A DNA stretch of 64,000 bases from Methanosarcina acetivorans C2A (GTDB lineage Archaea > Halobacteriota > Methanosarcinia > Methanosarcinales > Methanosarcinaceae): NCBI RefSeq assembly GCF_000007345.1, contig NC_003552.1, positions 434,001-498,000 on the forward strand, written 5' to 3'. The notes beneath the pieces were generated by a model. It did not search any database. It was given only the letters and a program-made list of their open reading frames with translations, and was not told the DNA's origin. Below are positions 1 through 64,000 of the stretch, piece by piece. Within the stretch, counting starts at the first letter, position 1. Each line of letters starts with the position of its first letter. The translations under genes and the position numbers were made by a program.

Positions 1-928
1 CACTTGCTTGATCTAATGCAACAGGGTCTAAAGATGCCATAATTCCAATATCAGCCATTGTAGGCTCAGCAGGACTTGAGTCACAATCACAGTCTACAGA
101 TAATCTATTTAAAACATTTATGTAAACTACATTGTCTCCTACTTCATTCATAAAGGCTCCATTAGCCTCTGCCATAGATTCTAAGAACTCATCTTGAGGA
201 GTTTCTGAGATTTCAGCCCACATTTGCTCGACAACATTAGTTCTTCCAGCTGTATGGACATAGGATTTTCCATTAGGAGAGGCGATTCCAATAGCAACAT
301 TCTTTAATGCACCACCAAAACCACCCATTGCATGACCTTTGAAATGAGAAAGAATAAGCCATGAATCATAATTTTCAAAATGAGAACCTACAATAAACTC
401 ATCAAGATGTTGTCCAACTGGAACTGAAAGAGAAATCTCACCTTCTTCATCCATAATATCTGTTGGAGCGATTGCAGTAAACCCATGATCAATCATAACT
501 TGTTTATGCATTGCTGTTTCAGCACGGCGGCCACCGTAAGCCGTATTACATTCAACAATTGTTCCATTCACCGACTGTACCAGATCTTTAATCAGATCAG
601 GCGAAAGATAGTTGTGACCTCCAGGCTCGCCCGTACTGATTTTTACCGCTACATTTCCGGTAACATTACGGCCCAGTGCTTCGTAAACAGCCATTAGCCC
701 TTCCGGACTGATATCAGTAGTCATATAGACTTGTGGTGCCCCATCCGCTACGCTTTCCGGAGCAGCCATCGCTTGAGACTCCTCACCAGAAACGCTATCT
801 ACTATCGATGGTTCAGAAACATTCTCTGAGATGTTACTTTTGGTGTTATTGCTTTCATTCGTGACGCATCCTGCAATCAGGAAAAACATCAGGAGGGAAG
901 CTAACAGAATAGCAAAATGTCTTTTCAT
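1..928 (-). CDS. DUF362-domain lipoprotein (3' part outside the window)
   Basis: The gene runs off the left edge, so only about the first 309 residues are visible. The start ATG is at 928, preceded by a strong GAGGAGGAA ribosome binding site. The N-terminus is a lipoprotein signal (hydrophobic stretch ending LIAGC, lipidation Cys near residue 21), followed by a Ser/Asn-rich linker to about residue 60. The DUF362 hallmark SHFKGHAMGGFGGALKN lies near residue 190. DUF362 proteins are often linked to Fe-S or redox roles, and many carry a ferredoxin domain further C-terminal, which cannot be checked here. A TATA-like TATATAAA lies at about 1090-1100 and a TetR-type palindrome upstream at 1126-1139. 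The C-terminal half is visibly more AT-rich than the first half. Substrate and function are unknown. Confidence 0.8.
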   Translation of the reverse strand, partial: MKRHFAILLASLLMFFLIAGCVTNESNNTKSNISENVSEPSIVDSVSGEESQAMAAPESVADGAPQVYMTTDISPEGLMAVYEALGRNVTGNVAVKISTGEPGGHNYLSPDLIKDLVQSVNGTIVECNTAYGGRRAETAMHKQVMIDHGFTAIAPTDIMDEEGEISLSVPVGQHLDEFIVGSHFENYDSWLILSHFKGHAMGGFGGALKNVAIGIASPNGKSYVHTAGRTNVVEQMWAEISETPQDEFLESMAEANGAFMNEVGDNVVYINVLNRLSVDCDCDSSPAEPTMADIGIMASLDPVALDQAS

Positions 929-1125
929 ATTTCCTCCTCACATTTGAATCATGCTCTTTGAAGTTATTATAAATGTAAAGCATTCAAGTAATGCCCAAGC
1001 GGATGCCTTTTATTTCCTGTTTATTTGGTATGAAAGTCCATGCGTACTTTCATCTTTTTGTGCCCGTTATTCGAAGAATTTCATGTGCGTTTTTATATAG
1101 TGTATTTCTTAATCTGGTATGCGAC

Positions 1126-1139
1126 TGACTGATCACTCA
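1126..1139. promoter_or_regulatory. TetR-type operator-like palindrome
   Basis: TGACTGATCACTCA, one mismatch from the perfect palindrome at 50648. It lies between the TetR gene and the DUF362 gene, about 35 bp upstream of the DUF362 TATA-like box. This differs from the other promoters, where the site lies at the transcription start. Confidence 0.5.
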
Positions 1140-1158
1140 TAAAAAGAGTGAAAAAAAA

Positions 1159-1737
1159 TTAATTCTTAGCCAGCCCTCTCCAGATAATCTGGAATCCATC
1201 TTCTATAATCTTGTTTTCATCAAGAGATGGATCTGAATCAAGGATAAAATTCACTACCGCCCTGCTACCCTGATAAAACATTGCAATGACCAGCTCCGCA
1301 GAAAAGTCTCTGATCTCTTCCGTTTTTATTCCTTCATCCACAAGCTTATGGAGGAAGACATACTCTTTCATCACTTCATCCCGCGTAAACTTTGTGATAT
1401 AGGGGGATGAGCAGAACTGACCGACAAAAAGGAATTCTTCCGGATTATCTACTCCCCATTTGACTAAATTTGACCATATTTTTCTTAATTTATCCTGAAA
1501 GGTACCCTCAGCTTCGATATCCTTCCCCATAGCCTGGCTTAACTCTCCTTTAACCTCAAAATATAGGCTGTTTATAAGGTCTTCCTTTGTGGGAAAGTAA
1601 TTAAAAAGGGTGCCTGTGGCTACACCTGCGTCTTTTGAGATTTGTGCGGTTGAGGTGCCATGAAAACCTCTTTCGGTGAAGAGCTTCAGGGCAGCATCCA
1701 TAATTGCTGTATTTTTGTCTTTGATCTGTTCTTTCAT
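1159..1737 (-). CDS. TetR/AcrR family transcriptional repressor
   Basis: A 192-residue protein of normal TetR length. The N-terminal helix-turn-helix is clear: residues about 10-57 contain AALKLFTERGFHGTSTAQIS, then GVATGTLFNYFPTKEDL. The C-terminal ligand-binding half (about 60-192) is all-helical and has no recognisable ligand signature. The palindrome TTGACTGATTAGTCAGTT sits just upstream at the expected transcription start, so autorepression is likely. The same palindrome occurs at the promoters of a cupin gene (50.65 kb) and a DUF3737 gene (58.69 kb), making this the best candidate regulator for the redox island. The effector is unknown; a reactive aldehyde, quinone or xenobiotic would fit the controlled enzymes, by inference only. 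Confidence 0.9.
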   Translation of the reverse strand: MKEQIKDKNTAIMDAALKLFTERGFHGTSTAQISKDAGVATGTLFNYFPTKEDLINSLYFEVKGELSQAMGKDIEAEGTFQDKLRKIWSNLVKWGVDNPEEFLFVGQFCSSPYITKFTRDEVMKEYVFLHKLVDEGIKTEEIRDFSAELVIAMFYQGSRAVVNFILDSDPSLDENKIIEDGFQIIWRGLAKN

Positions 1738-1753
1738 GTATTCTCTCTACAAT

Positions 1754-1767
1754 TGACTGATTAGTCA
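1754..1767. promoter_or_regulatory. TetR operator, probably autoregulatory
   Basis: TGACTGATTAGTCA, symmetric except at the centre, lies 17 bp upstream of the TetR ATG. A TATA-like box (TTTATAAT on the minus strand, about 1789-1796) is about 33 bp away centre to centre, which places the palindrome at the transcription start, a repressing position. Confidence 0.65.
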
Positions 1768-1970
1768 GTTATGATCTAATATTATGTTATTATAAATACT
1801 TAATGGTGCTTTTACTTAACTCTTGCTAAGTGTTGTAGTACACAGGAGATTTTTGGCAACTATAAGATAATGGGCACTTTATGATAATACCCTTCACGAT
1901 AAAAATCTTCCAGAATAAGAAAGGCTTCTGGGAAAATGACCCTTACTCCTAAAAAAGGTAAAACCGGGCT

Positions 1971-2561
1971 TCAATTCCTGAAGCAGGTTTTTGTCTTATC
2001 TTCACAGTACAGTTTTTTCGAAACAGGGGACAGAGGCTCGTTATCCAGTCCAGGACCACTGTCATTGAAATTGATAGTAAAGTCCTTTATGCCTTTCAGG
2101 GCCCTTTCTTCAATCAATTCCTTGATTTCGTACATGGAAAGCTTCAGGCCCGCTTCCCTTACCCGGCCTGCCAGTTCCTTAAGTTCTTCGTACTCCACCC
2201 GGGCAGAAAGGGGCTTTTGATCTTTTCCTATAACTATTTTTAGATCAATTTCCCCTTCCCAGAGAGGCAGGTCATTTTCGTCCCTGAAAGAAAGGCAAAG
2301 CTTCCTCAGCTCGTAGTTAAAGGGGTAATGCTCGGTCTTCAAAAGCCTGACTCCGAGAGTACCGGTTTCCAGGGCCATGAACTCGGCAAGGGAATCAAGA
2401 GTTTCTTCCTCACCGTCAATAAGGAAAATATACTCAGGCCTGCCCTTCTTTGTAAAGGCAGGTATTACATGTACGTTTTTAGCTCCAAGTTCCATAAGTT
2501 CTTCGATCAGATAAGGGACCTGATCGCAGGTGATATTATCAATGTTAGCCATCAAAAGCAA
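1971..2561 (-). CDS. LarC2-like domain protein (DUF111 C-terminal half)
   Basis: This 196-residue protein resembles only the C-terminal half of LarC, the CTP-dependent cyclometallase that inserts nickel into the nickel-pincer cofactor. The recognisable pattern is MANIDNITCDQVPYLIEEL near the N-terminus, then a G-A-x-x-V-x-V-I-P stretch, KKGRPEYI, and a T-x-x-T-L-G-V-R segment near residue 85. The LarC1 half is absent, so the protein may be a free-standing partner or have another role. A second start (ATG, residue 4) is equally possible. It lies 137 bp downstream of the 595-residue unknown gene on the same strand, perhaps in the same transcript. Nickel handling is an inference from the family. 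Confidence 0.6.
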   Translation of the reverse strand: MLLMANIDNITCDQVPYLIEELMELGAKNVHVIPAFTKKGRPEYIFLIDGEEETLDSLAEFMALETGTLGVRLLKTEHYPFNYELRKLCLSFRDENDLPLWEGEIDLKIVIGKDQKPLSARVEYEELKELAGRVREAGLKLSMYEIKELIEERALKGIKDFTINFNDSGPGLDNEPLSPVSKKLYCEDKTKTCFRN

Positions 2562-2698
2562 AAAGAGACCTCCCGTTGATTTCCATAAAGGAAAAAGGCA
2601 GAGGTGAAAAAGAGGTTAAGCCTATAACTTAAACCCTTTCTCCTCTGCCCGGTTCAGGACGTTTTTTGTGGATTGGTGTGATTTCATCCGGACGGTAC

Positions 2699-4486
2699 TC
2701 AGATACCTTCCATGGATTCCATTATTCTGACTGCCAGTTTTGCAACGTCCACAGCCTTTTCCCGGGCTCCCGGAATTGCAGCTGAACAGGACTTACCCCC
2801 CTTTTCCGCAAGCTTTGCAACATCTTTCGGGTCGGTAACTTTCATTGCAGCTGCAACGGCTGCAGGTACCGTGATATTGATAATTGAGTGCCCCGAAAGC
2901 TGAAGTTCGGAGACGGGTATGGCTGCGAGAGGAATGATTTCCAGAAGATCTTTTCGATCATTGAAAATAGCATCCGGGATCACGTTCTGTCCAAGCCCCA
3001 GCAGTTCGAAAACCTTACCGTCTATAGTTAATTCAATATCGGCATCGGTGTCAAACCCATAATACGAATTCGTGAAGGGATGGCACCTGCGGGCACCTCC
3101 GACCAGTTTTTTGATTTCAATCTTGATATCGTGCCCTGTCATAGCCCCGAGCATCGCAGCTGCCCTGGTTTCAACAGTTTTCTTCCTTTCCAGGTCCAGT
3201 TCCATCACGACGTCCTCTACCGACTTTCCGGCTTTTATGTCTTCATATGCCTTTTTTGCCCTCCTGACAATGGCAGCTGAGCGAACACCGTCAGTCCCGA
3301 GGATCATGGTACGTGTAATAGGGCCTCTCCTGACCTGTTCGGTTTTTCTTGCAATCGTATTAAGGGCAACCGCAGCGATTTCCGGGTCAAGCCATTCGTT
3401 CTTTTTTACTTCTGCAACGATATCTGCAGCCTGTTCGGTATTGCCTTCGAACTTAATCAGGGCTCTCAGGACAATTATGGCATCTGCAGTCATATGCCCC
3501 AGAGGAGGCATTATAGGTCCGCCGGAAAAACCTGCCCCTATTTCGACAGACTCTTTAAAAGCACACAGCATCTCGCCAAAAGACATCATCCCGACAACAG
3601 TGGGAGCTCCTATGTCTTTCAAGATGACCCCGAGGTCTCCTACCAGCCTGAAGGAGTCATATTCTTCGTCCGTGCCGCGCATATGGAGCTTTTCCGGGAT
3701 GCCTGCAGCCTGGCAAGCAGCTTTGCCTGCAAGATAGGCACTATTTACTTCAAAAAAGCCTCCGTATTCCTCCCCCACAAAAGCATCAGGGTGAACAATT
3801 TCAAGAGCTGCTGCGGCTCCGAGAATGGCCGAAATTATAGGGCTTGCGGAAATCCCTGCCCCCCAGTAAGCCTGCATCATAGCTTCAGTGCCAACTCTCG
3901 CCGAATTCATGGCAACTTCAGGAAAACCGATGTCTTCCCCAAGAGTGTTGTGTCCATAAAGAGGACCCCCGGCAACACCCAGAGGAAGCTTCCTTCCATC
4001 TATACGGGTTAGTTTGCCTTCTGCCATGGCGTTGTAAATAGCCTGAACCGCCGCAAAGCCCGATACCTTATTGTTGGACTTGGGAGTGGGAACTGCTATA
4101 ACTCCTGTCCTGTCAGCTCCGGCAATCATACGTGCAAGAGCCCCAAGTTTCCGGTTTCCTGCAGGAACCCCGGCCTGGGCATTGGAGCCTGCAAAATAGC
4201 AGATCGTAGCTGCAAAAAGGGCTGCATTTGCCGGGCTTGCTCCGGCTTCTTCCGCAGCTTCAATGCCCTTCTTGAGTACGTGATCGATTTCCAGGCTGCC
4301 GCTATCTTCGTCGGTAAGCTGGATATTCACACCCCGGAAAAGCTCCGTAGAGATAGCGTTTGCAGCACAGATAGCACCTATATTTGTCATCCCATGGCCT
4401 TTGGTAAGGGCTTCTATTCTATCATTTGTAAGATTCTGGATACTTGATATTGAAGCCATTACTGCGGCATATACTTCGTTATTCAA
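2699..4486 (-). CDS. Conserved protein of unknown function, 595 residues
   Basis: I do not recognise a named family. The protein is soluble, rich in Ala and Gly, without signal peptide or membrane segments. Visible features are a Gly-rich segment around residues 100-125 (GSNAQAGVPAGNRKLGALAR), a second around 165-180, a long Ala-rich helical middle, and GGARRCHPFTNSYYGFDTDA near residue 460. These look like small-molecule binding loops. The start is supported by a purine-rich GGAGGCGA site just upstream and a TATA-like TTTAAATTT about 30 bp before the ATG. The gene is divergent from pyrH and leads into the LarC-like gene. Codon use matches the housekeeping neighbours, so it seems a core gene. 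Confidence 0.85.
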   Translation of the reverse strand: MNNEVYAAVMASISSIQNLTNDRIEALTKGHGMTNIGAICAANAISTELFRGVNIQLTDEDSGSLEIDHVLKKGIEAAEEAGASPANAALFAATICYFAGSNAQAGVPAGNRKLGALARMIAGADRTGVIAVPTPKSNNKVSGFAAVQAIYNAMAEGKLTRIDGRKLPLGVAGGPLYGHNTLGEDIGFPEVAMNSARVGTEAMMQAYWGAGISASPIISAILGAAAALEIVHPDAFVGEEYGGFFEVNSAYLAGKAACQAAGIPEKLHMRGTDEEYDSFRLVGDLGVILKDIGAPTVVGMMSFGEMLCAFKESVEIGAGFSGGPIMPPLGHMTADAIIVLRALIKFEGNTEQAADIVAEVKKNEWLDPEIAAVALNTIARKTEQVRRGPITRTMILGTDGVRSAAIVRRAKKAYEDIKAGKSVEDVVMELDLERKKTVETRAAAMLGAMTGHDIKIEIKKLVGGARRCHPFTNSYYGFDTDADIELTIDGKVFELLGLGQNVIPDAIFNDRKDLLEIIPLAAIPVSELQLSGHSIINITVPAAVAAAMKVTDPKDVAKLAEKGGKSCSAAIPGAREKAVDVAKLAVRIMESMEGI

Positions 4487-4789
4487 AAGATATCGCCTCC
4501 TCCAAAAAGTAAATTTAAAGTATTTCCCCTCAATAGTTTAAAATAAGCCATGTAAATAGTTATGTATTAACACTGTGACTACCGCAAGAAAATAAAAATC
4601 TGGATAGAAAAGTAGATCAAAATCAAGTAAAGATGTGTAAATTTCCGTCATAAACATTGAAAAAGTATGGAACGGAAAAACCTCGGAAACCCTGCATTGC
4701 ATTGAGAATGGGAAAAATGTGGAAAACTTCGAGTAAAAAATATCATCGATACATTTAAAAATCCGAATTGTCAATGTGTAGAGATCATC

Positions 4790-5491
4790 ATGCTCATAGT
4801 ACTCTCATTAGGCGGTTCAATTCTCGCAAAAAACCTTGATTCGGATCGTTTTTTAAAATATGCAAATGTTCTGCGCGACATATCCAAAAAACATACACTG
4901 CTCGTAATAACTGGCGGTGGGGAAGCGGCACGGAACTATATCGGTGCTGCAAGGGCTATGGGAGCAGATGAAGTAACCTGCGATTACATAGGCATCGATA
5001 TCACTCGTCTGAACGCAAGACTGCTTATTGCAGCTCTCGGGCCCGACGGATACCCTGAAATTCCCACAAACTATCTTGAAGCTTCAAAAGCCATAAACTC
5101 AGGAAAAGTCGTGGTAATGGGAGGAGTTACCCCCGGTCAGACCACGGACGCCGTAGCTGCAATCCTTGCCGAGTATCTGCGGGCAGACCTCCTGACAATT
5201 GCAACCTCAATTGACGGAGTTTATTCTTCTGACCCGAACTGCGACCCGAGTGCGGTCAAATACGATAAGATCTCTCCTGAAAAGCTCATAAACATAGTAA
5301 TGGCAATTGAGATGAAGGCGGGCTCCAAGTCCCCTGTAGACCCGGTAGCTGCAAAGATCATCGAACGTTGCAAGCTCGACGCCCTAGTTATGGACGCCCG
5401 GGACCCTTCCCTGCTTGGAGAAATTCTGGGTGAAGAGGTAGCCAAGAAATCTCCGGTTTCCTGCGGGACCTGGATTACGGCAAGAAAATAA
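4790..5491 (+). CDS. pyrH: UMP kinase, archaeal type
   Basis: Phosphorylates UMP to UDP with ATP in pyrimidine nucleotide synthesis. The 233-residue length is normal for the archaeal branch of the amino acid kinase fold. Motifs: the N-terminal Gly-rich strand LIVLSLGGSIL, the TGGGEAARNYI nucleotide loop near residue 40, GGVTPGQTTDAVAA near residue 107, and the acidic segment ATSIDGVYSSDPN near residue 140. The start ATG follows a TATA-like TTTAAAAA at about 4754. Transcribed alone, divergent from the 595-residue gene. Confidence 0.95.
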   Translation: MLIVLSLGGSILAKNLDSDRFLKYANVLRDISKKHTLLVITGGGEAARNYIGAARAMGADEVTCDYIGIDITRLNARLLIAALGPDGYPEIPTNYLEASKAINSGKVVVMGGVTPGQTTDAVAAILAEYLRADLLTIATSIDGVYSSDPNCDPSAVKYDKISPEKLINIVMAIEMKAGSKSPVDPVAAKIIERCKLDALVMDARDPSLLGEILGEEVAKKSPVSCGTWITARK

Positions 5492-5677
5492 AAAACCTGA
5501 AGCAGGGCTTTTGAGCCTTTCTCCGGGGAATTAAACCGAACTCCGATATATCAAAAACCGGCTTCAAATACATCAAAACCTAAACATAGAGGTTCCTACA
5601 TACATTCATATTGCAGAGAGCCAGATAGGTCTCCGACTCTGGTTCCCGGCAGTTTTTGGAAAAAGGAGGAACCGGGC

Positions 5678-6862
5678 TTGATTCTGCCAGGAAAAAAGAA
5701 CTGTTTAAAACAGAGAGATTTTACTTTCCGTTTATTTTCTTTAATTGCATTCCTGATATTCTTCTGTGTCCAGGCAGGACCTGTTTCAGCAGCGAACGGG
5801 ACAGCTGTCGGAGCGGAAAATACCCTTATTATTGATTTTTTCTCGGACCATGACCTGAGCGACGCAACGGTCAGGTTTGAAGAGTCCCTTGAAAACGTTT
5901 CTCTTGTTTTTACCCTCAGCTCGGGAAAAGAAATTCTGAAATCGGAAACTTTCAACCTTGGCTCCGTAGAAGAAGGACAGGAAATTACGAAAGTCCTTTT
6001 CTGGGAGCTTGAAGAGGACTATGGGAAAGACCGAGACTCCTATACGGCACAGATTTTTGTAAAGGACGGAAGCAAAACACTTGAATCCCGAAAACTTTCC
6101 TTTTCTTACAATAACCAGTATCTTTCAAACCTCAAAATCGTGGATTTCTCTGCAGACTCCGAAAAAGCTTCCGTTCTGATAACCCTTATGAGCTCTGCAA
6201 ATCTCGGATTCGTTCAGATGCCCGAGCCCGCCATGGTAGACCTGGACCTTAAACTCCTTTCAGGTACGGACATAATATACTCCGAGAAGACGGAAAACGT
6301 CCCCGTAACGGACGCATACTATAAAGCAATTATCTGGCCCTTCCTGCTCGAAAAAGACCGAAATTACACAGCCCTCCTGAAGTTACATTCCCACTCCCCT
6401 GACATTACCACGGCTTATACATCGGACTTCAGGGCCGGAGAAAAAGTGGAAATCATCGATACGGACATCGATGTGGACGAATACGGAGCTAGCGTTACGG
6501 TCGCAGGGAAATCCCAGGTGCCCTTTGACGGAGTCATCAGGGTCGTGCTGACTCCTGAAGACGGAGACGTACAGGTCTTTGAAGAAACTGCCGATATCCT
6601 GACCGCGGGAAAAGAAGACACCGTGGGAATTATCTGGCAGGGAGTTCCCAGAGGAGACTATAATGTGAAAATATATGCGTTAAACCTTGATGGGGAAGTC
6701 CTTGACAGCCACGAAACAGTTCTGCGGGTATTTGAGCCAGTAGCCGAAATAACCCAATCGGAAGAGTCACCAGCCTTCGGGATTAAGACAGCATTTGGAA
6801 TTTTCCTGTGTTTTGCAATTTTGCTGGGGAGAAAAAAGAGAGGGAGAAAAGAAGCACGCTAA
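5678..6862 (+). CDS. Secreted, C-terminally anchored protein beside an ABC exporter
   Basis: A 394-residue protein with an N-terminal signal segment (residues about 17-40, hydrophobic, ending VSAANG), an extracellular region of beta-rich immunoglobulin-like repeats, and a C-terminal membrane helix (about 367-384) followed by the basic tail GRKKRGRKEAR. I recognise no named domain. The TTG start is supported by AAGGAGGA 8 bp upstream; no ATG is available without losing the signal segment. The permease gene follows 69 bp downstream on the same strand, so the protein may be the external partner of that transporter, like periplasmic partners of MacB-type systems. This is inferred from position. 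Confidence 0.75.
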   Translation: MILPGKKNCLKQRDFTFRLFSLIAFLIFFCVQAGPVSAANGTAVGAENTLIIDFFSDHDLSDATVRFEESLENVSLVFTLSSGKEILKSETFNLGSVEEGQEITKVLFWELEEDYGKDRDSYTAQIFVKDGSKTLESRKLSFSYNNQYLSNLKIVDFSADSEKASVLITLMSSANLGFVQMPEPAMVDLDLKLLSGTDIIYSEKTENVPVTDAYYKAIIWPFLLEKDRNYTALLKLHSHSPDITTAYTSDFRAGEKVEIIDTDIDVDEYGASVTVAGKSQVPFDGVIRVVLTPEDGDVQVFEETADILTAGKEDTVGIIWQGVPRGDYNVKIYALNLDGEVLDSHETVLRVFEPVAEITQSEESPAFGIKTAFGIFLCFAILLGRKKRGRKEAR

Positions 6863-6931
6863 GTGTTCTCGATAAGTCCAAAACAACAGCTTACACTGAC
6901 AACTTAAAACGCATCCGTATACGGGATTACT

Positions 6932-8047
6932 ATGTTTGACCTGATCATCCGAAACATAACGAACAGGAAAGTCCGGAGCGCACTGACAATCTGCGGGATA
7001 GCCCTCGGGATTTTTGCTGTTATAGTTATGGGCGCAATGTCCGAGAATTTCCACCAGACTTTTGAGCGTTCCATGAGTGTAACCAGCGATAAGATCCGGG
7101 TTTTTGCCGAAAGCGGGGTCTTCGGAGGAGGGCTCACGGACGATAAGGTAAGCGATGTGCTTCGAGTAGCCGGGGTAAAAGATGCCTACGGGCTTTTAAT
7201 GACCACCTTTGATGAGGACAAGATGGGAATGACCGGAAAGCAAATCCTCGGTGTCCCTCCTGAAAAGTCCAGCGTTGCCCTTAACCCGGTGGAGCTGAAA
7301 GCAGGCCGCTTCCTCAATCCCGGGGATTCCTACAGTGTGGTCGTCGGGAACAACATCAAAAGAGAATACGAACTAGAAATGGGCAGCAAATTCGAAATTC
7401 ATGATAAATATTTTACCGTGGTTGGGATCCTTGATTATACGGGCTCGATCTTTGACAACGCCGTTATAATCCCCCTTGAAACTGCCCAGGACCTTTACAG
7501 CGTGGGAAATTCCGTATCCTACATCTTTGCCGTGCCTGATGAGCGAGTGGATGCAGAGATGCTCTCCAAACGCATCGAGTTAAGCGTAAAAGGCACAAGT
7601 ACCCTTTCTCCGGGAGAACTTGAGGTGCAGGCAAGACAGTCCTTTATGATTTTCAGCGTGATAACGATCAGCTCAGGGCTCCTTGCAGCAATCATAGGCG
7701 GGCTCTGCGTGATGAATACGATGCTAATGTCCGTTGCCGAGAGAACAAGGGAATTCGGAATTTTAAAGGCCATTGGCGCAGAAACCCGGGACATCCTGCT
7801 CCTTACCCTTGGAGAAGCTTCATTCATGGGGCTTTTAGGGGGAATCCTTGGAATTATAGTTGGGGTCGGGGCTGTCCAGATCATGAATGCCTGGCTTGAA
7901 ACGACAAGGATTGTGCTTTTCCTGATAACCCCCAGACTTCTTGTAATTTCCATGCTTTTTGCCTTGCTGATAGGGGCTCTTTCGGGGCTTTATCCGGCTT
8001 ACAGGGCTTCGAAGATGAGTCCAATGGAGGCTTTGAAGCATGCGTGA
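6932..8047 (+). CDS. MacB/FtsX-type ABC transporter permease
   Basis: A 371-residue permease of the MacB/LolC class. The first membrane helix is at residues about 17-37, a large external MacB-PCD-like domain covers about 40-240, and three helices form the C-terminal FtsX domain (about 248-360). The segment AERTREFGILKAIGAETRDI precedes the second FtsX helix, as expected for the coupling loop to the ATPase. The protein ends YRASKMSPMEALKHA, the usual ending for this family. A degenerate second copy of this last stretch lies at 8822-8863, just before the ATPase gene. The toxin-antitoxin pair lies between permease and ATPase. Probably exports or extracts a lipid-like or peptide substrate; the substrate is unknown. 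Confidence 0.9.
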   Translation: MFDLIIRNITNRKVRSALTICGIALGIFAVIVMGAMSENFHQTFERSMSVTSDKIRVFAESGVFGGGLTDDKVSDVLRVAGVKDAYGLLMTTFDEDKMGMTGKQILGVPPEKSSVALNPVELKAGRFLNPGDSYSVVVGNNIKREYELEMGSKFEIHDKYFTVVGILDYTGSIFDNAVIIPLETAQDLYSVGNSVSYIFAVPDERVDAEMLSKRIELSVKGTSTLSPGELEVQARQSFMIFSVITISSGLLAAIIGGLCVMNTMLMSVAERTREFGILKAIGAETRDILLLTLGEASFMGLLGGILGIIVGVGAVQIMNAWLETTRIVLFLITPRLLVISMLFALLIGALSGLYPAYRASKMSPMEALKHA

Positions 8048-8111
8048 GATGGGGGATAAAGAGCTGAAAAAATACCTGATTTTCCCGAAGACTTGACAGT
8101 ACCTGCAAAGA

Positions 8112-8129
8112 TATATGTTATAACATATA
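8112..8129. promoter_or_regulatory. 18-bp perfect palindrome upstream of toxin-antitoxin genes
   Basis: TATATGTTATAACATATA is a perfect 18-bp palindrome ending 17 bp before the antitoxin ATG. A second short palindrome, CCTATAGG, follows at 8134-8141. Antitoxins of this type usually repress their own promoter, so these are likely operators. The palindrome also contains the only TATA-like sequence. Confidence 0.65.
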
Positions 8130-8146
8130 GGCACCTATAGGATACT

Positions 8147-8428
8147 ATGGCAGCCACAACTACAATTTGTCTTGAACCTGAAGTAAAAGAGTTACTTAAT
8201 GGATTGAAGATCCATCCGCAGGAATCTTATAACTCTGTCGTGAAACGATTGGCTACCAATGCTTATGACTGGGAGCCGCTGAGTGAAGAGTCAATCAAAC
8301 AAATCGAAGAAGGACTGCGTGATTATAGAGAAGGCAAGTTTTTTACTCATGAAGAAGTCTGGGGAGAAATCGAAAAAGAAAGAAGAGGAAGGACCGGGAA
8401 AACAAAGGTTGAAGAATGTACCGAATAA
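8147..8428 (+). CDS. Antitoxin of a RelBE-type pair
   Basis: A 93-residue protein encoded immediately before and overlapping a RelE-like toxin by 13 bp, the classical antitoxin-first order. The N-terminus (TTTICLEPEVKELLNGLK) looks like the short DNA-binding beta-strand and helix of ribbon-helix-helix antitoxins. The acidic, helical C-terminal half (EESIKQIEEGLRDYREGKFF) would wrap the toxin. Similar small archaeal antitoxins are annotated under DUF families. The palindrome at 8112-8129 is the likely autoregulatory site. Confidence 0.8.
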   Translation: MAATTTICLEPEVKELLNGLKIHPQESYNSVVKRLATNAYDWEPLSEESIKQIEEGLRDYREGKFFTHEEVWGEIEKERRGRTGKTKVEECTE

Positions 8429-8679
8429 TTTATTCTCCTGCAGCTAAAAGAGACTTGAAGAGGTTGCCTGCAGATGTTCAGGATCGCGTGCACGATGCTC
8501 TTGAAGAGATAGCAGATGATCCTTATGCGCATGTCAAGAAGTTAAAAACTCCTTATAATTCTCCTATTTTTGCTTATAGAGTCGGCAAGTACCGGGTAAT
8601 TATGTCGATCCATGATTTTGAACTGATAATCCTGGTTCTCGAAGTCGGAGACCGGAAAAATATCTATAGAAAATTCTGA
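8416..8679 (+). CDS. RelE/ParE-family toxin
   Basis: An 87-residue protein of typical RelE length. It begins MYRIIYSPAAKRDLKRLPADVQ and contains the family pattern Y-R-V-G-K-Y-R-V-I near residues 55-63, ending in a strand with EVGDRKNIYR. RelE homologues are ribosome-dependent mRNA endonucleases; the Arg and Lys residues in the last two strands fit this, but activity cannot be read from sequence alone. The start overlaps the antitoxin by 13 bp. The pair lies inside an ABC exporter locus, evidently as an insertion. Confidence 0.85.
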   Translation: MYRIIYSPAAKRDLKRLPADVQDRVHDALEEIADDPYAHVKKLKTPYNSPIFAYRVGKYRVIMSIHDFELIILVLEVGDRKNIYRKF

Positions 8680-8821
8680 GCCAAAACTTCAAGAATGCAG
8701 AGATTTTACAATAAAACTCGTTTCCGATGAAATTTTACCATCAATTACAGCAAATAAAAAGCTGAGGCATGAAACATTTAAATTAGATATTCTGAAAACA
8801 TAGATTGTTATCAAAAGATGA

Positions 8822-8863
8822 GCTTCGAAGACGATCCCAATGGAGGTTTTGAAGCATGCCTGA
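8822..8863 (+). pseudogene. Remnant of the 3' end of an FtsX-type permease gene
   Basis: These 42 bp match 8006-8047, the last 14 codons of the intact permease, at 37 of 42 positions. In the same phase they still read A-S-K-T-I-P-M-E-V-L-K-H-A-stop. It is therefore a tail of a second, otherwise lost permease, or a duplicated permease end, lying directly before the ATPase gene. Confidence 0.75.
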
Positions 8864-8880
8864 AAAAAATGGAGGGCCCG

Positions 8881-9597
8881 ATGTCGGCAGAAAAATCCGG
8901 AAATAATGGACAGAACAACGGACAAAAAATCATCATGCAGGTTGAAAACCTCTCCAAGACCTATATGCAGGGGAAAATTCCTGTCCATGCCCTTCGCTGT
9001 GCCTGTATAACCGTAAGGAAAGGAGAGTTTCTTGCTATCATGGGACCTTCTGGATCAGGGAAATCAACTCTTCTCGCCCTGATAGGTACCCTTGAAAAAG
9101 CCACGGACGGGAAAGTCATTCTTGAAGGGACAGACCTTACCTCAGTTCCGGAAAAGCTGCTTCCGAGCGTGAGAAGAGAGAAAATCGGCTTTATTTTCCA
9201 GCACTACAACCTGATCCCTACACTTTCTGCCCTTGAGAATGTGGAACTTGCAATGCGCTTTTCGAGGGTGCCAAAAAAAGAGAGGAAGGAAAGAGCAAAA
9301 ACCCTGCTTGAAGACCTGGGCCTGGGAGACCGCCTGAACCATAAACCCACCGAGCTGTCCGGGGGAGAGCAGCAAAGGGTTTCTATTGCAAGGGCACTTG
9401 CGAATAAACCTGCCCTGATCCTTGCAGACGAGCCGACAGGAGAGGTGGACAGCAAAACCCGAGATTCTATTGTGCGGGTTTTCAAGGAATTAAGCCAGAA
9501 GGGACAGACAATTCTTGTAGTAACTCACGACCCTGAAGTTGCAAAGGAATGTTCAAGAGTGCTCAGGATTACGGATGGAACGATTAAAGATTATTAG
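8881..9597 (+). CDS. LolD/MacB-type ABC transporter ATPase
   Basis: The ATP-binding subunit partnering the permease at 6932-8047. Visible motifs are Walker A GPSGSGKSTLL, Q-loop (FIFQHYNLIPTL), signature LSGGEQQR, Walker B ALILADEPTGEVDSK and the switch His in VTHDPEVAK. I place the start at ATG 8881 (238 residues), behind GGAGGG 5 bp upstream. The longer open frame from 8818 would translate the permease remnant and is not expected to be coding. The gene ends in a UAG codon; if it were read through, 13 further codons follow before UAA. Between permease and ATPase sits the toxin-antitoxin insertion, so the two subunits may now use separate promoters. Confidence 0.9.
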   Translation: MSAEKSGNNGQNNGQKIIMQVENLSKTYMQGKIPVHALRCACITVRKGEFLAIMGPSGSGKSTLLALIGTLEKATDGKVILEGTDLTSVPEKLLPSVRREKIGFIFQHYNLIPTLSALENVELAMRFSRVPKKERKERAKTLLEDLGLGDRLNHKPTELSGGEQQRVSIARALANKPALILADEPTGEVDSKTRDSIVRVFKELSQKGQTILVVTHDPEVAKECSRVLRITDGTIKDY

Positions 9598-9684
9598 GCT
9601 ACAGGAATTAAAACAATTATAGTAAAGAGCTCGTCCTAAACCCATTTAAAAAGGTGATAAGGGGTGATCAGGGTTCAAAATGGC

Positions 9685-10149
9685 TCAATTCGAAACTTGT
9701 GCTAAGATTATTTTTCGTACATGGAAACCATAGTGATTATAAAAATCAATTACGTTTTCATTTTCACCTCCTACAGCGACTATTTTTGATTTTACCTTAT
9801 TTTTATCCAGCCATTCCAGGGCATTTTCCATCAATTGACTTCCAATTCCATGTTTGCGATATTCTTTTTCCACATACAGTGAGTCTATTTCCCCTATCAT
9901 TTCTGTATTAATTGTGCTAATGCAGTATCCAATATATTGTCCTGTATCTTTATCTTTTACTAAGTTAACTCTCATAGCCACTTTTGAATCATCTGTTAAT
10001 TCGTTAACTCTATCTTGAAATCTTTTATTCTCATAAGTATCTTCAAAATGTTTCGATTTATTTTTGTGGTAGATTATAAGACTCTGCCATAAAGGTTCTA
10101 TTAAAGATAGTGATTCCTGTGCGCCTTCTATATATTCAACATTAATCAT
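9685..10149 (-). CDS. GNAT-family N-acetyltransferase
   Basis: A 154-residue single-domain GNAT protein. The acetyl-CoA binding segment is clear: SLYVEKEYRKHGIGSQLMEN near residues 90-109 (the R-x-x-G-I-G motif A), and the C-terminal motif B region has FYNHYGFHVRK. Substrate unknown. It stands alone between the ABC ATPase and the isomerase gene, with somewhat more AT-rich codon use than either neighbour. Confidence 0.85.
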   Translation of the reverse strand: MINVEYIEGAQESLSLIEPLWQSLIIYHKNKSKHFEDTYENKRFQDRVNELTDDSKVAMRVNLVKDKDTGQYIGYCISTINTEMIGEIDSLYVEKEYRKHGIGSQLMENALEWLDKNKVKSKIVAVGGENENVIDFYNHYGFHVRKIILAQVSN

Positions 10150-10212
10150 GTTTTTTCCTTCTTGTTATTTAGCGCAGTACGCCCTATATGTCTATATATC
10201 TCTTTAGACATC

Positions 10213-11136
10213 CTAGATCTCTTCAAACTCCCAGCCCAGGTGCTCTTTTATGACGGTATATGCCATCGCAGGCGGGATGATTCCAATATCTGTTACGATC
10301 ATATCGATGTATTCTGCAGGGGTGAAGTCAAAAGCCGGATTTCTTACCTGTACGTGAGGGAGATCTGCAAGGACGGAAGGGGCGACTACTTCGTCTGCAG
10401 CCCTTTCTTCGATTTCTATCGGGTTTCCCACAATGGTGCTCGGGCTGAACTTGAAAGTTTCGGCAGCTACCATAAAACTTTTTCTGGCTTCGTGGGCGGC
10501 AAGAGCGAGCTGAGAAGTCCCTATCTTGTTTACAAGAGCCCCGTTGGCTGCAATTGCGTCCGCCCCAACGATAACTTTGTCCACGCCTTTCATGTAGTAA
10601 CGTACGGCAGAGTCCACGATCAGGGTTGTTGGGATGCTAAAATCGTTAAGGTGCCGGATCGTCAATAAGCCCTGACGCCGCGGGCGGCTTTCGGTAGCGA
10701 TAACTGAAATATCCTTTCCGGTATCAAAGGCCGTGGTGATTATGGAAAGAGCAGCATGCGAGTTGCAGTGGGTCATAATAACGTCTCCGTCCTGAATTCT
10801 TCTCGACCCTATTTTTCCGATTTTTTCAAGTGCGCGGTCTGCTCTTTTAATAAAAAGGTTTGCATTTGTGATGATTTCCTGTCTTGCTTCTTCCACATTT
10901 CCCGAAGAATACCTTGAAGCAAGTTTTACGGCGTTCGGAAGGGAAACAGCTGTTGGGCGGGTACTGATAAGAAAACTCGAAACTTCCTGGATGCTGGTTG
11001 CAAACTCCTCCATTGAAGCGACCTCCAGCCCTGCAGCGTAATCCCTGATGGCTTCAGCGGCTGCTTTTGCAATCCTGCCTGCACCCCGGACTTCCATTGT
11101 CCGGATCTTTTCTGCGGTTTCCTGAACTTTTTCCAT
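10213..11136 (-). CDS. Ribose-1,5-bisphosphate isomerase
   Basis: A 307-residue protein of the eIF-2B alpha/beta/delta-related family, archaeal R15P isomerase branch. It converts ribose 1,5-bisphosphate to ribulose 1,5-bisphosphate in the AMP degradation route that feeds type III RuBisCO. Supporting motifs are the N-terminal helix IRTMEVRGAGRIAKAAAEA, SRRIQDGDVIMTHCNSHAA in the middle with the catalytic Cys, ATESRPRRQG, VDSAVRYYMKGVDKVIVGAD with the catalytic Asp, and ANGALVNKIGT. AMP phosphorylase and RuBisCO are not in this window. The stop is UAG, followed two codons later by UAA, so occasional UAG decoding would add only three residues. Confidence 0.9.
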   Translation of the reverse strand: MEKVQETAEKIRTMEVRGAGRIAKAAAEAIRDYAAGLEVASMEEFATSIQEVSSFLISTRPTAVSLPNAVKLASRYSSGNVEEARQEIITNANLFIKRADRALEKIGKIGSRRIQDGDVIMTHCNSHAALSIITTAFDTGKDISVIATESRPRRQGLLTIRHLNDFSIPTTLIVDSAVRYYMKGVDKVIVGADAIAANGALVNKIGTSQLALAAHEARKSFMVAAETFKFSPSTIVGNPIEIEERAADEVVAPSVLADLPHVQVRNPAFDFTPAEYIDMIVTDIGIIPPAMAYTVIKEHLGWEFEEI

Positions 11137-11214
11137 AATATAGAGGATAGATAGAGTCCGATTTATAGCTATCTTCCGGCAAAGTCCGGAGATTTAACCC
11201 CGGATTATTTAAAT

Positions 11215-12003
11215 TCAAACCCCGATTATTTCTTCGGACCTGTCCCTGTAGTAAGCAAAAAGATCTTCTCCCCACTGAAGACCAGCGGGATCGAAGCACA
11301 GAACATCCTGTTTATGGTCAAAAGTGCCGTCTGAAAAAGGAAGTGTTAGAGAGAGGAACCTGTCAGTAACAACATGAGAAAAATCTATTTTTTCGTCACA
11401 TACATAGAAACTGGAATTAGACAACTTTAGAAATTCTCTTAATTCAGTTTGATATTCCTCTATTACTCTCCCGTAAACCGTACGGGTAACAAGAAGAGAA
11501 ATATCCGCCCCCTTTGCTGCGAAAGAGAGAAAAAGATACGGGTAAAGTGGATGAAAAATAGAAGCAATACCCCTGATCCTTCTTGATACTGAAAGTTTTT
11601 CCACAAATTCCTTATGAGGTTCAAAGAGATGGGTCCAGTCAGGAGGTTCGGAAAATGTGCAGTTTTCCAGATCTCCAATCCTGTTCCTTAAGGAGAGTGG
11701 GATACACTCAACTGCATGTTTTGACCAGTATTCGTAGTTCTTACCAAAAACATTTAATAAACTTACCATTGCCTGCATTCTGCCAGCTACAGCTATGCCA
11801 AGAGGAGACAGGCTGTAAACGTCTTCTGCCTTGAATACAAGAGAATCATCCCTTAATTTTTTTAGTTGAGGAAGTACAGCTACCGCACTGGTATTCAGAT
11901 ATTTTTTTATTTCTTCGGTAGTTTTTGGCCCCTCTTTCAAGAATAAAAGAATATCTTTTCTTTTCTCAGAGAAGAAAATTAATTCAAGAAGCTGACTGTT
12001 CAT
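11215..12003 (-). CDS. Winged-helix regulator with FilR1 (DUF1724) domain
   Basis: A 262-residue protein of a family expanded in Methanosarcina, in which members regulate methanogenesis and related genes. Residues about 1-75 form a winged helix (KRKDILLFLKEGPKTTEEIK and the following recognition segment). The C-terminal FilR1/DUF1724 domain spans about 125-255, with SRRIRGIASIFHPLYPYLF and FSHVVTDRFLSLTLPFSDG. Downstream is the isomerase gene in the same direction, 78 bp away. Ligand and targets are unknown. Confidence 0.85.
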   Translation of the reverse strand: MNSQLLELIFFSEKRKDILLFLKEGPKTTEEIKKYLNTSAVAVLPQLKKLRDDSLVFKAEDVYSLSPLGIAVAGRMQAMVSLLNVFGKNYEYWSKHAVECIPLSLRNRIGDLENCTFSEPPDWTHLFEPHKEFVEKLSVSRRIRGIASIFHPLYPYLFLSFAAKGADISLLVTRTVYGRVIEEYQTELREFLKLSNSSFYVCDEKIDFSHVVTDRFLSLTLPFSDGTFDHKQDVLCFDPAGLQWGEDLFAYYRDRSEEIIGV

Positions 12004-12274
12004 GTTTTTGAAATATAGGTAAGCACGTGATAAGTATCTTTCGTATATTTCACCGCTTTTCCCAGAAAAATTATCAATTAACTAAAAATTACCATGTGTC
12101 TATATAAAAAAAATTTATTTTATAGCCCTTATAGAAAAGTATAAATCCAAATAAATATTGCAGAGTAAAAAATTAGAGGAATTAAGGATGTGAAATTGAA
12201 TTTTCAGGTCAAAAGGCCTTGATTTTGAAGCTGCTAAATTATTTAATGAGAAACAAATTTTAAGGTCGTATAGG

Positions 12275-12281
12275 TTATATA
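12275..12281 (+). promoter_or_regulatory. TATA box of small RNA 1
   Basis: TTATATA inside GGTTATATACC. It lies about 32 bp upstream of the first stem of the structured RNA, so transcription would start near 12304. The flanks are loosely symmetric, which may or may not matter. Confidence 0.5.
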
Positions 12282-12303
12282 CCTCAATAACATAAAGAGG
12301 AAG

Positions 12304-12415
12304 TTGACGATTAAGAGTTAAGGGGTTTTTCTCTTAATCGTATAGGGGTTGAATCACACAGTTGGGAGCCGAATCAGAGGTGGCAAACGGCTCCCAATTC
12401 TAACACTAATATTTT
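12304..12415 (+). ncRNA. Putative structured small RNA 1 (two hairpins)
   Basis: No open frame is present. An 11-bp perfect stem (12307-12317 with 12331-12341) carries a 13-nt loop containing AAGGGGTT. A single-stranded linker with GGGGTTGAATCA (12345-12356) follows. A 10-bp perfect stem (12362-12371 with 12388-12397) has a 16-nt loop, and a T-rich tract lies near 12410. A sibling with the same architecture lies at 12833-12920. The linker core is shared at 11 of 12 positions, the AAGGGGTT loop is shared, and the second loop is again 16 nt. Methanosarcina has abundant intergenic small RNAs with G-rich single-stranded loops. I cannot say from sequence whether this matches a named one. Confidence 0.65.
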
Positions 12416-12802
12416 TTAAGAGCCAAAATCCACGAAAAACGGAGTAATCCAGACTATCCAGGCATTTAATTTTTTAAAAAACCGGTTAGCTGGACAAAAT
12501 AAATTAAAGAAGTTTGGGGCCGGGTGGAAGAACTATGAAAAGGAAAGTTTTTGGTAGAGAAAAATCGATAGCTGAAACCCCACACATGAATTTTTTGAGT
12601 TAAAAAAACTCTGATTGTGTATTTTAAAATCCGGAAATAAATTTTAAAGATGAAAGAAAGGGAAAAAATATTTAGCGTTTTCAATTATGTTGAAAGTTTT
12701 AATATCGTCAAAAAATTTGATGTAAATAAATATTTTAAAGAAATATAAAAAAGTAGTGACCTCATTTTTTTGATGAATAAGCAATTTTTCATGTCGTTTA
12801 TG
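12416..12802. other. Intergenic region between the two small RNAs
   Basis: About 390 AT-rich bases with no convincing open frame on either strand. The longest minus-strand frame (12466-12684) looks like composition rather than a protein. I see no repeat or strong hairpin here. Confidence 0.5.
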
Positions 12803-12810
12803 TTATATAA
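12803..12810 (+). promoter_or_regulatory. TATA box of small RNA 2
   Basis: TTATATAA lies about 30 bp upstream of the first stem of small RNA 2 at a spacing very similar to that in small RNA 1. Confidence 0.5.
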
Positions 12811-12832
12811 TTAGAAACCATAAAAAGGAATA

Positions 12833-12920
12833 TAGATTGAGAGCAAGGGGTTAGCTCTCGGTCTGATGGGGTTGGATCATCGGTAGGGACCTGTATAAGG
12901 GAAAAATGGTCCCTATTATC
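12833..12920 (+). ncRNA. Putative structured small RNA 2, sibling of RNA 1
   Basis: Stem 1 is GAGAGC (12839-12844) with GCTCTC (12854-12859) closing a loop that again contains AAGGGGTT. The linker core GGGGTTGGATCA (12868-12879) differs at one base from RNA 1. Stem 2 is TAGGGACC (12884-12891) with GGTCCCTA (12908-12915) around a 16-nt loop, as in RNA 1. The stem sequences themselves differ completely between siblings while pairing is kept, which is strong evidence for selection on structure. Each sibling has its own TATA box, so the pair looks like a duplicated, independently transcribed RNA gene. Confidence 0.65.
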
Positions 12921-13001
12921 CTAATCAGGATATAGCGTAAAGCTTGAACTTTTTTTCCGGAATTAAAGAACTATTTTTAAGCCGACATAATTTTTCTTAA
13001 C

Positions 13002-13069
13002 CAGTGTTTCTTAAACAGTGTTTCTTAAACAGTGTTTCTTAAACAGTGTTTCTTGACCAGTGTTTCTTC
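13002..13069. repeat. Five tandem copies of a 14-bp repeat
   Basis: The unit CAGTGTTTCTTAAA starts at 13002, 13016, 13030, 13044 and 13058. The first three are identical, the fourth ends GAC and the fifth is partial. It lies in the roughly 470-bp stretch between small RNA 2 and fmdE, in which I see no gene. Confidence 0.85.
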
Positions 13070-13397
13070 TTTCTCTAAATACCAATAGTATCAGGAGACA
13101 AATTCTATGAAAGCATACCTGAGATAGATAGTAAATGAGAAATAAAATAGTGGAGGAAAAGTCCAACTCTCCTGATGTTAAGGTACATGAGAAAAAAAGC
13201 ACCGAAAAAAGAGGGATATACCACACTTTGCAGCTGCTAAAAACAATGCAGGAGATTGATCTGCGATTAATACTTCATATTTTTTTTGTAATATCAATGA
13301 AATACAGAATTTATAAATAATAGTCAACGAATATGAAACTGATCTATTAAATTAATCAGAGATACCAGAAAAAGGAATTAAAGTAGGAGTTGGAAAC

Positions 13398-13997
13398 CTG
13401 GAATTCAATAACGCTGATTTTGATACTGCTGTAAAGTTCCACGGACATGTCTGTCCGGGCATTTCCATAGGATACAGAGTCGCTGCTCTGGCTGCCGACC
13501 GTTTCAAGGACAGGAGCGAAGACGAAGAGCTCGTTGCAGTCGTGGAAAACAGGTCGTGTGCAGTGGATGCGATTCAGGCGATCAATGGCTGCACCTGCGG
13601 GAAAGGGAATCTCATCTTTAAAGAACACGGAAAGCATGTATATACTTTTTTCAAGAGAGGGGACAAAAAAGCCCTCCGAATTTCCATGAACCCAGATGCC
13701 TTCCCCCAGGACAACAGACACACGGCACTCTTCGCAAAACTGAGAGCAGGCGCTGCAAGCCCTGAAGAAGCAGAGGAATTCAGGGTTTCCCACGCAGCAA
13801 AAAGCCAGAGAATTCTGGAAATGCCTGAAGAGGAACTTTTCTTCGTGAGTGAAGTGGAAATCGAGCCCCCGGAAAAAGCCATAATCTATCCTACCATTAT
13901 ATGCAGCAAATGCGGAGAAGGCTTTATGGAGCCCCTTGGAAGGGTGAAAAACGGAGAAATAGTCTGTATTCCCTGTTTTGAGGCAAAAAATGAATGA
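13398..13997 (+). CDS. FmdE-family protein with C-terminal zinc ribbon
   Basis: About 199 residues. The N-terminal FmdE motif TAVKFHGHVCPGISIGYR (residues about 9-26) and the central SCAVDAIQAINGCTCGKGN segment carry the metal-binding Cys and His residues. A short zinc ribbon at the end has CSKCGEG and CIPCFE. FmdE-like proteins are named after the formylmethanofuran dehydrogenase operon but their function is unsettled. The homologous region begins upstream of the first ATG, GTG or TTG start. The only well-placed initiation codon is CTG 13398, preceded by AGGAG 8 bp upstream. GTG 13542 would remove the FHGHVCPG motif. The end overlaps trmO by 8 bp, so the two are co-expressed. Confidence 0.85.
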   Translation: MEFNNADFDTAVKFHGHVCPGISIGYRVAALAADRFKDRSEDEELVAVVENRSCAVDAIQAINGCTCGKGNLIFKEHGKHVYTFFKRGDKKALRISMNPDAFPQDNRHTALFAKLRAGAASPEEAEEFRVSHAAKSQRILEMPEEELFFVSEVEIEPPEKAIIYPTIICSKCGEGFMEPLGRVKNGEIVCIPCFEAKNE

Positions 13998-14427
13998 AAG
14001 TGCAGAGCCAATCCCCGAAAAAGTCGAATTTACCCCCATAGGCTATGTTGAGAATGATTACCTTGAGCCCGGGCATAACGAAGAGATCTACGGAAAGGTT
14101 TCAAAAATTATCCTCAGAAAAGACCTGGAAGACGGGCTTTACAGGGTAGACGAACTTGAAAAACTGTATATTCTCTTTTATTTCAGCAAATCAAAAGGGT
14201 ATAAACTGATCCACCGCCGCCATTATGACGGGGAGATGTCCGGGGTTTTTGCCAGCAGAAGCCCATTCCGCCCGAATGGGATAGGACTGACCATCGTAGA
14301 GTTCTTAAAAGTAGAAGGCAACGTGCTCTACGTAAAGGGCCTGGATGCCATCAACGGGACCCCTGTACTGGATATAAAACCCTATATAAAAAAGCTTGAA
14401 GAAAAAACAGAAGAAAGTAAAGACTGA
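13990..14427 (+). CDS. trmO: tRNA (t6A37) N6-methyltransferase TrmO family
   Basis: A 145-residue protein of the TrmO/YaeB beta-barrel family, which methylates N6-threonylcarbamoyladenosine at position 37 of certain tRNAs with S-adenosylmethionine. Motifs include TPIGYVEND at the N-terminus, YILFYFSKSKGYKL, and the hallmark GVFASRSPFRPNGIGLTIVE near residue 85. DAINGTPVLDIKPYI follows. ATG 13990 is chosen because it couples to the fmdE stop; the upstream TTG is weaker. It lacks the C-terminal extension of longer bacterial TrmO proteins, as is common in archaea. Confidence 0.85.
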   Translation: MNESAEPIPEKVEFTPIGYVENDYLEPGHNEEIYGKVSKIILRKDLEDGLYRVDELEKLYILFYFSKSKGYKLIHRRHYDGEMSGVFASRSPFRPNGIGLTIVEFLKVEGNVLYVKGLDAINGTPVLDIKPYIKKLEEKTEESKD

Positions 14428-14546
14428 AAAAGATATTAGAAGGCAAAAGGCAGAAAAAACAGGCGTTCAGGAACAAAAACCTGACACTCGAAATAAAAAT
14501 CAGACATTAAGAATCAGATATTGAGAGATAAAACCAGGCATACAGG

Positions 14547-14585
14547 AATAAAATAGAGAAATAAAATAGAGAAATAAAATAGAGA
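14547..14585. repeat. Three perfect tandem copies of a 13-bp repeat
   Basis: AATAAAATAGAGA is repeated at 14547, 14560 and 14573. It lies between the convergent ends of trmO and the first CobN-like gene. No function is evident. Confidence 0.85.
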
Positions 14586-14683
14586 ACTGGAAAAGGTCTT
14601 TCCCGCATAAAAAGAAAGGAAAAAAAGGGTTTCCCCTTTTCCAGATACCTTAGCTGTTTTTAACATTCGGGTTTATTTATACC

Positions 14684-17600
14684 TTAAAACTTTTTCTTCC
14701 GTATGCCCAGGTAAATTCCTCCGGCCGCAACCAGTACGAAAAGGGTTCCTAAAATGTCCGCACCCGAGAAGGACATCCCTCCCCCATCCTCATTTTCAAC
14801 AGTCTCCTGCGTCATTTCATAGCCTTCGACATAATCAGGATCTGCAGAAGATCTTGAGACTTCGGGTGCAGGTTCGGGAGAATCAACCCCGTATCCGGCA
14901 TCTTCCTCCATAACAGTCTGATTGCTGCTCTCAGAACTCCGAATCACAGGAGTTGAACTCCCCTTGTTCCCACTGCTGCTGTGCTTTTCAAATACTTCCT
15001 GCTCAAGGGATTCCTGCGTAGCTTCTTCAATTGCTTCGGTGAAACCGGGGACTGAGACCAAACCTGCAACATAGCTGTTGAGAGTGGGGTTTCCGCAGGT
15101 GTGATGACAGCATGTGACTCCGTCTTCCACAACGGATTCCGCATACTCCCTGGCAAGCTCTTCCAGGACTTCATCGGAAGGATTCCAGTCTCCCCTCCTT
15201 ACGGATTCGATGAGGTTAAGGGCAATTGACTGATAGGCATAAGGGTTCGTATTTTTCAGGTGTTCGGTAACCCCCAGGTCATACTGGTCCTGGAAATAGG
15301 TTTTGTAGACTTCATTCCACATGTCCTCCGTAACCAGATCGGGGGTAGCAACTTCCCATACCCGCATATTCTCAACAAAAGCATTCATATAACGTGTCCC
15401 GTCATACCCGTCCTGCATCATGCCTTCGATCCATGTGGGGTTCATATAACGAGAACGGAGGTCCCGGCTCAAGAAATGCTGCAGGGTTTCCACTCCTTCC
15501 TGTCCGGAGCTGCGCAGGTTATTGATGTACATGTCAGGACTGCTGCCTCGAACACTTTCCACTGCCATGGAAAGCCCTCCGAAATAGGCTGCAACCATCG
15601 GGTGCTCAAGCACTCCGTAAACATTGGATGTCCGGCTAAAGACCCCGACTTCCACATCAGCAAGGTTTTCCCGGAAGACATCCGTATACTGTTCTCCCCA
15701 GATATTTTCCCCGTAGACGTATCCCATACGGTCGATATAGAGATCTGCGATATCTTCCCTGTCTTCCCAGTCCGCTCCGGAAATGGCATTTTCGATTCCC
15801 GGAGTATACGAACCGGGTGACGGGCAGAAAATACGAGATGTGGAAAGGTTTTCAGCAGTTTCCTGATCATACCCGGCAGCCAGCAAAGATTCCTCAATCC
15901 TCTCAGAGTTCTGTTTTACGTAGTTAGGATAAGTTTCATCATCAGAAGCATTTGCTGCAAGTTTGACCGCCCTATCGATCAACTGGAGCCGGCTTGCATA
16001 CATGTCGCGGTAGGACCCGGAAGTCGTGACCAGAACATCTATTCTGGGCCTTCCGAGTTCATCCGAATCGATCAATTCCACGTCCTGTACCCGCCCTTTG
16101 CTGTCCCATACCGGCTTCACGCCAAGGAGGTAAAAGATCTCGGACTCCATAGTCCCCTGGTTCCTCGAAGTCTCTATGGACCAGAGCAGGAAAGAGACTT
16201 TTTCAGGATAGGTCCCGTTTTCAGCAAGCCGCTGTTCGAGAAGTTCGTCTCCGAGTTTGACTCCCACATTCCAGGCTGCCTTAGTAGGCACCAAACGGTC
16301 ATCAAAGGTACAGAGGTTTCTTCCGGTCGGAAGAGCATCCGGGTTTCTGATAGGGTCCCCTGCAGGTCCCGGAGGGATGTATTTCCCTTCCAGAGCATCG
16401 AGAATGCGCGGAATCTCAATGGTACAGGCATTGATTCTCTCCGTATACTCAAGGGCAAGCTCAAGGTCAGAGCTTACATTCTCCGAAGTCGTACCCAGCA
16501 CCAAGTTCTGGGCTTCTTCGGCTGTCCTTCCGGAAAGTACAGTCTCATTGAGAAGAAACGTCGTCAACCCATCCGTAGAGTTTACTTCCTCAACATGGGC
16601 TTTGAAATCATCCCCGAGCATTGCCTCGACCATTGCAACCAGGCTTTCTCCCGTAGGGGGCTCACTCAGGGTATGCGAACCGTAAGGCATGAAGATAGTC
16701 TTCAGTTCTCCGAGGTAGGCGTCCAGGTCCTCGATGAAAGCATCGGTTTTTGTTTCGTTTCCGGAAATGCTTTCAAGGTCCACTCCCAGGTCCGTGTCAA
16801 GGTCAAGCTCCCTGGTAGTATTAAGGATGAGCTCTCTGTATTCGGCCTTGACTGCCGGGTCATATGCCTGTTCGAACAGGTTTATGTCCTGCTGGAGCAG
16901 CGTCAGGTTTCCGTAAAGCCCGGAAGGTACAATGGTTGGGGTCAGGAAGTCCACAATCAGCATGTTCGCCCTTCGCCTGTCAAAAATCCCTTCGGCATCC
17001 ATCGGAAGTACATGAACCATAGGCATATCCTGCAGGAGAATCGCACCCCAGTCCTTTGCGGAAAGCCCGGATTCTTTTCCGGGCATCATCTCAATACTCG
17101 AAAAAATCGTGAAAAGAGCATCTGCTCCGTACTCCTCTCCCATGTACTTGTAGAAAGCCAGACACTGGTGGGTCGGAGGGATCGAACCGTCATAGTAGGT
17201 CACGGACTCATCCTGGTCCCAGCCCCACATCGGATCGGGAGCAAGCAGTATATTTCCGTATTCGAGCTTCGGAATTACGAGATACTTTCCGGTCTCGTTT
17301 TCCCAGACCATGATCTCTCCGGGAGCAGGCCCCCAGATCTCTTCCATCTCAGCCTGCTTCTCTTCAGGGAGAGAATCAAACCACTCAAGATACCTGGCTT
17401 CAGGAATGAGGATAACATCTCCGTTTTCAACAAGGGAATCAAGAACTCCCGGAGCCCAGACCCCCACATTATGTCCTCTTTCCAGCATGATTTCGGCAAG
17501 TTCGTCCCTGTCCGGAAGACTGTCGTTTCCGAGGTTGTATCCCCTTTCCTTCATTGCTAAAAGGAGGTTTGCAAGGCTTGCCTGAGCGTCCAGGTAGTAA

Positions 17601-19201
17601 TCAATGTCAGCCCCGATTTCAGCTTTCCCGGCTTCTGCAGCATAATAGGGGATTACGATCTTCTTTTCGGAGTTTGCTTTGCGGTGGAGTTCGGTCCAGG
17701 AAATTGTCCTGTTTACCAGCCATTCCACCTGATAGTCGATCGGATAGTAAACCGAATCTCCGATGGAAGGGTCCTTGCAACCGATTACTATGGGCTCTAT
17801 GATCCCGTCCATCTCCGCAGCCGAAAGCTGGTAAGTTTGCTCGGGCCCGACCCCATGAGAGGAGTTTTCCCATTCCTCCGCACTCACATCGTAGAAAAGG
17901 CGGATTCCATTCAGGGGGATCACATTCCAGGTCTTAAGGTCCTCGATTCCCTGTTCGGAGTCGGCATAGTTGAAGCGAGAACCCCGGGAAATTATGACCA
18001 CACTGTCTGCGATACAGCTCCCGTTCATCATTAAGTAGTCCCTGGAGCCTTCGTCTTTATATGAATAAGTAGCAACAACCACATTGCAGCCCCGGGATTC
18101 GAAGGAATCGACAAGAGCCTCCACAAGCGGTGCATCCCTGGTGTCAATGTACGTGAAACTATCCGAGATAATCCCCACAGTGGGCCTTGCAGGGTCATAA
18201 ACATGCTCATCATCGCCTCTGTTAAGGTACCAGTCAAGGTAATCGCTGGCAGAGGAATAGACTTCCGGGGCATCGGGGTGGTAAAGCCCGTATAAAGGAC
18301 GCGAAACGGGCTCTTCGATCACGTCATACCTGTCTGCGAACTTAACCCCCACAAAAGTAGCAAGCCTCTTGAAGTTTTCTTCCGAATCGTATGTGAAATA
18401 TTCAGTAATATCAGCATAATTCGGGTCCGAGAGGTTGACATTGTGCAGGTTGTAAGACTGGATCAGGTCTCCCAAACTGATAATATAAGCCCCGTTGGCT
18501 TTTGCCTGATTGACGGTAGGAGAGATAGCTTCTATTACCTGGGCGTCAAGGTTTCTCATTATTATAATATCCTTGTCGCTCAGATCGAAGCTCAGATCCT
18601 CATTGGAACGCCCGAAGTACGTACTGATATTAATGACTCCGGAGAGCTCAGGGTCAAGAGCCACTTTATCCATCGTCAGTACGGCACTTTCCCTGGAAAA
18701 GACAAAAGCAACTTCAAGCTTTTCCGGGTCCTGAACGCCACCTCCATAAAACGTGTCGTTCATGTATCTTATGAGCGTTTTGATGTTGTGGTACCCTCCG
18801 GCTTCCCAGAGCTCCGTCATATTCGGATCGTTTGAGTTCCCCAGGTCAAAACCTTCGGGAAGGTCATAAGAAACGATGTGTGCACTCTGGTTTAGCGTAC
18901 TGTTGATGTTTGCGAGGGCCTCCTCGTCAAGGGAAGCAAGAAAGAGCACCTTTTCTGAACTGAAGTCCGTGGAATTTGCTTCGGTGGCATTATAGAGATT
19001 TATAGTCACTCCCGGATCACCTTCAGCAAGCACGGCTTCAAATGCCTCCGTATTGTTCTCCGCTCCCAGCACGAAACTGAATGTATTTTCCGCTGCCGCG
19101 GCTGTCGATATCAGCGAGCTTAAGAGCATTAATAGCAATACCGAAGTTAAAAATTTTATACAAAAGTTTTTTTGAATAGAGATACATCTATTTTCAAACA
19201 T
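14684..19201 (-). CDS. Secreted CobN-like protein 1, chelatase signature lost
   Basis: About 1505 residues: signal peptide (residues about 12-36, ending STAAAAEN), a CobN/BchH-like class I chelatase region covering most of the protein, a conserved CCHHTCGNP motif near residue 1367, a Ser/Glu-rich stalk, and a C-terminal membrane helix (GTLFVLVAAGGIYLGIRKKKF) with a basic tail. Where the three sisters have H-G-T-x-E-W-L-P-G (near residue 700), this one reads FTIFSSIEMMPGKE: the His, Gly and Thr are gone. I place the start at 19201 because a TATA-like AATATATTA lies right before the upstream ATG 19309, which would put that ATG ahead of transcription. The gene lies 139 bp (247 bp from the chosen start) after CobN-like 2 and has no copy of the shared operators, so it may be co-transcribed. 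Confidence 0.85.
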   Translation of the reverse strand: MFENRCISIQKNFCIKFLTSVLLLMLLSSLISTAAAAENTFSFVLGAENNTEAFEAVLAEGDPGVTINLYNATEANSTDFSSEKVLFLASLDEEALANINSTLNQSAHIVSYDLPEGFDLGNSNDPNMTELWEAGGYHNIKTLIRYMNDTFYGGGVQDPEKLEVAFVFSRESAVLTMDKVALDPELSGVINISTYFGRSNEDLSFDLSDKDIIIMRNLDAQVIEAISPTVNQAKANGAYIISLGDLIQSYNLHNVNLSDPNYADITEYFTYDSEENFKRLATFVGVKFADRYDVIEEPVSRPLYGLYHPDAPEVYSSASDYLDWYLNRGDDEHVYDPARPTVGIISDSFTYIDTRDAPLVEALVDSFESRGCNVVVATYSYKDEGSRDYLMMNGSCIADSVVIISRGSRFNYADSEQGIEDLKTWNVIPLNGIRLFYDVSAEEWENSSHGVGPEQTYQLSAAEMDGIIEPIVIGCKDPSIGDSVYYPIDYQVEWLVNRTISWTELHRKANSEKKIVIPYYAAEAGKAEIGADIDYYLDAQASLANLLLAMKERGYNLGNDSLPDRDELAEIMLERGHNVGVWAPGVLDSLVENGDVILIPEARYLEWFDSLPEEKQAEMEEIWGPAPGEIMVWENETGKYLVIPKLEYGNILLAPDPMWGWDQDESVTYYDGSIPPTHQCLAFYKYMGEEYGADALFTIFSSIEMMPGKESGLSAKDWGAILLQDMPMVHVLPMDAEGIFDRRRANMLIVDFLTPTIVPSGLYGNLTLLQQDINLFEQAYDPAVKAEYRELILNTTRELDLDTDLGVDLESISGNETKTDAFIEDLDAYLGELKTIFMPYGSHTLSEPPTGESLVAMVEAMLGDDFKAHVEEVNSTDGLTTFLLNETVLSGRTAEEAQNLVLGTTSENVSSDLELALEYTERINACTIEIPRILDALEGKYIPPGPAGDPIRNPDALPTGRNLCTFDDRLVPTKAAWNVGVKLGDELLEQRLAENGTYPEKVSFLLWSIETSRNQGTMESEIFYLLGVKPVWDSKGRVQDVELIDSDELGRPRIDVLVTTSGSYRDMYASRLQLIDRAVKLAANASDDETYPNYVKQNSERIEESLLAAGYDQETAENLSTSRIFCPSPGSYTPGIENAISGADWEDREDIADLYIDRMGYVYGENIWGEQYTDVFRENLADVEVGVFSRTSNVYGVLEHPMVAAYFGGLSMAVESVRGSSPDMYINNLRSSGQEGVETLQHFLSRDLRSRYMNPTWIEGMMQDGYDGTRYMNAFVENMRVWEVATPDLVTEDMWNEVYKTYFQDQYDLGVTEHLKNTNPYAYQSIALNLIESVRRGDWNPSDEVLEELAREYAESVVEDGVTCCHHTCGNPTLNSYVAGLVSVPGFTEAIEEATQESLEQEVFEKHSSSGNKGSSTPVIRSSESSNQTVMEEDAGYGVDSPEPAPEVSRSSADPDYVEGYEMTQETVENEDGGGMSFSGADILGTLFVLVAAGGIYLGIRKKKF

Positions 19202-19448
19202 ATCGAAACACCTGTAGTATGCAGTCCGTGCCTGTGTGTGTGAAAACGGAGGTACGGACCGATCTTCAATTATTTTCTGAATTTGGGACTTTTTTAAGGA
19301 AAAAAACATAAAGTGGATAATATATTTTTGAGAGTGTTTTTGGATCTGACCTTTAAAATTTGGCCTTTAGAAAAGGACAGAAAGTGGAGAATAAGGCATG
19401 TTAAAACCCCACTTTCCTGAAATTCACCGGACTCATCCCCACCTGAAT

Positions 19449-22400
19449 TTACATTTTCTTCTTCCGCATGCCCAGGTAGATTCCTCCGGCAGCTGCAACC
19501 ACAAAGAGGGTCCCGAAAATATCCGCACCCGAGAAGGACATGCCTCCTCCATCCTCATTTTCAACAGCCTCTTTCTGCATCTCGTAGCCCTCCACATAAT
19601 CGGGATTATCTGCCATTTGGACCTCAGGAGCAGGCTCAGGAGAATCGACGCCATACCCGGCATCGGAATTTTGAACTGTCTGGTTGCTGGCAGAATCCTC
19701 GGGGCTTGACTTGGCAGTCTGGTTGAGTTTTTCGGCAACACTTGTCTGGTGACCTTTGCTGCTGTGCTTTTCAGGTTCTTCCTGCTCAAGGGACTCCTGC
19801 GTAGCCTCTTCGATTGCCTCGGTAAAACCGGGAACAGAGACCAGACCCGATACGTATCTGTTGAGGAGAGAGTTTCCGCAGGTATGGTGGCAGCAGGTGA
19901 CCCCGTCTTCGACAACGGACTCCGCGTAATCCGCAGCCAGGCTTTCGAGGATCTCGTCCGAGGCATCCCAGTTGCCTTTACGGGCCGTCTCAAGCATCCG
20001 GGCTGTCATGGACTGATAAGCATAGGGGTTATTCTGCTTGATCCAGTCGCTGAGTTCCCGGTCTGCCATGTAAGTCCGATACACCTGGTTCCACATATCA
20101 TCACTGATCAGGTCAGGGTTTGTGGCTTCCCAGCCCCAGAGGTTTTCAATGAAATCCGCCATTTCCCCGGCTCCCGCATAGCCGTTCCCCTGCATGCCTT
20201 CGATCCATTTCGGGTTGAAATAGCGGGAATAAGTTTCCCTTGTGAGGAACTCTTCCAGGGTTTCGACCTTCTCGTCTCCCCCGGTCAGCATGTTCGTGAT
20301 AAAGGAATCCGGGTACTTCCCTCCCGAAACGGAGCTGATTGCGAGATTCAACCCTCCGAGGTACTGGAAGAAATCGTCATTGTCCAGAGTCCCGTAAAGG
20401 TTTGTGCTCCGGCTGTGCACCGTGGCTTCGACGCCCTCAAGGTTCTTTTCGAAAAGCTCCCTCAGGTTTTCCCCCCAGATGTCTTCTCCGTAGGCGTTGC
20501 ACATCTTGCTGAGATAAAGTTCTGCAAGCGCATCATTACTCTCCCAGGTATCACTTGCAGCGATCGCATTGGGGAGCCCTGTGCCGTAGTCCCCGTCCGC
20601 AGCCCCGAAAATCCTTAGCAGGGCCAGGTCCAGAGCCTCAGTTTCATTAAGGGAGACCTCACTCATCAGCGAAGATTTAAGGGCTTCGGCATTTTCCCGG
20701 ACATAATTGGGAGAATCTTCCTGGGCATAAGCCACTTTTACGGCTTTGTCCAGCAAGCGCACCTTATCAGGGTACATGTCCCTGTAAAGGCCCGATATCT
20801 GGATCACGACATCAATTCTGGGCCTGCCCAGAGTCTCCATGGGGATCGCTTCCACATCAACTACCCTGCCGCTTTTCCACACAGGCTTGACCCCGAGCAG
20901 ATAGAGGATCTCTGCTTCCATGACTCCTTCGTGCCTTGTGGTCTCCCCGGCCCAGAGGATGTAAGCTACCTTTTTCGGGTAGGTCCCGTGTTCGGCAACA
21001 TAGGCTTCAAGCACCTGGTCAGCCATTTCCTGCCCGAGCGTCCAGGCAGCTTCTGTTGGCACTATGCGCTGGTCAAAAGCATAGAAGTTTCTTCCCGAAG
21101 GCAGAGCATCCGGATTTCTGACAGGGTCTCCTCCCTGATTTCCGGGAATGAACCTGCCGTCCAGTGCGTTTAGAACCTGCCGAATTTCCTCTTCTCCGAG
21201 AGCCAGGTTTGCAGCATATTCTTCCGCACTGGAAAGGAAGGTACTGACGGTTTCGTTCTCTGTCCCGAGAACCTCTATCTGCGCCTCGGAAGAATTGGCA
21301 CCCCGGTTCAGGACCAGATCCAGCAGATAGAGCTGGGCCCCTTCGGTTTCGTTGAATTCGTTTACCGAATCGGCAAAGTCAGTGCCAAGCATCGAATTTA
21401 CCATCCCCGTAAGCTGTTCCCCTTTCGGGCTTGTGCCCAGGATGTGCAGCCCGTAAGGCATTGACTGGCTCTTGTACTCATCCAGAAGTTCCTCAAGGCC
21501 TTCCAGGAAAACGTTATCAAAGTAAGTCTCGTTGTTTTCCGCTTCGGTCATGTTGAACTCATCGTCCAGGGAAAGGGACAGGGTCAGGTTTAAAACCTCA
21601 GACCTGTGAGCCGCTTTAAGGGTGGCGTCTGCTTCTGCCTGTTCATAGTTAAAGATCGCTTCGCTCAGGTTTGCATAATCCCCATAACTTCCAGCGGAAA
21701 CAATCGGAGGGACAAGGTGATCGACTATAACTGCTCCACCTCTGCGTTTTGCCTCATTGCCCTCTCCAAGCCCGTCCATCACATAAGGATAAATCACAGG
21801 CAGGTCCCCGAGCATCAGGGAAGGCCAGTCGTAGCGCGTAAGCCCGAATTCTTTTCCGGGAAGCCATTCCTGAGTCCCGTGCCTGCCGAAATGCACGAGG
21901 GTATCACTGCCAAACCCGCCTTCCTCTTCGGAATGCTGGAGCCAGAGGTAGAACGCAATGTACTGGTGGTGGGGAGGCAGTTCCGAATCGTGGTAAAGGG
22001 CCTCATTGTCATCAAGCCAGCCTCTGGAAGGCTGAGGAGCAAGAAGCACGTTATCCCCAACCTCGATTCTGGGGATTACAAGGTATTTTCCACTCTCGTT
22101 TTCCCAGACCATGATTTCCCCTGGAGCCGGCCCCCACTGGTCGATGACTTCCTGCTGCCTCTCTTCGGGAAGCTCCGAAAACCATTCCTCATATGTGCTT
22201 TCAGGGAGAAGAACGACTTTGCCCGTATCAACCATCTTCTCGAGTTCTCCGGGGGCCCAGGTTCCTATGTTTATGCCCTGAGTCAGCATCAGGTTAAGGA
22301 GTTCGGTCTCGTTCGGGGCCTGGCTTTCGTTCAGGGCATATCCTTCGGCAGCCATAGCATCAAGCAGGCCGGAGAGACTGGGGACGACATCAAGATAGGA

Positions 22401-23996
22401 AGCTCCGATGTTGTCCTTTCCCCCTCCATGGTTATAATAAATGATAGCAACTTTTTTCTCGGATTCGGGAATCTCCCCGAGCTCTACCCAGCTTTCGACG
22501 CGGTCAATGAGCCAGTCCACCTGGTAGTCTATGGAAACTGACATCTCGGTCTCGGTCTCAGGGTCTACTTCCGTTGCAGCCATTATTACAGGGTCGATAG
22601 CTCCCCAGAGTTCCTGCAAATCGATCTTCATCATCTTATCCGCAGGAAGCGGCCTGCTGCTGGCTTCATACTCGGTCCTGTTCATGTAATTGTTTACGAT
22701 GCCGTTGATTACGGGCACATCAAGTTCCTCGGCATCAAACTTGTTGCCAAAGTACGTAAACGAGATGATGGCGTCCACAAGGACTTCGTCCCCCTGCTTG
22801 AAAAAGTCCCCGGAAGGAAGGGAATCCGCCCCGTAAGTGGCGATAACATTATAGTCCCTGGCTTCCAGTTCCGAAATCAAGGCATCGATGGGCTCAATCT
22901 GGAAGGGGAAATAACTCTGGTACATGGTAATCGCAACTGTGGGCTTTGCCGGGTCGTAGACATGCCCTCCGTCACTTCTGTTTGAGTACCAGGCAAGATA
23001 GTCATCCAGGGAATCGGTGAAATACCCTGTCATGTTCGTATGATAGATCGCCCTTTCGGGAAGCGTGTGCGGGTCCTCATACAGGAGGTCGGTCCTCCCG
23101 CAGCAGTCGCTGGAGATGCAGAATACAAGGTTTTTCAGGTTGCTCTGGTCGTAAGCCCCGTTAAGCCAGTAATTGTTCAGTTTTTCTCTGAAGCTCTCTA
23201 TCTGGTCTTCAGGAAGGGGAATACTTTCGTTTAGCAGGGTGTCGTCATCAATAACCACACATCCGTTAGTAATCGCACTGTCCACCGTGGGTGTGAGCTT
23301 CAGGGCGGTTGAGGCGCTTAACATGTTGATGTAGATAACGTCCATCCCGCTCAGGTCGACGTCATTTTCCGTCACATAATCCGCCATAAAATAACTGAAA
23401 GTGAGGTTCAGGCTGCTGTTATTGTTGATCTCTTCCATAAGGTTCTTGAGGGGAAGCTCATGGCTCCGGTATCCGGTCACAACGGCAATGTCCAAGTGCT
23501 GGCCGGAACCGGAGGAAACCAGAGTTTCGTTTATTACCACTTCCCTCAACAAAAGAACATCTGTAAAGCCCAGAGGCAGAGGGTCGGCATTCATCTGCTT
23601 CTGGCGGGTGAGCCCGCTGATTACAGCACTGCCTGTAAGGTCACCCCCGCTGCCCTTAAGGTCAAGAAGCGCCTGGGACCCGTTTGCATCGATATCCCTG
23701 CTAGAAGTATCAAGATTCACCGAAAGATCCGTACCCAGGACCCGGACCTGTTCGTCGGCACGGCGCCATTTGTCCTCGTTGTAGAGAGCAACAAGCGTAT
23801 AGTTTCCGTTCGGAATCCCGGAAAGCACGTAATTGCCTTCAGCGTCACTGGTAGTGTTGGCGATAAGTTCGTACTTAATGTCAGTACTGCATGCCGCAGG
23901 AGTTGCGGAAAACAGCATTAAAAGGATTAAAACTGCTAATCCGGCAGCTTTTATTTTATTCAAAGGGTCTATTTCGTTATTTATCCATTCTTTCAT
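19449..23996 (-). CDS. Secreted CobN-like protein 2
   Basis: 1515 residues. A signal peptide (about 17-38) is followed by a beta-sandwich of carboxypeptidase-regulatory type (SDAEGNYVLSGIPNGNYTLV, residues about 50-70). The long CobN-like core carries the intact chelatase signature VHFGRHGTQEWLPGKEFGL near residue 705, and CCHHTCGNS lies near 1368. An Asn/Ser-rich stalk, a membrane helix and RKKKM close the protein. CobN is the large subunit of aerobic cobaltochelatase and is cytoplasmic. Here the signal peptide and tail anchor place the whole catalytic-type region outside the cell, where ATP and CobS/CobT partners are not available. A binding or metal-removing role for an external tetrapyrrole or corrinoid is my inference. 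The upstream region carries two candidate operators. Confidence 0.9.
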   Translation of the reverse strand: MKEWINNEIDPLNKIKAAGLAVLILLMLFSATPAACSTDIKYELIANTTSDAEGNYVLSGIPNGNYTLVALYNEDKWRRADEQVRVLGTDLSVNLDTSSRDIDANGSQALLDLKGSGGDLTGSAVISGLTRQKQMNADPLPLGFTDVLLLREVVINETLVSSGSGQHLDIAVVTGYRSHELPLKNLMEEINNNSSLNLTFSYFMADYVTENDVDLSGMDVIYINMLSASTALKLTPTVDSAITNGCVVIDDDTLLNESIPLPEDQIESFREKLNNYWLNGAYDQSNLKNLVFCISSDCCGRTDLLYEDPHTLPERAIYHTNMTGYFTDSLDDYLAWYSNRSDGGHVYDPAKPTVAITMYQSYFPFQIEPIDALISELEARDYNVIATYGADSLPSGDFFKQGDEVLVDAIISFTYFGNKFDAEELDVPVINGIVNNYMNRTEYEASSRPLPADKMMKIDLQELWGAIDPVIMAATEVDPETETEMSVSIDYQVDWLIDRVESWVELGEIPESEKKVAIIYYNHGGGKDNIGASYLDVVPSLSGLLDAMAAEGYALNESQAPNETELLNLMLTQGINIGTWAPGELEKMVDTGKVVLLPESTYEEWFSELPEERQQEVIDQWGPAPGEIMVWENESGKYLVIPRIEVGDNVLLAPQPSRGWLDDNEALYHDSELPPHHQYIAFYLWLQHSEEEGGFGSDTLVHFGRHGTQEWLPGKEFGLTRYDWPSLMLGDLPVIYPYVMDGLGEGNEAKRRGGAVIVDHLVPPIVSAGSYGDYANLSEAIFNYEQAEADATLKAAHRSEVLNLTLSLSLDDEFNMTEAENNETYFDNVFLEGLEELLDEYKSQSMPYGLHILGTSPKGEQLTGMVNSMLGTDFADSVNEFNETEGAQLYLLDLVLNRGANSSEAQIEVLGTENETVSTFLSSAEEYAANLALGEEEIRQVLNALDGRFIPGNQGGDPVRNPDALPSGRNFYAFDQRIVPTEAAWTLGQEMADQVLEAYVAEHGTYPKKVAYILWAGETTRHEGVMEAEILYLLGVKPVWKSGRVVDVEAIPMETLGRPRIDVVIQISGLYRDMYPDKVRLLDKAVKVAYAQEDSPNYVRENAEALKSSLMSEVSLNETEALDLALLRIFGAADGDYGTGLPNAIAASDTWESNDALAELYLSKMCNAYGEDIWGENLRELFEKNLEGVEATVHSRSTNLYGTLDNDDFFQYLGGLNLAISSVSGGKYPDSFITNMLTGGDEKVETLEEFLTRETYSRYFNPKWIEGMQGNGYAGAGEMADFIENLWGWEATNPDLISDDMWNQVYRTYMADRELSDWIKQNNPYAYQSMTARMLETARKGNWDASDEILESLAADYAESVVEDGVTCCHHTCGNSLLNRYVSGLVSVPGFTEAIEEATQESLEQEEPEKHSSKGHQTSVAEKLNQTAKSSPEDSASNQTVQNSDAGYGVDSPEPAPEVQMADNPDYVEGYEMQKEAVENEDGGGMSFSGADIFGTLFVVAAAGGIYLGMRKKKM

Positions 23997-24164
23997 AATC
24001 CCTACTCCAGAAGATGATTAAATTTGGTATGTGGAAAGCTCAGATCGTAATCCTGATTCTGTTAGCCGTTTGCAGTAAACCCTATTTTTAGCTTTAAATT
24101 CCCATCAGCAGACATGGCAAATCAGATTGGCAGGAAAAAATGAAGTACACAGCAAATAAATAGC

Positions 24165-24181
24165 TAAAGTAAACTTTATTT
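24165..24181 (-). promoter_or_regulatory. Box II operator-like site upstream of CobN-like 2
   Basis: Read on the gene strand it is AAATAAAGTTTACTTTA, a near-palindrome around a central base. The identical 17 bases occur at 41648-41664 by the ECF transporter gene, and a 16 of 17 match occurs at 30660-30676 before CobN-like 3. Confidence 0.55.
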
Positions 24182-24338
24182 AATAATGCAGAGGCAACAT
24201 CTCTCAATATTTTGAATTTTAAAGATGTTTTAGACAGCAATCGCCTCAACAAATCATTGACTGCTCACCTCAAAATATATACAATGCCAGAACATTTTAA
24301 CGCAATTTTACTTTACTTACATAAAAAACGGAGATTTT

Positions 24339-24356
24339 AGATAATAATTATTAGCT
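24339..24356 (-). promoter_or_regulatory. Box I palindrome and TATA of CobN-like 2
   Basis: Gene-strand sequence AGCTAATAATTATTATCT, followed after 10 bp by the TATA-like TTTTTTATGTAAG. The same palindrome type with the same spacing to a TATA-like box lies before CobN-like 3 and CobN-like 4. A half-site AAGTAAAGTAAA directly follows the TATA box at about 24308-24320. The leader to the ATG would be about 290 nt. Confidence 0.55.
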
Positions 24357-24618
24357 GCGAAGATAACAAAAAAATATGAAAGGGTGAAGGGAAAAAAAAG
24401 GAAAAAAAGTCAAGGGGAAAAAGAACAAAAACAAAAAGTACAGAAAAAAAGGACAAAAGAAAAAAGTACAGAAAAAAGGCAAAGAACAGGAAGAAATGTT
24501 ACTCATTCAAACAGGGAAAAGATTAGCCGACCGGATCAATACAGGGTCCGGATTTTTAGTAAAAGAAATGGAAAGAGAAGAGCACAGAATGAAAAGTGCT
24601 CTCCTTCAATACAAATTC

Positions 24619-24738
24619 TACATCTTCTTTTACATCTTCTTTTACATTTTCTTTTACATCTTCTTTTACATCTTCTTTTACATTTTCTTTTACATCTTCT
24701 TTTACATCTTCTTTTACATCTTCTTTTACATTTTCTTC
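24619..24738 (-). repeat. Ten tandem 12-bp units repeating the last codons and stop
   Basis: On the gene strand the unit is AAAGAAGATGTA, with three AAAGAAAATGTA variants. The innermost copy contains the real end of CobN-like 3 (K-K-M-stop). Because the unit is 12 bp, each further copy presents K-K-M-stop again in the same frame, giving nine additional in-frame UAA codons after the true one. Confidence 0.9.
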
Positions 24739-27700
24739 TTCCGCATGCCCAGGTAGATTCCACCCATTGCTACTACTACAAAGAGAATTCCGACAATATC
24801 GGCCCCTGAAAAAGAGAAATCTCCGTTTTCTGCATTTTCTACGGATTCTTTCTGCATCTCATAACCCTCGACGTAATTTGAATCTGCTGCCTGTCGGACA
24901 TCCGGAGCGATCTCCGGAGAATCAACACCGTACCCCGCATCTGATGTCTGCGAGGTCTGGTTGCTGGCCGATTCCCCGGAGTTTGTTTCTGCGGTCTGGT
25001 TGCTGGACATACTTTCTTTTGAAACTACGGTAGCTTCCCCTGTACCAGAACCGCCACTGCTGCTACTGCTGCTTTCACTCGGCTCCTGAGAAGTCTCGCT
25101 TGATGTTGCCTGTTCAATAGCCTCGGTGAAACCGGGGACTGAGACCAGACCTGCAACATAGCTGTTTAAGGTCGGGTTTCCGCAGGTATGGTGACAGCAG
25201 GCAACTCCGTTTTCTACAACGGATTCTGCGTACTCCGTAGCAAGGTTCTTGAGGGCCTCATCCGAAGCATCCCAGTTGCCTTCCAGGGCAGTTTCCAGCA
25301 TTCTGGCCGTGATGGACTGGTATGCATAGGCATTGGTAGCTTTGAGCTCGGCATTGAGTTCGGAATCGGCGACATAGGTTTCATACACCTTGTTCCAGAT
25401 ATCGTCACTTACCAGGTCAGGGTTTGTCTTTTCCCAGCCCCAGAGGTTTTCAACATAGTCCGCTAACTGGCTCACCCCTTCAAAACCGCTTCCCAGCATT
25501 CCTTCAATGGATTTGGGGTTCAGGACACGGGTGATAATTTCCCTTGTAAGATACTCATTCAGGGTTTCTATCTCTTCATCCCCCGAATTTTGCAGGTTCA
25601 TTATGTACGAATCGGGGTACTCGCCTGAAACTGAGGAAACTGCAAGGTTAAGGCCGCCAAGATACTCAAAGGCATCACTATTATCCAGGATTCCGTAGGT
25701 ACTTGAACTGCGGCTGAAAACCGTAGCCTCAACATCTCCAAGGTTATCCTTAAAAATGTCCGTATTCTCAAGGGAACTGCCATCTACCTGGAACTGCGAG
25801 ACAATATCGGCTATACTCTCTCCCCATACATCTTCTCCATAAACATAGCTCATCCTGTCTATGTAAAGTTCAGCAATTTCACTGGTGCTGGAGTTGCTCG
25901 CAGAAACAACATTTGACAATCCGGTCCCGTAAGTGCCGTCCTCGGGTCCGAAAACCCTCAGAAGAGCCACGGTCATTGAAGCGGTCTCGTTTTGGAGAGA
26001 TTCGTTAAGGACAAGGAAAAGGTCATTGGTATTCTCCCGGACATAATTCGTATTTTCTTCCGGGTCATAGGAGATATACTCCGGGGTCGGTCTTTCCTCA
26101 TCTTTTCCGTACTGGTTGTCAGGGTCGTTGTAAGCAAGGTAGACTGCTTTATCGATCAGCTCTACCTTATGGGGGAAAGTGTCCCTGTAGAGCCCCGAAA
26201 TCTGTACAAGCACGTCAATGCGCGGCCTGCCCAGTTCCGAAGAATTGATCAGTTCGACATCTATGACCTCATCTCCGTCGTCGTCCCAGACCGGCTTTAC
26301 TCCCAGGAGGTAGAAGATTTCAGCCTCGGTTACTCCCTCGTTCCGGGTAGATTCCCCAGCCCAGAGGATCAGGCCTATTTTCTTCGGATACTGCCCTTCG
26401 TGATTAGCCTGGTAGGTTTCGATTGTCTGGTTAGCCATTTCCTTACCAAGTTCCCACGCCTGCTTCGTGGGGGACAGTTGTTCGTCAAAGGCGTAGAAGT
26501 TCCTCCCCGAGGGAAGCGCGTCCGGCCGGAGTATGGGATCTCCACCAATATTCGGTTCGATGTATTCACCGTCCAGAGCCTTAAGAACCTGCTGGATTTC
26601 ATTTTTACTTTCTCCGAGTTTTTCTGCGTATTCCTGGGCCGTGGTCAGGTAACCGGTCACTTCTTCGGAACTGCTCCCGAGAACCTGTATCTGGGCGTCT
26701 TCAATACTCACGTTCTGCAGGAGGACAAGGTCAAGAAGGTCAAGAGAAGCGTTTTCAGAACTATTGTATTCAGCCACCTCTTCGGAAAAATCGTCTCCCA
26801 GCATCGAGTAGACCATCTGTGTGAGGTTTTCTCCCTCAGGAGAAGTTCCGAGTATGTGAAGCCCATAGGGCATGGAAGTAGTCTTAAGTTCCTCCAGAAT
26901 ATCGTCAAGCTCGTCAAGGAACTCTTCTTCCGTATCCTCACTTTCGGACAGGCTTACGTTCACAAATTCGTCAAGGCTAAGTTCCATGGTGAGATTAACG
27001 ATTTCCTGCATACGAAGTTCTTTCAATTCGGATTCGCTGGGAAGGGTCTGGTACTGGGAAATCTTGCTGCTCAACTCGGTGTAATTCCCATAACTTTCGG
27101 AAAGCACAACCGGCGGGACCAGATGGTCTATAATCACCGCATTGCCCCTGCGCTTTGCCTGCATTCCTTCTCCCATCCCGTCCATGATATAGGGATAAAT
27201 TACCGGTATGTCCCCGCTAATGATTGCAGGCCACTCGTCACTGAAGAGGCAGAATTCTTTTCCGGGAAGCCATTCCACAGTCCCGTGGCGGCCCATATTC
27301 ACAATCGCATCGGCTCCGTACTCATTCTGGAGCCAGAGGTAGAATGCGAGGTACTGGTGGTGGGGAGGCAGGTCTCCATCATGGTAGAGAAGTTCGTTGT
27401 CCGAAAGCCACCCTCTTGTTGGCTGGGGGGCAAGGATTACATTATCACTGACTTCAACCTTCGGAATTACCAGGAATTTGTCCCCGGAATCGTCTTCATA
27501 GACCATTATTTCTCCGGGTGCGGGCCCCCAGGTCTCGAGAACTTCCTGCTGCCTCTCTTCGGGGAGCGCCGAAAACCATTCAAGGTATGTTGATTCTGGA
27601 ATAAGCTCAACTTCTCCTGACTCGACAAGCCTTTCAAGCTCTCCCGGAGCCCAGGTCCCTATATTCGTACCCTGTTTTAACATCAGGTTTGTTAATTCGC

Positions 27701-30494
27701 TTTCATTCGGAATAGAGTCCTTATCAATATCATAGCCCTCATCGGCCATTCCTTCAAGGAGATTGTTAATACTCGGGATAACCTCAAGATAAGAAGCTCC
27801 TATGCTGTCATTTCCGCAGCCGTGGCTGTAATAGAGGATTGCAACTTTTTTCTCGGATTCGCTCTTTCCTGAAAGGTCGGTCTGGGAAACTGCCCTGTCA
27901 ACAAGCCATTCCACCTGGGCCTCAACAGGGACATACACTTCGGTATTTGTTTCGTTATCCAGCTCATTGGAAGCGATCATTATCGGGTCGATCCAACCCC
28001 AGGTCTCGGGCCTGTACAGCCTGATCATATAGGTATTTGTCAGAGGATCGCTAACATTCTGCCATTCGCTGAGGTTCATGTAACCGTTGAGGACGCAGTT
28101 GATAACCGGAACTCCCAGTTCTTCAACATCAAAATACTGACTGCGATAGGTGGTCGAGACTATCAGGTCGGCTTTTGTAGAGCTGTTATAATTGAGGAAT
28201 TTGTCAACATATTCCTTGCTGGACCCGTAGCATGCTATGACATTCACACCCCGGGACTCAAACTCCTCTATGAGCGCATCGATAGGCTGCATGTCCGCAG
28301 GATAATAAGAGAGGTAGAACAGTATCCCTACCGTGGGAGCGTTTTCATCAAAAGAATGTTCGCTTTCATTCCTGCTTCCATACCATTCAAAGTATTCACT
28401 CGCATTGGCAGTAAAGTAAGAACTGTTAACCATACCCGGGTGATAAATGGCGCTGGCGGCTCCTTCCGGGGCTGAGACCTGAAGGTCGTCCCGGGCATAG
28501 AACACCTGAGCCAGATAGAAGATCAGGTTATCAAAGTTTGCGTCATTCGTAGCCCCGTACACCCAGTAGTCCTGAAGATAGGCCTTAAGTTCCCCCTCAT
28601 CCGAAAACGAAGAAGGAAGGGAAGAGTTGTCTATGCTTTCCGGCAGATAAGTGTTATAGCCTATGACAACGGCTCCGTTTGCGATCGCTTCATTGACAGT
28701 ATTTTCAAGTTTACTGGCACTGTCGGTAAACATATTGATATAAATTATATCCATATCACTGAGATCAACATCCTCTCCACTGGTGGCAGGCAGGTAATAG
28801 GAAACACTCATATTAAGGGAAGAGTTGCCGTTAATCCTCTCTGCGAGGGCATTCAATTTAAGGTCATAATTTGAGTACCCCGTGATTATAGCTACATTGA
28901 GGTGGGAAGTGCTACCTGAATTTGAAGAATCCGAATCCTGATTCGAAGAGCCGGATGTTTTTTTCAGGAGTACCAGGTCCGTTCCGGCCTTGATATCCCC
29001 GGACTTGCTGAGAGTCAGGCCGGAAATGGTAGTTCTGTCAAGATAACCGAGGATCTCTTCATGGTCGATATTCTCATTACTTCTCATGGCAAAAGTGAGA
29101 TTTACAGGCTGACCGTCCTCAATGCTGAATTCGCTTTCATTGGTAAGCCACATCCCTCCCATGGAAGAACTGTAGATTACAGCAGAAAGCCGGTAGGCTC
29201 CATTAGGAACATCTGAAAAGACATATTCTCCATTTGCATCGCTTGTAGTGTTGGCAACGAATTCTTCATCCTGAGTGGTAAGGACAAGATCGGTTCCGGC
29301 CTTGATATCTCCGGTCTTGCTGAGAGTCTGGCCGGAAATGGTAGTTCTGTCAAGATATCCGAGGATCTCTTCATGGTCGATACTCTCATTACTTCTCATG
29401 GCAAAGGTGAAATTTACAGGCTGACCGTCCTCAATGCTGAATTCGCTTTCATTGGTAAGCCACATCCCTCCCATGGAAGAACTGTAGATTACAGCAGAAA
29501 GCCGGTAGGCTCCATCAGGGATATCTGAGAAAAGGAATTCTCCGTTCTCATCGCTTGTAGTGTTGGCAACGAATTCTTCATCCTGAGTGGTAAGGACAAG
29601 ATCGGTTCCGGCCTTGATATCTCCGGTCTTGCTGAGAGTCAGGCCAGAAACGGTAGTTCTGTCAAGATATCCGAGGATCTCTTCATGGTCGATGTCCTCA
29701 TTACTTCTCATGGCAAAAGTGAGATTTACAGGCTGACCGTCTTCAATGCTGAATTCGCTTTCATTGGTAAGCCACATTCCCCCCATGGAGGAACTGTAGA
29801 TTATAGCAGAAAGCCGGTAGTCTCCATTCGGGATATCTGAGAAAAAGAATTCTCCGTTCTCATCACTTGTAGTATTGCCAAAGAATTTGAAAAAAGATCC
29901 GGATGTAGAGTCCTGATTTTCTTCTGAGTCCTGAGATTCCGTCTCATTTTGATCAGGTTCGTCAGAGGCGGAAGAGTCAGATTCGGAAGAATCAGAGATG
30001 TACGTAAGATTTACAAATCCATCGTCGGATGTACTATTTAGCAAAATAACAGTACTCATTCTTGGGTAATCAAGACTCCTAACATAAGAAATTCCGGAAA
30101 CAGAAAAACCCGAAACAGAAGAATCCGTAGCAGAAGAATTATTCAGTAAATCCTGCACCCAATAAGGATCAATGTAATTGCTGCTGTTTATCCGAAGATT
30201 CCGGTCAACCAGGTCCGTACCGTGCACCGTAATATTCAATGAAGCTGTATACCATATATTTTTATCATCAGAATAATTCGTTGCAACGAGAGTATAGTTA
30301 CCATCAGGGATATTATTAAAAATATAATATCCATTTTCATCACAGGTCGTATTTGCAACCAGCTCATACTGCACATCATCACTTTCAGATGCCTGAGCAG
30401 TTGAAACCAGTAAAAAAAGCATCAAGAAAACTAATCCGTAAATTTTAATTTTTTTATTCAAAGGGGTTGTTCCTTCTTTCAAATTTTTAATCAT
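24726..30494 (-). CDS. Secreted CobN-like protein 3 with three internal repeats
   Basis: 1922 residues, the largest of the four. Order: signal peptide (about 14-36), one carboxypeptidase-regulatory-like beta-sandwich (about 40-105), an acidic Ser-rich linker, three nearly identical 104-residue beta-sandwich repeats (about 201-511; typical element SDENGEFLFSDIPDGAYRLS), the CobN-like core with VNMGRHGTVEWLPGKEF near 1070, CCHHTCGNP near 1768, a Ser/Asn/Gly-rich stalk, a membrane helix near 1900 and RKKKM. The repeats should extend the core away from the membrane or bind surface glycans; I infer this from comparable surface proteins. Two operator-like boxes lie upstream, and a stop-codon repeat lies at the 3' end. 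Confidence 0.9.
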   Translation of the reverse strand: MIKNLKEGTTPLNKKIKIYGLVFLMLFLLVSTAQASESDDVQYELVANTTCDENGYYIFNNIPDGNYTLVATNYSDDKNIWYTASLNITVHGTDLVDRNLRINSSNYIDPYWVQDLLNNSSATDSSVSGFSVSGISYVRSLDYPRMSTVILLNSTSDDGFVNLTYISDSSESDSSASDEPDQNETESQDSEENQDSTSGSFFKFFGNTTSDENGEFFFSDIPNGDYRLSAIIYSSSMGGMWLTNESEFSIEDGQPVNLTFAMRSNEDIDHEEILGYLDRTTVSGLTLSKTGDIKAGTDLVLTTQDEEFVANTTSDENGEFLFSDIPDGAYRLSAVIYSSSMGGMWLTNESEFSIEDGQPVNFTFAMRSNESIDHEEILGYLDRTTISGQTLSKTGDIKAGTDLVLTTQDEEFVANTTSDANGEYVFSDVPNGAYRLSAVIYSSSMGGMWLTNESEFSIEDGQPVNLTFAMRSNENIDHEEILGYLDRTTISGLTLSKSGDIKAGTDLVLLKKTSGSSNQDSDSSNSGSTSHLNVAIITGYSNYDLKLNALAERINGNSSLNMSVSYYLPATSGEDVDLSDMDIIYINMFTDSASKLENTVNEAIANGAVVIGYNTYLPESIDNSSLPSSFSDEGELKAYLQDYWVYGATNDANFDNLIFYLAQVFYARDDLQVSAPEGAASAIYHPGMVNSSYFTANASEYFEWYGSRNESEHSFDENAPTVGILFYLSYYPADMQPIDALIEEFESRGVNVIACYGSSKEYVDKFLNYNSSTKADLIVSTTYRSQYFDVEELGVPVINCVLNGYMNLSEWQNVSDPLTNTYMIRLYRPETWGWIDPIMIASNELDNETNTEVYVPVEAQVEWLVDRAVSQTDLSGKSESEKKVAILYYSHGCGNDSIGASYLEVIPSINNLLEGMADEGYDIDKDSIPNESELTNLMLKQGTNIGTWAPGELERLVESGEVELIPESTYLEWFSALPEERQQEVLETWGPAPGEIMVYEDDSGDKFLVIPKVEVSDNVILAPQPTRGWLSDNELLYHDGDLPPHHQYLAFYLWLQNEYGADAIVNMGRHGTVEWLPGKEFCLFSDEWPAIISGDIPVIYPYIMDGMGEGMQAKRRGNAVIIDHLVPPVVLSESYGNYTELSSKISQYQTLPSESELKELRMQEIVNLTMELSLDEFVNVSLSESEDTEEEFLDELDDILEELKTTSMPYGLHILGTSPEGENLTQMVYSMLGDDFSEEVAEYNSSENASLDLLDLVLLQNVSIEDAQIQVLGSSSEEVTGYLTTAQEYAEKLGESKNEIQQVLKALDGEYIEPNIGGDPILRPDALPSGRNFYAFDEQLSPTKQAWELGKEMANQTIETYQANHEGQYPKKIGLILWAGESTRNEGVTEAEIFYLLGVKPVWDDDGDEVIDVELINSSELGRPRIDVLVQISGLYRDTFPHKVELIDKAVYLAYNDPDNQYGKDEERPTPEYISYDPEENTNYVRENTNDLFLVLNESLQNETASMTVALLRVFGPEDGTYGTGLSNVVSASNSSTSEIAELYIDRMSYVYGEDVWGESIADIVSQFQVDGSSLENTDIFKDNLGDVEATVFSRSSSTYGILDNSDAFEYLGGLNLAVSSVSGEYPDSYIMNLQNSGDEEIETLNEYLTREIITRVLNPKSIEGMLGSGFEGVSQLADYVENLWGWEKTNPDLVSDDIWNKVYETYVADSELNAELKATNAYAYQSITARMLETALEGNWDASDEALKNLATEYAESVVENGVACCHHTCGNPTLNSYVAGLVSVPGFTEAIEQATSSETSQEPSESSSSSSGGSGTGEATVVSKESMSSNQTAETNSGESASNQTSQTSDAGYGVDSPEIAPDVRQAADSNYVEGYEMQKESVENAENGDFSFSGADIVGILFVVVAMGGIYLGMRKKKM
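28960..29890 (-). repeat. Three tandem 312-bp coding repeats
   Basis: The period is exactly 312 bp (104 codons): the marker CGGTTCCGGCC recurs at 29291 and 29603, with its counterpart at 28979. The copies are almost identical in DNA, so the expansion is recent or kept uniform by recombination. Each unit encodes one beta-sandwich domain of CobN-like protein 3. Confidence 0.9.
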
Positions 30495-30659
30495 AACCTT
30501 CTCTCCAGTTAATTGTTCGGTTCTGCCAGAATACCGGAGTACAATCTCGAAACTGCATGCTGCTTGGGGAGTACTCTTAAAATTTCAGTTAAACTCATTT
30601 CACCAGCAAACCTGATAGACCAGATTTGAAGGAAAAAAATCTCATATTATACAAATAAA

Positions 30660-30676
30660 TAAAGTAAACTTTACTT
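30660..30676 (-). promoter_or_regulatory. Box II operator-like site upstream of CobN-like 3
   Basis: Gene-strand AAGTAAAGTTTACTTTA has 7-bp perfect arms (AAGTAAA and TTTACTT) around a central G. This is the most symmetric of the three copies of this box in the window. Confidence 0.6.
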
Positions 30677-30833
30677 CGTAATACAGCAAGAAAATATCAT
30701 CCAAAGGAGGAAATTGGAAGACATTTTAAAGAACTGTAGCCTCGAAACGCATCAACATTTCCCCTTTAATAAGGAGGTATATTTGACAATTTTAGCTCAA
30801 GTTTACTTTACTTGTATAAAAACCTGTGATTTC

Positions 30834-30852
30834 AGATAAGAATTATTAGCTA
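30834..30852 (-). promoter_or_regulatory. Box I palindrome and TATA of CobN-like 3
   Basis: Gene-strand TAGCTAATAATTCTTATCT, then about 11 bp to the TATA-like GTTTTTATACAAG, which runs into the half-site AAGTAAAGTAAAC at about 30800-30813. The order and spacing match those before CobN-like 2. Confidence 0.55.
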
Positions 30853-31001
30853 AATAGATAACAAAAAAATATTGGAATGTTTGCGTGAGAAAAAGAATTG
30901 CAAAAGAACGAAAAGATAAAAAGGAAAAGTGAAAAGAAAGGTAAAAAGGAAAAATGAAAAGAAAAGAACACAAAATAAAAGTTCTTTTCTTCCGTACGAA
31001 T

Positions 31002-34000
31002 TTACATCTTCTTTTTCCGCATTCCCAGGTAAATTCCACCCACTGCCACAATCACGAAGAGTACTCCGACGACATCGGAACCCGAGAAGGACATGCCTCC
31101 ACTTTCTTCTTCAACCGGATCCCTCTGCATCTCGTAGCCTTCCACATAATCGGAATCTGCAGATTTCTCAGGAGAGGAGGAAGAAGATTCCGGGGAATCC
31201 ATACCATACCCGACTTCAGAATCCTGAGTAGTCTGGTTGCTGGATGTACTTTCTTTTGAGACTACGGTAGCATTTCCGGTACTGTGACTGCTGCTACTTC
31301 TGCTGCTCTGCGTCTCTTCCGTGGTTTCCGGAGTTTTGGCCTGGGTTGCTGCATCGAGTTGTTCGGAGTAGCCTGGAACAGAGGCAATCCCGCTGACGAA
31401 TTCGTCAAGCAGGGGGTTTCCGCAGGTATGGTGGCAGCATGTAGCTCCGTTTTCAGCCACGGATTCTTCATATGCTGTTGCAAGGCTCTCAATAATCTCA
31501 TCCGACGGTTCCCAGTAACCGTGCCTGACAGCTTCGAGCATCCTGGCAGTTATGGACTGGTAAGCATCAGGGTTATTCTGTTTGAACCACTCTTTCATGG
31601 AGGGGTCATTGACGTAAGTCTCGTATACCTGCTCCCAGACCGTATCGTCCACAAGGTCAGGGTCGCTGACTTCCCATCCGAAGAGGTTGTTCACGAACTC
31701 GGACATCAGCCTGCCGCCCGAATATCCGGCGCCCTGCATCCCTTCAATCCATTTATCATTGAAATACCTGGACCTCAGGTTCTTGCTCAGGTATTCCTCC
31801 ATTCCAACCATCTGAGCATTATCAGGGTCTCTGGTATCCGAAACGTACATTTCCGGAGTTTTACCGTCTCCTCTTACGTACCTCGTTGCCAGGTTAAGAC
31901 CTCCGAAATACTGGAAAAAGTCATCGTTGTCAAGAGTGTCGTAAAGGTTTGAAGAGTCAGAATGTACGGAGGCTTCTACGTTTTTAAGGTTCCCTTCAAG
32001 GAGTTCTCTGCATTTTATGCCCCAGAAATCTTCTCCGTAAGCATATCCCATTTTATCCAGGTATACGTTTGCAATCGTCTCTTCATTATCCCAGCTGCCA
32101 CTCGCACCGATAGCGTTTGAGACCCCTATTTCATAGGTCCCATCCATTACCGCAAAGCAGCGCATTGTGGAGAGCTTTGTTGCAGTCTCACTGTCGTATC
32201 CTGCCTCAAGCAGGGCATCGTAGATAGCAAGCGAACTCTGGTTCACGTAGTTGGGATAGTTTCCCGAAGGAAGCGAGCTTGCAAGTTTTACGGCCTGGTC
32301 TACCATTTTGATCTTATCCGGGAAAGCATCCCTCATGCCTGCGGTAGTATATACGATATCGATACGCGGCCTCCCGGGCTTTGAAGTATCATAGTTCGGC
32401 AGCAGTTCTTCTTCAGGGATAGCCTCAACCCCGGTTACGTAACCGTACTCGTCCCAGACAGGCTGCACCCCGAGCATGTAGAGCACTTCGGCTTCCAGGG
32501 TCCCGTGGTCGCGGATAAATTCTACTCCGAACCTTGAGAACGAAACCTTTTCCGGATATTCCCCATACTTATCGTGGTAGTCCTCAAGCAGCTGGATTGC
32601 AAGGGATTTCCCGAGCTCCCAGGTTGCCTTTGAAGGGTAGAGCTTTGAGTTGATGCCGTAGAAGTTCCGTCCAGTCGGTACCGCATCAGGGTTCATAACA
32701 GGGTCCGTACCCGGGCCTGGAGGGATAAAGCCTCCGTTTAAGGCTGAAAGGACTCTGTCAATCTCCACATCGCAGTCGAGAAGCCTGCTCCTGTACTCAA
32801 GCCCGCGTTCAAGGTCAAGGGTAACCGAACTGTTGCTTGTCCCGTAAACCTCAAGCTGCGCCTCGGAAACCCCGGTATTATTGGTCATTATCTCCCAGAC
32901 AAGCCTGTTAACTTTCGTATCATTCAATGGAATCCCGAGGGGGTAAACCGACTCCGGGTAGAAGGCTGCTGTAACATTGTCCTCGAAATTTCCTCCGAGC
33001 ATGGACCTTACCATTGCAGAGAGCTCGTCTTTCTCAGGATCTGTCAGGTTAGTTGAAGGCACCTTGCCAAGGACATGCACCCCGTAAGGAATGTTTTCTC
33101 CCTCCACATCTTCCAGATACTCATGAAGGACGTTCTTTACGAAAGCCGTAAACTCCTCTTCACTGTAATCCCTGAGAGCTGTTGCGTTATCGATTCCCAG
33201 GTCAACATCCAGGTTAAGTTCAATTATCTGGTCAACTATGACTTTCTGGTAGCCTGCCTTTGTCTGTGTGGAAATGGCAGGATCATAATATTGCTCCACA
33301 CTGATTGAAAGGTTGAGCAGGTCTCCGTAAAGCCCGCTGCGCTCAAGGGTAGGAGTGAGGTGGTCGATAATAAGAGCATTACCTCTGTACTCGGCAGTCA
33401 GCCCTTCTCCTACGTTGGCAACTATGTAAGGATAGATGTTAGGAATATCCTGAAGCAGCAAAGGCGCCCAGTCAGAAGTCCGGTTCATGCCGTAGGTAGA
33501 GCCCGGAAGCCACTCGTGCGTACCGTGGGTACCCATGTGGATAACTGCATCGGGTTGCCACTCATGGTTCAGCCAGAGGTAGAAAGCTATGTACTGGTGA
33601 GGGGGAGGCACGAGGCTACTGTGGTAAAGGGTATCGTCATTTTGCAGGAAGCCCCTGGCAGGCTGAGGCATAAGCCAGACGTTTCCGAAACGCACCGCAG
33701 GAATTACAATATACTGTCCTGTCTCGTTTTCATAGATCATGAGACTCTTATTCTGGGGCAGGTCTTCAGCCCAGGGTTCACCCCATTCCTCTATTACATC
33801 GGATCTCAGGTCTTCCGGAATTTCCGACTCAAACCATTCCCTGTAGGTTTCCATGGGTATGAGGTACAGGCCCCATTCTGTCCTGTTTTCTACCATTTCG
33901 TTCATGACACCCGGAGCCCAGGACCCGGCATTGATTCCCTGTGCCTGCATCATTTCCAGAAGCTCGCTGCTGTTATCCGGAATTCCTGAAACTTCATACC

Positions 34001-35360
34001 CGCTTTCATTCATCGCATCGATAAGGTCCAGCATGCTCTTGGTGCTATTAAGGTAGCTTGCCCCGATGTTGTCTTTTCCGGAGGGGTAGTTGTAATAGAT
34101 AACAGCGACTTTCTTGTCCTCGTTATCCTTTAACTTCAGGTCCGCCCAGTTTATCGCCCTATTTGCGATCCAGTCAACCTGATCGGGGAGGGGTTCGTAT
34201 TTGCTTTCCCCGGTTTCGGAATCATAATTATCAAGCCCTATCACGATGTACTCAAAAATTCCGTCAATGCTCGGAAGCAGGGTCTTGTACACAACCTCAC
34301 TGTTGGGAATACCCCTGTTACTGTCAGCCGTATCGGAAGAGTCGGCAGGATTTGAAACTACCATACCTCTTAAAACCGGGACATCAAGGGCTTCAAGTTC
34401 CTCTATCCCTTTATCAGGGTCCTCGTAATTCAACCGGAAACTCTTGAGAGAAATTACGCACTGAACAAGAGGATCTCCATTTTCATCAAAGTAAAAATTA
34501 TGAATATCATTAAAAGTTTCAAAACCTGCAATTACGTTGCAGCCCTTTCCTTCAAGATCCCGGATAAGGTAGTCTATGACTTCAAGGTTGCCAGCCGTAT
34601 AATCGGATGCATGGAACCAGATCCCTATGGTGGGTTTGTTCTTATCGTAAACGTGGTGAGACTCGTTCACAGTTGAATTGGAATACCAGTCAAGGTAATC
34701 CGTGGTATTTTCAAACCAGTCAGGTTCCGTCTCATTCAAAGAGGAACGAGCGTCCGGATGATAGAGGGCAGCGTCAGGGAATTCTATGGGATCATTATAA
34801 ACCCAGCGGTCCGTAAGCTCGGGTTTATCCCCGTAAGTTTTTGCCAGATATATAAGGAAATTTTCAGTGTTTTTCAGCAAAATTCCCGTCGGACCCATAC
34901 TGTAGAAGTATTTCTCTTCAGTAGAATTATAAGGCTTGGTCCCCGGCAGTATCAAGTCGTAACTTGAGGTATTGATGTATGTCGGGTCCATCACAGAGGT
35001 GATATCTATGAGAGCGGTTCCGTTTTCATGAGCCCTTTCAAGATCGGCCCCGATATACTGGTACTGAGACCATAACATATAGGTAAATATTACATCCTGG
35101 TTTTCAATAGTGACATTGGAAAAGTCCGAATAACCCGAAATATAAGTTACATTTATACTTGCATTATACGGATTGGATTGCTCTGCTGCATTCAAAGCGT
35201 TTCCGTCATAACAGATAAAAGTGATATTTACCTGATTTTCATCAGCCGATACATTCTGTGCAAACAGTAAAAAGAAAACTGCACATAAAACAAGTAACCT
35301 ACTTCGTGCCGTATGCATCTTATCCCCAGTCAAATTATCATGAACCCTGCGGCACCCCAA
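31002..35360 (-). CDS. Secreted CobN-like protein 4
   Basis: 1452 residues, the shortest and most divergent sister. The signal peptide (about 16-40, ending NVSADEN) leads straight into the CobN-like region without a beta-sandwich domain. The chelatase signature is intact (HMGTHGTHEWLPGS near residue 613), and CCHHTCGNP lies near 1309. A Ser-rich stalk, a membrane helix and RKKKM finish the protein. A gene for a ZIP metal transporter lies 375 bp upstream in the same direction. The promoter carries the cleanest copy of the Box I palindrome but no Box II. An intact His in the signature suggests it still binds a metal or macrocycle; this is inference from the chelatase family. Confidence 0.9.
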   Translation of the reverse strand: MGCRRVHDNLTGDKMHTARSRLLVLCAVFFLLFAQNVSADENQVNITFICYDGNALNAAEQSNPYNASINVTYISGYSDFSNVTIENQDVIFTYMLWSQYQYIGADLERAHENGTALIDITSVMDPTYINTSSYDLILPGTKPYNSTEEKYFYSMGPTGILLKNTENFLIYLAKTYGDKPELTDRWVYNDPIEFPDAALYHPDARSSLNETEPDWFENTTDYLDWYSNSTVNESHHVYDKNKPTIGIWFHASDYTAGNLEVIDYLIRDLEGKGCNVIAGFETFNDIHNFYFDENGDPLVQCVISLKSFRLNYEDPDKGIEELEALDVPVLRGMVVSNPADSSDTADSNRGIPNSEVVYKTLLPSIDGIFEYIVIGLDNYDSETGESKYEPLPDQVDWIANRAINWADLKLKDNEDKKVAVIYYNYPSGKDNIGASYLNSTKSMLDLIDAMNESGYEVSGIPDNSSELLEMMQAQGINAGSWAPGVMNEMVENRTEWGLYLIPMETYREWFESEIPEDLRSDVIEEWGEPWAEDLPQNKSLMIYENETGQYIVIPAVRFGNVWLMPQPARGFLQNDDTLYHSSLVPPPHQYIAFYLWLNHEWQPDAVIHMGTHGTHEWLPGSTYGMNRTSDWAPLLLQDIPNIYPYIVANVGEGLTAEYRGNALIIDHLTPTLERSGLYGDLLNLSISVEQYYDPAISTQTKAGYQKVIVDQIIELNLDVDLGIDNATALRDYSEEEFTAFVKNVLHEYLEDVEGENIPYGVHVLGKVPSTNLTDPEKDELSAMVRSMLGGNFEDNVTAAFYPESVYPLGIPLNDTKVNRLVWEIMTNNTGVSEAQLEVYGTSNSSVTLDLERGLEYRSRLLDCDVEIDRVLSALNGGFIPPGPGTDPVMNPDAVPTGRNFYGINSKLYPSKATWELGKSLAIQLLEDYHDKYGEYPEKVSFSRFGVEFIRDHGTLEAEVLYMLGVQPVWDEYGYVTGVEAIPEEELLPNYDTSKPGRPRIDIVYTTAGMRDAFPDKIKMVDQAVKLASSLPSGNYPNYVNQSSLAIYDALLEAGYDSETATKLSTMRCFAVMDGTYEIGVSNAIGASGSWDNEETIANVYLDKMGYAYGEDFWGIKCRELLEGNLKNVEASVHSDSSNLYDTLDNDDFFQYFGGLNLATRYVRGDGKTPEMYVSDTRDPDNAQMVGMEEYLSKNLRSRYFNDKWIEGMQGAGYSGGRLMSEFVNNLFGWEVSDPDLVDDTVWEQVYETYVNDPSMKEWFKQNNPDAYQSITARMLEAVRHGYWEPSDEIIESLATAYEESVAENGATCCHHTCGNPLLDEFVSGIASVPGYSEQLDAATQAKTPETTEETQSSRSSSSHSTGNATVVSKESTSSNQTTQDSEVGYGMDSPESSSSSPEKSADSDYVEGYEMQRDPVEEESGGMSFSGSDVVGVLFVIVAVGGIYLGMRKKKM

Positions 35361-35589
35361 TAGAAAAATAACCAGGATGCCTGGTCCACCGGTTTATTTT
35401 TGAGTGAAAGTTTGCTAATTCTTGGAATCTACAGGAAAACAGCCGTCAAGTTTTTAAAATGAAAGTGGAAGCTCTCGATTCAAACAGAAAAATCAACCCA
35501 GGAACCTCCAAAAACGAATGAGCAGCCGATTCTGATTATATCTTCAACATTCGGAGCATTAGGGAATAAAATACATAAAACGCAGTTTT

Positions 35590-35609
35590 TAGCTAACAAT
35601 TATTAGCTA
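35590..35609 (-). promoter_or_regulatory. Box I palindrome and TATA of CobN-like 4
   Basis: Gene-strand TAGCTAATAATTGTTAGCTA has perfect 7-bp arms (TAGCTAA and TTAGCTA) with a 6-bp spacer. Ten bases later comes the TATA-like TTTTATGTATT. This is the best copy of the box and probably closest to the consensus. Confidence 0.6.
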
Positions 35610-35735
35610 TTAAGGTAAGATGGCCGAAAGAAACGTAGTTAAATCAAATTAAGAGATCAGAATCAATTCTTTAGCAACCACTTTTCTGTCGAGGGTATGC
35701 TTATCCTTACATTCAAGCCGGAAATCAAAAAAGTC

Positions 35736-36503
35736 TCAATGAATAAGATAGAGGCTCAGGGAAACCACAAGCATCCCCGAAAACACGCCCAGGAAAGTCA
35801 GATGCTCATCTCCATACTTTATGGCTATCGGCAGCAATTCATCAAAACAAATAAAGACCATGACTCCGCCGACTGCAGCGAGCATGAAGAAGAGAATTTC
35901 CGGGGTCAAGAAGCGGAAAAGAAGAAAATACCCGATCCCCGCTCCCAGGGGTTCGGTGAGCCCTGAAAAGAAAGAATAAGCAAAGGCTTTTTTCCGGCTG
36001 CCACTGGCATAGTAGATAGGAATCGAAACCGCAACCCCTTCAGGAATGTTATGGATTGCTATGGCTATTGCAACCGAAAACCCCAGATAAGTAGAACTGA
36101 GGGATGAAAACAGAACGGCCATGCCTTCGGGAAAGTTGTGCATGGCAATCCCAAATGCCGTTAACAAGCCTGTTTTCCGAAGATTGTGGTTTTCACTTAC
36201 GGAAAAAGGGTTCCCGTCATGAAGAGTATCCATGTGGATGTGCTCGACCATGCGGTCCAGAAGACACATCCCGAAAATTCCCAGGAAAAAAGCAGCATTT
36301 GCCTGGAAAAAACCCACAGCTCCAACAGACTCAGTAAGTAGTTCCACGAAAGAGATATAGATCATAGCCCCTGCCGCAAAACCGAGTAGTGCAGACAGCC
36401 AGGAAAACTTCAGATTGGGCACTAAAAAGGCTATAAGACTGCCAAGGCCAGTTGAAATTCCTGCAAATGTTGTAAGAAAAAAAGCAGTTGTTACATCTCC
36501 CAT
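35736..36503 (-). CDS. ZIP-family metal transporter (ZupT-like)
   Basis: 255 residues, about eight membrane helices, the usual size for prokaryotic ZIP proteins, which import Zn2+, Fe2+ or other divalent cations. The two hallmark metal-binding helices are clear: AMHNFPEGMAV near residue 120 and AIHNIPEGVAVS near residue 150. A His-containing loop (EHIHMDTLHDGN) precedes helix 4. A TATA-like TTTAAAATA lies about 35 bp upstream. Its position just before the CobN-like genes in the same direction suggests a shared role in metal supply, though it lacks the shared Box I. Confidence 0.9.
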   Translation of the reverse strand: MGDVTTAFFLTTFAGISTGLGSLIAFLVPNLKFSWLSALLGFAAGAMIYISFVELLTESVGAVGFFQANAAFFLGIFGMCLLDRMVEHIHMDTLHDGNPFSVSENHNLRKTGLLTAFGIAMHNFPEGMAVLFSSLSSTYLGFSVAIAIAIHNIPEGVAVSIPIYYASGSRKKAFAYSFFSGLTEPLGAGIGYFLLFRFLTPEILFFMLAAVGGVMVFICFDELLPIAIKYGDEHLTFLGVFSGMLVVSLSLYLIH

Positions 36504-36590
36504 GCATCTCCCAAGAAAGAAAATATGCGGGATAAGGTTTAAAATATGTAGAAAAAAAGATCAAGGAATTAATATTCTGCAGATATACAT

Positions 36591-38169
36591 GACACAATTC
36601 CATAATTTAGTGATTTCTCATTTTTTTCCATCCTTTAAACTTCAATTTCTCTGCTAACTTCCTAAATAAACTGTAATATAACCCTTGAGAAACAATTTTT
36701 TTGGCGTTTCTGCCAAAGAATTCTTTTACTTCTGTAATTTTTCACTGAACCTATTGACTAAAATCGACACGCTCCGCTATGTCATTCTGAACTACTCTCT
36801 CAAAAATAGATATTACTAAAGCTTAAATGGAGAAAATAATCTGAACAATTCCATAAATGACTTTTGTGGTTTCTTAAGTAAATTTAATCTTCTCATCTGA
36901 GTAAGTTTAATCCGATTTTCAATTCCTTTGTCAGTTCTAAACTTCTTCTTGTTATCCGTTTTTAGACTTTTTGAATAATAGCTTTCGATAGGGTTATTTG
37001 TCGCTGGCGCTCCTGGAAGATAATGGAACAAAGTAAGATTTAACCAGTGTTTATTGATCATCCACAATCGTTTTTGAACCTTTTCATCATATGTTCTTAT
37101 ATTTTCCATTAATTTATCAAAGTTATATTTTGCTTTTTCAAGACTATTACGTGGAAGATTTTCCTTTTTTCTTCTGATTTCAAGCTTTAATTTATGTCTA
37201 TACTGGCAAAATTCCTTTTTTGCTTTTTTAATCCATTCTTGATGCTTTTCTTTGTTATTAATTACGTTGAGTTCTTCAGATTGAAGTTTTTGCAGAAATT
37301 TAATCTCATTCTCTCTATTATAAAATATACTTAATAACCTGTACTTCAAAAGTTCCTGTTCTATCGTTGTGTTCTTTGGAAAATCATTAACAATAAGCTT
37401 ATTTAAATGCATCAAACAATATTGATGGACTAACTTATCCCTAAAAATTTCCTTTAATATATCAGGGTATCTCTTATCAAAATCCGTAACGATAAACACT
37501 GGCTCTGATGCATCAAGATTTTTCTTTAGAAATTTCTTGATGGTTTCTGGACTCTTATCTTTGAAAAGTTCATCTGCTATCGTTCTTTGAGCTTTTGCAT
37601 CCAGTAAAGTTAAACGGTATTTCTGACATCTTCCTTCTTTTGGATGTTGTTCGTCATAATGCACCATATGTATATTTTCTGAATATGGAATAGTTTCCTG
37701 TTCCATTTCTTTGTAGAATGCTCTAAAAATCGTGCTTCTTGATCCTGGATATATGAAATCCATTAGATCAGAAATTCCATCATATGAAACGTTATGGTAT
37801 CTGAGTAACTGGAAAAAATCATTGAATGTATCAAAAAGTAAAGTCTTCATATCTTCCCAAAAACTATAATCTTCTTCGTGTGTACTACCACAGTTTGAGC
37901 ATTTATACCGACCAATGTTGATTTCCCCAAGACCGTCTTTGGTATGGGGATTATAGCCATTATGAACCATTGGAGTATTACAAATTGAACAGACGGGAGG
38001 AATTTTTCTACGAAAAATTCCTCGTGTAGTATATTCATAATCGTTTCCAAAACAACCAAAAACGTCTAAGAGAGCATGGAGCTCAGAAAAGTTATTAAGT
38101 GTAAGATTTATAGTCACCATTGCTTCTGCCGTAACATCATTACATAATTATAGGATTATAATTTTGTGT
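36591..38169 (-). mobile_element. Insertion sequence, complete copy
   Basis: The left boundary at 36591 is set by the point where identity with the second, truncated copy (47375-48028) begins. The right boundary is estimated from weakly matching terminal sequences (GACACAATT at the left, AATTTTGTGT at the right, about 38160-38169). It encodes one transposase. No target duplication could be fixed. The noncoding 225 bp at the left end are almost identical between the copies, so transposition or duplication was recent. Confidence 0.75.
36816..38120 (-). CDS. Transposase with N-terminal zinc ribbon
   Basis: 434 residues. The N-terminal domain has CSICNTP and, about 28 residues later, CSNCGSTHEEDY, a C-x2-C...C-x2-C zinc ribbon. 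The central and C-terminal parts have Asp-rich strands consistent with a DDE nuclease (HMVHYDEQHPKEG, VFIVTDFDKRYPDIL) and an Asn-Pro-Ile-Glu segment (PATNNPIESYYSK) that could supply the final Glu. I cannot assign an IS family with confidence. The gene looks intact. Confidence 0.85.
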   Translation of the reverse strand: MVTINLTLNNFSELHALLDVFGCFGNDYEYTTRGIFRRKIPPVCSICNTPMVHNGYNPHTKDGLGEINIGRYKCSNCGSTHEEDYSFWEDMKTLLFDTFNDFFQLLRYHNVSYDGISDLMDFIYPGSRSTIFRAFYKEMEQETIPYSENIHMVHYDEQHPKEGRCQKYRLTLLDAKAQRTIADELFKDKSPETIKKFLKKNLDASEPVFIVTDFDKRYPDILKEIFRDKLVHQYCLMHLNKLIVNDFPKNTTIEQELLKYRLLSIFYNRENEIKFLQKLQSEELNVINNKEKHQEWIKKAKKEFCQYRHKLKLEIRRKKENLPRNSLEKAKYNFDKLMENIRTYDEKVQKRLWMINKHWLNLTLFHYLPGAPATNNPIESYYSKSLKTDNKKKFRTDKGIENRIKLTQMRRLNLLKKPQKSFMELFRLFSPFKL

Positions 38170-38289
38170 AGTGATGTTACACTTACTTTTATCACTAGAT
38201 TTTGGGACTGAGTCATATACATGCATGCAATATTCATTGCCGATTTTATGCGCTATCAAATTGTATAACTACAGGTCACAAGAAAAGAG

Positions 38290-38598
38290 ATGATACGAGA
38301 TACGACGTATATCAGAATTATTGAAAATTATATTGATGCCTACAACAATCCGTACATTGGCAAGATGATTTCAGATATGCACCATGGTATCAAATTTGAA
38401 AACGTTTCAAACGGAGAAATAGACCTGACAACAAGACCTGACAACAAATGGTATTACCGAGTTCAGGAATCAAGCAGAGAAGGCAAAAACATTGTTTAAA
38501 GAAAGAAAACAGGAAACTATGGATATTAAGATGCTGATAAGGTTGAAGTGAAAATTAACTATCATGGAACTTTAGCAGTTAATTTTTCATCTGCTTGA
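38290..38598 (+). pseudogene. Broken NTF2/SnoaL-like protein gene
   Basis: It starts well (IRIIENYIDAYNNPYIGKMI, then HHGIKFENVSNGEIDLTTR), matching the small SnoaL-like nuclear transport factor 2 family. After about residue 50 the homologous reading continues in another frame (ITEFRNQAEKAKTLFKERKQ), then shifts again to KVEVKINYHGTLAVNF. At least two frameshifts are therefore present. It lies about 120 bp beyond the right end of the complete IS. Confidence 0.7.
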
Positions 38599-38605
38599 AT
38601 AGCAA

Positions 38606-39367
38606 TGCATACCCCTAAAATGTTGTTATCATGATGCAGAAATCGGGATCATAAATAGAACTTACCGGGATATCGATTTTAATGTACCGAGATATCGATT
38701 TTAATTAAGGCCTTGCAGGTTCTCAAGGATCAAACGTTTTTTTGTTCAGATTAACTACTCTCGTTTTCTGTTGACGATTTCTTACATATTCTACAGCATC
38801 GGTTATTTCAGATACACCAAATTCATTCCCGTAATCGTTAAACCTTAAACAAAATGCTTGAGCAATAAGTAAAGAGTGTGGTAAAGAGTGATGATAATTC
38901 TCATGTATGAACCCGTTAATATCATCCAAAACATATTTTGGAATTATTAAATACGACATATTTGAGAATCTCCCAACAAATAGAGGTTTTTATTTATTTC
39001 GGACTATATCTTATTTTCATCATATAATAACATATTCACATTTACTTGTTTTGATATTTTCTTTTTTTATTAATCGGCCCTAATGATCACGAAAATTGTA
39101 TTCCCATAGAGATGGTTTTATCCACAATCAAACCAAATTTACTTGATTTGTCTTAAAGGTTCCATTTTGAATCCTCCTTCATTGGTCATCGGTTAAGGAA
39201 TTTTCTTGCCTGAAGGATATCGATTTTGCACCAAAAGTCGCCTTAAATTTTGTCCTTTTTACATGAAATCGATATCCAGTTCCAATCACCAATGGGATAC
39301 AGTTTTTGAGAACTGTTACGAAAATGGAGGCAATTTATCATGATTCCTCACTTAACCGAAGACGCAT
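38606..39367. repeat. Dispersed repeat, copy A (with foldback end)
   Basis: 38606-39000 and 39170-39367 match 45045-45592 at roughly 80 percent by eye. Copy A has about 170 extra bases in between. The right part (39190-39358) is a foldback: outer arms CGGTTAAG and CTTAACCG, inner arms GGATATCGATTT (39215-39226) and AAATCGATATCC (39266-39277), the latter 12 bp perfect. The left part carries the small minus-strand gene at 38723-38959. Confidence 0.75.
38723..38959 (-). CDS. Small protein of unknown function encoded in a dispersed repeat
   Basis: 78 residues, no recognised family: MSYLIIPKYVLDDINGFIHE, then a His/Ser/Leu segment and SEITDAVEYVRNRQQKTRVV, predicted mostly helical and soluble. 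The corresponding frame in repeat copy B (about 45130-45370) is broken by a frameshift near 45250. Intactness here and decay there suggest a real gene carried by the repeat, but it could be chance. Confidence 0.45.
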   Translation of the reverse strand: MSYLIIPKYVLDDINGFIHENYHHSLPHSLLIAQAFCLRFNDYGNEFGVSEITDAVEYVRNRQQKTRVVNLNKKTFDP

Positions 39368-39369
39368 GA

Positions 39370-39786
39370 ATCCTCCTTAAATCTACAGTCTTTCAGTAGT
39401 GACTTGCCATTTTATATCTCCTTTAAACCTGCGGTCTTCAGAGAATGATTTGCCATGAAACCTCCATTAAATTTTTTGGTCGTGTACGTGAGTTATTGAT
39501 CAATTCCGGAAAAGTGAGCACGTCCTCCGTATTTAATGAAAATATTTGGATAGTCTTGTGCTTCCGGTTTTCAATAACTCATACCCATCACCAGCTTTTT
39601 TCATTTTGATCGTCGACCATAGCAAGTACCAGAACGATGATTTTGATATCGATTATTGCTCAAATTCCCATATGAAACTTATTTACTGAAGGCATCTCAG
39701 GCCCTTCTCCCTCCTCGATTTTTTCCTTAGAAACCATTAGATCCTTCTGCCAGGCACTCAACTTCCTCAAGTCCAAACATTTTAAA
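39370..39786. other. Non-coding AT-rich stretch
   Basis: I see no gene. The only structure is a weak foldback with 10-bp perfect arms, GAGTTATTGA (39490-39499) and TCAATAACTC (39571-39580). Confidence 0.5.
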
Positions 39787-39789
39787 TAA

Positions 39790-39919
39790 GGGCCTATCCG
39801 AAAAGTGGTTACTTACTGTAACTTTCACAATATGCAATATGCAAAACCGGAACGGATACTCTGATATTATAGACCTATTGTGACTTCTCACATGCATTAC
39901 TAACTTTTCGGATAGGCTC
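39790..39919. mobile_element. MITE-like element with 17-bp terminal inverted repeats
   Basis: 130 bp, no coding capacity. The left end GGGCCTATCCGAAAAGT pairs with the right end ACTTTTCGGATAGGCTC with one mismatch in 17. It is flanked by the direct repeat TAA (39787-39789 and 39920-39922), a 3-bp target duplication such as made by some IS5-related transposases. No matching full-length IS is in the window. Confidence 0.8.
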
Positions 39920-39942
39920 TAAGGAATCAAATGAGGCAAGCC

Positions 39943-40072
39943 CAACTCCGAAAAACTAACCAAATTCCTCTGCGAAGAAAACAACTTCTCTGTAGACAGG
40001 ATGGAAAAAGCTGCGGAACACCTTAAAGCAGCTTCAGGAGCAGGGCAGAAAACTCTCGACCAGTGGTTCTAA
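39943..40072 (+). pseudogene. C-terminal fragment of flap endonuclease FEN1
   Basis: About 43 codons ending in a stop: [20 protein letters not shown], then a helix and QKTLDQWF. This is the C-terminal tail of archaeal FEN1, including the PCNA-binding PIP box (Q-x-x-L-D-x-W-F). The nuclease part is absent. The fragment begins about 23 bp after the MITE-like element. Confidence 0.75.
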
Positions 40073-40239
40073 AAAGTCCCATAAACTTTTATCCACCCTA
40101 TCTATTTTTTGTCGGTTCATTAGTAATTTGAATAATAAATAGTAGCCGTTTCTTGAGCATTATACGTACTGCAGTGGATATGAGACGGATATGAGACATA
40201 CTGCGTTTTTTCTAAAAACGAAAGGAGTTTTTGAACGCT

Positions 40240-40614
40240 ATGCCTGAATCAAAATCGTCATCTGGCGATGGCACTGTCTTAATATTCCCCTGTGCAGGTG
40301 CCACGAACCTTGGACAGCTTTCAACCCGCCTGGGAATTGAAATGGAAAATAGAGGCCTTGGTACCTTCAAGTGCACGGCGGGAATTGGCTCCCAGCGTTC
40401 GGATTTTCTAATTGCTGCTACCCGCTGTGACAAAATAATTGCTATCGACGGCTGTGATTTCAACTGCTCGATGAAAATGCTCCGAAAAGCTGGCTTTGAG
40501 GCAGATCGACACCTCATCCTCACAAAAGAACTCGGAATGAAACTGAACAGAGAAATGAACATCTCCGACTCCCTGGTCAGCGAGAGCATGGAAAAACTTT
40601 CAGACAAGTTATGA
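40240..40614 (+). CDS. Putative zinc-binding protein, DGC domain
   Basis: 124 residues from ATG 40240 (a TTG nine bases upstream is possible). The family pattern is present: VLIFPCAGATNLGQLSTRLG near the N-terminus, the conserved C-T-A-G-I-G around residue 47, RCDKIIAIDGCDFNCSMKML near residues 67-86 with the D-G-C motif, and the C-terminal helix with LTKELGMKLNRE. These small Cys-containing proteins are annotated as zinc-binding from their conserved Cys residues, without a firm function. It opens the metal-related island of 40-45 kb. Confidence 0.8.
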   Translation: MPESKSSSGDGTVLIFPCAGATNLGQLSTRLGIEMENRGLGTFKCTAGIGSQRSDFLIAATRCDKIIAIDGCDFNCSMKMLRKAGFEADRHLILTKELGMKLNREMNISDSLVSESMEKLSDKL

Positions 40615-40914
40615 AAACCTGGTGTTAATCCCGGGATATTTTTTCCATACAAATATCTTCCCGGGAAAATATTTTTTTGTGTATCCATTTTTCCAGCTTA
40701 TGGAGTATTAAGTACCTTTTCTCCCGTCAAATCCAGAAAAATGAGAGGTTTTATTCTTCCCACGGGTTAAAATTCTTCATTTTGAGGTTAGCTCTGCTGC
40801 TAACGATTCTTAGCAATTTCTTATGATATATATGCAACTATAATATATAACTACTTAAAGTGCTATGCTTAGAGTACTTTGATACAATTTTTCAAAAATA
40901 GGGGAGGGAAATAT

Positions 40915-41265
40915 ATGGTACACCATATGCACCTCAAGTGCTATCAAATGAAAATGGGAGATTCCCTTTACTGTGACGACTGCGGATTCGAAGTCATGGT
41001 AACAAAGGAATGTGACGAGAGCTGCAAGAAAGAAGGCTGCTGCGATGTGGAAGAACTGATGTGTTGCGGCAAACCCATGGCACTGAAACAGCATGTTCGC
41101 TGCTACGAGATGAAGAAGGGAGATGTCCTGATCTGCGACGACTGCGGTTTCAAGGTGGAGGTCGTGGATGAATGCGACCAGCACTGCAGGAAAGAAGGCT
41201 GCTGTGAAATTACCGAAATGATATGCTGCGGCAAGGTTATGAAACTCATCAGGAAAGATGTATAA
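40915..41265 (+). CDS. Desulforedoxin-like cysteine-rich protein, two domains
   Basis: 116 residues made of two similar units (about 6-60 and 61-112). Each unit has C-Y-x-M-K-x-G-D near its start, CDDCGF, then an insert with E-C-D-x-x-C-x-x-E-G-C-C, and ends CCGKPM or CCGKVM. C-x2-C followed by C-C-G-K-P-M is the iron-binding pattern of desulforedoxin. The extra Cys-rich insert between the two pairs is unusual and gives nine or more Cys per unit. The N-terminus MVHHMH adds His. The start ATG 40915 has an excellent GGGGAGGG site; the upstream TTG is not needed. A cytoplasmic metal carrier or redox buffer is my inference. Confidence 0.8.
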   Translation: MVHHMHLKCYQMKMGDSLYCDDCGFEVMVTKECDESCKKEGCCDVEELMCCGKPMALKQHVRCYEMKKGDVLICDDCGFKVEVVDECDQHCRKEGCCEITEMICCGKVMKLIRKDV

Positions 41266-41283
41266 GGGAACGGGGGATAAGAA

Positions 41284-41463
41284 ATGGTTCACCACCTACA
41301 CAAGAAATGCTTTGAACTGAAAAAAGGACAGAAACTTGTCTGTGATGACTGCAGTTTTGAATTGACAGTTGTAAGAGAGTGCGACAAAACGTGTGAAAGT
41401 GAAGGCTGTTGCGAAATCAACGAATTCAAATGCTGCGGCAAACCCATGAACCTGGCGGAATGA
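41284..41463 (+). CDS. Desulforedoxin-like cysteine-rich protein, single domain
   Basis: 59 residues, too short for many gene finders: MVHHLHKKCFELKKGQ, then CDDCSF, the E-C-D-K-T-C-E-S-E-G-C-C insert, and CCGKPMNLAE. It is a one-unit version of the preceding protein with the same MVHH start. A GGGGGAT ribosome binding site precedes the ATG, and the gene lies 18 bp after its neighbour, so they are co-transcribed. Confidence 0.85.
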   Translation: MVHHLHKKCFELKKGQKLVCDDCSFELTVVRECDKTCESEGCCEINEFKCCGKPMNLAE

Positions 41464-41647
41464 GCCCGAATCTACTAAAAAACGGTAATTTATCTTTACG
41501 AAAACTGGTCTTTGCATTCTATTTATAATTTGATCCATTTCTGATATTTCCCAGGTAATTTTCTCAGGTAATTTTCCCGATCAGAAAAGGGATATTAAAA
41601 GCAAAGTAAATCCGCTCAAAATTTCAGTAAATCTAATTGGAGGCGCA

Positions 41648-41664
41648 AAATAAAGTTTACTTTA
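41648..41664 (+). promoter_or_regulatory. Box II operator-like site at the ECF transporter gene
   Basis: AAATAAAGTTTACTTTA, identical over 17 bases to the site upstream of CobN-like 2 (24165-24181, opposite strand) and close to that before CobN-like 3. Orientation relative to the downstream gene is the same in all three. Confidence 0.6.
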
Positions 41665-41696
41665 TATGTAATCAACTAAATTTGATATATAACGAC

Positions 41697-42515
41697 ATGA
41701 TGGGAATCTATGAATGGGGAGTATTGGATAATATGCACAGGTTTATGGATGATCATGCCCTGATGAGCCCCGGCAGGCACAGAAACAATAACCTTAAACT
41801 GTTTATCGCGTTTTTCGTGACCATGGCAGGGGTTTCATCTTCTTCTCCTCTCCCTCCCCTGTTTATAACGCTTTGCATTAGTACTGCAATTATATATTTT
41901 GGTAAGGTTAACAAAAAAGCATATTTGAAAATACTCGGAGCACCATTAGGATTTTCTCTGACCGGAGTATTGATAATTGCTTTTTTTTTCGGTTCAGGCG
42001 CCGAGATATTCGGGTTTGACGTGTTTGGATTCCGGATAGATATGAGTACAGAAGGGCTGAATACGGCACTTCTCGTTCTTTCAAGAACCCTCGGAGGCAT
42101 ATGCTGCCTCCTTTTTCTGTATTTCACAATACCAATGGTCGAGCTTTTCTCCGTGTTAAAAGCCTGGAAAATTCCGGACGTCTTCTTGAAGCTTTCCACG
42201 CTCATTTATCGCGATCTCTTTGTCTTCCTGGATGTTGCTATGGCTGTCAAAGTCGCCCAGGAAACCCGGCTCAGGTATAAAGACAAAAAGGTTTCTTTCC
42301 ATTTCATGGCAATGCTTTTGAGCACCCTGTTCATCCGGGTGTGGGAAAAGGGCGAGAAACTCTTTGTCTCTATGAACTCGAGATGCTATAGCGGAAAGCT
42401 GCCCCTTTTTGAAGCAAGGAAACCGATAAAGTCTCCGGAAATCATACTGACTGAAGCGTACTTCCCATCCGTTTTAACCCTGCTTTATCTCACAAAAAAC
42501 ATCCAGATAGTGTGA
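41697..42515 (+). CDS. ECF transporter T component (CbiQ/EcfT family)
   Basis: About 272 residues, five or more membrane helices. EcfT/CbiQ proteins couple the ATPases of energy-coupling-factor transporters to a substrate-binding S component, for Co2+, Ni2+ or vitamins. Family features are the DDHALMSPGRH start, helices around residues 30-115, and the two coupling regions near LSTLIYRDLFVFLDVAMAVK and SMNSRCYSGKLPLF, where A-R-G-type motifs normally lie. ATG 41697 is one possible start; ATG 41733 (RBS GGGGAG) is another, and upstream TTG 41637 would overlap Box II. The matching ATPase follows; no S component is nearby. Confidence 0.85.
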   Translation: MMGIYEWGVLDNMHRFMDDHALMSPGRHRNNNLKLFIAFFVTMAGVSSSSPLPPLFITLCISTAIIYFGKVNKKAYLKILGAPLGFSLTGVLIIAFFFGSGAEIFGFDVFGFRIDMSTEGLNTALLVLSRTLGGICCLLFLYFTIPMVELFSVLKAWKIPDVFLKLSTLIYRDLFVFLDVAMAVKVAQETRLRYKDKKVSFHFMAMLLSTLFIRVWEKGEKLFVSMNSRCYSGKLPLFEARKPIKSPEIILTEAYFPSVLTLLYLTKNIQIV

Positions 42516-42548
42516 ATCCCAAATTGATCCTTATCGAAGTTGGAAAAG

Positions 42549-43874
42549 ATGACAATTCTGGAGACAACAGACCTTAAGTACACCTATCCTGACGGCACCC
42601 TGGCAATTGAGGATGTCAGCATTTCGATTGAAAAGGGGAAAAAAATTGCCTTAGTAGGACCAAACGGGTCCGGGAAGTCCACACTTTTTTTGCTCCTGAA
42701 TGGCACTTTGAAACCCCAGGAAGGGGAAATAATCTTTCACGGCAAGCCGCTTCTCTACGAAAAGGCTTCACTTAGAGACGTCCGGAAAAGCGTAGGTATC
42801 GTGTTCCAGAACTCCGATGACCAGATATTCGCTCCTACCGTTTACCAGGACGTGGCTTTCGGGCCCATAAACCTTGAAATGCCAGAAGAAGAAGTGGCTG
42901 CAAAAGTAAATGAGACACTGGAATATGTGGGGCTTCTGGAACTAAAAGACAAGCCTCCTCACCACCTTAGCGGAGGGCAAAAAAAGAAGGTCGCAATTGC
43001 AGGAGTTGTGGTAATGGAGCCTGAAGTTATCATCCTAGACGAACCTCTTACGAGCCTTGACCCCGTGGGGGCTGACGAGATCCTCGATTTGCTGAACGAG
43101 TTAAACCAGTTTGAAAAGGCAATTGTGATCTCAACCCATGATATTGACTTTGCATACTCCTGGGCGGATTACATCTACCTTCTAGTGAACCGTAAAATCA
43201 TTGGAAGCGGTACTCCGGAAGAGATATTCCGTGATCCTGGCATGCTCAAAGATGCCGGGCTCAGGATTCCAATGGTACTTGAGATTTACTACGAAATCCA
43301 GAAAAGAAATATGGCTTCAGTAAACAGAGTGCCAAAAACGGTTCCCGAAATCGTGGATACTTTAAAGCCCCCGTCCCTTATCTGGCTGGATGTACCCGAA
43401 GGAGTTAAAGAAGGGGATAAGCTTGACCTCGGGCTATATGCAGAGCAGCTGGGAGAGATCTGTTCCGAGGGGGTCGTGGACACAAGGGTGCTCCATATTC
43501 ATGAGAGTGGGCAGGCCATCGTGGCTGTGAAGCGGATAAGAGCGGGGATAGGAAGAGTCCTCATTTATGATACGGACAACTATAAACTCAAAGAAATCAA
43601 AGGACTTCTTGCTTCCGGAGACTTCGATGTAGTGGGTGCGATGGGTAAAAAGACCAAACTCATAGTGGAAAGTGATAACCTGAAACCGGATCTCACTGTC
43701 GGGGTAATCGATAAATCCATCCTGACGGCACTTTGCGGGAAGAATGTCCTGATTTTTACAGGCGGGGGAATGGTGGACCACGCTGTCAGGCGGATTTCGG
43801 ACTACTGTAAAAAAAGCGGGGTCAGGATTAACGTGGATGTTTTTAACAGGGAAACAGGAGAGGCTCAGGATTAA
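42549..43874 (+). CDS. ECF/CbiO-type ABC ATPase with an extra C-terminal domain
   Basis: 441 residues. Residues 1-235 are a standard CbiO/EcfA ATPase: Walker [13 protein letters not shown]-loop with [15 protein letters not shown] (the paired D-Q typical of this group), signature [14 protein letters not shown], Walker [16 protein letters not shown], switch STHDIDFA. From about residue 270 to the end there is an additional alpha/beta domain (for example [20 protein letters not shown] and [20 protein letters not shown]) that CbiO proteins usually lack and that I cannot name. It lies about 34 bp after the T component gene and forms the transporter core with it. Confidence 0.9.
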
Positions 43875-43934
43875 AGGAAAATACGGAAGCGTGTAATCTC
43901 GAGACTTCTTGAAAAGTGGGAATTTACAGGGGGA

Positions 43935-44360
43935 ATTCAAAAGCTTCCAAACGTTGACCTTGAAGAGTACGAACATACCCACAACCACAGCAAACACGCC
44001 CATGTTCACACCCATTGGGCTGTAGACCCTTCTTGCGCACCGTCCGGGACTCGAGCAAAGCTGTTTTTACCCGCGTGCTCGACTGTATGGACCCAGAAAT
44101 GGTATAGGAGATCGAGCATGAAATCGGCCATGTCACGGGAGTGAAGGAAATAAAGGAAGTCCGTGTGTGCTGGATCGGGCACAAGCTGCATTCCGAAGTG
44201 AACATCGCAGTTGACCCCGAGCTATCTGTTGAAGAAGGGCATGAAATTGCATGGATGTCAGGCATGAAATGATGCATCACCTTGAATATCTTTCCAACTC
44301 TGTCATTCATGTGGACCCGGTGGGTCATTCCGGGAAGAATATCATCGTATTGAGGAACAT
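43935..44360 (+). pseudogene. C-terminal remnant of a CDF-family metal transporter
   Basis: A His-rich piece reads HTHNHSKHAHVHTHWAVDPS (frame of 43956). After a frameshift near 44030 the cytoplasmic domain continues: DSSKAVFTRVLDCMDPEMV, an in-frame TAG, then EIEHEIGHVTGVKEIKEVRV and AVDPELSVEEGHEIAW. A second frameshift precedes HHLEYLSNSVIHVDPVGHS. The N-terminal membrane part is missing. The pattern fits the C-terminal domain of cation diffusion facilitators, which export Zn2+, Mn2+ or Co2+. Two frameshifts make it non-functional regardless of the UAG. Confidence 0.7.
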
Positions 44361-44453
44361 GAGCACGGGGGATATCCTCCGCATGGGCATTGAACGAGCA
44401 ATTTGAAACTGAAACAACAAGATACTGAGAAAAGAAATAAGGAGAGTTGAGAA

Positions 44454-44798
44454 ATGACGGAAGTGATAAATGCCAGGTGCTATGATCTGAAAAAGGAACA
44501 GGTTCTGGTCTGCGAGCACTGTGGCTTTGAACTAACAGTTGTAAATGAGTGTGAGAAGGCCTGTGAAGATGAGGGTTGCTGTACCCTCTCTCAGTTTATC
44601 TGCTGTAACGAGCCTATGAAACTGCGAACCTATTCCTGCTATGAACTGAAGAAAGGGGATTCCCTGGTCTGCGAAAACTGCGGCTTTGAGCTGACGGTTG
44701 TAAAAGAATGCAACTTGAGCTGCCTGACCGAAGGTTGCTGTGACCTTACGGAGTTTGTTTGCTGCGGGGAGCAGATGAAAATCAAAAGAGAGGAGTAA
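44454..44798 (+). CDS. Desulforedoxin-like cysteine-rich protein, two domains
   Basis: 114 residues, third member of the family in 4 kb: two units, each with C-Y-x-L-K-K, CEHCGF or CENCGF, an E-C-x3-C-x3-G-C-C insert, and CCNEPM or CCGEQM. A GGAGAG ribosome binding site lies 9 bp before the ATG. It closes the island behind the broken CDF gene. The sequences differ from the other members mainly in charged residues, while all Cys positions are kept, so metal binding is under selection. Confidence 0.8.
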   Translation: MTEVINARCYDLKKEQVLVCEHCGFELTVVNECEKACEDEGCCTLSQFICCNEPMKLRTYSCYELKKGDSLVCENCGFELTVVKECNLSCLTEGCCDLTEFVCCGEQMKIKREE

Positions 44799-45044
44799 AG
44801 CCCGTAGGACCCATCGCGAAATAACTTGCAGGTTGTCTCACCACAAAATAAAGAGAAAATTATATGACCTTTTTCTTCGGGTTGATTTGTGTTAGGATTC
44901 GAAAAAGTTAAGTTTAGCTGGAGAATTATTACAAAGTCAGGTTTTTAGAAAAGAAGGATTGCTCAAAGAATGTCTGAAAGGGAAAGTACAATATAAGGTT
45001 TCTGAGGTCGCCATGATTTTTTCAATTGTCTGGATACAATATTT

Positions 45045-45592
45045 ATCCCTAAAATGTTGCTATCATAGTCAGTAGAATCGGGATCATAATAAAACTTACT
45101 AAGATATCGATTTTAATAAAGACTTTCCAGGTCTTCAAGGATAAACATTTTTTAGTTCAGATCAACCAGTCTCGCTTTCTTTTGATAATTTCTTACATAT
45201 TCTACAGCATCGGTTATTTCAGATACCCCAAACTCATTTCCATAATCTTTTAAGCCTTAAACAAAATGCTTGAGCAATAAGTAAAGAGTGTGGCAAAGAG
45301 TAATGATAATTCTCATGTATGAACCTGTTAATATCATCCAAAACGTATTGTGGAACCATTAAACGCAACATACTTGATAATCTCCCAACAAATAGAGTCT
45401 TTCATTGGTCATCGGTTAAGGAATTTTTTGCCTGAAAGCTATCGGTTTTGCACCAAAAGGCTGCCTTAAATTTTGACCTTATTACATGAAATCGATACCC
45501 AGTTTCAGTCCACAACACATTAAAATTATTGAGAATTGTTGTGAGAATGGAGGCAATTTATCACGATTCCTCACTTAACCGAAGACGCATGT
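45045..45592. repeat. Dispersed repeat, copy B
   Basis: Matches copy A (38606-39367) without the roughly 170-bp insert. The outer foldback arms CGGTTAAG (45413-45420) and CTTAACCG (45574-45581) are conserved. The inner arms have decayed (GCTATCGGTTTT against AAATCGATACCC), and the small-protein frame is broken. Confidence 0.75.
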
Positions 45593-45878
45593 AATGTGTT
45601 TATTTTACTCATAAAGCTAAAATTTGTTATCATTTTTGCTAAATTTATATAAAGTAACTTCTATAAGCAGTACTTGGAAGTAAAGATGTCAAACAATTTG
45701 ACAGAGCATTACTACCGCCTTGAGAACTAATGCAAAAGTATTGAGAAATCAGTATCAACTACATAAGCCAGAAACTTCACCAAAAGAAAAAAATTCCAGA
45801 ACTTTGCCTCAAGGATTGAAAAAACATAAAAACTGAATAGAAACAAAGTAAGGGTCCTTCATTGAGGTCCCAAATCCC

Positions 45879-45990
45879 GGTTGTGTTGCAAAAATTTTCT
45901 TCTCGCACTTTAAGGCTATAATTGATACTTTTATGTACCATTTTCCAGGTGATTAGAGTTGTTAACTTTCAGAATTTTTGCAACAAAACC
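45879..45990. mobile_element. MITE-like element with about 20-bp inverted ends
   Basis: The left end GGTTGTGTTGCAAAAATT and the right end AATTTTTGCAACAAAACC are inverted repeats with one mismatch in 18. The element is 112 bp long and non-coding. No flanking target duplication is clear. Confidence 0.7.
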
Positions 45991-46079
45991 AGTATTTTCA
46001 TGTCGAAGAGTAAAATCTGTATTTATACTTTATTTAGTCACATATCAAACGAAAAACTTACGGATAAAGTGAGGTTTAC

Positions 46080-46400
46080 ATGACAAAGAAAATTAAGTTA
46101 TCAGAAATGACAGGCATATTAAAAGACGTACAAATACTATCTCTTGAAGGGGTAACTATAGAAGGAGACACCGAGCTCGATCTTGATGGACTCGGGAGCG
46201 GCTTTGATCCGATGCTTTCTGCTGCTCTCGGACAGGAATGTTCAATGATTGCACAGCAGTTATCAAGATTTAATAGCATGTTCGGCGTCCCTGTGGGCAA
46301 AGGTGCTCCCAAAGTCGCTCCTGCAGTTTCCCCTTCTCCTGCAACCAAAATATAAAGACCTTATCTGCCAAATAAGCATGGAATTCTTGCAAAATGGCTC
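46080..46400 (+). pseudogene. cdhD: N-terminal fragment of ACDS delta subunit (CdhD)
   Basis: The first 91 codons (stop at 46353-46355) match the N-terminus of the delta subunit of acetyl-CoA decarbonylase/synthase: [20 protein letters not shown], then [31 protein letters not shown] and AVSPSP. The family then continues KLKDLIP; here the matching K-Y-K-D-L-I appears after a frameshift at about 46347, ending soon. The intact subunit is well over 400 residues and carries the corrinoid-binding part, absent here. Its upstream region and start are intact, so the short peptide could still be made, but it cannot carry out the enzyme function. Confidence 0.8.
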
Positions 46401-46426
46401 AAAAACGGATAATCCCTTATTTTTAT

Positions 46427-46830
46427 ATTTATGTTATCTACGAAGCTAAAATCTATTATCTAAACCCATATCTTTAGTTATTTTTTGAGTATAATTAGAT
46501 TTTTTATATTTATCCCACTTTCCGCAGTAAATTTTCGCATATTCACATTTTTTCCTGCTATCGATTTTCAATAAAACGTGGATTTATTGGACTTTTATGC
46601 AGGAGGTAAAGCAGCTATATGGTGTATCATAGAGACAAAAAACGATATCATTCAATTTTCACCAAGTTCCATTAGAAGTCCAAATTAATTTGATTTGTTT
46701 CAAAAACGCTATCAGGGAAAATATTGATTTTTGAAAAAATACTGCGGAATGTGGGATTTATGTTATCTACGAAGCTAAAATCTATTATCTAAACCCATAT
46801 CTTTAGTTATTTTTTGAGTATAATTAGATT
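46427..46830. repeat. 81-bp tandem repeat split by a MITE-like element
   Basis: 75 bp are identical at 46427-46501 and 46756-46830. The sequence ATTTAT that begins the unit also lies at 46508-46513, exactly 81 bp after the first. The simplest reading is an 81-bp tandem duplication whose second unit was interrupted by the element at 46514-46755. Confidence 0.8.
46514..46755. mobile_element. MITE-like element with 16-bp terminal inverted repeats
   Basis: 242 bp. The ends CCCACTTTCCGCAGTA (46514-46529) and TACTGCGGAATGTGGG (46740-46755) pair with one mismatch. It is flanked by ATTTAT on both sides (46508-46513 and 46756-46761), a likely 6-bp target duplication. No coding capacity. Confidence 0.75.
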
Positions 46831-47090
46831 AGTTGTTCATTAATGTCAGACTGATGTTTTTCATGATTTAATCTCAAACAAAGCTTTCAATCTCATTTAT
46901 TTTTCCAAATTGTAGATTATCTTCAGCATAGCCAAAATAGTTAGGGAAGTAAAATCTGGAAGCGAGTAGCCTGTAGTTTCAAAGAAGCCCGATTTTCTTT
47001 CTAAAACCTAGGATTAATCCAATAACGGAAAGGAAAATTATTGTTTTCGTTCAATTTAACTATTTGGTATGATTTAGACCTGGAGCTATT

Positions 47091-47374
47091 ATGGCAAAAG
47101 TCGAAAAAGTTTTACTATTACTTAAAAATATGGTATATGAGAGCAACAGCCCGCAGGAAACTCTCAAATTTGCAAAGTTTTACCGGAGTAAGGGACTCAA
47201 AGTACTGGTGATTCTATGGGGACCTATGGGTGTGCTGCTTGCAAAAAAAGATAAAACCAGAGGATCACCAAAATATGATTCCATTGTTCAGGAGTGCATT
47301 GACATGGGAGTAGAGTTTCGGTGCTGTCAGCTTGCCTCAGATATGATCGGGTTTAATAAAGAGGAATTAATTCC
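47091..47374 (+). pseudogene. DsrE-family protein, truncated by an IS
   Basis: About 95 codons of a DsrE/peroxiredoxin-like sulfur-relay family protein: KVLLLLKNMVYESNSPQETL, GLKVLVILWGPMGVLLAKKD, and ECIDMGVEFRCCQLASDMIG, which contains the conserved Cys position. After EELIP the frame runs into IS sequence at 47375 and ends 22 codons later, so the natural C-terminus (usually another 15-25 residues) is lost. The gene has a good start with upstream GGAGCT. Confidence 0.75.
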
Positions 47375-48028
47375 GACACAATTCCATAATTTAGTGATTT
47401 CTCATTTTTTTCCATCCTTTAAACTTCAATTTCTCTGCTAACTTCCTAAATAAACTGTAATATAACCCTTGAGAAACAATTTTTTTGGCATTTCTGCCAA
47501 AGAATTCTTTTACTTCTGTAATTTTTCACTGAACCTATTGACTAAAATCGACACGCTCCGCTATGTCATTCTGAACTACTCTCTCAAAAATAGATATTAC
47601 TAAAGCTTAAATGGAGAAAATAATCTGAACAATTCCATAAATGACTTTTGTGGTTTCTTAAGTAAATTTAATCTTCTCATCTGAGTAAGTTTAATCCGAT
47701 TTTCAATTCCTTTGTCAGTTCTAAACTTCTTCTTGTTATCCGTTTTTAGACTTTTTGAATAATAGCTTTCGATAGGGTTATTTGTCGCTGGCGCTCCTGG
47801 AAGATAATGGAACAAAGTAAGATTTAACCAGTGTTTATTGATCATCCACAATCGTTTTTGAACCTTTTCATCATATGTTCTTATATTTTCCATTAATTTA
47901 TCAAAGTTATATTTTGCTTTTTCAAGACTATTACGTGGAAGATTTTCCTTTTTTCTTCTGATTTCAAGCTTTAATTTATGTCTATACTGGCAAAATTCCT
48001 TTTTTGCTTTTTTAATCCATTCTTGATG
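47375..48028 (-). mobile_element. Truncated second copy of the zinc-ribbon transposase IS
   Basis: 654 bp almost identical to 36591-37244, covering one terminus and the last part of the transposase gene (97 codons from 47893 on the minus strand). The rest of the element is missing; the cut coincides exactly with the end of the IS481-like element. Confidence 0.9.
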
Positions 48029-49008
48029 TGTTTTATCCCGAAATTATTTCGCGCTAAATATGTCGGTTGTAATCCCTTATCTTTTGTGAAACTTAATGGA
48101 AAAAAGATACGTTGGATCATTGCTCAAAAATCGAAAGGTGAATCTACCTCGACGATAGCTGAGATCCAGGGGATCTCAGCCCGTCGAGTTCAGCAGATCT
48201 ACAAAGAATACGTTGAAACTGGTCAGCTTCCTCAAGTTGGCATTAATCTTGGAAGACCAAAGAACCCCTTATCCTCCTCTGATCAGGAATTGATTGACCA
48301 AACTTACTCTGATTATAAGTTTGGAGCCTGTTACCTTGAGATTCTCATCGAAGGCAAATATAATCGTAAGATATCTCATAACAGAATCCATAACTATCTA
48401 CTTAGCATGGACCTTGCCAAGGAAAACCGAAAAAAGAAACAGAGAAGAAAATGGTGTAGATACGAACGCGAACACAGCATGTCTGCTGCACACATCGATT
48501 GGCATGAGAATCCCCTGTTAGGACTTCAAGTCTGTGCCATTCTTGATGATTCATCAAGAATGATAATTGCAGGTGGAGAGTACGTTCATTGCAACACGGA
48601 GAACACCATTAAAGTGATTGATGAACTTGTTAAAGAGTACTGGGACATATACCCTTTAAGAGAGCTCATTATGGATCATGGAAGTGAATTCGGAGCTCAC
48701 AGGATTAATAAGGATGGTTCATGGGATAGTGACTTTAAAAGATGCATTGAAGAACTTGGAATCAAACCAATACTTGCAAGGGTAAGACATCCTCAGACAA
48801 ACGGAAAAATAGAGAAATGGTTCGATACATATCAAAGGTTTAGAGGAGAGTTTGAATCATTTGAAGAATTCGTACAGTGGTATAACAAGAGGCCTCATGG
48901 AGCTTTGAAACTTGAACAGTTAGAATCGCCACAGGAAGCATTCTGGAATAGATTACCAGTTGAGGCAAAGTTCAGAATAGGAGTGAGATTGTTTGGGTGG
49001 TGAAAACA
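48029..49008 (+). mobile_element. IS481-like insertion sequence
   Basis: 980 bp with inverted ends starting TGTTTT and ending AAAACA, typical TGT...ACA termini. It encodes one rve-type transposase. The sequences on either side belong to unrelated broken genes (a truncated IS at the left, an RND exporter at the right) and show at most a 2-bp direct repeat, so the right flank was probably deleted after insertion. Confidence 0.8.
48086..49003 (+). CDS. IS481-like transposase (rve integrase core)
   Basis: About 305 residues from GTG 48086. An N-terminal helix-turn-helix (KSKGESTSTIAEIQGISARR) is followed by the integrase core. The catalytic triad is visible: Asp in SAAHIDWHENPL, Asp in ELIMDHGSEFGAH, and Glu in NGKIEKWFDTY. 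The open frame extends upstream into the truncated IS, but that part cannot be native. The gene appears intact. Confidence 0.85.
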   Translation: MKLNGKKIRWIIAQKSKGESTSTIAEIQGISARRVQQIYKEYVETGQLPQVGINLGRPKNPLSSSDQELIDQTYSDYKFGACYLEILIEGKYNRKISHNRIHNYLLSMDLAKENRKKKQRRKWCRYEREHSMSAAHIDWHENPLLGLQVCAILDDSSRMIIAGGEYVHCNTENTIKVIDELVKEYWDIYPLRELIMDHGSEFGAHRINKDGSWDSDFKRCIEELGIKPILARVRHPQTNGKIEKWFDTYQRFRGEFESFEEFVQWYNKRPHGALKLEQLESPQEAFWNRLPVEAKFRIGVRLFGW

Positions 49009-49875
49009 TGGACAAGAGGAAAAAAGTTTCAAAGCGAAATTATTTCAGGACAAAACAAAGCAAATTTCGGTGAGATTCCGGATAGTTCAGAGGAGATACA
49101 GGCGATCTACGATCAGCTTTCTGATACAGAGAGGGATGCCTATCTCGAGGGAGGGACAATTACCCTACTGAACTTTAACATCGGCGACGCAATGGGCGAG
49201 CTTGGTCTTGAAGGAATAGAAGCTCTTTCTGGCATTGTAGAAGAGGACCTTCTGTGGATGGCACCACCACCTGGTGTGCATGTAACGATAACCGGTGACT
49301 CCGTAGTTTATGTTGCATTAATATCTGCTCTGACTTCAGGCAGGGTTTTCGTGACTGCACTTGGTATTATCCTTGTATTTGCAGGCCTGCTGGTAATATA
49401 CAGGGATTTGCTCAAAGCCATTACACCTGTCATCACCATGGCTATGGTTGTAGGTTGGTCTGGAGGACTAATGTACTTTACAGGAATAGAGTACACACCA
49501 ATGACTGCGACTCTGGGAGCATTGATTCTTGCTGTTGGGTCGGAATATTCTATTCTAATGATGGAACGCTATTTTGAAGAAAGGGATAAGGGCTGTGATC
49601 CTGAGGAAGCTATGCAGGAAGCATGCATTAAGATCGGAAAGGCTATTGCGACCTCGGGTCTTACTACCGTATTTGGTTTCGCTGCTCTAATTGTTTCACC
49701 ATTCACGATCACAAGTAATTTTGGTCTTATCACAGTACTGGATGTGATACTTGCATTACTTGCAACATTTGTTATTTTCCCTCCAATTATAGTTACACTG
49801 GATAAATACAGGAAAAAAGGAAAAACTTCCACGAATCACACAACAGGTCCGGTTCAGGTGGAAGTAATATATTGA
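49009..49875 (+). pseudogene. C-terminal part of an RND/MMPL-family exporter
   Basis: About 289 codons, from the end of the IS481-like element to a normal stop. Membrane helices typical of the second RND half are present: TALGIILVFAGLLVIYRDLL, ITMAMVVGWSGGLMYFTGIE, LGALILAVGSEYSILMMERY with the family's acidic residue pattern, and the last helix TVLDVILALLATFVIFPPII. The N-terminal two thirds are missing. Archaeal MMPL genes of this type are often followed by a COG1361 surface protein gene, and the remains of one follow here. Confidence 0.8.
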
Positions 49876-49897
49876 AAAGCATTCAGGAGGCAATTAC

Positions 49898-50446
49898 CGA
49901 ATGAATGTGAGATATAATAATATAAGTGGTTTTAAAAAATGTACTACTTTACTATGGATATCAGGAAAATGTGCAGATCAACGGTGACAATGAAACTGAC
50001 CTTGGAACAACTAATGTGGAAGTAGGTCTCATATGAAAGTAGATCTCTGGTACGTAGCAGGCCAGCAGACGACCAGGTAAGTGTCATTGTTGACGAGGAA
50101 GCTGATTTTGAAGTAATCAATGTCACCGGAGAACTTGTTCTTGGAGAGGAAGGCATAATTCATGTTACTTACAAGAATGTTGGTGAAGAGGCCGTAAAAG
50201 ACGCAACTGTAAGAATAAGTTCTGATGATCTTTTCAGCACAACCGATGATCAGTCATTTATCCGATACTGTGAAGATCACAACAGAGGTTCTACTAACAG
50301 GTTCATCTGACTCCGGCTTTGGAGCATATGTGGGTATTGTTGTAATGCATATCTCTGTAATCGTGGCTGCAATAGGTGCTAAGAAATTTCTCGGAAAAAA
50401 GAAGAAGATAACTGATTTCTTATTTTTAGTATTCAGGGTAATCTGA
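49898..50446 (+). pseudogene. Remains of a COG1361-type surface protein gene
   Basis: One frame reads DEEADFEVINVTGELVLGEE and VTYKNVGEEAVKDATVRISS, a CARDB-like repeat. A frame change near 50255 leads to VKITTEVLLTGSSDSGFGAY, then a membrane helix and KKFLGKKKK. The gene is shortened and frameshifted. The pairing with the RND fragment indicates a former two-gene export operon. Confidence 0.6.
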
Positions 50447-50563
50447 ATGTGGAGAACAATAAAGAAACACTATTCAGCACAGTTACACAGCTTTTGCCAT
50501 ATATCGGATATCCCAGAATATCGAATGCGATTGCGTGTTTGTATGAAATGATACCTGAGTAGA
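50436..50563 (+). pseudogene. 3' remnant of a carboxymuconolactone decarboxylase gene
   Basis: This stretch matches the last 43 codons of the intact gene at 57915-58042 with about 85 percent identity (for example both contain ACACAGCTTTTGCC/ACTCAGCTATTGCC followed by ATATATCGGATATCC). Only the tail remains. It shows that a second copy of part of the redox cassette once lay here. Confidence 0.8.
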
Positions 50564-50647
50564 CTGTAATAGTAGATCAAAGAGATAGTTTTAATTTGCC
50601 ATAACTTTGTAATGCGTATCCTTATATATTATTATTCACAATAGCTG

Positions 50648-50661
50648 TGACTGATCAGTCA
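50648..50661. promoter_or_regulatory. TetR-type operator at the cupin promoter
   Basis: TGACTGATCAGTCA is a perfect 14-bp palindrome. A TATA-like CTTATATATT at 50621-50630 is about 30 bp away centre to centre, so the site covers the predicted transcription start. Confidence 0.65.
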
Positions 50662-50704
50662 ATCATGGATATTATCATCTAAATGTAAAGCGCCTCAGAA
50701 TTGA

Positions 50705-50718
50705 TGACTGATTACTCA
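50705..50718. promoter_or_regulatory. Second TetR-type operator in the cupin leader
   Basis: TGACTGATTACTCA, 57 bp downstream of the perfect site and about 58 bp before the cupin ATG. One half-site is imperfect. Confidence 0.5.
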
Positions 50719-50775
50719 ATCCCATTAGTCCTTGAGTATCTAAGACTTTCAGAAAAAGAAAATTGAGGATTTAAT

Positions 50776-51201
50776 ATGAGCGATTCAAATAATCTAAGTG
50801 AGAGTGTAATTTTCCCGAAAGGAGAAGAACTTCCGGAGTTTTTAAGCAAGTATTTTTCAGGTAAAGTATGGGTTAGCATGCTGGTTGGAAGGGATAATGA
50901 ATTTAATTGTCCCATCGGCAATGTGACATTCGAACCCGGATGCATAAATAACTGGCATAAGCATCCCGGAGGTCAGATCCTGTTAGTAACAGGCGGACGT
51001 GGTTACTATCAGGAAGAGGGAAAGCCTGCAAGGGAACTTAAACCTGGTGATATAGTGACAATAGCACCAGATGTAAAGCACTGGCATGGGGCAGCACATG
51101 ACAGCTGGTTCGTACATCTTTCCGTTGAGACAAATGCCAACGCAGGCCCGGCAGAATGGCTAGAACCTGTAGCTGATGAAGACTACAGTAAATTGAAATG
51201 A
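50776..51201 (+). CDS. Cupin-domain protein
   Basis: 141 residues, one cupin barrel. Metal ligands are visible: W-H-K-H-P-G-G-Q in motif 1 (NNWHKHPGGQILLVTGGRGY) and a His in motif 2 (DVKHWHGAAHDSWFVHLSVE). Small cupins of this type commonly accompany carboxymuconolactone decarboxylase-like and oxidoreductase genes. A close paralogue is at 63069-63494, over 80 percent identical. It is the first gene behind the TetR-type operators, and the alcohol dehydrogenase gene follows. Exact chemistry unknown. Confidence 0.85.
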   Translation: MSDSNNLSESVIFPKGEELPEFLSKYFSGKVWVSMLVGRDNEFNCPIGNVTFEPGCINNWHKHPGGQILLVTGGRGYYQEEGKPARELKPGDIVTIAPDVKHWHGAAHDSWFVHLSVETNANAGPAEWLEPVADEDYSKLK

Positions 51202-51270
51202 ATTTGGTTGAGGAAATTAAGAATTCGAATTGAAGTTAAAAGTTACAAAGTAAATAAGAGGTGCATAAAT

Positions 51271-52335
51271 ATGGCGGAAAATATTCAATCAAAAGGTTAT
51301 GCTGGAAAAGATGAGTCAGGAAAGCTAGTTCCCTGGTCTTTTGAAAGAAGACCTGTAGGTAATAATGACATTCTAATTGACATTAAATACTGTGGAGTTT
51401 GTCATTCCGACATTCATCAGATCAAAGGACACTGGGGACCACAACAATATCCACAAGTGCCTGGTCATGAAATTGTGGGTGTGGTTGCTGCTGTTGGAAA
51501 GAACGTAACAAACTTCAAAGTCGGTGATCGTGCAGGAGTCGGGTGCATGGTTAGCAGTTGTATGGAGTGTGAAAGCTGCAAGAATGGTGAAGAACATCAT
51601 TGCGACAACAATGCAACTATAATGACATATGGTTATCTGGAAGAATCATCACCTACAGGTATAAGCCAGGGAGGATATTCCCAAAATATCGTTGTCGCCG
51701 AGCATTTTGCGATAAAGATACCCGACTCCATAGATCTTCAGGAAGCTGCTCCATTACTATGTGCCGGTATTACTATTTATTCACCTTTAATGAAAGCTAA
51801 TATCAAAAAAGGGGACAAGGTAGGAGTTGCAGGAATTGGTGGACTGGGACACATGGCTATTAAATTAGCCGTATCAAAAGGTGCCGAAGTTTATGCCTTT
51901 ACAACCACTGAAAGCAAAAAAGAAGATTGCCTTGCATTCGGAGCAACGGAAGTTATTGTTGTTAACTCACCAAGCGACCTACAACCATGGAAAGGAAAAA
52001 TGGATTACATGATATCCACAATTCCATACGCATACGAAATGTCATCATACATTGATTGCGTAAAACCATACGGATACTTCACTCAAGTAGGACAACCAAT
52101 TGGAGGAGAACTCACAATTAACAACTTCAATATGATTTTCAACAGAGTAAACTTCAATGGATCACTTATTGGAGGAATCCCGGAAACTCAGGAAGTGGTT
52201 GATTATTGTGCAGAAAATAAGATCTATCCACAAATTCGGATGATCGAACCTGAAATGATCAATGAGACATGGGATAAGGTCGTAAATAAAGAAGCTCGCT
52301 ATCGATATGTAATTGACATGTCATCCTTAAAATAA
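51271..52335 (+). CDS. Zinc-dependent alcohol dehydrogenase, CAD-like
   Basis: 354 residues, medium-chain dehydrogenase family, NADP(H)-dependent aldehyde reductase branch by pattern. Catalytic zinc ligands are Cys in YCGVCHSDIHQIKGHWG and His-Glu in VPGHEIVGVV. The structural zinc site is C-M-E-C-E-S-C-(7)-C near residues 97-111. The dinucleotide fold has VAGIGGLGHMAIKLAVSKGA. The true start is ATG 51271 behind GAGGTG; an upstream TTG frame is not needed. It is likely co-transcribed with the cupin gene 69 bp upstream. Substrate unknown, probably an aldehyde. Confidence 0.9.
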   Translation: MAENIQSKGYAGKDESGKLVPWSFERRPVGNNDILIDIKYCGVCHSDIHQIKGHWGPQQYPQVPGHEIVGVVAAVGKNVTNFKVGDRAGVGCMVSSCMECESCKNGEEHHCDNNATIMTYGYLEESSPTGISQGGYSQNIVVAEHFAIKIPDSIDLQEAAPLLCAGITIYSPLMKANIKKGDKVGVAGIGGLGHMAIKLAVSKGAEVYAFTTTESKKEDCLAFGATEVIVVNSPSDLQPWKGKMDYMISTIPYAYEMSSYIDCVKPYGYFTQVGQPIGGELTINNFNMIFNRVNFNGSLIGGIPETQEVVDYCAENKIYPQIRMIEPEMINETWDKVVNKEARYRYVIDMSSLK

Positions 52336-52505
52336 GATCTAACTAGGTTCTTACTTTTTTACCAGTCACAATTTCAAATAGTTTGTTGCTGGTACCTGCA
52401 ATTAAGGATTGCTTCAAAGAAAAAAGATGGATGGATCGCAGAATAATTTGCAATATAGATTTTCTTATGAAATAATGAAAGTATCTGGAAAGTGAGCTAA
52501 GATAT

Positions 52506-53600
52506 ATGGAATACAGAACTTTGCCGCATGGCGGTGACAGGATCAGCACAATTGGCATTGGCGCAGGAAGTCTACGTGAATCTACATCACAGGAAATCAA
52601 AGACATCATCGATTATGGCATGGAAAATGGCATAAACCTTATTGACACGGTTATGTATGATTCCAGCGCAGCGGAGCCCATAGCACAGGCGCTTAAAGGA
52701 CGGCAGGACGAGATGAACATGCAGGTGCATCTGGGTGCCGTCTACCCCAGTGGAATATATTCGAGAACAAGAGTTCTTTCAAAAATTAAGAGCGGGTTTG
52801 AGAAGGAACTTAAAAAATACGGTGCCGACTACGCTGATATCGGCATTATACATTGTGTTGATGAGGTTAATGATTTTGAAAAGATCATGTCGGACGGTCT
52901 TTTTGACTACGCTCGAAAGCTAAAGCAGGAAGGAACCATTCGCTATCTTGGTTTTTCTTCACATTCTCCGGATATCTGCAGACTTTTTATAGAGACCGGA
53001 GAGGTCGATATTTTTATGTTCAGCCTCAACGCCGCCTATGATTTTGAACCGTCACGTGGAAAGCTGGCTTTATCACACGAGCGCATGGAACTCTATCGAG
53101 AATGTGAAAAACGTGGCATTGGCATCACGGTCATGAAGCCTTATGGCGGCGGACAGTTGCTGAACGCAAAGACATCTCCTTTCGGCCGTAGCATGACAAT
53201 CCCTCAGTGCATACAGTATGCGCTGGACCGCCCGGCTGTTCTCTCGTGTCTGCCGGGCGTACGCTCCAGAGCAGATTTGGAGGATGTACTTAAATACTAC
53301 TCCGCTTCTGGAGAAGAACGGGACTATTCTTTTATCGGCAGTTTGCCGCACCGAGACATGCAGGGCACCTGCATTTATTGTAATCACTGTCAACCGTGCC
53401 CGTCTGGGATCGATATCGGTGCAGTAAACAAATATCTGGATCTGGAAAAAGCGGGTGATGAACTCGCCAAAGACCATTACATGAAATTAAGCAAAAATGC
53501 AAATGACTGCACTGAATGTGGTGTTTGCGAAGAGAACTGTCCTTTCCATGTAGATGTCCGCAGCAGGATGAAAGAAGCCAGGAATTGTTTTGAAAAATAA
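52506..53600 (+). CDS. Aldo/keto reductase with C-terminal ferredoxin domain
   Basis: 364 residues. The barrel starts with YRTLPHGGDRISTIGIGAGS and contains NLIDTVMYDSS (Asp and Tyr of the aldo/keto reductase tetrad). Where the family normally has T-K for the catalytic Lys, this protein reads MQVHLGAVYP, so the Lys seems to be replaced. A ferredoxin-like tail has CIYCNHCQPCPSGIDIG and CTECGVCEENCPFHVDVR, eight Cys in two 4Fe-4S patterns. Codon use is more GC-rich than its neighbours, suggesting transfer, probably from a bacterial anaerobe. Reaction unknown. Confidence 0.85.
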   Translation: MEYRTLPHGGDRISTIGIGAGSLRESTSQEIKDIIDYGMENGINLIDTVMYDSSAAEPIAQALKGRQDEMNMQVHLGAVYPSGIYSRTRVLSKIKSGFEKELKKYGADYADIGIIHCVDEVNDFEKIMSDGLFDYARKLKQEGTIRYLGFSSHSPDICRLFIETGEVDIFMFSLNAAYDFEPSRGKLALSHERMELYRECEKRGIGITVMKPYGGGQLLNAKTSPFGRSMTIPQCIQYALDRPAVLSCLPGVRSRADLEDVLKYYSASGEERDYSFIGSLPHRDMQGTCIYCNHCQPCPSGIDIGAVNKYLDLEKAGDELAKDHYMKLSKNANDCTECGVCEENCPFHVDVRSRMKEARNCFEK

Positions 53601-53654
53601 AAATAGCGAATAAAGAGGATAATTTTAGTGACTAAAAAAGAATTTACGAGTTAC

Positions 53655-54828
<1,174 letters not shown>

Positions 54829-54848
54829 GTCATGATCGAGGTATGAGA

Positions 54849-55485
54849 ATGAAAGTATTAATTGGTGAACGGAAGTCCGCATGAGAAAGGTTGTACCTAT
54901 ACTGCTCTTACGGAAGTAGCAAAGACTTTGAATGAAGAAGGGATTGACACAGAAATTTTTTGGATCGGAAAAAAACCACTTACCGGGTGCACTGCCTGCA
55001 AGAGCTGCACCAAAACAGGGCGCTGTGCATTTAATGACCGTGCCAACGATTTTCTTGATATTGCCAAAGGTGCCGATGGATTCATTTTCGGTTCTCCGGT
55101 GCATTATGCATCTGCTACCGGCGCGATCACATCTTTTATGGATTGCGTTTTCTATTCTGACCTGCTGGGAGGCAGACAGTCTTTTTATCTGAAACCAGCA
55201 GCAACAGTCATCTCGGCGAGAAGAGCGGGAACAACAACTACATTTGACCAGCTTAATAAGTACTTCACACTTTCGGAGATGCCGGTTATTTCTTCCCGAT
55301 ATTGGAATATGGTTCATGGAGCAAAGCCGGAAGATGTTAAAAAGGATCTGGAAGGATTGCAGATCATGCGTGTGCTTGCACGAAATATGGCATGGTTCCT
55401 GAAGTGTAAAGAGGCTGGCATGAAAGCTGGCGTACCGCTCCCGGTGAAAGAAGAAAGGATGTCTACGAATTTTATTCGGGAATAA
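54849..55485 (+). pseudogene. NADPH-dependent FMN reductase / flavodoxin-like, 5' frameshift
   Basis: About 210 codons. The protein from 54862 reads LVNGSPHEKGCTYTALTEVA, ACKSCTKTGRCAFNDRANDF, GFIFGSPVHYASATGAITSF and RAGTTTTFDQLNKYF, the pattern of iron-sulfur flavoprotein or NADPH-dependent FMN reductase types. The natural start ATG 54849 (MKVL) is out of frame by one extra A at about 54861; removing it restores MKVLLVNGSPH. As written, only a TTG at 54862 without a ribosome binding site could start translation. Either a young frameshift or a sequence error. Confidence 0.75.
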
Positions 55486-55539
55486 TTATCATTTGGAATT
55501 TTAGATTGAAAATTAACAAACACAAAGAGTGGGATTAAA

Positions 55540-56079
55540 ATGACGAATTTGAATGAAGAGAAATGTCTGGTAGCCTATTTTTCGCGTGCTAGCAATAACT
55601 ATGTCAGTGGGAAGATTGTGAATCTGCCGGTAGGTAACACAAAAGTAGTAGCTGGCATGGTTCGGGAAATAACAGGAGCCGATGTTTTCCAGATCGATAC
55701 AGTAAAGTCTTACCCAAAGGATTACTCTGCAACTACCAACGTGGCAAAAAAAGAACTGAATGACAATGCCAGACCGGAGCTTTCCAGCCATGTGGAGAAT
55801 ATGGACTCTTATAATGTGATATTCCTGGGTTACCCTAACTGGTGGGGAACGATGCCGATGCCGGTGTTTACATTCCTGGAAGAATACGACCTTTCCGGAA
55901 AAACTATTGTTCCATTCTGTACACATGAAGGAAGCGGATTTGGCCGCAGTGAAAAAGATATTGCAAAACTTTGCCCGGAAGCAACACTTTTGAAGGGGCT
56001 CTCTATCCATGGCTCTCGTGTAGGTGCAGCGAAAAAAGATGTTACGGATTGGTTGAATAAACTTGGGATTATTTCATAA
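55540..56079 (+). CDS. Flavodoxin family protein
   Basis: 179 residues. The FMN phosphate-binding loop is modified: CLVAYFSRASNNYVSGKIVN. Other landmarks are VFLGYPNWWGTMPMPVFTFL-type residues around 95-115 and GKTIVPFCTHEGSGFGRSEK near 130, typical of the flavodoxin_4 group. It acts as an electron carrier or small flavin oxidoreductase. The ribosome binding site GTGGGAT precedes ATG 55540. It lies between the FMN reductase and an Fe-S aldo/keto reductase. Confidence 0.9.
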   Translation: MTNLNEEKCLVAYFSRASNNYVSGKIVNLPVGNTKVVAGMVREITGADVFQIDTVKSYPKDYSATTNVAKKELNDNARPELSSHVENMDSYNVIFLGYPNWWGTMPMPVFTFLEEYDLSGKTIVPFCTHEGSGFGRSEKDIAKLCPEATLLKGLSIHGSRVGAAKKDVTDWLNKLGIIS

Positions 56080-56126
56080 ATTGTTCGATTAAGGACATTT
56101 ATGAAACATTGAACGGGGGAGATAAA

Positions 56127-57269
56127 ATGGTAAAACGATTAGGTTTTGGCTGTATGAGACTGCCACTTCTGGACAAAGATGATCAGACATCATTTGACAC
56201 AGAAACATTAAACAAATTGGTAGATACGTTTTTGGAAAAAGGATTTACTTACTTTGATACCGCGTATACATATCATGGGTTCAAGAGTGAGGAAGCTGTC
56301 AGAGAGGCTCTGGTAAAAAGGCACAACAGAGATGAATTCGCCCTTGCGACTAAACTTCCACCCAGAATGTTGAAATCAGTGGAAGATCAGGAAAGGATCT
56401 TTAACGAGCAACTGCAAAATTGTGGTGTAGAATTCTTTGATTATTATCTGCTTCACAATGTTGGTGTGAGCGCCTATGAGCAGGCATGTAAGTATGATAC
56501 ATTCGGTTTTGCTTTGAAGAAAAAGGAAGAAGGCAAAATAAAGAATGTGGGTATGTCTTTCCATGACACTCCGGAACTGCTGGATGAGATCCTGACTGCT
56601 CATCCGGAGCTTGATTTTGTGCAGTTGCAGATTAATTACATCGACTAGGAGAATCCAGGTATCCAGTCAAGAAGATGCTATGAAGTTGCAAGGAAACATA
56701 ACAAGCCAATTGTTGTGATGGAACCAATCAAGGGTGGAAACCTTGCATCAGTTCCAAAAAAGGCCGAAGAATTGATGAAAGCATGCGACAAGGATGCTTC
56801 AGTTGCTTCATGGGCAATCAGATTCGCTGCCAGTCAGGAAGGTGTCATGATGGTTCTCAGTGGTATGAATACCATGGAACAGGTTCTTGACAACACATCT
56901 TATATGACAGATTTCAAACCCCTTAACGAGGAAGAATACAGGATCATCGACCAGGTAATTGATATTATAAATGAAAATATTGCGATTCCCTGCACAACCT
57001 GCAGATATTGTGAAGCAGGATGTCCTGAGAATATTGCAATACCGGATTACTTTGCATTATATAATAGTGCAAAGCGTGCTGTAACTGATAATATTTCAAG
57101 TCAGTTTGTTTATTATTTGAACCTTACTTCAAATCATGGCAAGGCTAGCGATTGCATAGATTGTAAGCAATGTGAGGAGGCATGTCCTCAGCATCTGAAG
57201 ATAACGGAGTATCTCAATGATGTGGTAGAGGAATTCGAGGTCGGAGGACCTGCATTACCTACAAAATAA
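56127..57269 (+). CDS. Fe-S aldo/keto reductase with an in-frame UAG (pyrrolysine candidate)
   Basis: 380 codons from ATG 56127 (RBS GGGGGAG). The barrel contains the full tetrad: YFDTAYTYHG (Asp, Tyr), ALATKLPP (Lys), YLLHNVG (His). A TAG at 56646-56648 follows LQINYID and the same frame continues ENPGIQSRRCYEVARKHNKP, then VVMEPIKGGNL. The C-terminus has CTTCRYCEAGCPENIAIP and CIDCKQCEEACPQHLKITEY, eight Cys for two 4Fe-4S clusters. In bacterial relatives the residue at the UAG is, from memory, usually Trp in an N-Y-x-D-W-E motif, so TGG to TAG is one base. Methanosarcina decodes UAG as pyrrolysine, so a full-length protein is possible. Confidence 0.8.
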
Positions 57270-57289
57270 GATAAAAGTGAGGTTTTATC

Positions 57290-58042
57290 TTGAGGATAAG
57301 TGAAACAGCAAACAGGAACCATAAAGAATTATTCCCTGATCACAAATCGACACTTAAAGTAACGGATCCGGAACTTATAGAGGTCTTTGACAATTTTGCT
57401 TTCGATGAAGTAATCAGCTATGGAAATTTAGATACAAAGACCAGAATGATGGTTATTCTGGGCTCGCTGATAGCAAGTCAGACCTTAAGCGAATATAAAG
57501 TAATGCTTGGCGGTGCACTCAATGTAGGAGTAACTCCCATCGAGGTCAAGGAGATTGTATATCAATCCGTACCATATGTGGGAATTGCGAAGATATTTGA
57601 CTTTATCCATGCCACCAATGAAATACTGGAAAGCAGGGGAATTGAACTGCCATTGGAAGGCCAGTCTACAACTTCACCTGAAACACGATTTGAAAAAGGA
57701 CTGGAAGTTCAGAAGGAAATATTTGGCGACATAATCGATAAAATGTACGAGGCAGCACCGGAAAACCAGATCCATATTCAGAAATATCTATCTGCAAATT
57801 GTTTTGGTGATTACTACACCAGAAAAGGTCTGGATGTAAAAACAAGAGAACTCCTTACGTTTTCTATGATCCTGGCACTGGGAGGATGTGAGCCTCAGTT
57901 AAAGGGACATATTCAGGGAAATCTGAATGTCGGAAACGATAAAAAAACACTGCTCAGCACAGTTACTCAGCTATTGCCATATATCGGATATCCAAGAACA
58001 TTGAATGCGATTGCGTGTTTGAACGAAGTGATACCAGAGTAG
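57290..58042 (+). CDS. Carboxymuconolactone decarboxylase family protein, two domains
   Basis: 250 residues with two tandem CMD/AhpD-like helical domains. The first has RMMVILGSLIASQTLSEYKV and the second RELLTFSMILALGGCEPQLK near residue 190. The C-x-x-C-x3-H disulfide of AhpD is absent; one Cys is present in GGCEPQ. The start is TTG 57290, behind GTGAGG. The stop is UAG followed two codons later by UAA. A 3' remnant of a sister gene lies at 50436-50563. These proteins accompany cupins and aldo/keto reductases in many anaerobes; the reaction here is unknown. Confidence 0.85.
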   Translation: MRISETANRNHKELFPDHKSTLKVTDPELIEVFDNFAFDEVISYGNLDTKTRMMVILGSLIASQTLSEYKVMLGGALNVGVTPIEVKEIVYQSVPYVGIAKIFDFIHATNEILESRGIELPLEGQSTTSPETRFEKGLEVQKEIFGDIIDKMYEAAPENQIHIQKYLSANCFGDYYTRKGLDVKTRELLTFSMILALGGCEPQLKGHIQGNLNVGNDKKTLLSTVTQLLPYIGYPRTLNAIACLNEVIPE

Positions 58043-58072
58043 ATTTAATGGTAGATCAAGAGGACAGTTTCA

Positions 58073-58648
58073 ATGAGCGAAAAAGTGTTGAATAAAGACA
58101 TTTTTGAACGTGATAGGTCTGGAGAACCAGTTTCCATAGATGACCCGGAATATCCAAAGTTAAAGGAAGTGATGCTTCGTGCTGCGGAACTAACCACCAG
58201 ATTGAATACTTCAGTTCATGATGAGGATGAAATCAGGAGCCTGTTCAGTGAGTTGATAGGTTCGGAGGTGGATGAATCCTCCCGGGTAACTCCTCCATTC
58301 TATACAGATTTCGGACGAAATATCAAGGTCGGTAAAAATGTGTTTATCAATCATGCATGCACCTTTATGGATAGAGGAGGCATAACAATCGAGGATGACA
58401 CCAAGATAGGACCAAAAGCCAATCTTATCACATCCAATCATCCATTGGATCCAGCCCATAGAAAGGAATTAATTTCAACTCCGATATGGATTAAAAGGAA
58501 TGTATGGATCGGTGCTGCTGCAACTATTTTACCCGGTGTAACTGTCGGAGAGAACTCTGTAATAGCAGCCGCAGCTGTAGTTACACAAGATGTTCCTCCT
58601 AACACAGTCGTGGCTGGCGTACCAGCAAAAGTTATCAGAACATTGTAA
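58073..58648 (+). CDS. Maltose/galactoside O-acetyltransferase-like, left-handed beta helix
   Basis: 191 residues. The N-terminal helical part (ELTTRLNTSVHDEDEIRSLF) and hexapeptide repeats are typical of the sugar O-acetyltransferase (LacA/Maa) family. The catalytic His is in TSNHPLDPAHRKE near residue 125. The tail has IWIKRNVWIGAAATILPGVT, NSVIAAAAVVTQDVPPN and VVAGVPAKVIR, the family ending. It follows the decarboxylase gene by 30 bp and is probably the last gene of that operon. The acceptor substrate is unknown. Confidence 0.9.
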   Translation: MSEKVLNKDIFERDRSGEPVSIDDPEYPKLKEVMLRAAELTTRLNTSVHDEDEIRSLFSELIGSEVDESSRVTPPFYTDFGRNIKVGKNVFINHACTFMDRGGITIEDDTKIGPKANLITSNHPLDPAHRKELISTPIWIKRNVWIGAAATILPGVTVGENSVIAAAAVVTQDVPPNTVVAGVPAKVIRTL

Positions 58649-58685
58649 TGTTTAGCCCTATATACTAGTATTTTTATTACATGGA

Positions 58686-58699
58686 TGACTGACCACTCA
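58686..58699. promoter_or_regulatory. TetR-type operator at the DUF3737 promoter
   Basis: TGACTGACCACTCA, about 30 bp centre to centre from the TATA-like TATATACT at 58659-58666, the same geometry as at the TetR and cupin promoters. Confidence 0.5.
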
Positions 58700-58802
58700 C
58701 TCACTATCTATATTGATTAGTTAAAAACTCGCCAGACATGATTCCTTTTGATAAATTGGAATCATTCTTCAAAGAAAATCCAGGATAAAAACAGGTTCAA
58801 AT

Positions 58803-59892
58803 ATGAGTCAAAACACTAAAGACGTCTTAGAAATAATGCAAGCAAGTGAATCAATTCCCTTCGATAATACTCAATATAAAAAGAGTTCCTATGTTTGCTC
58901 CAAGACGACTGAATTATCCGCAAAGTTCAACACTCCAATCAGTGTTGAACAAAAACAAGAACAAATAAATGAATTTAAAGACCTGAAAATGGATAAAGAG
59001 CGTGCCCTGTATGGTATAAATAACGCAACAATCACTCATTGTATCTTTGGCGGCCCTCGCGATGGAGAATCTGCTTTAAAGGAAAGCGCAGACATATACG
59101 TTTCAGATTGTGACTTCAGGCTTCGTTATCCTTTCTGGCATGTCAGGGACGCTCAAATTGAAAATAGTCGTATGACAGATACATGCCGTGCTGCATTGGT
59201 ATGGCAAACAGGTGACAATAAAAGAAAGTCATATGGAAGGCATTAAAGCTGTACGGGAATGTGAGGATGTCACTATTGAAAACTGTAATATTCAATCATC
59301 CGAATTTGGATGGTTATCACACAGAATGATAATAAAGAATACAGAGCTTGAGTCTGAATATCCGTTTTTCTACAGCTCAGATATCCTGCTTGATAACTTT
59401 ATATTGAATGGTAAATACTCTTTTCAGTATGTGAAAAATGTTGAAATCAGGGATTCCTGTCTGGATACAAAGGATGCTTTCTGGCACAGCAAAAATGTCA
59501 CTGTCTCAAACAGTATAGTAAAAGGCGAATATCTGGGTTGGTACTCCGAAAATCTCAAACTGATCCGGTGTAAAATTATCGGAACTCAGCCGCTTTGTTA
59601 TGCAAAAGGTCTGATTCTGGAAGATTGCGAAATGATTGGTTGTGATCTTGCCTTTGAATACAGTGAGGTTCATGCTGTAATTACAGGTTCGATAACAAGT
59701 GTAAAAAATCCGTGCAGCGGACATATCAGTGCGGATTCAATTGGGGAAGTAATATTGGATGAGAATCAACCAGTAGACGTTTCATGTGTAATTGAAGGCC
59801 GGAGCGAGCTGAATAAAGAAGAAATTCAAAATTCAGATAATTGTAATGGAAATTTATTCAACAATAAGGATTTTCCTGTGCAAGAGACATAG
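58803..59892 (+). pseudogene. DUF3737 family protein with a single-base frameshift
   Basis: The first part (to about 59205) reads MDKERALYGINNATITHCIF and FWHVRDAQIENSRMTDTCRA. After one extra T at about 59199 the frame changes and continues WYGKQVTIKESHMEGIKAVR, then repeated beta-helix rungs such as DSCLDTKDAFWHSKNVTVSN, to the stop at 59892. Without the extra base the gene would encode about 362 residues of the DUF3737 parallel beta-helix family, of unknown function. It lies behind a TetR-type operator. Confidence 0.8.
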
Positions 59893-59910
59893 CAAAGTGA
59901 GGCCTTATCT

Positions 59911-60819
59911 ATGAAAATGATTCCTGAATATAATGGCATAAAATGGATGTTAATTTGTTTAGGAGTATTTTTACTAGCAATTTTAGCGACAGGATGTATT
60001 GAACAAAATAACATTGATCAAAGAGCCATCAGTAATCAATCAGAAATGAATTCATCCGAAAAAACAGTTTCAACAGAGCCGGAGCATGGTCTGGCTTTAT
60101 CGGAGATGAGCGTTAAAATCACTTCACAGGGCCATATAGCGACGTTCCAACTATATGATACGGTTGCCGCCAAAGAATTGTATGAACAATTGCCACTGGA
60201 ATTAGATCTAACGAATTTCCGAGATGCACAGTGGATGTTCTACCCACCAAAGAAACTTAATGCTACTGCACAAGAGGCTTATCATGACGGTAAAAAGGGC
60301 GAACTCAGCTACTATGATCCATGGGGTGATGTGTTCATGCTCTATGAGGATTTCTATGCTGGTGACGAGATGCACCGTTTAGGCATATGCATCAATGGAA
60401 TAGATGAGATTGTCAATATGTCAGGTAGCATGCAGATAGAAAAAAATGAACTTAGTCAAGAAGAGGGGGAAACAAAAATGAGAATCAGTATTCAAGCAAA
60501 TGGAGAAACAACGATTTATGAGCTCAATGACGGGAAAGCTGCAAAAGAACTCTATGAACAGTTGCCATTGACGATCGATGTTGAAGACTACAGCAATAAT
60601 GAAAAGATATTTTATCCACCCAAGAAACTTGATACAACTAACACACCTATGGCAAATGCACAGTTTGGAACGCTTGCATATTATGCTCCATGGGAGGACG
60701 TGGTAATGTTTTATGATAGATTTGGCTCTGCAGGCGGTTTATATGAGTTAGGGACTGTCATATCAGGCGGCGAGCATATCAAAAATATGTCAGGCACGAT
60801 ACTGATCGAGAAAGTGTAA
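59911..60819 (+). CDS. Lipoprotein with two cyclophilin-like domains
   Basis: 302 residues. Lipoprotein signal: hydrophobic stretch then LLAILATGC (lipidated Cys near residue 29). Two repeats of a cyclophilin-like domain follow (about 70-178 and 185-302), each with T-x-x-A-K-E-L-Y-E-Q-L-P, F-Y-P-P-K-K-L and a Y-Y-x-P-W-x-D-V-x-M segment. Such domains (the PF18050-like group) are usually single; the tandem makes this protein unusual. An A at the C-terminal repeat's start (TKMRISIQANGE) looks like a fused second gene start. It lies on the outside of the membrane; function unknown. Confidence 0.8.
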   Translation: MKMIPEYNGIKWMLICLGVFLLAILATGCIEQNNIDQRAISNQSEMNSSEKTVSTEPEHGLALSEMSVKITSQGHIATFQLYDTVAAKELYEQLPLELDLTNFRDAQWMFYPPKKLNATAQEAYHDGKKGELSYYDPWGDVFMLYEDFYAGDEMHRLGICINGIDEIVNMSGSMQIEKNELSQEEGETKMRISIQANGETTIYELNDGKAAKELYEQLPLTIDVEDYSNNEKIFYPPKKLDTTNTPMANAQFGTLAYYAPWEDVVMFYDRFGSAGGLYELGTVISGGEHIKNMSGTILIEKV

Positions 60820-60923
60820 ACATAGGCAAAATCGCGGTCGAGAAATGACCAAAACCAATAATCAAGGGATCAACTATGTGGGCCTTGGAATGCTTTAAAA
60901 AGCCTGTAAACGGTTACTAAATT

Positions 60924-60935
60924 GTAATTAATTAT
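60924..60935. promoter_or_regulatory. GTAATTAATTA element downstream of the HxlR gene
   Basis: GTAATTAATTAT, 11 of 12 bases identical to the perfect palindrome at 61498-61509. The two sites bracket the HxlR gene. Confidence 0.35.
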
Positions 60936-61075
60936 CAGGCACGGTTAGAGAATTTAAATAAAGCTATTTATTTGATTTATTTTTTCCACATATGGTGACT
61001 CGATGAACAAAAATGGTTAAGTTTAAATAATGTAATAAAGGAAAGTTGTATAAATAATTTATAAAAGAGTTAAAA

Positions 61076-61501
61076 TCATTTTATATTTAAGCAAACTCTT
61101 ATCTTTTTTTTAGATTCTTCTCTTAGCTTAGAACAGTGTTCATTATTTATATCTACTGTATCTAAAGCAAAATCAAACAGTTCGAAGATTATCTTATTTA
61201 GTTTAAGACCTTTTTCAGTTAAAAAGTACCCCGTATGAAAGGGATTAGAATTTACTACTTTTTTTTCAATTATACCTTTCTTTTCTAATTCTTTCAATCG
61301 TTCGGAGAGAACTTTACTACTTAAAGCGGGATTAAGTTCCAATAAGTCTTTAAAATGGTTGCGATTACAAAATAGCCCTTTAATTATTTTAACACTCCAT
61401 TTTTTCCCAAGATAGTCAAAGGTTTCATCAATGGTTCGATATACTTCGTCGAAATAATAGTCCTTTTGAGTCGTACTAACTCCCCCATTACCAAATAGTA
61501 A
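61076..61501 (-). CDS. HxlR-family winged-helix regulator, start unclear
   Basis: The readable protein extends well upstream of the first usual start codon: TTQKDYYFDEVYRTIDETFD, LGKKWSVKIIKGLFCNRNHF, then LNPALSSKVLSERLKELEKK and NPFHTGYFLTEKGLKLNKII, a clean HxlR winged helix. No ATG, GTG or TTG precedes this in frame after the UAA at 61502-61504. An ATG lies in another frame (61488), so one base may have been gained or lost near 61475. Starting at TTG 61342 would remove the first helices. HxlR proteins often sense reactive electrophiles, which would fit the island, but the ligand is unknown. Confidence 0.7.
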   Translation of the reverse strand, partial: LLFGNGGVSTTQKDYYFDEVYRTIDETFDYLGKKWSVKIIKGLFCNRNHFKDLLELNPALSSKVLSERLKELEKKGIIEKKVVNSNPFHTGYFLTEKGLKLNKIIFELFDFALDTVDINNEHCSKLREESKKKIRVCLNIK

Positions 61502-61509
61502 TTAATTAC
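61498..61509. promoter_or_regulatory. Perfect 12-bp palindrome at the HxlR 5' end
   Basis: GTAATTAATTAC, flanked by a direct repeat CCAAATAG/CCAAATGG. It is a plausible HxlR operator, positioned at the gene start. Confidence 0.45.
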
Positions 61510-61679
61510 CAAATGGTTACAAAAATTACTTAAAATTAGTTTAATATTTCCTTATATTTAATTTATTATCCATTATAAGAGTATGACTGTTATGTATTTG
61601 AACCCAGAGGGAGTAAGGTCGGGGAAGGGGAGTTCTAATCGTCACGCCCTTAAGAGGAATAAATACAGGGATCTAAAAA

Positions 61680-61862
61680 TTGAAAGCTGTCGTATATAAT
61701 GAATCAAAATAGATCGGCGTAGTTTGATAATTGGAGAACAAGCAAAGCCCAAGTTTCAGTGAGCATAGGATCTCCTTTTATGAACTGCCTGAAGCCTACA
61801 GGCAGTTTGACCAGCATGCAAACAGCCATACAAAGAATGGTCAAAACTCAAAAGTTATATTT
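61680..61862 (+). pseudogene. Zinc alcohol dehydrogenase remnant, internally deleted
   Basis: It begins like the intact gene at 63558 (LKAVVYNESK, against MKAVVYKGPR), then stops. From about 61735 it resumes as the C-terminus of the same family (EQAKPKF, then HRISFYELPEAYRQFDQHAN), ending at a UAA. About 300 codons in between are gone. It shows that a second zinc dehydrogenase of this type once preceded the SDR gene. Confidence 0.7.
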
Positions 61863-62127
61863 TAAAAACAAGAGCTTTAGGAAGACACTATCGAAGAATG
61901 CTATTGAAAGCACACATCCTAAAGACATTATCAAAAGTACTATCAGATAAACACTATCTGAAAAATACAAGATAGGACCAAAGAGCTACTAAATGTATTT
62001 TCTACACATAAGGAGAATTGAGCTCGCCGGGAATAGAAATTCCTAGTGGAACTTTATAGTGAATATTATAAGCTTACAATATATTATTAGTCCCGTTTTT
62101 CATAAATGCAAAAATAGGGGGAAAAGA

Positions 62128-62898
62128 ATGGCTATTAACGAGACTAAGCAATTTTTGGGGAAAGTTGCATTCGTTACCGGAGGGGCGACCGGCATTGGTC
62201 AGGCCACTGCGGTAGCTTTTGCTCGTGAGGGCGCTAATGTGGCACTGACTTATCACAATCAAGGGGCTGAACAGACTGTTCGTAGGATTGAAGAACTTGG
62301 CGGACAAGCATTAGCCATCAAGTGCGACGTGATACGTGAGGAAGATGTGAAAAATGCTATAGAAAAGATCATCCAAACATTCGGTCAGCTTGATTACGCT
62401 TTTAACAATGCCGGCATTGAAGGAAAAACCGTAATAACCGCTGAATATCCGGTTGAAGAGTGGAACCGGGTCATTGCCACTAATCTCACAGGAGTCTTCC
62501 TCTGTATGAAGTATGAGATTCCGCAGATGCTTAAGCAAGGTGCCGGAGCAATTGTAAATTGTTCCTCCGGGGCCGGACTGACCGGTTTTCCAGATATCTC
62601 ACCATATGTTGCCAGTAAGCATGGGGTGGTAGGGCTTACAAAAACAGCTGCTCTTGATTATGCCAAGTCAAATATCCGGATCAATGCAGTCTGTCCTGGA
62701 ATGACCGACACTCCGATGATGGAACGGTATAGCGGGGGCACTCCCGAGGGTTACGAAAAAATAATCGAGCAGGAGCCAATCGGAAGAATGGGCAGGCCCG
62801 AGGAGATCGCCATTGCGGTTCTGTGGCTTTGTTCAGATGCAGCTTCCTTTGTGACCGGAGATGTGATGCGTGTTGACGGAGGACAGTTAGCGCACTAA
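62128..62898 (+). CDS. Short-chain dehydrogenase/reductase
   Basis: 256 residues, classical SDR. The NAD(P) loop is GGATGIGQ (residues about 19-26), NNAGIEG follows near 96, and the catalytic Ser, Tyr and Lys lie in [12 protein letters not shown] and [12 protein letters not shown]. The segment [13 protein letters not shown] near residue 190 and the end [15 protein letters not shown] are typical. ATG 62128 with GGGGGAAAAG just upstream is the start; the longer frame is not needed. Codon use is relatively GC-rich. The gene precedes a cupin and a zinc dehydrogenase gene; substrate unknown. Confidence 0.9.
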
Positions 62899-63068
62899 CG
62901 GCACATCCCATACTACTTAGAATTTTGGATCAAGATCGGTGTTAATGGTCATTGGGCTTACTACTTGCTTCCGTTCTTTGGAACATGTAATGTCGGCAAT
63001 TATCGGTAACTTCCATATGGTGCTGAAAAGAAAGTAGTATCACGAAAAAATTTGAAGGAGAATAAATC

Positions 63069-63494
63069 ATGAATAAATCAAACAATTTAAGTGAAAGTGT
63101 AATCTTCCCGAAAGGAGAAGAACTTCCGGAAATGTTCAGCAAGTATTTTTCAGGTAAAGCATGGCTTAGCATGCTGGTGCCAAGAGATAATGAATTTAAT
63201 TGTCCAATAGGCAATGTAACGTTTGAACCAGGTTGTCGGAATAACTGGCATAAGCATCCGGGCGGACAGATTCTGTTAGTAACAGGCGGACGTGGTTACT
63301 ATCAGGAAGAAGGAAAGCTTGCACAGGAACTTAATCCAGGTGATATAGTAAAAATTCATCCGAATGTGAAACACTGGCATGGAGCAGCACATGATAGCTG
63401 GTTCGTACACCTTTCCGTTGAGACGAATGTTAGTGCAGGTACGGCCGAATGGCTTGAACCCGTAACTGATGAAGAATATAACAAGTTAGAATAA
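63069..63494 (+). CDS. Cupin-domain protein, paralogue of 50776-51201
   Basis: 141 residues, more than 80 percent identical to the first cupin over the full length, including NNWHKHPGGQILLVTGGRGY and VKHWHGAAHDSWFVHLSVE with the metal-binding His residues. A GAAGGAGA ribosome binding site lies 8 bp upstream. A zinc alcohol dehydrogenase gene follows, as after the first cupin, so the cupin-dehydrogenase pairing occurs twice. No TetR-type palindrome is present upstream here. Confidence 0.85.
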   Translation: MNKSNNLSESVIFPKGEELPEMFSKYFSGKAWLSMLVPRDNEFNCPIGNVTFEPGCRNNWHKHPGGQILLVTGGRGYYQEEGKLAQELNPGDIVKIHPNVKHWHGAAHDSWFVHLSVETNVSAGTAEWLEPVTDEEYNKLE

Positions 63495-63557
63495 CTCAGA
63501 ATACGATATTCTTGTAAAATAATACTATTTATACAAAATCCAATATGGGGGGCTAAA

Positions 63558-64000
63558 ATGAAAGCCGTGGTATATAAAGGACCAAGAAATGTAGATGTTG
63601 AAGAAGTTAAAAAACCAGAAATAGAGAAGCCAACTGACGTAATTATAAAAGTGACAAGTAGTGGAATCTGTGGAAGTGATTTACATCTATATGATGGCCA
63701 TGGTCCTGACGGATTAGGAACAATTTTAGGACATGAACCAATGGGAGTTGTTGAAGAGGTTGGAGATGCAGTTGAGCTAGTTAAACCTGGTGATAGGGTA
63801 GTAATACCATTTAATGTTGCATGTGGATCTTGTTTGAACTGTATCAGAGGTTTAACCAATATGTGTCTTACCATGAATCCAGACGCAGCTATAGCAAACT
63901 ATGGATATCCTGGAGCGGGACCATATGCTGGTGGACAAGCTGAGTACCTGAGAGTTCCTTATGGAGATTGGGCTTGCTTAAAATTACCCGGTGAGCCGGG
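63558..64000 (+). CDS. Zinc-dependent alcohol dehydrogenase (3' part outside the window)
   Basis: The first 147 codons of a medium-chain zinc dehydrogenase of the formaldehyde/threonine dehydrogenase-like branch: MKAVVYKGPRNVDVEEVKKP, SSGICGSDLHLYDGHGP (catalytic Cys, Asp), LGHEPMGVVEEVGD (His, Glu), and VACGSCLNCIRGLTNMC with the structural zinc Cys residues. ATG 63558 follows GGGGGGC. The rest runs off the right edge. A deleted relative lies at 61680-61862. Confidence 0.85.
   Translation, partial: MKAVVYKGPRNVDVEEVKKPEIEKPTDVIIKVTSSGICGSDLHLYDGHGPDGLGTILGHEPMGVVEEVGDAVELVKPGDRVVIPFNVACGSCLNCIRGLTNMCLTMNPDAAIANYGYPGAGPYAGGQAEYLRVPYGDWACLKLPGEP

Follow-up and report, generated by a model that had tools for sequence, protein, structure and literature searches.

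Four CobN-like genes in a row

The window, the whole 64,000-nucleotide stretch of the Methanosarcina acetivorans C2A genome that was analysed, was found to hold four CobN-like genes on the minus strand, here called A (1541 residues), B (1515), C (1922) and D (1452). All are open reading frames (ORFs), and their features are given in window coordinates.

14684..19309, minus strand: gene A, predicted secreted tail-anchored CobN-like protein with an altered active site (ORF, Pfam, hydrophobic segments)
15167..18403, minus strand: CobN/Mg-chelatase core of A (Pfam match)
17096..17113, minus strand: FTIFSS of A, where the superfamily has the HFG[T/A]HG loop; shorter by two residues and lacking the His
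15575..15607, minus strand: EHPMVAAYFGG of A, in place of DNDDFFQYLGG
15089..15112, minus strand: CCHHTCGN of A
19449..23996, minus strand: gene B, predicted secreted tail-anchored CobN-like protein (ORF, Pfam, hydrophobic segments)
19953..23174, minus strand: CobN core of B (Pfam match)
21876..21893, minus strand: HFGRHG of B, with the superfamily catalytic His
20352..20384, minus strand: DNDDFFQYLGG of B, with the CobN-type Asp at HmuS position 1209
19872..19895, minus strand: CCHHTCGN of B
24726..30494, minus strand: gene C, predicted secreted tail-anchored CobN-like protein carrying beta-domain repeats at its N-terminus (ORF, Pfam, hydrophobic segments)
28981..29887, minus strand: 312-bp tandem repeat, 2.9 copies, carboxypeptidase-regulatory-like domains of C
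25254..28568, minus strand: CobN core of C (Pfam match)
27282..27299, minus strand: NMGRHG of C
25653..25685, minus strand: DNSDAFEYLGG of C
25176..25199, minus strand: CCHHTCGN of C
31002..35360, minus strand: gene D, predicted secreted tail-anchored CobN-like protein (ORF, Pfam, hydrophobic segments)
31497..34874, minus strand: CobN core of D (Pfam match)
33522..33539, minus strand: HMGTHG of D
31899..31931, minus strand: DNDDFFQYFGG of D
31416..31439, minus strand: CCHHTCGN of D
35736..36503, minus strand: gene for a metal transporter of the ZIP family, immediately upstream of D

Each of the four products has a signal peptide, followed by a full CobN/ChlH core and a stalk, and ends in a C-terminal helix with an RKKK tail; there is one hydrophobic segment at the N-terminus and one helix at the C-terminus. 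Pfam CobN-Mg_chel matched every protein over essentially the whole of its 1090-position model (1014-1124 bits, E = 0), and each had a single CCHHTCGN motif and the tail FSG[AS]D...GGIYLG-RKKK[MF]. An earlier note on this DNA had described four large proteins in a row with the same architecture, which the ORFs, Pfam matches, motifs and helices confirmed. Carboxypeptidase-regulatory-like beta domains were matched in four stretches of C, partly from the 312-bp repeat, with one weak copy in B and none in A or D. The true starts of A and D are probably further in, at the ATG codons at 19201 and 35318, respectively.

The genes are separated by gaps of 139, 729 and 507 bp, making one tight operon unlikely. 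It is uncertain whether the ZIP transporter gene belongs to the chelatase-like system; in another Methanosarcina, a ZIP fragment likewise stands before the D orthologue. Of the four, B and C are the most alike (57% identity over the core), with A and D 44% and 42% identical to B. Since separate orthologues of each gene occur in other Methanosarcina, a recent tandem duplication or expansion was ruled out, and dN/dS values of about 0.10-0.13 indicated purifying selection on all four.

Fold, kinship and location

AlphaFold2 models of the cores of A and B, made from alignments that left out plasmid sequences, had pLDDT values of 90.8 and 90.6, respectively, and matched full-length HmuS, CobN and ChlH with Z scores of 34-41. 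The chelatase fold expected by the earlier note was therefore recovered for these two cores, and the full-length CobN-Mg_chel domain placed all of A-D in the PF02514 superfamily. One core domain also partially matched mutase domains that bind B12, at a Z score of about 8-9, but this was set aside because such scores are common for folds of this kind.

The genome (5,751,492 bp) encodes twelve PF02514 proteins, ten of the secreted type (one of them broken) and two cytosolic. A tree of 76 proteins split with an SH-aLRT support of 100 into one side of 56, comprising HmuS and the archaeal secreted, Trichlorobacter and Pseudoalteromonas proteins, and another of 20, comprising CobN, BchH and the cytosolic paralogues. 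A-D thus group with HmuS, apart from CobN and ChlH/BchH, and HmuS was their best or tied-best relative by both structure and sequence, in line with the earlier note's mention of HmuS. CobN of CobNST shares full-length core homology with the window proteins, and ChlH/BchH of magnesium chelatase shares the core fold; however, both are cytoplasmic members of separate clades that work with other partners, ATP-dependent AAA+ proteins for CobN and ChlI/ChlD for ChlH/BchH. A C-terminal extension and anchor are common to the A-D type and HmuS, and are missing from CobN and BchH. The four genes form a branch of the BtuS/HmuS family, the third CobN type, in archaea and are not CobN cobaltochelatases.

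Location signals were present in all four proteins. Besides the hydrophobic N-terminus and C-terminal helix, the density of N-glycosylation sequons was 16-24 per 1000 residues in A-D versus 1.5-2.3 in the two cytosolic paralogues. These predictions support the earlier proposal that the proteins are extracellular and anchored at the surface.

Active-site residues and linked genes

The superfamily catalytic His (HFG[T/A]HG, His538 of HmuS) is present in B, C and D, and His538 together with Glu577 is kept in 43 of 43 archaeal non-A proteins, as in HmuS of Bacteroides. Position 1209 (HmuS numbering) is Asp in 41 of these 43, in all eight CobN and in both bacterial homologues, as against His in 19 of 19 HmuS and six of seven BchH, a split that involves few groups and could reflect ancestry instead of ligand. 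The HmuS motif LSLDHxxEFMGG, with His1209 and Glu1212, is missing: B and D have DNDDFFQY at the matching residues, C has DNSDAFEY and A has EHPMVAAY, and Asp and Gln stand where HmuS has His1209 and Glu1212. Further features of HmuS were also missing from A-D: of its heme site 1, the ligand Met79 was found in none of 49 archaeal proteins and His254 in two of 49, neither of them in the window, while the Met-rich insertion of domain IV (23 Met in 225 residues of HmuS) corresponds to 57-68 residues in A-D containing 0, 0, 0 and 1 Met.

Gene A lacks the catalytic His and has FTIFSS instead, as do all six A-type proteins. Because the altered motifs are common to these six proteins, which come from three archaeal families, and dN/dS for A is 0.13, we ruled out that A is a decaying pseudogene. 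Judged by its motifs, A belongs to a conserved subfamily whose active site differs, with Met in place of the catalytic His. This bears on the earlier suggestion that the four copies, with their different N-terminal extensions, divide labour by ligand; a division of labour is plausible, but the copies differ in core and active site, where A is without the catalytic His, and not in the extensions alone.

The secreted chelatase-like proteins, here denoted S, were found to be linked to a triad of genes for a DUF2162 protein (T), an ExbB-like protein (U) and a DUF2149 protein (V). Three such triads are present in the genome, every one directly before S genes, and in sister species the orthologues of A-D stand in T-U-V-S arrays directly behind the triad. 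Among 20 loci from other genomes, picked for diversity, 14 carried T-U-V with S behind it on the same strand and three had T-U-V with no S nearby. The nearest triad to the window genes is about 44 kb from A and 61 kb from D. The genes may have been separated from it by a single inversion between two insertion-element copies, which are inverted and 99.7% identical; this stays a suggestion because the copy at 418 kb appears to be interrupted by another element.

The triad resembles part of the hmu module of Bacteroides, in which the heme de-chelatase HmuS (BtuS2) occurs with HmuT-HmuU-HmuV (PMC12583661, PMC10100974, PMC13227078). Bacteroides HmuU is a MotA_ExbB protein and HmuV a DUF2149 protein (E 3e-34), so that homologues of the hmuYRSTUV genes for U and V are linked to S, though not beside the window genes here. 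The archaeal module differs in having DUF2162 for HmuT, the order T-U-V-S, and no HmuY or TonB system; no HmuY hemophore or HmuR receptor gene was seen in the loci read. Homology of HmuT to DUF2162 was not detected: profile comparison gave no signal and HmuT had no Pfam match. T has an invariant PCPxC motif, and V has one Asp, in a VANLFD motif inside a hydrophobic stretch, that is conserved in 37 of 37 sequences. Since V and one ExbD showed no significant similarity when their profiles were compared (E 0.25), treating V as an ExbD equivalent rests on this motif, its linkage to U and PMC10100974. From these features, ExbB-DUF2149 is probably a proton motor, and since neither TonB_C nor ExbD had a match in the genome, the motor more likely serves the chelatase-like protein.

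A bacterial homologue offered a clue to the ligand. The plasmid BtuS/CobN-like gene of Trichlorobacter lovleyi SZ (NC_010815; PMC3403914) shares the T-U-V-S order, the Asp-type site and the tail anchor with the archaeal genes, and has CCDHTCNN in place of CCHHTCGN. Its operon, part of a cobalamin gene island, is preceded by two cobalamin riboswitches (scoring 107 and 65 bits) and has TonB receptors as well as a canonical ExbB-ExbD-TonB set that is separate. None of these additions was found in archaeal loci, and no cobalamin riboswitch was detected in the window, the 398-418 kb locus or seven other archaeal loci. Based on the CobN-type Asp, the absence of the extra heme site and the Trichlorobacter riboswitches, a corrinoid is favoured over heme as the probable ligand of the window proteins. 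The fold, outer-face location and HmuS kinship of the earlier reading thus held, but it had overlooked the CobN-type active site, the triad and the riboswitch control of the bacterial homologue.

A proposed surface machine and its alternatives

From the computed fold, location signals, kinship, gene linkage and residue classes, we infer a ligand, proton coupling and a reaction direction. We propose, with a probability of about one half, that A-D are the S subunits of an archaeal cell-surface machine in which S binds a tetrapyrrole, most likely a corrinoid, and is worked by a U-V proton motor for the salvage of cobalt or corrinoids. S would hang outside the membrane on its C-terminal helix, with a metallo-tetrapyrrole bound in the same cleft that serves CobN and ChlH. 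The metal may be held or exchanged between the superfamily His and the facing Asp in B, C and D. Neither ATP nor an AAA+ partner of the CobST/ChlID type is available outside the cell, and S would instead be worked by U and the single-helix, Asp-bearing V, while T may carry metal, electrons or ligand across the membrane. In this way the cell would probably salvage cobalt or else the intact corrinoid, and A, with its other axial set, may bind a different ligand or bind without demetallation. Together, these considerations suggest a surface machine for scavenging B12 or metal that needs no ATP outside the cell. A more tentative extension is that this class I chelatase family dispenses with the ATP-driven AAA+ partner and uses the ExbB/DUF2149 motor in its place, to drive extracellular metal exchange in corrinoids or other tetrapyrroles. 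Removal of metal is shown only for HmuS, which in vitro completes 1-2 turnovers with NADH alone and no motor (PMC12583661), a point against the proposed motor; the window proteins may remove metal as well.

The kinship with HmuS could instead mean that the proteins are heme de-chelatases, taking iron from heme outside the cell for entry via FeoB or a ZIP transporter, such as that encoded upstream of D. BtuS1/2 of B. fragilis are required for obtaining iron from heme (PMC6460266), and in M. barkeri the homologues change with the source of iron and sulfur, being up in Fe(II)/Cys and FeS2 media versus Fe(II)/HS-; this response fits iron equally and counts against the proposed corrinoid machine (PMC10846266). 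We consider this reading unlikely, as the riboswitch link of the Trichlorobacter homologue indicates corrinoids, and the loss of heme site 1, the Met-rich insertion and His1209/Glu1212 weakens a strict HmuS function.

A similarly low probability attaches to S being a corrinoid receptor without chemistry, capturing corrinoids at the surface for T-U-V to move inward intact. The conserved absence of the catalytic His from A and the TonB receptors and riboswitches of the Trichlorobacter operon would fit such a role, but the invariant His538 and Glu577 of the non-A proteins would not. ABC-type B12 importers are known in archaea, and there would have to be some reason for a further route of uptake.

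F430 is needed by methanogens in large amounts, and S might bind it or its breakdown products from dead methanogens to recover nickel. A CobN1 of another methanogen, which may not be a secreted S protein, reached a high level only under nickel limitation (PMC12350162). However, no sequence feature indicates F430 as such, and Trichlorobacter and Pseudoalteromonas are not methanogens, so we regard this as very improbable. Lastly, that A-D are ordinary CobN subunits inserting cobalt in B12 synthesis, as their NCBIfam assignment and CobN-type Asp would have it, is hardly credible given their signal peptide, outer-face sequons, tail anchor, position outside the CobN clade and partners, and the absence of ATP outside the cell.

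The 2025 HmuS paper reported archaea to be without a complete hmu operon, as did the M. barkeri study, and left open the use of their many CobN/HmuS homologues. The motor-like half of the hmu module is now found linked to these homologues, which number ten in one genome and, unlike HmuS, include a subfamily without His538. If the corrinoid salvage machine proposed here is real, a widespread group of methanogen surface proteins named for cobalt insertion would serve to salvage cofactors of the B12 type or the metals in them, needed in large amounts by methylotrophic methanogens. It would be the first class I chelatase-type protein powered by proton flow, open to test in an organism with workable genetics, and would account for HmuU and HmuV staying with HmuS. 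If the motor works on the chelatase subunit itself, the role in TonB-dependent heme import now accepted for HmuU/HmuV would change, and a different ligand would be bound by one conserved subfamily at a site that has Met and no His.

The four window genes and their membrane anchor

The four surface-anchored, CobN/BchH-like genes of the earlier note are real, and their coordinates and strand were confirmed in the window (434001-498000 of a single-contig genome of 5,751,492 bp):

Gene A, 14684-19309, minus strand, CobN-like, 1541 residues
Gene B, 19449-23996, minus strand, CobN-like, 1515 residues
Gene C, 24726-30494, minus strand, CobN-like, 1922 residues
Gene D, 31002-35360, minus strand, CobN-like, 1452 residues

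As all lie on the minus strand, transcription would go from D to A. Each protein has a signal-like N-terminus, a complete CobN/ChlH core, a single CCHHTCGN motif and a low-complexity stalk, followed by one C-terminal helix with an RKKK tail. N-glycosylation sequons number 16-24 per 1000 residues in the genome's secreted chelatase-like (S) proteins, versus 1.5-2.3 in two cytosolic CobN paralogues. NCBIfam reported no archaeal sorting signal for the window proteins, so that the simplest reading would be a plain C-terminal tail anchor. A 12-bp repeat (ten copies, window 24619-24737; unit AAAGAAGATGTA, minus strand) starts with the final codons and stop of gene C, and a FilR1/Msr-type transcription regulator gene lies near gene A (window 11215-12003).

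Family placement and predicted fold

A 76-protein tree separates, with support of 100, CobN, BchH and the cytosolic paralogues from a set made up of the secreted archaeal proteins, Bacteroidota HmuS (heme de-chelatase; seven sequences), a Trichlorobacter lovleyi homologue and one encoded on a Pseudoalteromonas plasmid. This places A-D in the BtuS/HmuS family, for which the status of a third CobN type has been proposed (cited in PMC6460266), and their public annotation, "cobaltochelatase subunit CobN", is misleading. CobN and BchH lack the C-terminal extension that archaeal S, HmuS and the Trichlorobacter homologue carry, the motif of which is CCHHTCGN in archaea, CSGFVCDN in many HmuS and CCDHTCNN in Trichlorobacter.

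AlphaFold2 models of the A core (1199 residues, pLDDT 90.8) and B core (1196 residues, pLDDT 90.6) both had the complete class I chelatase fold, as expected from the earlier note. The top three structural matches of the B model were tied: CobN 7c6o (Z 39.7, 1044 aligned, 5.3 A), HmuS 9p4s (Z 39.3, 1043 aligned, 3.4 A) and 9d26 (Z 39.1, 1088 aligned, 3.5 A). The HmuS alignment reaches residue 1185, whereas those of CobN and ChlH end near 1150; CCHHTCGN occupies model residues 1154-1161. For the A model, HmuS was the top match (Z 41, 1045 aligned, 3.3 A), ahead of CobN (Z 39).

Twelve genes of the genome fall in PF02514. Two encode cytosolic proteins (about 1300 aa); the other ten are of the secreted type, and one of these is interrupted by in-frame TAG and TAA codons (genome 5460684-5463953, L018:8162-12352, minus strand; ORFs of 947, 244 and 165 aa). 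One CobN homologue of M. acetivorans has earlier been suggested to be read through with pyrrolysine (PMC1242214); should that be the present gene, its TAA points to a broken gene. The cytosolic paralogues (L015:7751-11659, genome 1035.8 kb; L016:5926-9828, 1051.9 kb) have Cys-rich sites (ECCHIYGSHG, GCCCYFGVHG) and cluster with three bacterial proteins in which DCGCY is present and His538 is missing, possibly as a further superfamily sub-branch.

The T-U-V module and its putative target

A gene triad, T-U-V (DUF2162, MotA/ExbB and DUF2149), is directly upstream of secreted S genes at these positions:

Genome 402.5-404.3 kb
Genome 5470.2-5472.0 kb
Genome 5726.7-5728.4 kb

The survey of neighbours in other Methanosarcina suggested by the earlier note found orthologues of the window genes arrayed behind T-U-V. 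The truncated genes D of L051 and B of L053/L054 were assigned by order and similarity, outside the tree.

Array order behind T-U-V in other Methanosarcina loci
L051/L052: D-B-A
L053/L054: A-D-B
L055: D-B
L057 and L058: D-C

In the window's genome the S array is apart from T-U-V: the closest triad is about 44 kb away from A and about 61 kb away from D. Transposon-like segments (window 37230-38217 and 48027-49059) have inverted copies, 99.7-99.8% identical, at genome 417591-419609, adjoining the 402-kb triad array, and may have helped split the S array. An ArsR-type regulator (L013:3436-3951, genome 401.4-402.0 kb) is divergent from T-U-V, and ORFs of similar size hold its place in most Methanosarcina arrays. 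Genes of 264 aa lie upstream of D-type S in three Methanosarcina (L050:3134, L059:6770, L067:5032); those of L050 and L059 are DUF1638, which has been linked to B12-dependent methionine synthesis (PMC5764234).

Among 20 T-U-V loci from other genera and families, S is directly behind on the same strand in 14, adjoins in another order in two, is not nearby in three and is cut off by a contig edge in one. Of 296 genomes sampled from the phylum, 85 had DUF2149. T-U-V occurs without S nearby in L076, L078 and L088, the latter two having a metallo-beta-lactamase-fold gene next.

Bacteroides HmuU is MotA_ExbB and HmuV is DUF2149 (E 3.3e-34), the latter described in a 2026 paper as without known family (PMC13227078) and elsewhere likened to ExbD, with Methanomicrobia among its matches (PMC10100974). 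HmuT had no detectable kinship to DUF2162. In all 37 V sequences, one Asp within a hydrophobic stretch falls, when aligned, at the Asp of ExbD; profile comparison of V with one single ExbD was not significant. At least 90% of archaeal T sequences have a PCPxC motif.

Archaea of this type are not known to possess an outer membrane, and TonB_C and ExbD had zero matches in the genome. The role assigned earlier to HmuU/HmuV is to power an outer-membrane receptor via TonB (PMC12583661, PMC10100974). The Trichlorobacter operon (TonB receptor, T-U-V-S, ExbB-ExbD-TonB, TonB receptor) holds U-V plus a separate ExbB-ExbD-TonB next to the second receptor. This separation, and the persistence of U-V beside S in a genome without TonB_C or ExbD, suggests that U-V works on S or T, a putative interaction.

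Active site and candidate ligands

The earlier reading of A-D as extracellular tetrapyrrole binders akin to HmuS holds in outline; the corrections and extensions concern the class of ligand, the partners and the character of gene A. With positions numbered against HmuS, the superfamily His538 and Glu577 are kept in 43/43 archaeal non-A proteins. The residue opposite His538, at position 1209, is His in HmuS (19/19) and BchH (6/7), and Asp in CobN (8/8), both bacterial homologues and 41 of the 43 archaeal non-A proteins. Heme site 1 of HmuS (Met79, His254) and its Met-rich insertion are missing from the archaeal proteins, which are thus akin to HmuS in descent and architecture, yet have the type of residue seen in CobN, the corrin-metallating enzyme.

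Gene A has FTIFSS in place of HFG[T/A]HG and EHPMVAAYFGG in place of DNDDFFQYLGG, with Met left at 1209. A decaying gene is ruled out by a dN/dS of 0.13 and by these replacements being common to six proteins from three archaeal families (clade support 100); on this conservation, the site is a maintained alternative. In L081 and L083 the A-type protein is the sole S gene beside T-U-V.

The Trichlorobacter operon is flanked by cobalamin genes and directly preceded by two cobalamin riboswitches scoring 107 and 65 bits. The 2012 genome paper, in which the riboswitches are unmentioned, remarked on a CobN with no accompanying CobST and named siderophores, B12 or precursors as the predicted cargo of transport (PMC3403914). 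Cobalamin riboswitches also accompany some hmu-like operons of Bacteroides (PMC10100974). Together with the CobN-type Asp, these riboswitches favour a corrinoid as the probable ligand of S. Counting against a corrinoid, the archaeal loci searched yielded no cobalamin riboswitch, M. barkeri homologues respond to iron/sulfur source (PMC10846266) and CobN1 of another methanogen is specific to nickel limitation (PMC12350162). These observations leave heme and F430 as candidates beside the favoured corrinoid, and the ligand may differ among paralogues.

Follow-up and report, generated by a model that had tools for sequence, protein, structure and literature searches.

Desulforedoxin is a known Fe(Cys)4 protein and, together with the N-terminal domain of desulfoferrodoxin (PF06397), it is the closest described counterpart of the small cysteine-rich unit considered here. 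They share the C-x2-C ... C-C core, the fold and the CCGxxM ending; the unit differs in that it is 55 residues long instead of 36, carries five extra cysteines, is fused in pairs in the locus under study and stays under the Pfam cut-off. LysW and other zinc-ribbon carriers are also short Cys-rich proteins, and share with the unit a C-x2-C-G-x-E-L-x-V stretch; however, this match covers only about 16 residues and reaches 17.9 bits, versus the lysW equivalog cut-off of 53.2. Regarding the transport genes at the locus, two described systems are relevant. One is the cobalt ECF transporter CbiMNQO (group I ECF): the CbiQ and CbiO of the locus score over the NCBIfam cut-offs, and the orthologous locus of a relative contains CbiM and CbiN in the usual order, whereas both are deleted here. 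The other is the CDF family of metal exporters (TIGR01297), intact in this relative and present only as a pseudogene in our locus. The locus belongs to Methanosarcina acetivorans C2A and lies in a stretch of 64,000 nucleotides (the window), which corresponds to positions 434,001-498,000 of the single 5,751,492-bp contig that was searched as the genome.

Three small genes of the window, all on the plus strand, encode the Cys-rich desulforedoxin-like proteins: a two-unit protein at 40915-41265 (units at 40915-41088 and 41089-41262), a one-unit protein of 59 residues at 41284-41463, and a second two-unit protein at 44454-44798 (units at 44454-44624 and 44625-44795). When the 59-residue unit was used as query against the whole genome, the other four units were recovered with E-values from 1.4e-21 to 1.1e-16, far beyond chance, along with a sixth, solitary copy at position 2,544,134. 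An initial sequence-only reading had described five units of about 55 residues in three small genes, and both the open reading frames and this search agree with it. The window units are 53-57% identical to the 59-residue copy. As that reading stated, all the cysteines are kept; nevertheless, its list missed a ninth, N-terminal cysteine, and the insert, given there with a spacing of two or three residues, is E-C-x3-C-x3-G-C-C in 5/5 units. The nine cysteines are thus common to the five units; in the 59-residue protein C20, C23, C50 and C51 form the Cys4 site, and C9, C33, C37, C42 and C43 are the five further ones. The unit genes are under purifying selection: compared with its orthologue in the closest relative found, a genome of the same genus (G078), the first two-unit protein is 90.5% identical with a dN/dS of 0.09, the one-unit gene shows a dN/dS of 0.04, and the second two-unit protein is 90% identical with a dN/dS of 0.14. 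No signal sequence is visible in the units, which are probably cytoplasmic proteins.

No model of Pfam or NCBIfam matches the unit above its cut-off. The window copies fall under the gathering score of 23 bits of PF06397, and the best E-value with this model among the aligned unit members is 4.4e-5. Compared with solved proteins, the unit profile matches LysW over a short stretch and desulforedoxin over the unit length, with the insert as a gap. An AlphaFold2 model of the one-unit protein (pLDDT 82, built with only seven sequences) was used for a fold search, in which desulforedoxin (1dxg) was the clear top match with a Foldseek probability of 1.00. The VIA comparison of the model with 1dxg gave a Z of 4.3 and an rmsd of 1.7 over 36 residues, that is, all 36 of 1dxg, and the TM score was 0.78 by target; the modest Z is as expected with a 36-residue target. 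The Cys4 core cysteines (C-x2-C ... C-C) are present in every aligned member, and those of the insert are partly or wholly absent in some relatives (L054, L096). From the profile and model matches it follows that the unit would be a pair of knuckles of the desulforedoxin type, into which a loop, usually rich in Cys, is inserted. The original description of the unit as desulforedoxin-like thus agrees with its profile, its predicted fold and its cysteine spacing, and, as modelled, it is a desulforedoxin-type Cys4 fold with five further cysteines.

Between the unit genes lie the two transporter genes that the sequence-only reading had called EcfT and EcfA. Pfam and NCBIfam identify them as cbiQ (41733-42515, plus strand; PF02361, 1.9e-37; TIGR02454, 134 bits for a cut-off of 112) and cbiO (42549-43874, plus strand; ABC_tran; TIGR01166, 243 bits for a cut-off of 212; NF010171), the latter with readable Walker A, LSGGQ and Walker B motifs. 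CbiO is 87.5% identical to the CbiO of the orthologous cluster in G078 (L036). At its C-terminus it is extended by about 170 residues, a stretch that is also present in the CbiO of relatives and is without a Pfam match. The ancestral cluster would begin with a gene for a DGC-domain protein (40240-40614, plus strand; PF08859, 5.8e-24), whose orthologue occupies the matching place in L036 and is 94% identical, with a dN/dS of 0.12.

The orthologous cluster in G078 is intact and reveals what the window has lost. Its order is DGC, two-unit protein, one-unit protein, CbiM (231 residues; TIGR00123, 3e-88), CbiN (105 residues), CbiQ, CbiO, a CDF exporter (376 residues; TIGR01297, 1.4e-69; PF01545) and two-unit protein. 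The metal-type importer noticed earlier beside the units is thereby sharpened to a cobalt CbiMNQO accompanied by a CDF exporter. In the DNA alignment the window tracks L036 up to the start of cbiM and picks up again at the start of cbiQ, and flank identity is 94% for the 88 bp immediately upstream and 89% across the unit genes. The heptamer ATGCACA opens both cbiM and cbiQ in L036, 1,044 bp apart, and a single one remains in the window at 41733-41739, the deletion junction; two copies in the relative and one here are the typical trace of deletion between short direct repeats. The start of cbiQ is most likely the ATG at 41733, since the L036 CbiQ begins at the matching MH, and the reading frame upstream of it would be the old cbiM leader. 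A tblastn search with CbiM and CbiN found no remnant of either in the window interval, and a solo S component within the locus was rejected for the same reason. The observation that the S component is missing at the locus was therefore correct. Its absence is, as read from the alignment, a secondary loss through a clean deletion of cbiM and cbiN (1,044 bp).

The CDF gene has followed a similar course. A tblastn search with the intact 376-residue protein of L036 detected a remnant at 43901-44393 on the plus strand, in which a His-rich N-terminus is followed by the C-terminal domain; some 165 transmembrane residues are deleted, and the rest is spread over several frames, with frameshifts and a stop. 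Together with the deletion of cbiM and cbiN, this decay suggests that the cluster lost both its importer specificity and its exporter, and from its sequence the locus by itself would import no metal any more. An ECF core working without an S component had been put forward as a novel arrangement; this is not supported, because the orthologous locus of G078 still has cbiM and cbiN, which the window has lost by deletion. The transporter is best read as one of known type that is broken, and the route of S-component loss removes a false lead.

Elsewhere in the genome there is an intact paralogous CbiMNQO operon, whose CbiM, at 4,391,422, is 64% identical to the lost one, and two more CbiM-family genes lie in the region at 4.93 Mb; this remaining set would make the loss of cbiM and cbiN tolerable. 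As cbiQ and cbiO of the window are intact reading frames with a dN/dS of 0.13, they may remain in use, for instance together with a CbiM encoded elsewhere. The sequence-only reading had likewise envisaged a functional CbiQO with a borrowed S component, which would be the CbiM at 4,391,422. The intact state of both genes and the existence of that CbiM are in line with this idea; however, the distant CbiM has its own complete CbiMNQO operon, and the loss of cbiM and cbiN along with the decay of the CDF gene resembles the decay of a cluster. Moreover, cbiQ has diverged from its G078 orthologue at synonymous sites (dS 1.37) some three to five times as far as its neighbours have (0.26-0.5), which points to a different history and gives no sign of use, so that a borrowed S component is very improbable. 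The cbiQ stretch probably arrived by recombination with a diverged copy, and this leaves the conclusion on cbiM and cbiN unaffected.

Upstream of the junction, in the former cbiM promoter region, the perfect palindrome ATAAAGTTTACTTTAT (ATAAAGT-TT-ACTTTAT) at 41650-41665 is a candidate operator. It is the sole exact copy in the 5.75-Mb genome, on which ground a wide regulon was rejected; two tandem near-copies stand in front of cbiM in L036. No RNA element was found near the cluster at Rfam thresholds.

The spread of the unit was determined in the archaeal family Methanosarcinaceae, where it occurs in 50 of 112 genomes at 77 distinct places. Among 393 genomes drawn from the phylum it was restricted to members of this family at an E-value of 1e-5. 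Two actinobacterial relatives were found in a species collection with a narrow unit alignment, a search that samples the spread outside the archaeal family poorly; viral relatives of the unit were not found. The unit is mostly alone, away from ECF genes, and its commonest places are beside genes for D-aminoacyl-tRNA deacylase, DUF3147 and MATE proteins, and beside malic enzyme. Units at these non-cobalt places have about as many cysteines, which indicates that a Cys-rich insert is no particular mark of cobalt loci. Only four of the 77 places adjoin CbiQO: the window, its orthologue in G078, a second locus of G078 with a decayed pair of units near CbiM-CbiN-CDF-CbiQ-CbiO and CobN, and a locus in a second genus (G060), in which three tandem units and a fourth one adjoin CbiMNQO with CbiD and CbiE. 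Another unit of G060 has a DtxR/MntR-like regulator on one side and a CfbA-type chelatase on the other; CobN and a Mg-chelatase-like AAA protein adjoin them. From CbiN, and from the neighbouring cbiD, cbiE and cobN of the relatives, the substrate of the importer would be cobalt.

This distribution bears on whether the units are generic zinc-ribbon adaptors, serving protein-protein contact or regulation, that stand beside cobalt genes by chance. Most members are indeed solitary and in non-metal neighbourhoods, and the unit has a weak profile likeness to the LysW, Zn-ribbon and RPAB4 families. Nevertheless, cobalt importer loci were met three times independently in two genera, where about 0.2 such neighbours would be expected by chance (a rough estimate from genome sizes), and a tree groups the intact cobalt-locus units of both genera together, except for the fourth G060 copy, with a support of 0.74, which is weak given 55 columns; the decayed G078 pair was not placed in this tree. 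We consider a chance association of this kind quite unlikely. The sequence-only reading had said that a known zinc ribbon without ECF co-occurrence elsewhere would speak against it, and the outcome lies halfway: the unit is mostly without ECF genes, but a second genus repeats its link with CbiMNQO and CDF genes.

Regarding function, we tentatively favour, at somewhat less than an even chance, a reading in which the locus is what is left of a cluster for cobalt or nickel homeostasis, and the units acted as a thiolate buffer or carrier of these metals beside the importer and the CDF exporter. The ancestral cluster would have comprised the DGC protein, Cys-rich units, the CbiMNQO importer, the CDF exporter and again Cys-rich units. 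Metal would bind at the Cys4 site, and the five further cysteines could form a second thiolate site. Metal brought in by the importer would be buffered or carried by the units, preventing mismetallation of other proteins, and would then either enter corrinoid (or F430) synthesis or leave the cell through the CDF protein. Deletion between the two ATGCACA repeats removed cbiM and cbiN, so that cbiQ now follows the old cbiM leader directly; the CDF gene decayed. A narrower proposal, which we regard as somewhat unlikely, is that methanogens use the cobalt-locus branch as a cytoplasmic carrier or buffer dedicated to cobalt (or nickel), connecting import by CbiMNQO, chelation of the CfbA/CobN type and export by CDF through its Cys4 and five-cysteine sites. 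The favoured reading is supported by the intact G078 cluster, the exact deletion junction, the G060 loci, the second G078 locus, the grouping of the cobalt-locus units and the match to desulforedoxin. The scarcity of places that adjoin CbiQO, the predominance of non-cobalt neighbourhoods, the intact state of cbiQ and cbiO and the weakness of the tree support argue against it.

The main rival to metal carriage is a redox role. The units would then be desulforedoxin-type Fe(Cys)4 electron carriers with the extra cysteines as a disulfide switch, and would stand in cobalt clusters because reductant is required there (e.g., to take Co(II) to Co(I), or in chelatase reactions). Consistent with such a role, the best solved match over the unit length is an Fe(Cys)4 protein, and in an actinobacterial MAG (L096, 7389-8162) the gene that directly follows one for a COQ7-type ferritin-like protein encodes a desulforedoxin-like unit without some of the insert cysteines. 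However, nine cysteines and two-unit fusions exceed the needs of an electron carrier, and the cobalt clusters are without a partner oxidoreductase gene, so we judge this role unlikely.

The novelty that remains is real but modest, and lies in a Cys-rich form of the desulforedoxin fold, one branch of which is tied to cobalt clusters; the literature searched contained nothing relevant on the unit or on a desulforedoxin metallochaperone. The proteins are small and easily purified, no Pfam model covers the family above its cut-off, and one of the branches turns up repeatedly in clusters of cobalt genes. Of the archaea surveyed in PMC2667541, Methanosarcina species have the largest proteomes dependent on nickel and cobalt, and with this family the hand-over of cobalt within their cells could become testable.

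Other metal-related genes are present in the window. Four large CobN/Mg-chelatase-like proteins of 1452-1922 residues, one of them confirmed by PF02514, are encoded in a row at 14684-35360, with apparent signal peptides and C-terminal membrane anchors; a similar CobN-like protein flanks the second CbiMNQO/CDF locus of G078 (L116). Between these genes and the unit cluster lies a gene for a ZIP-family metal transporter (PF02535) at 35736-36503.
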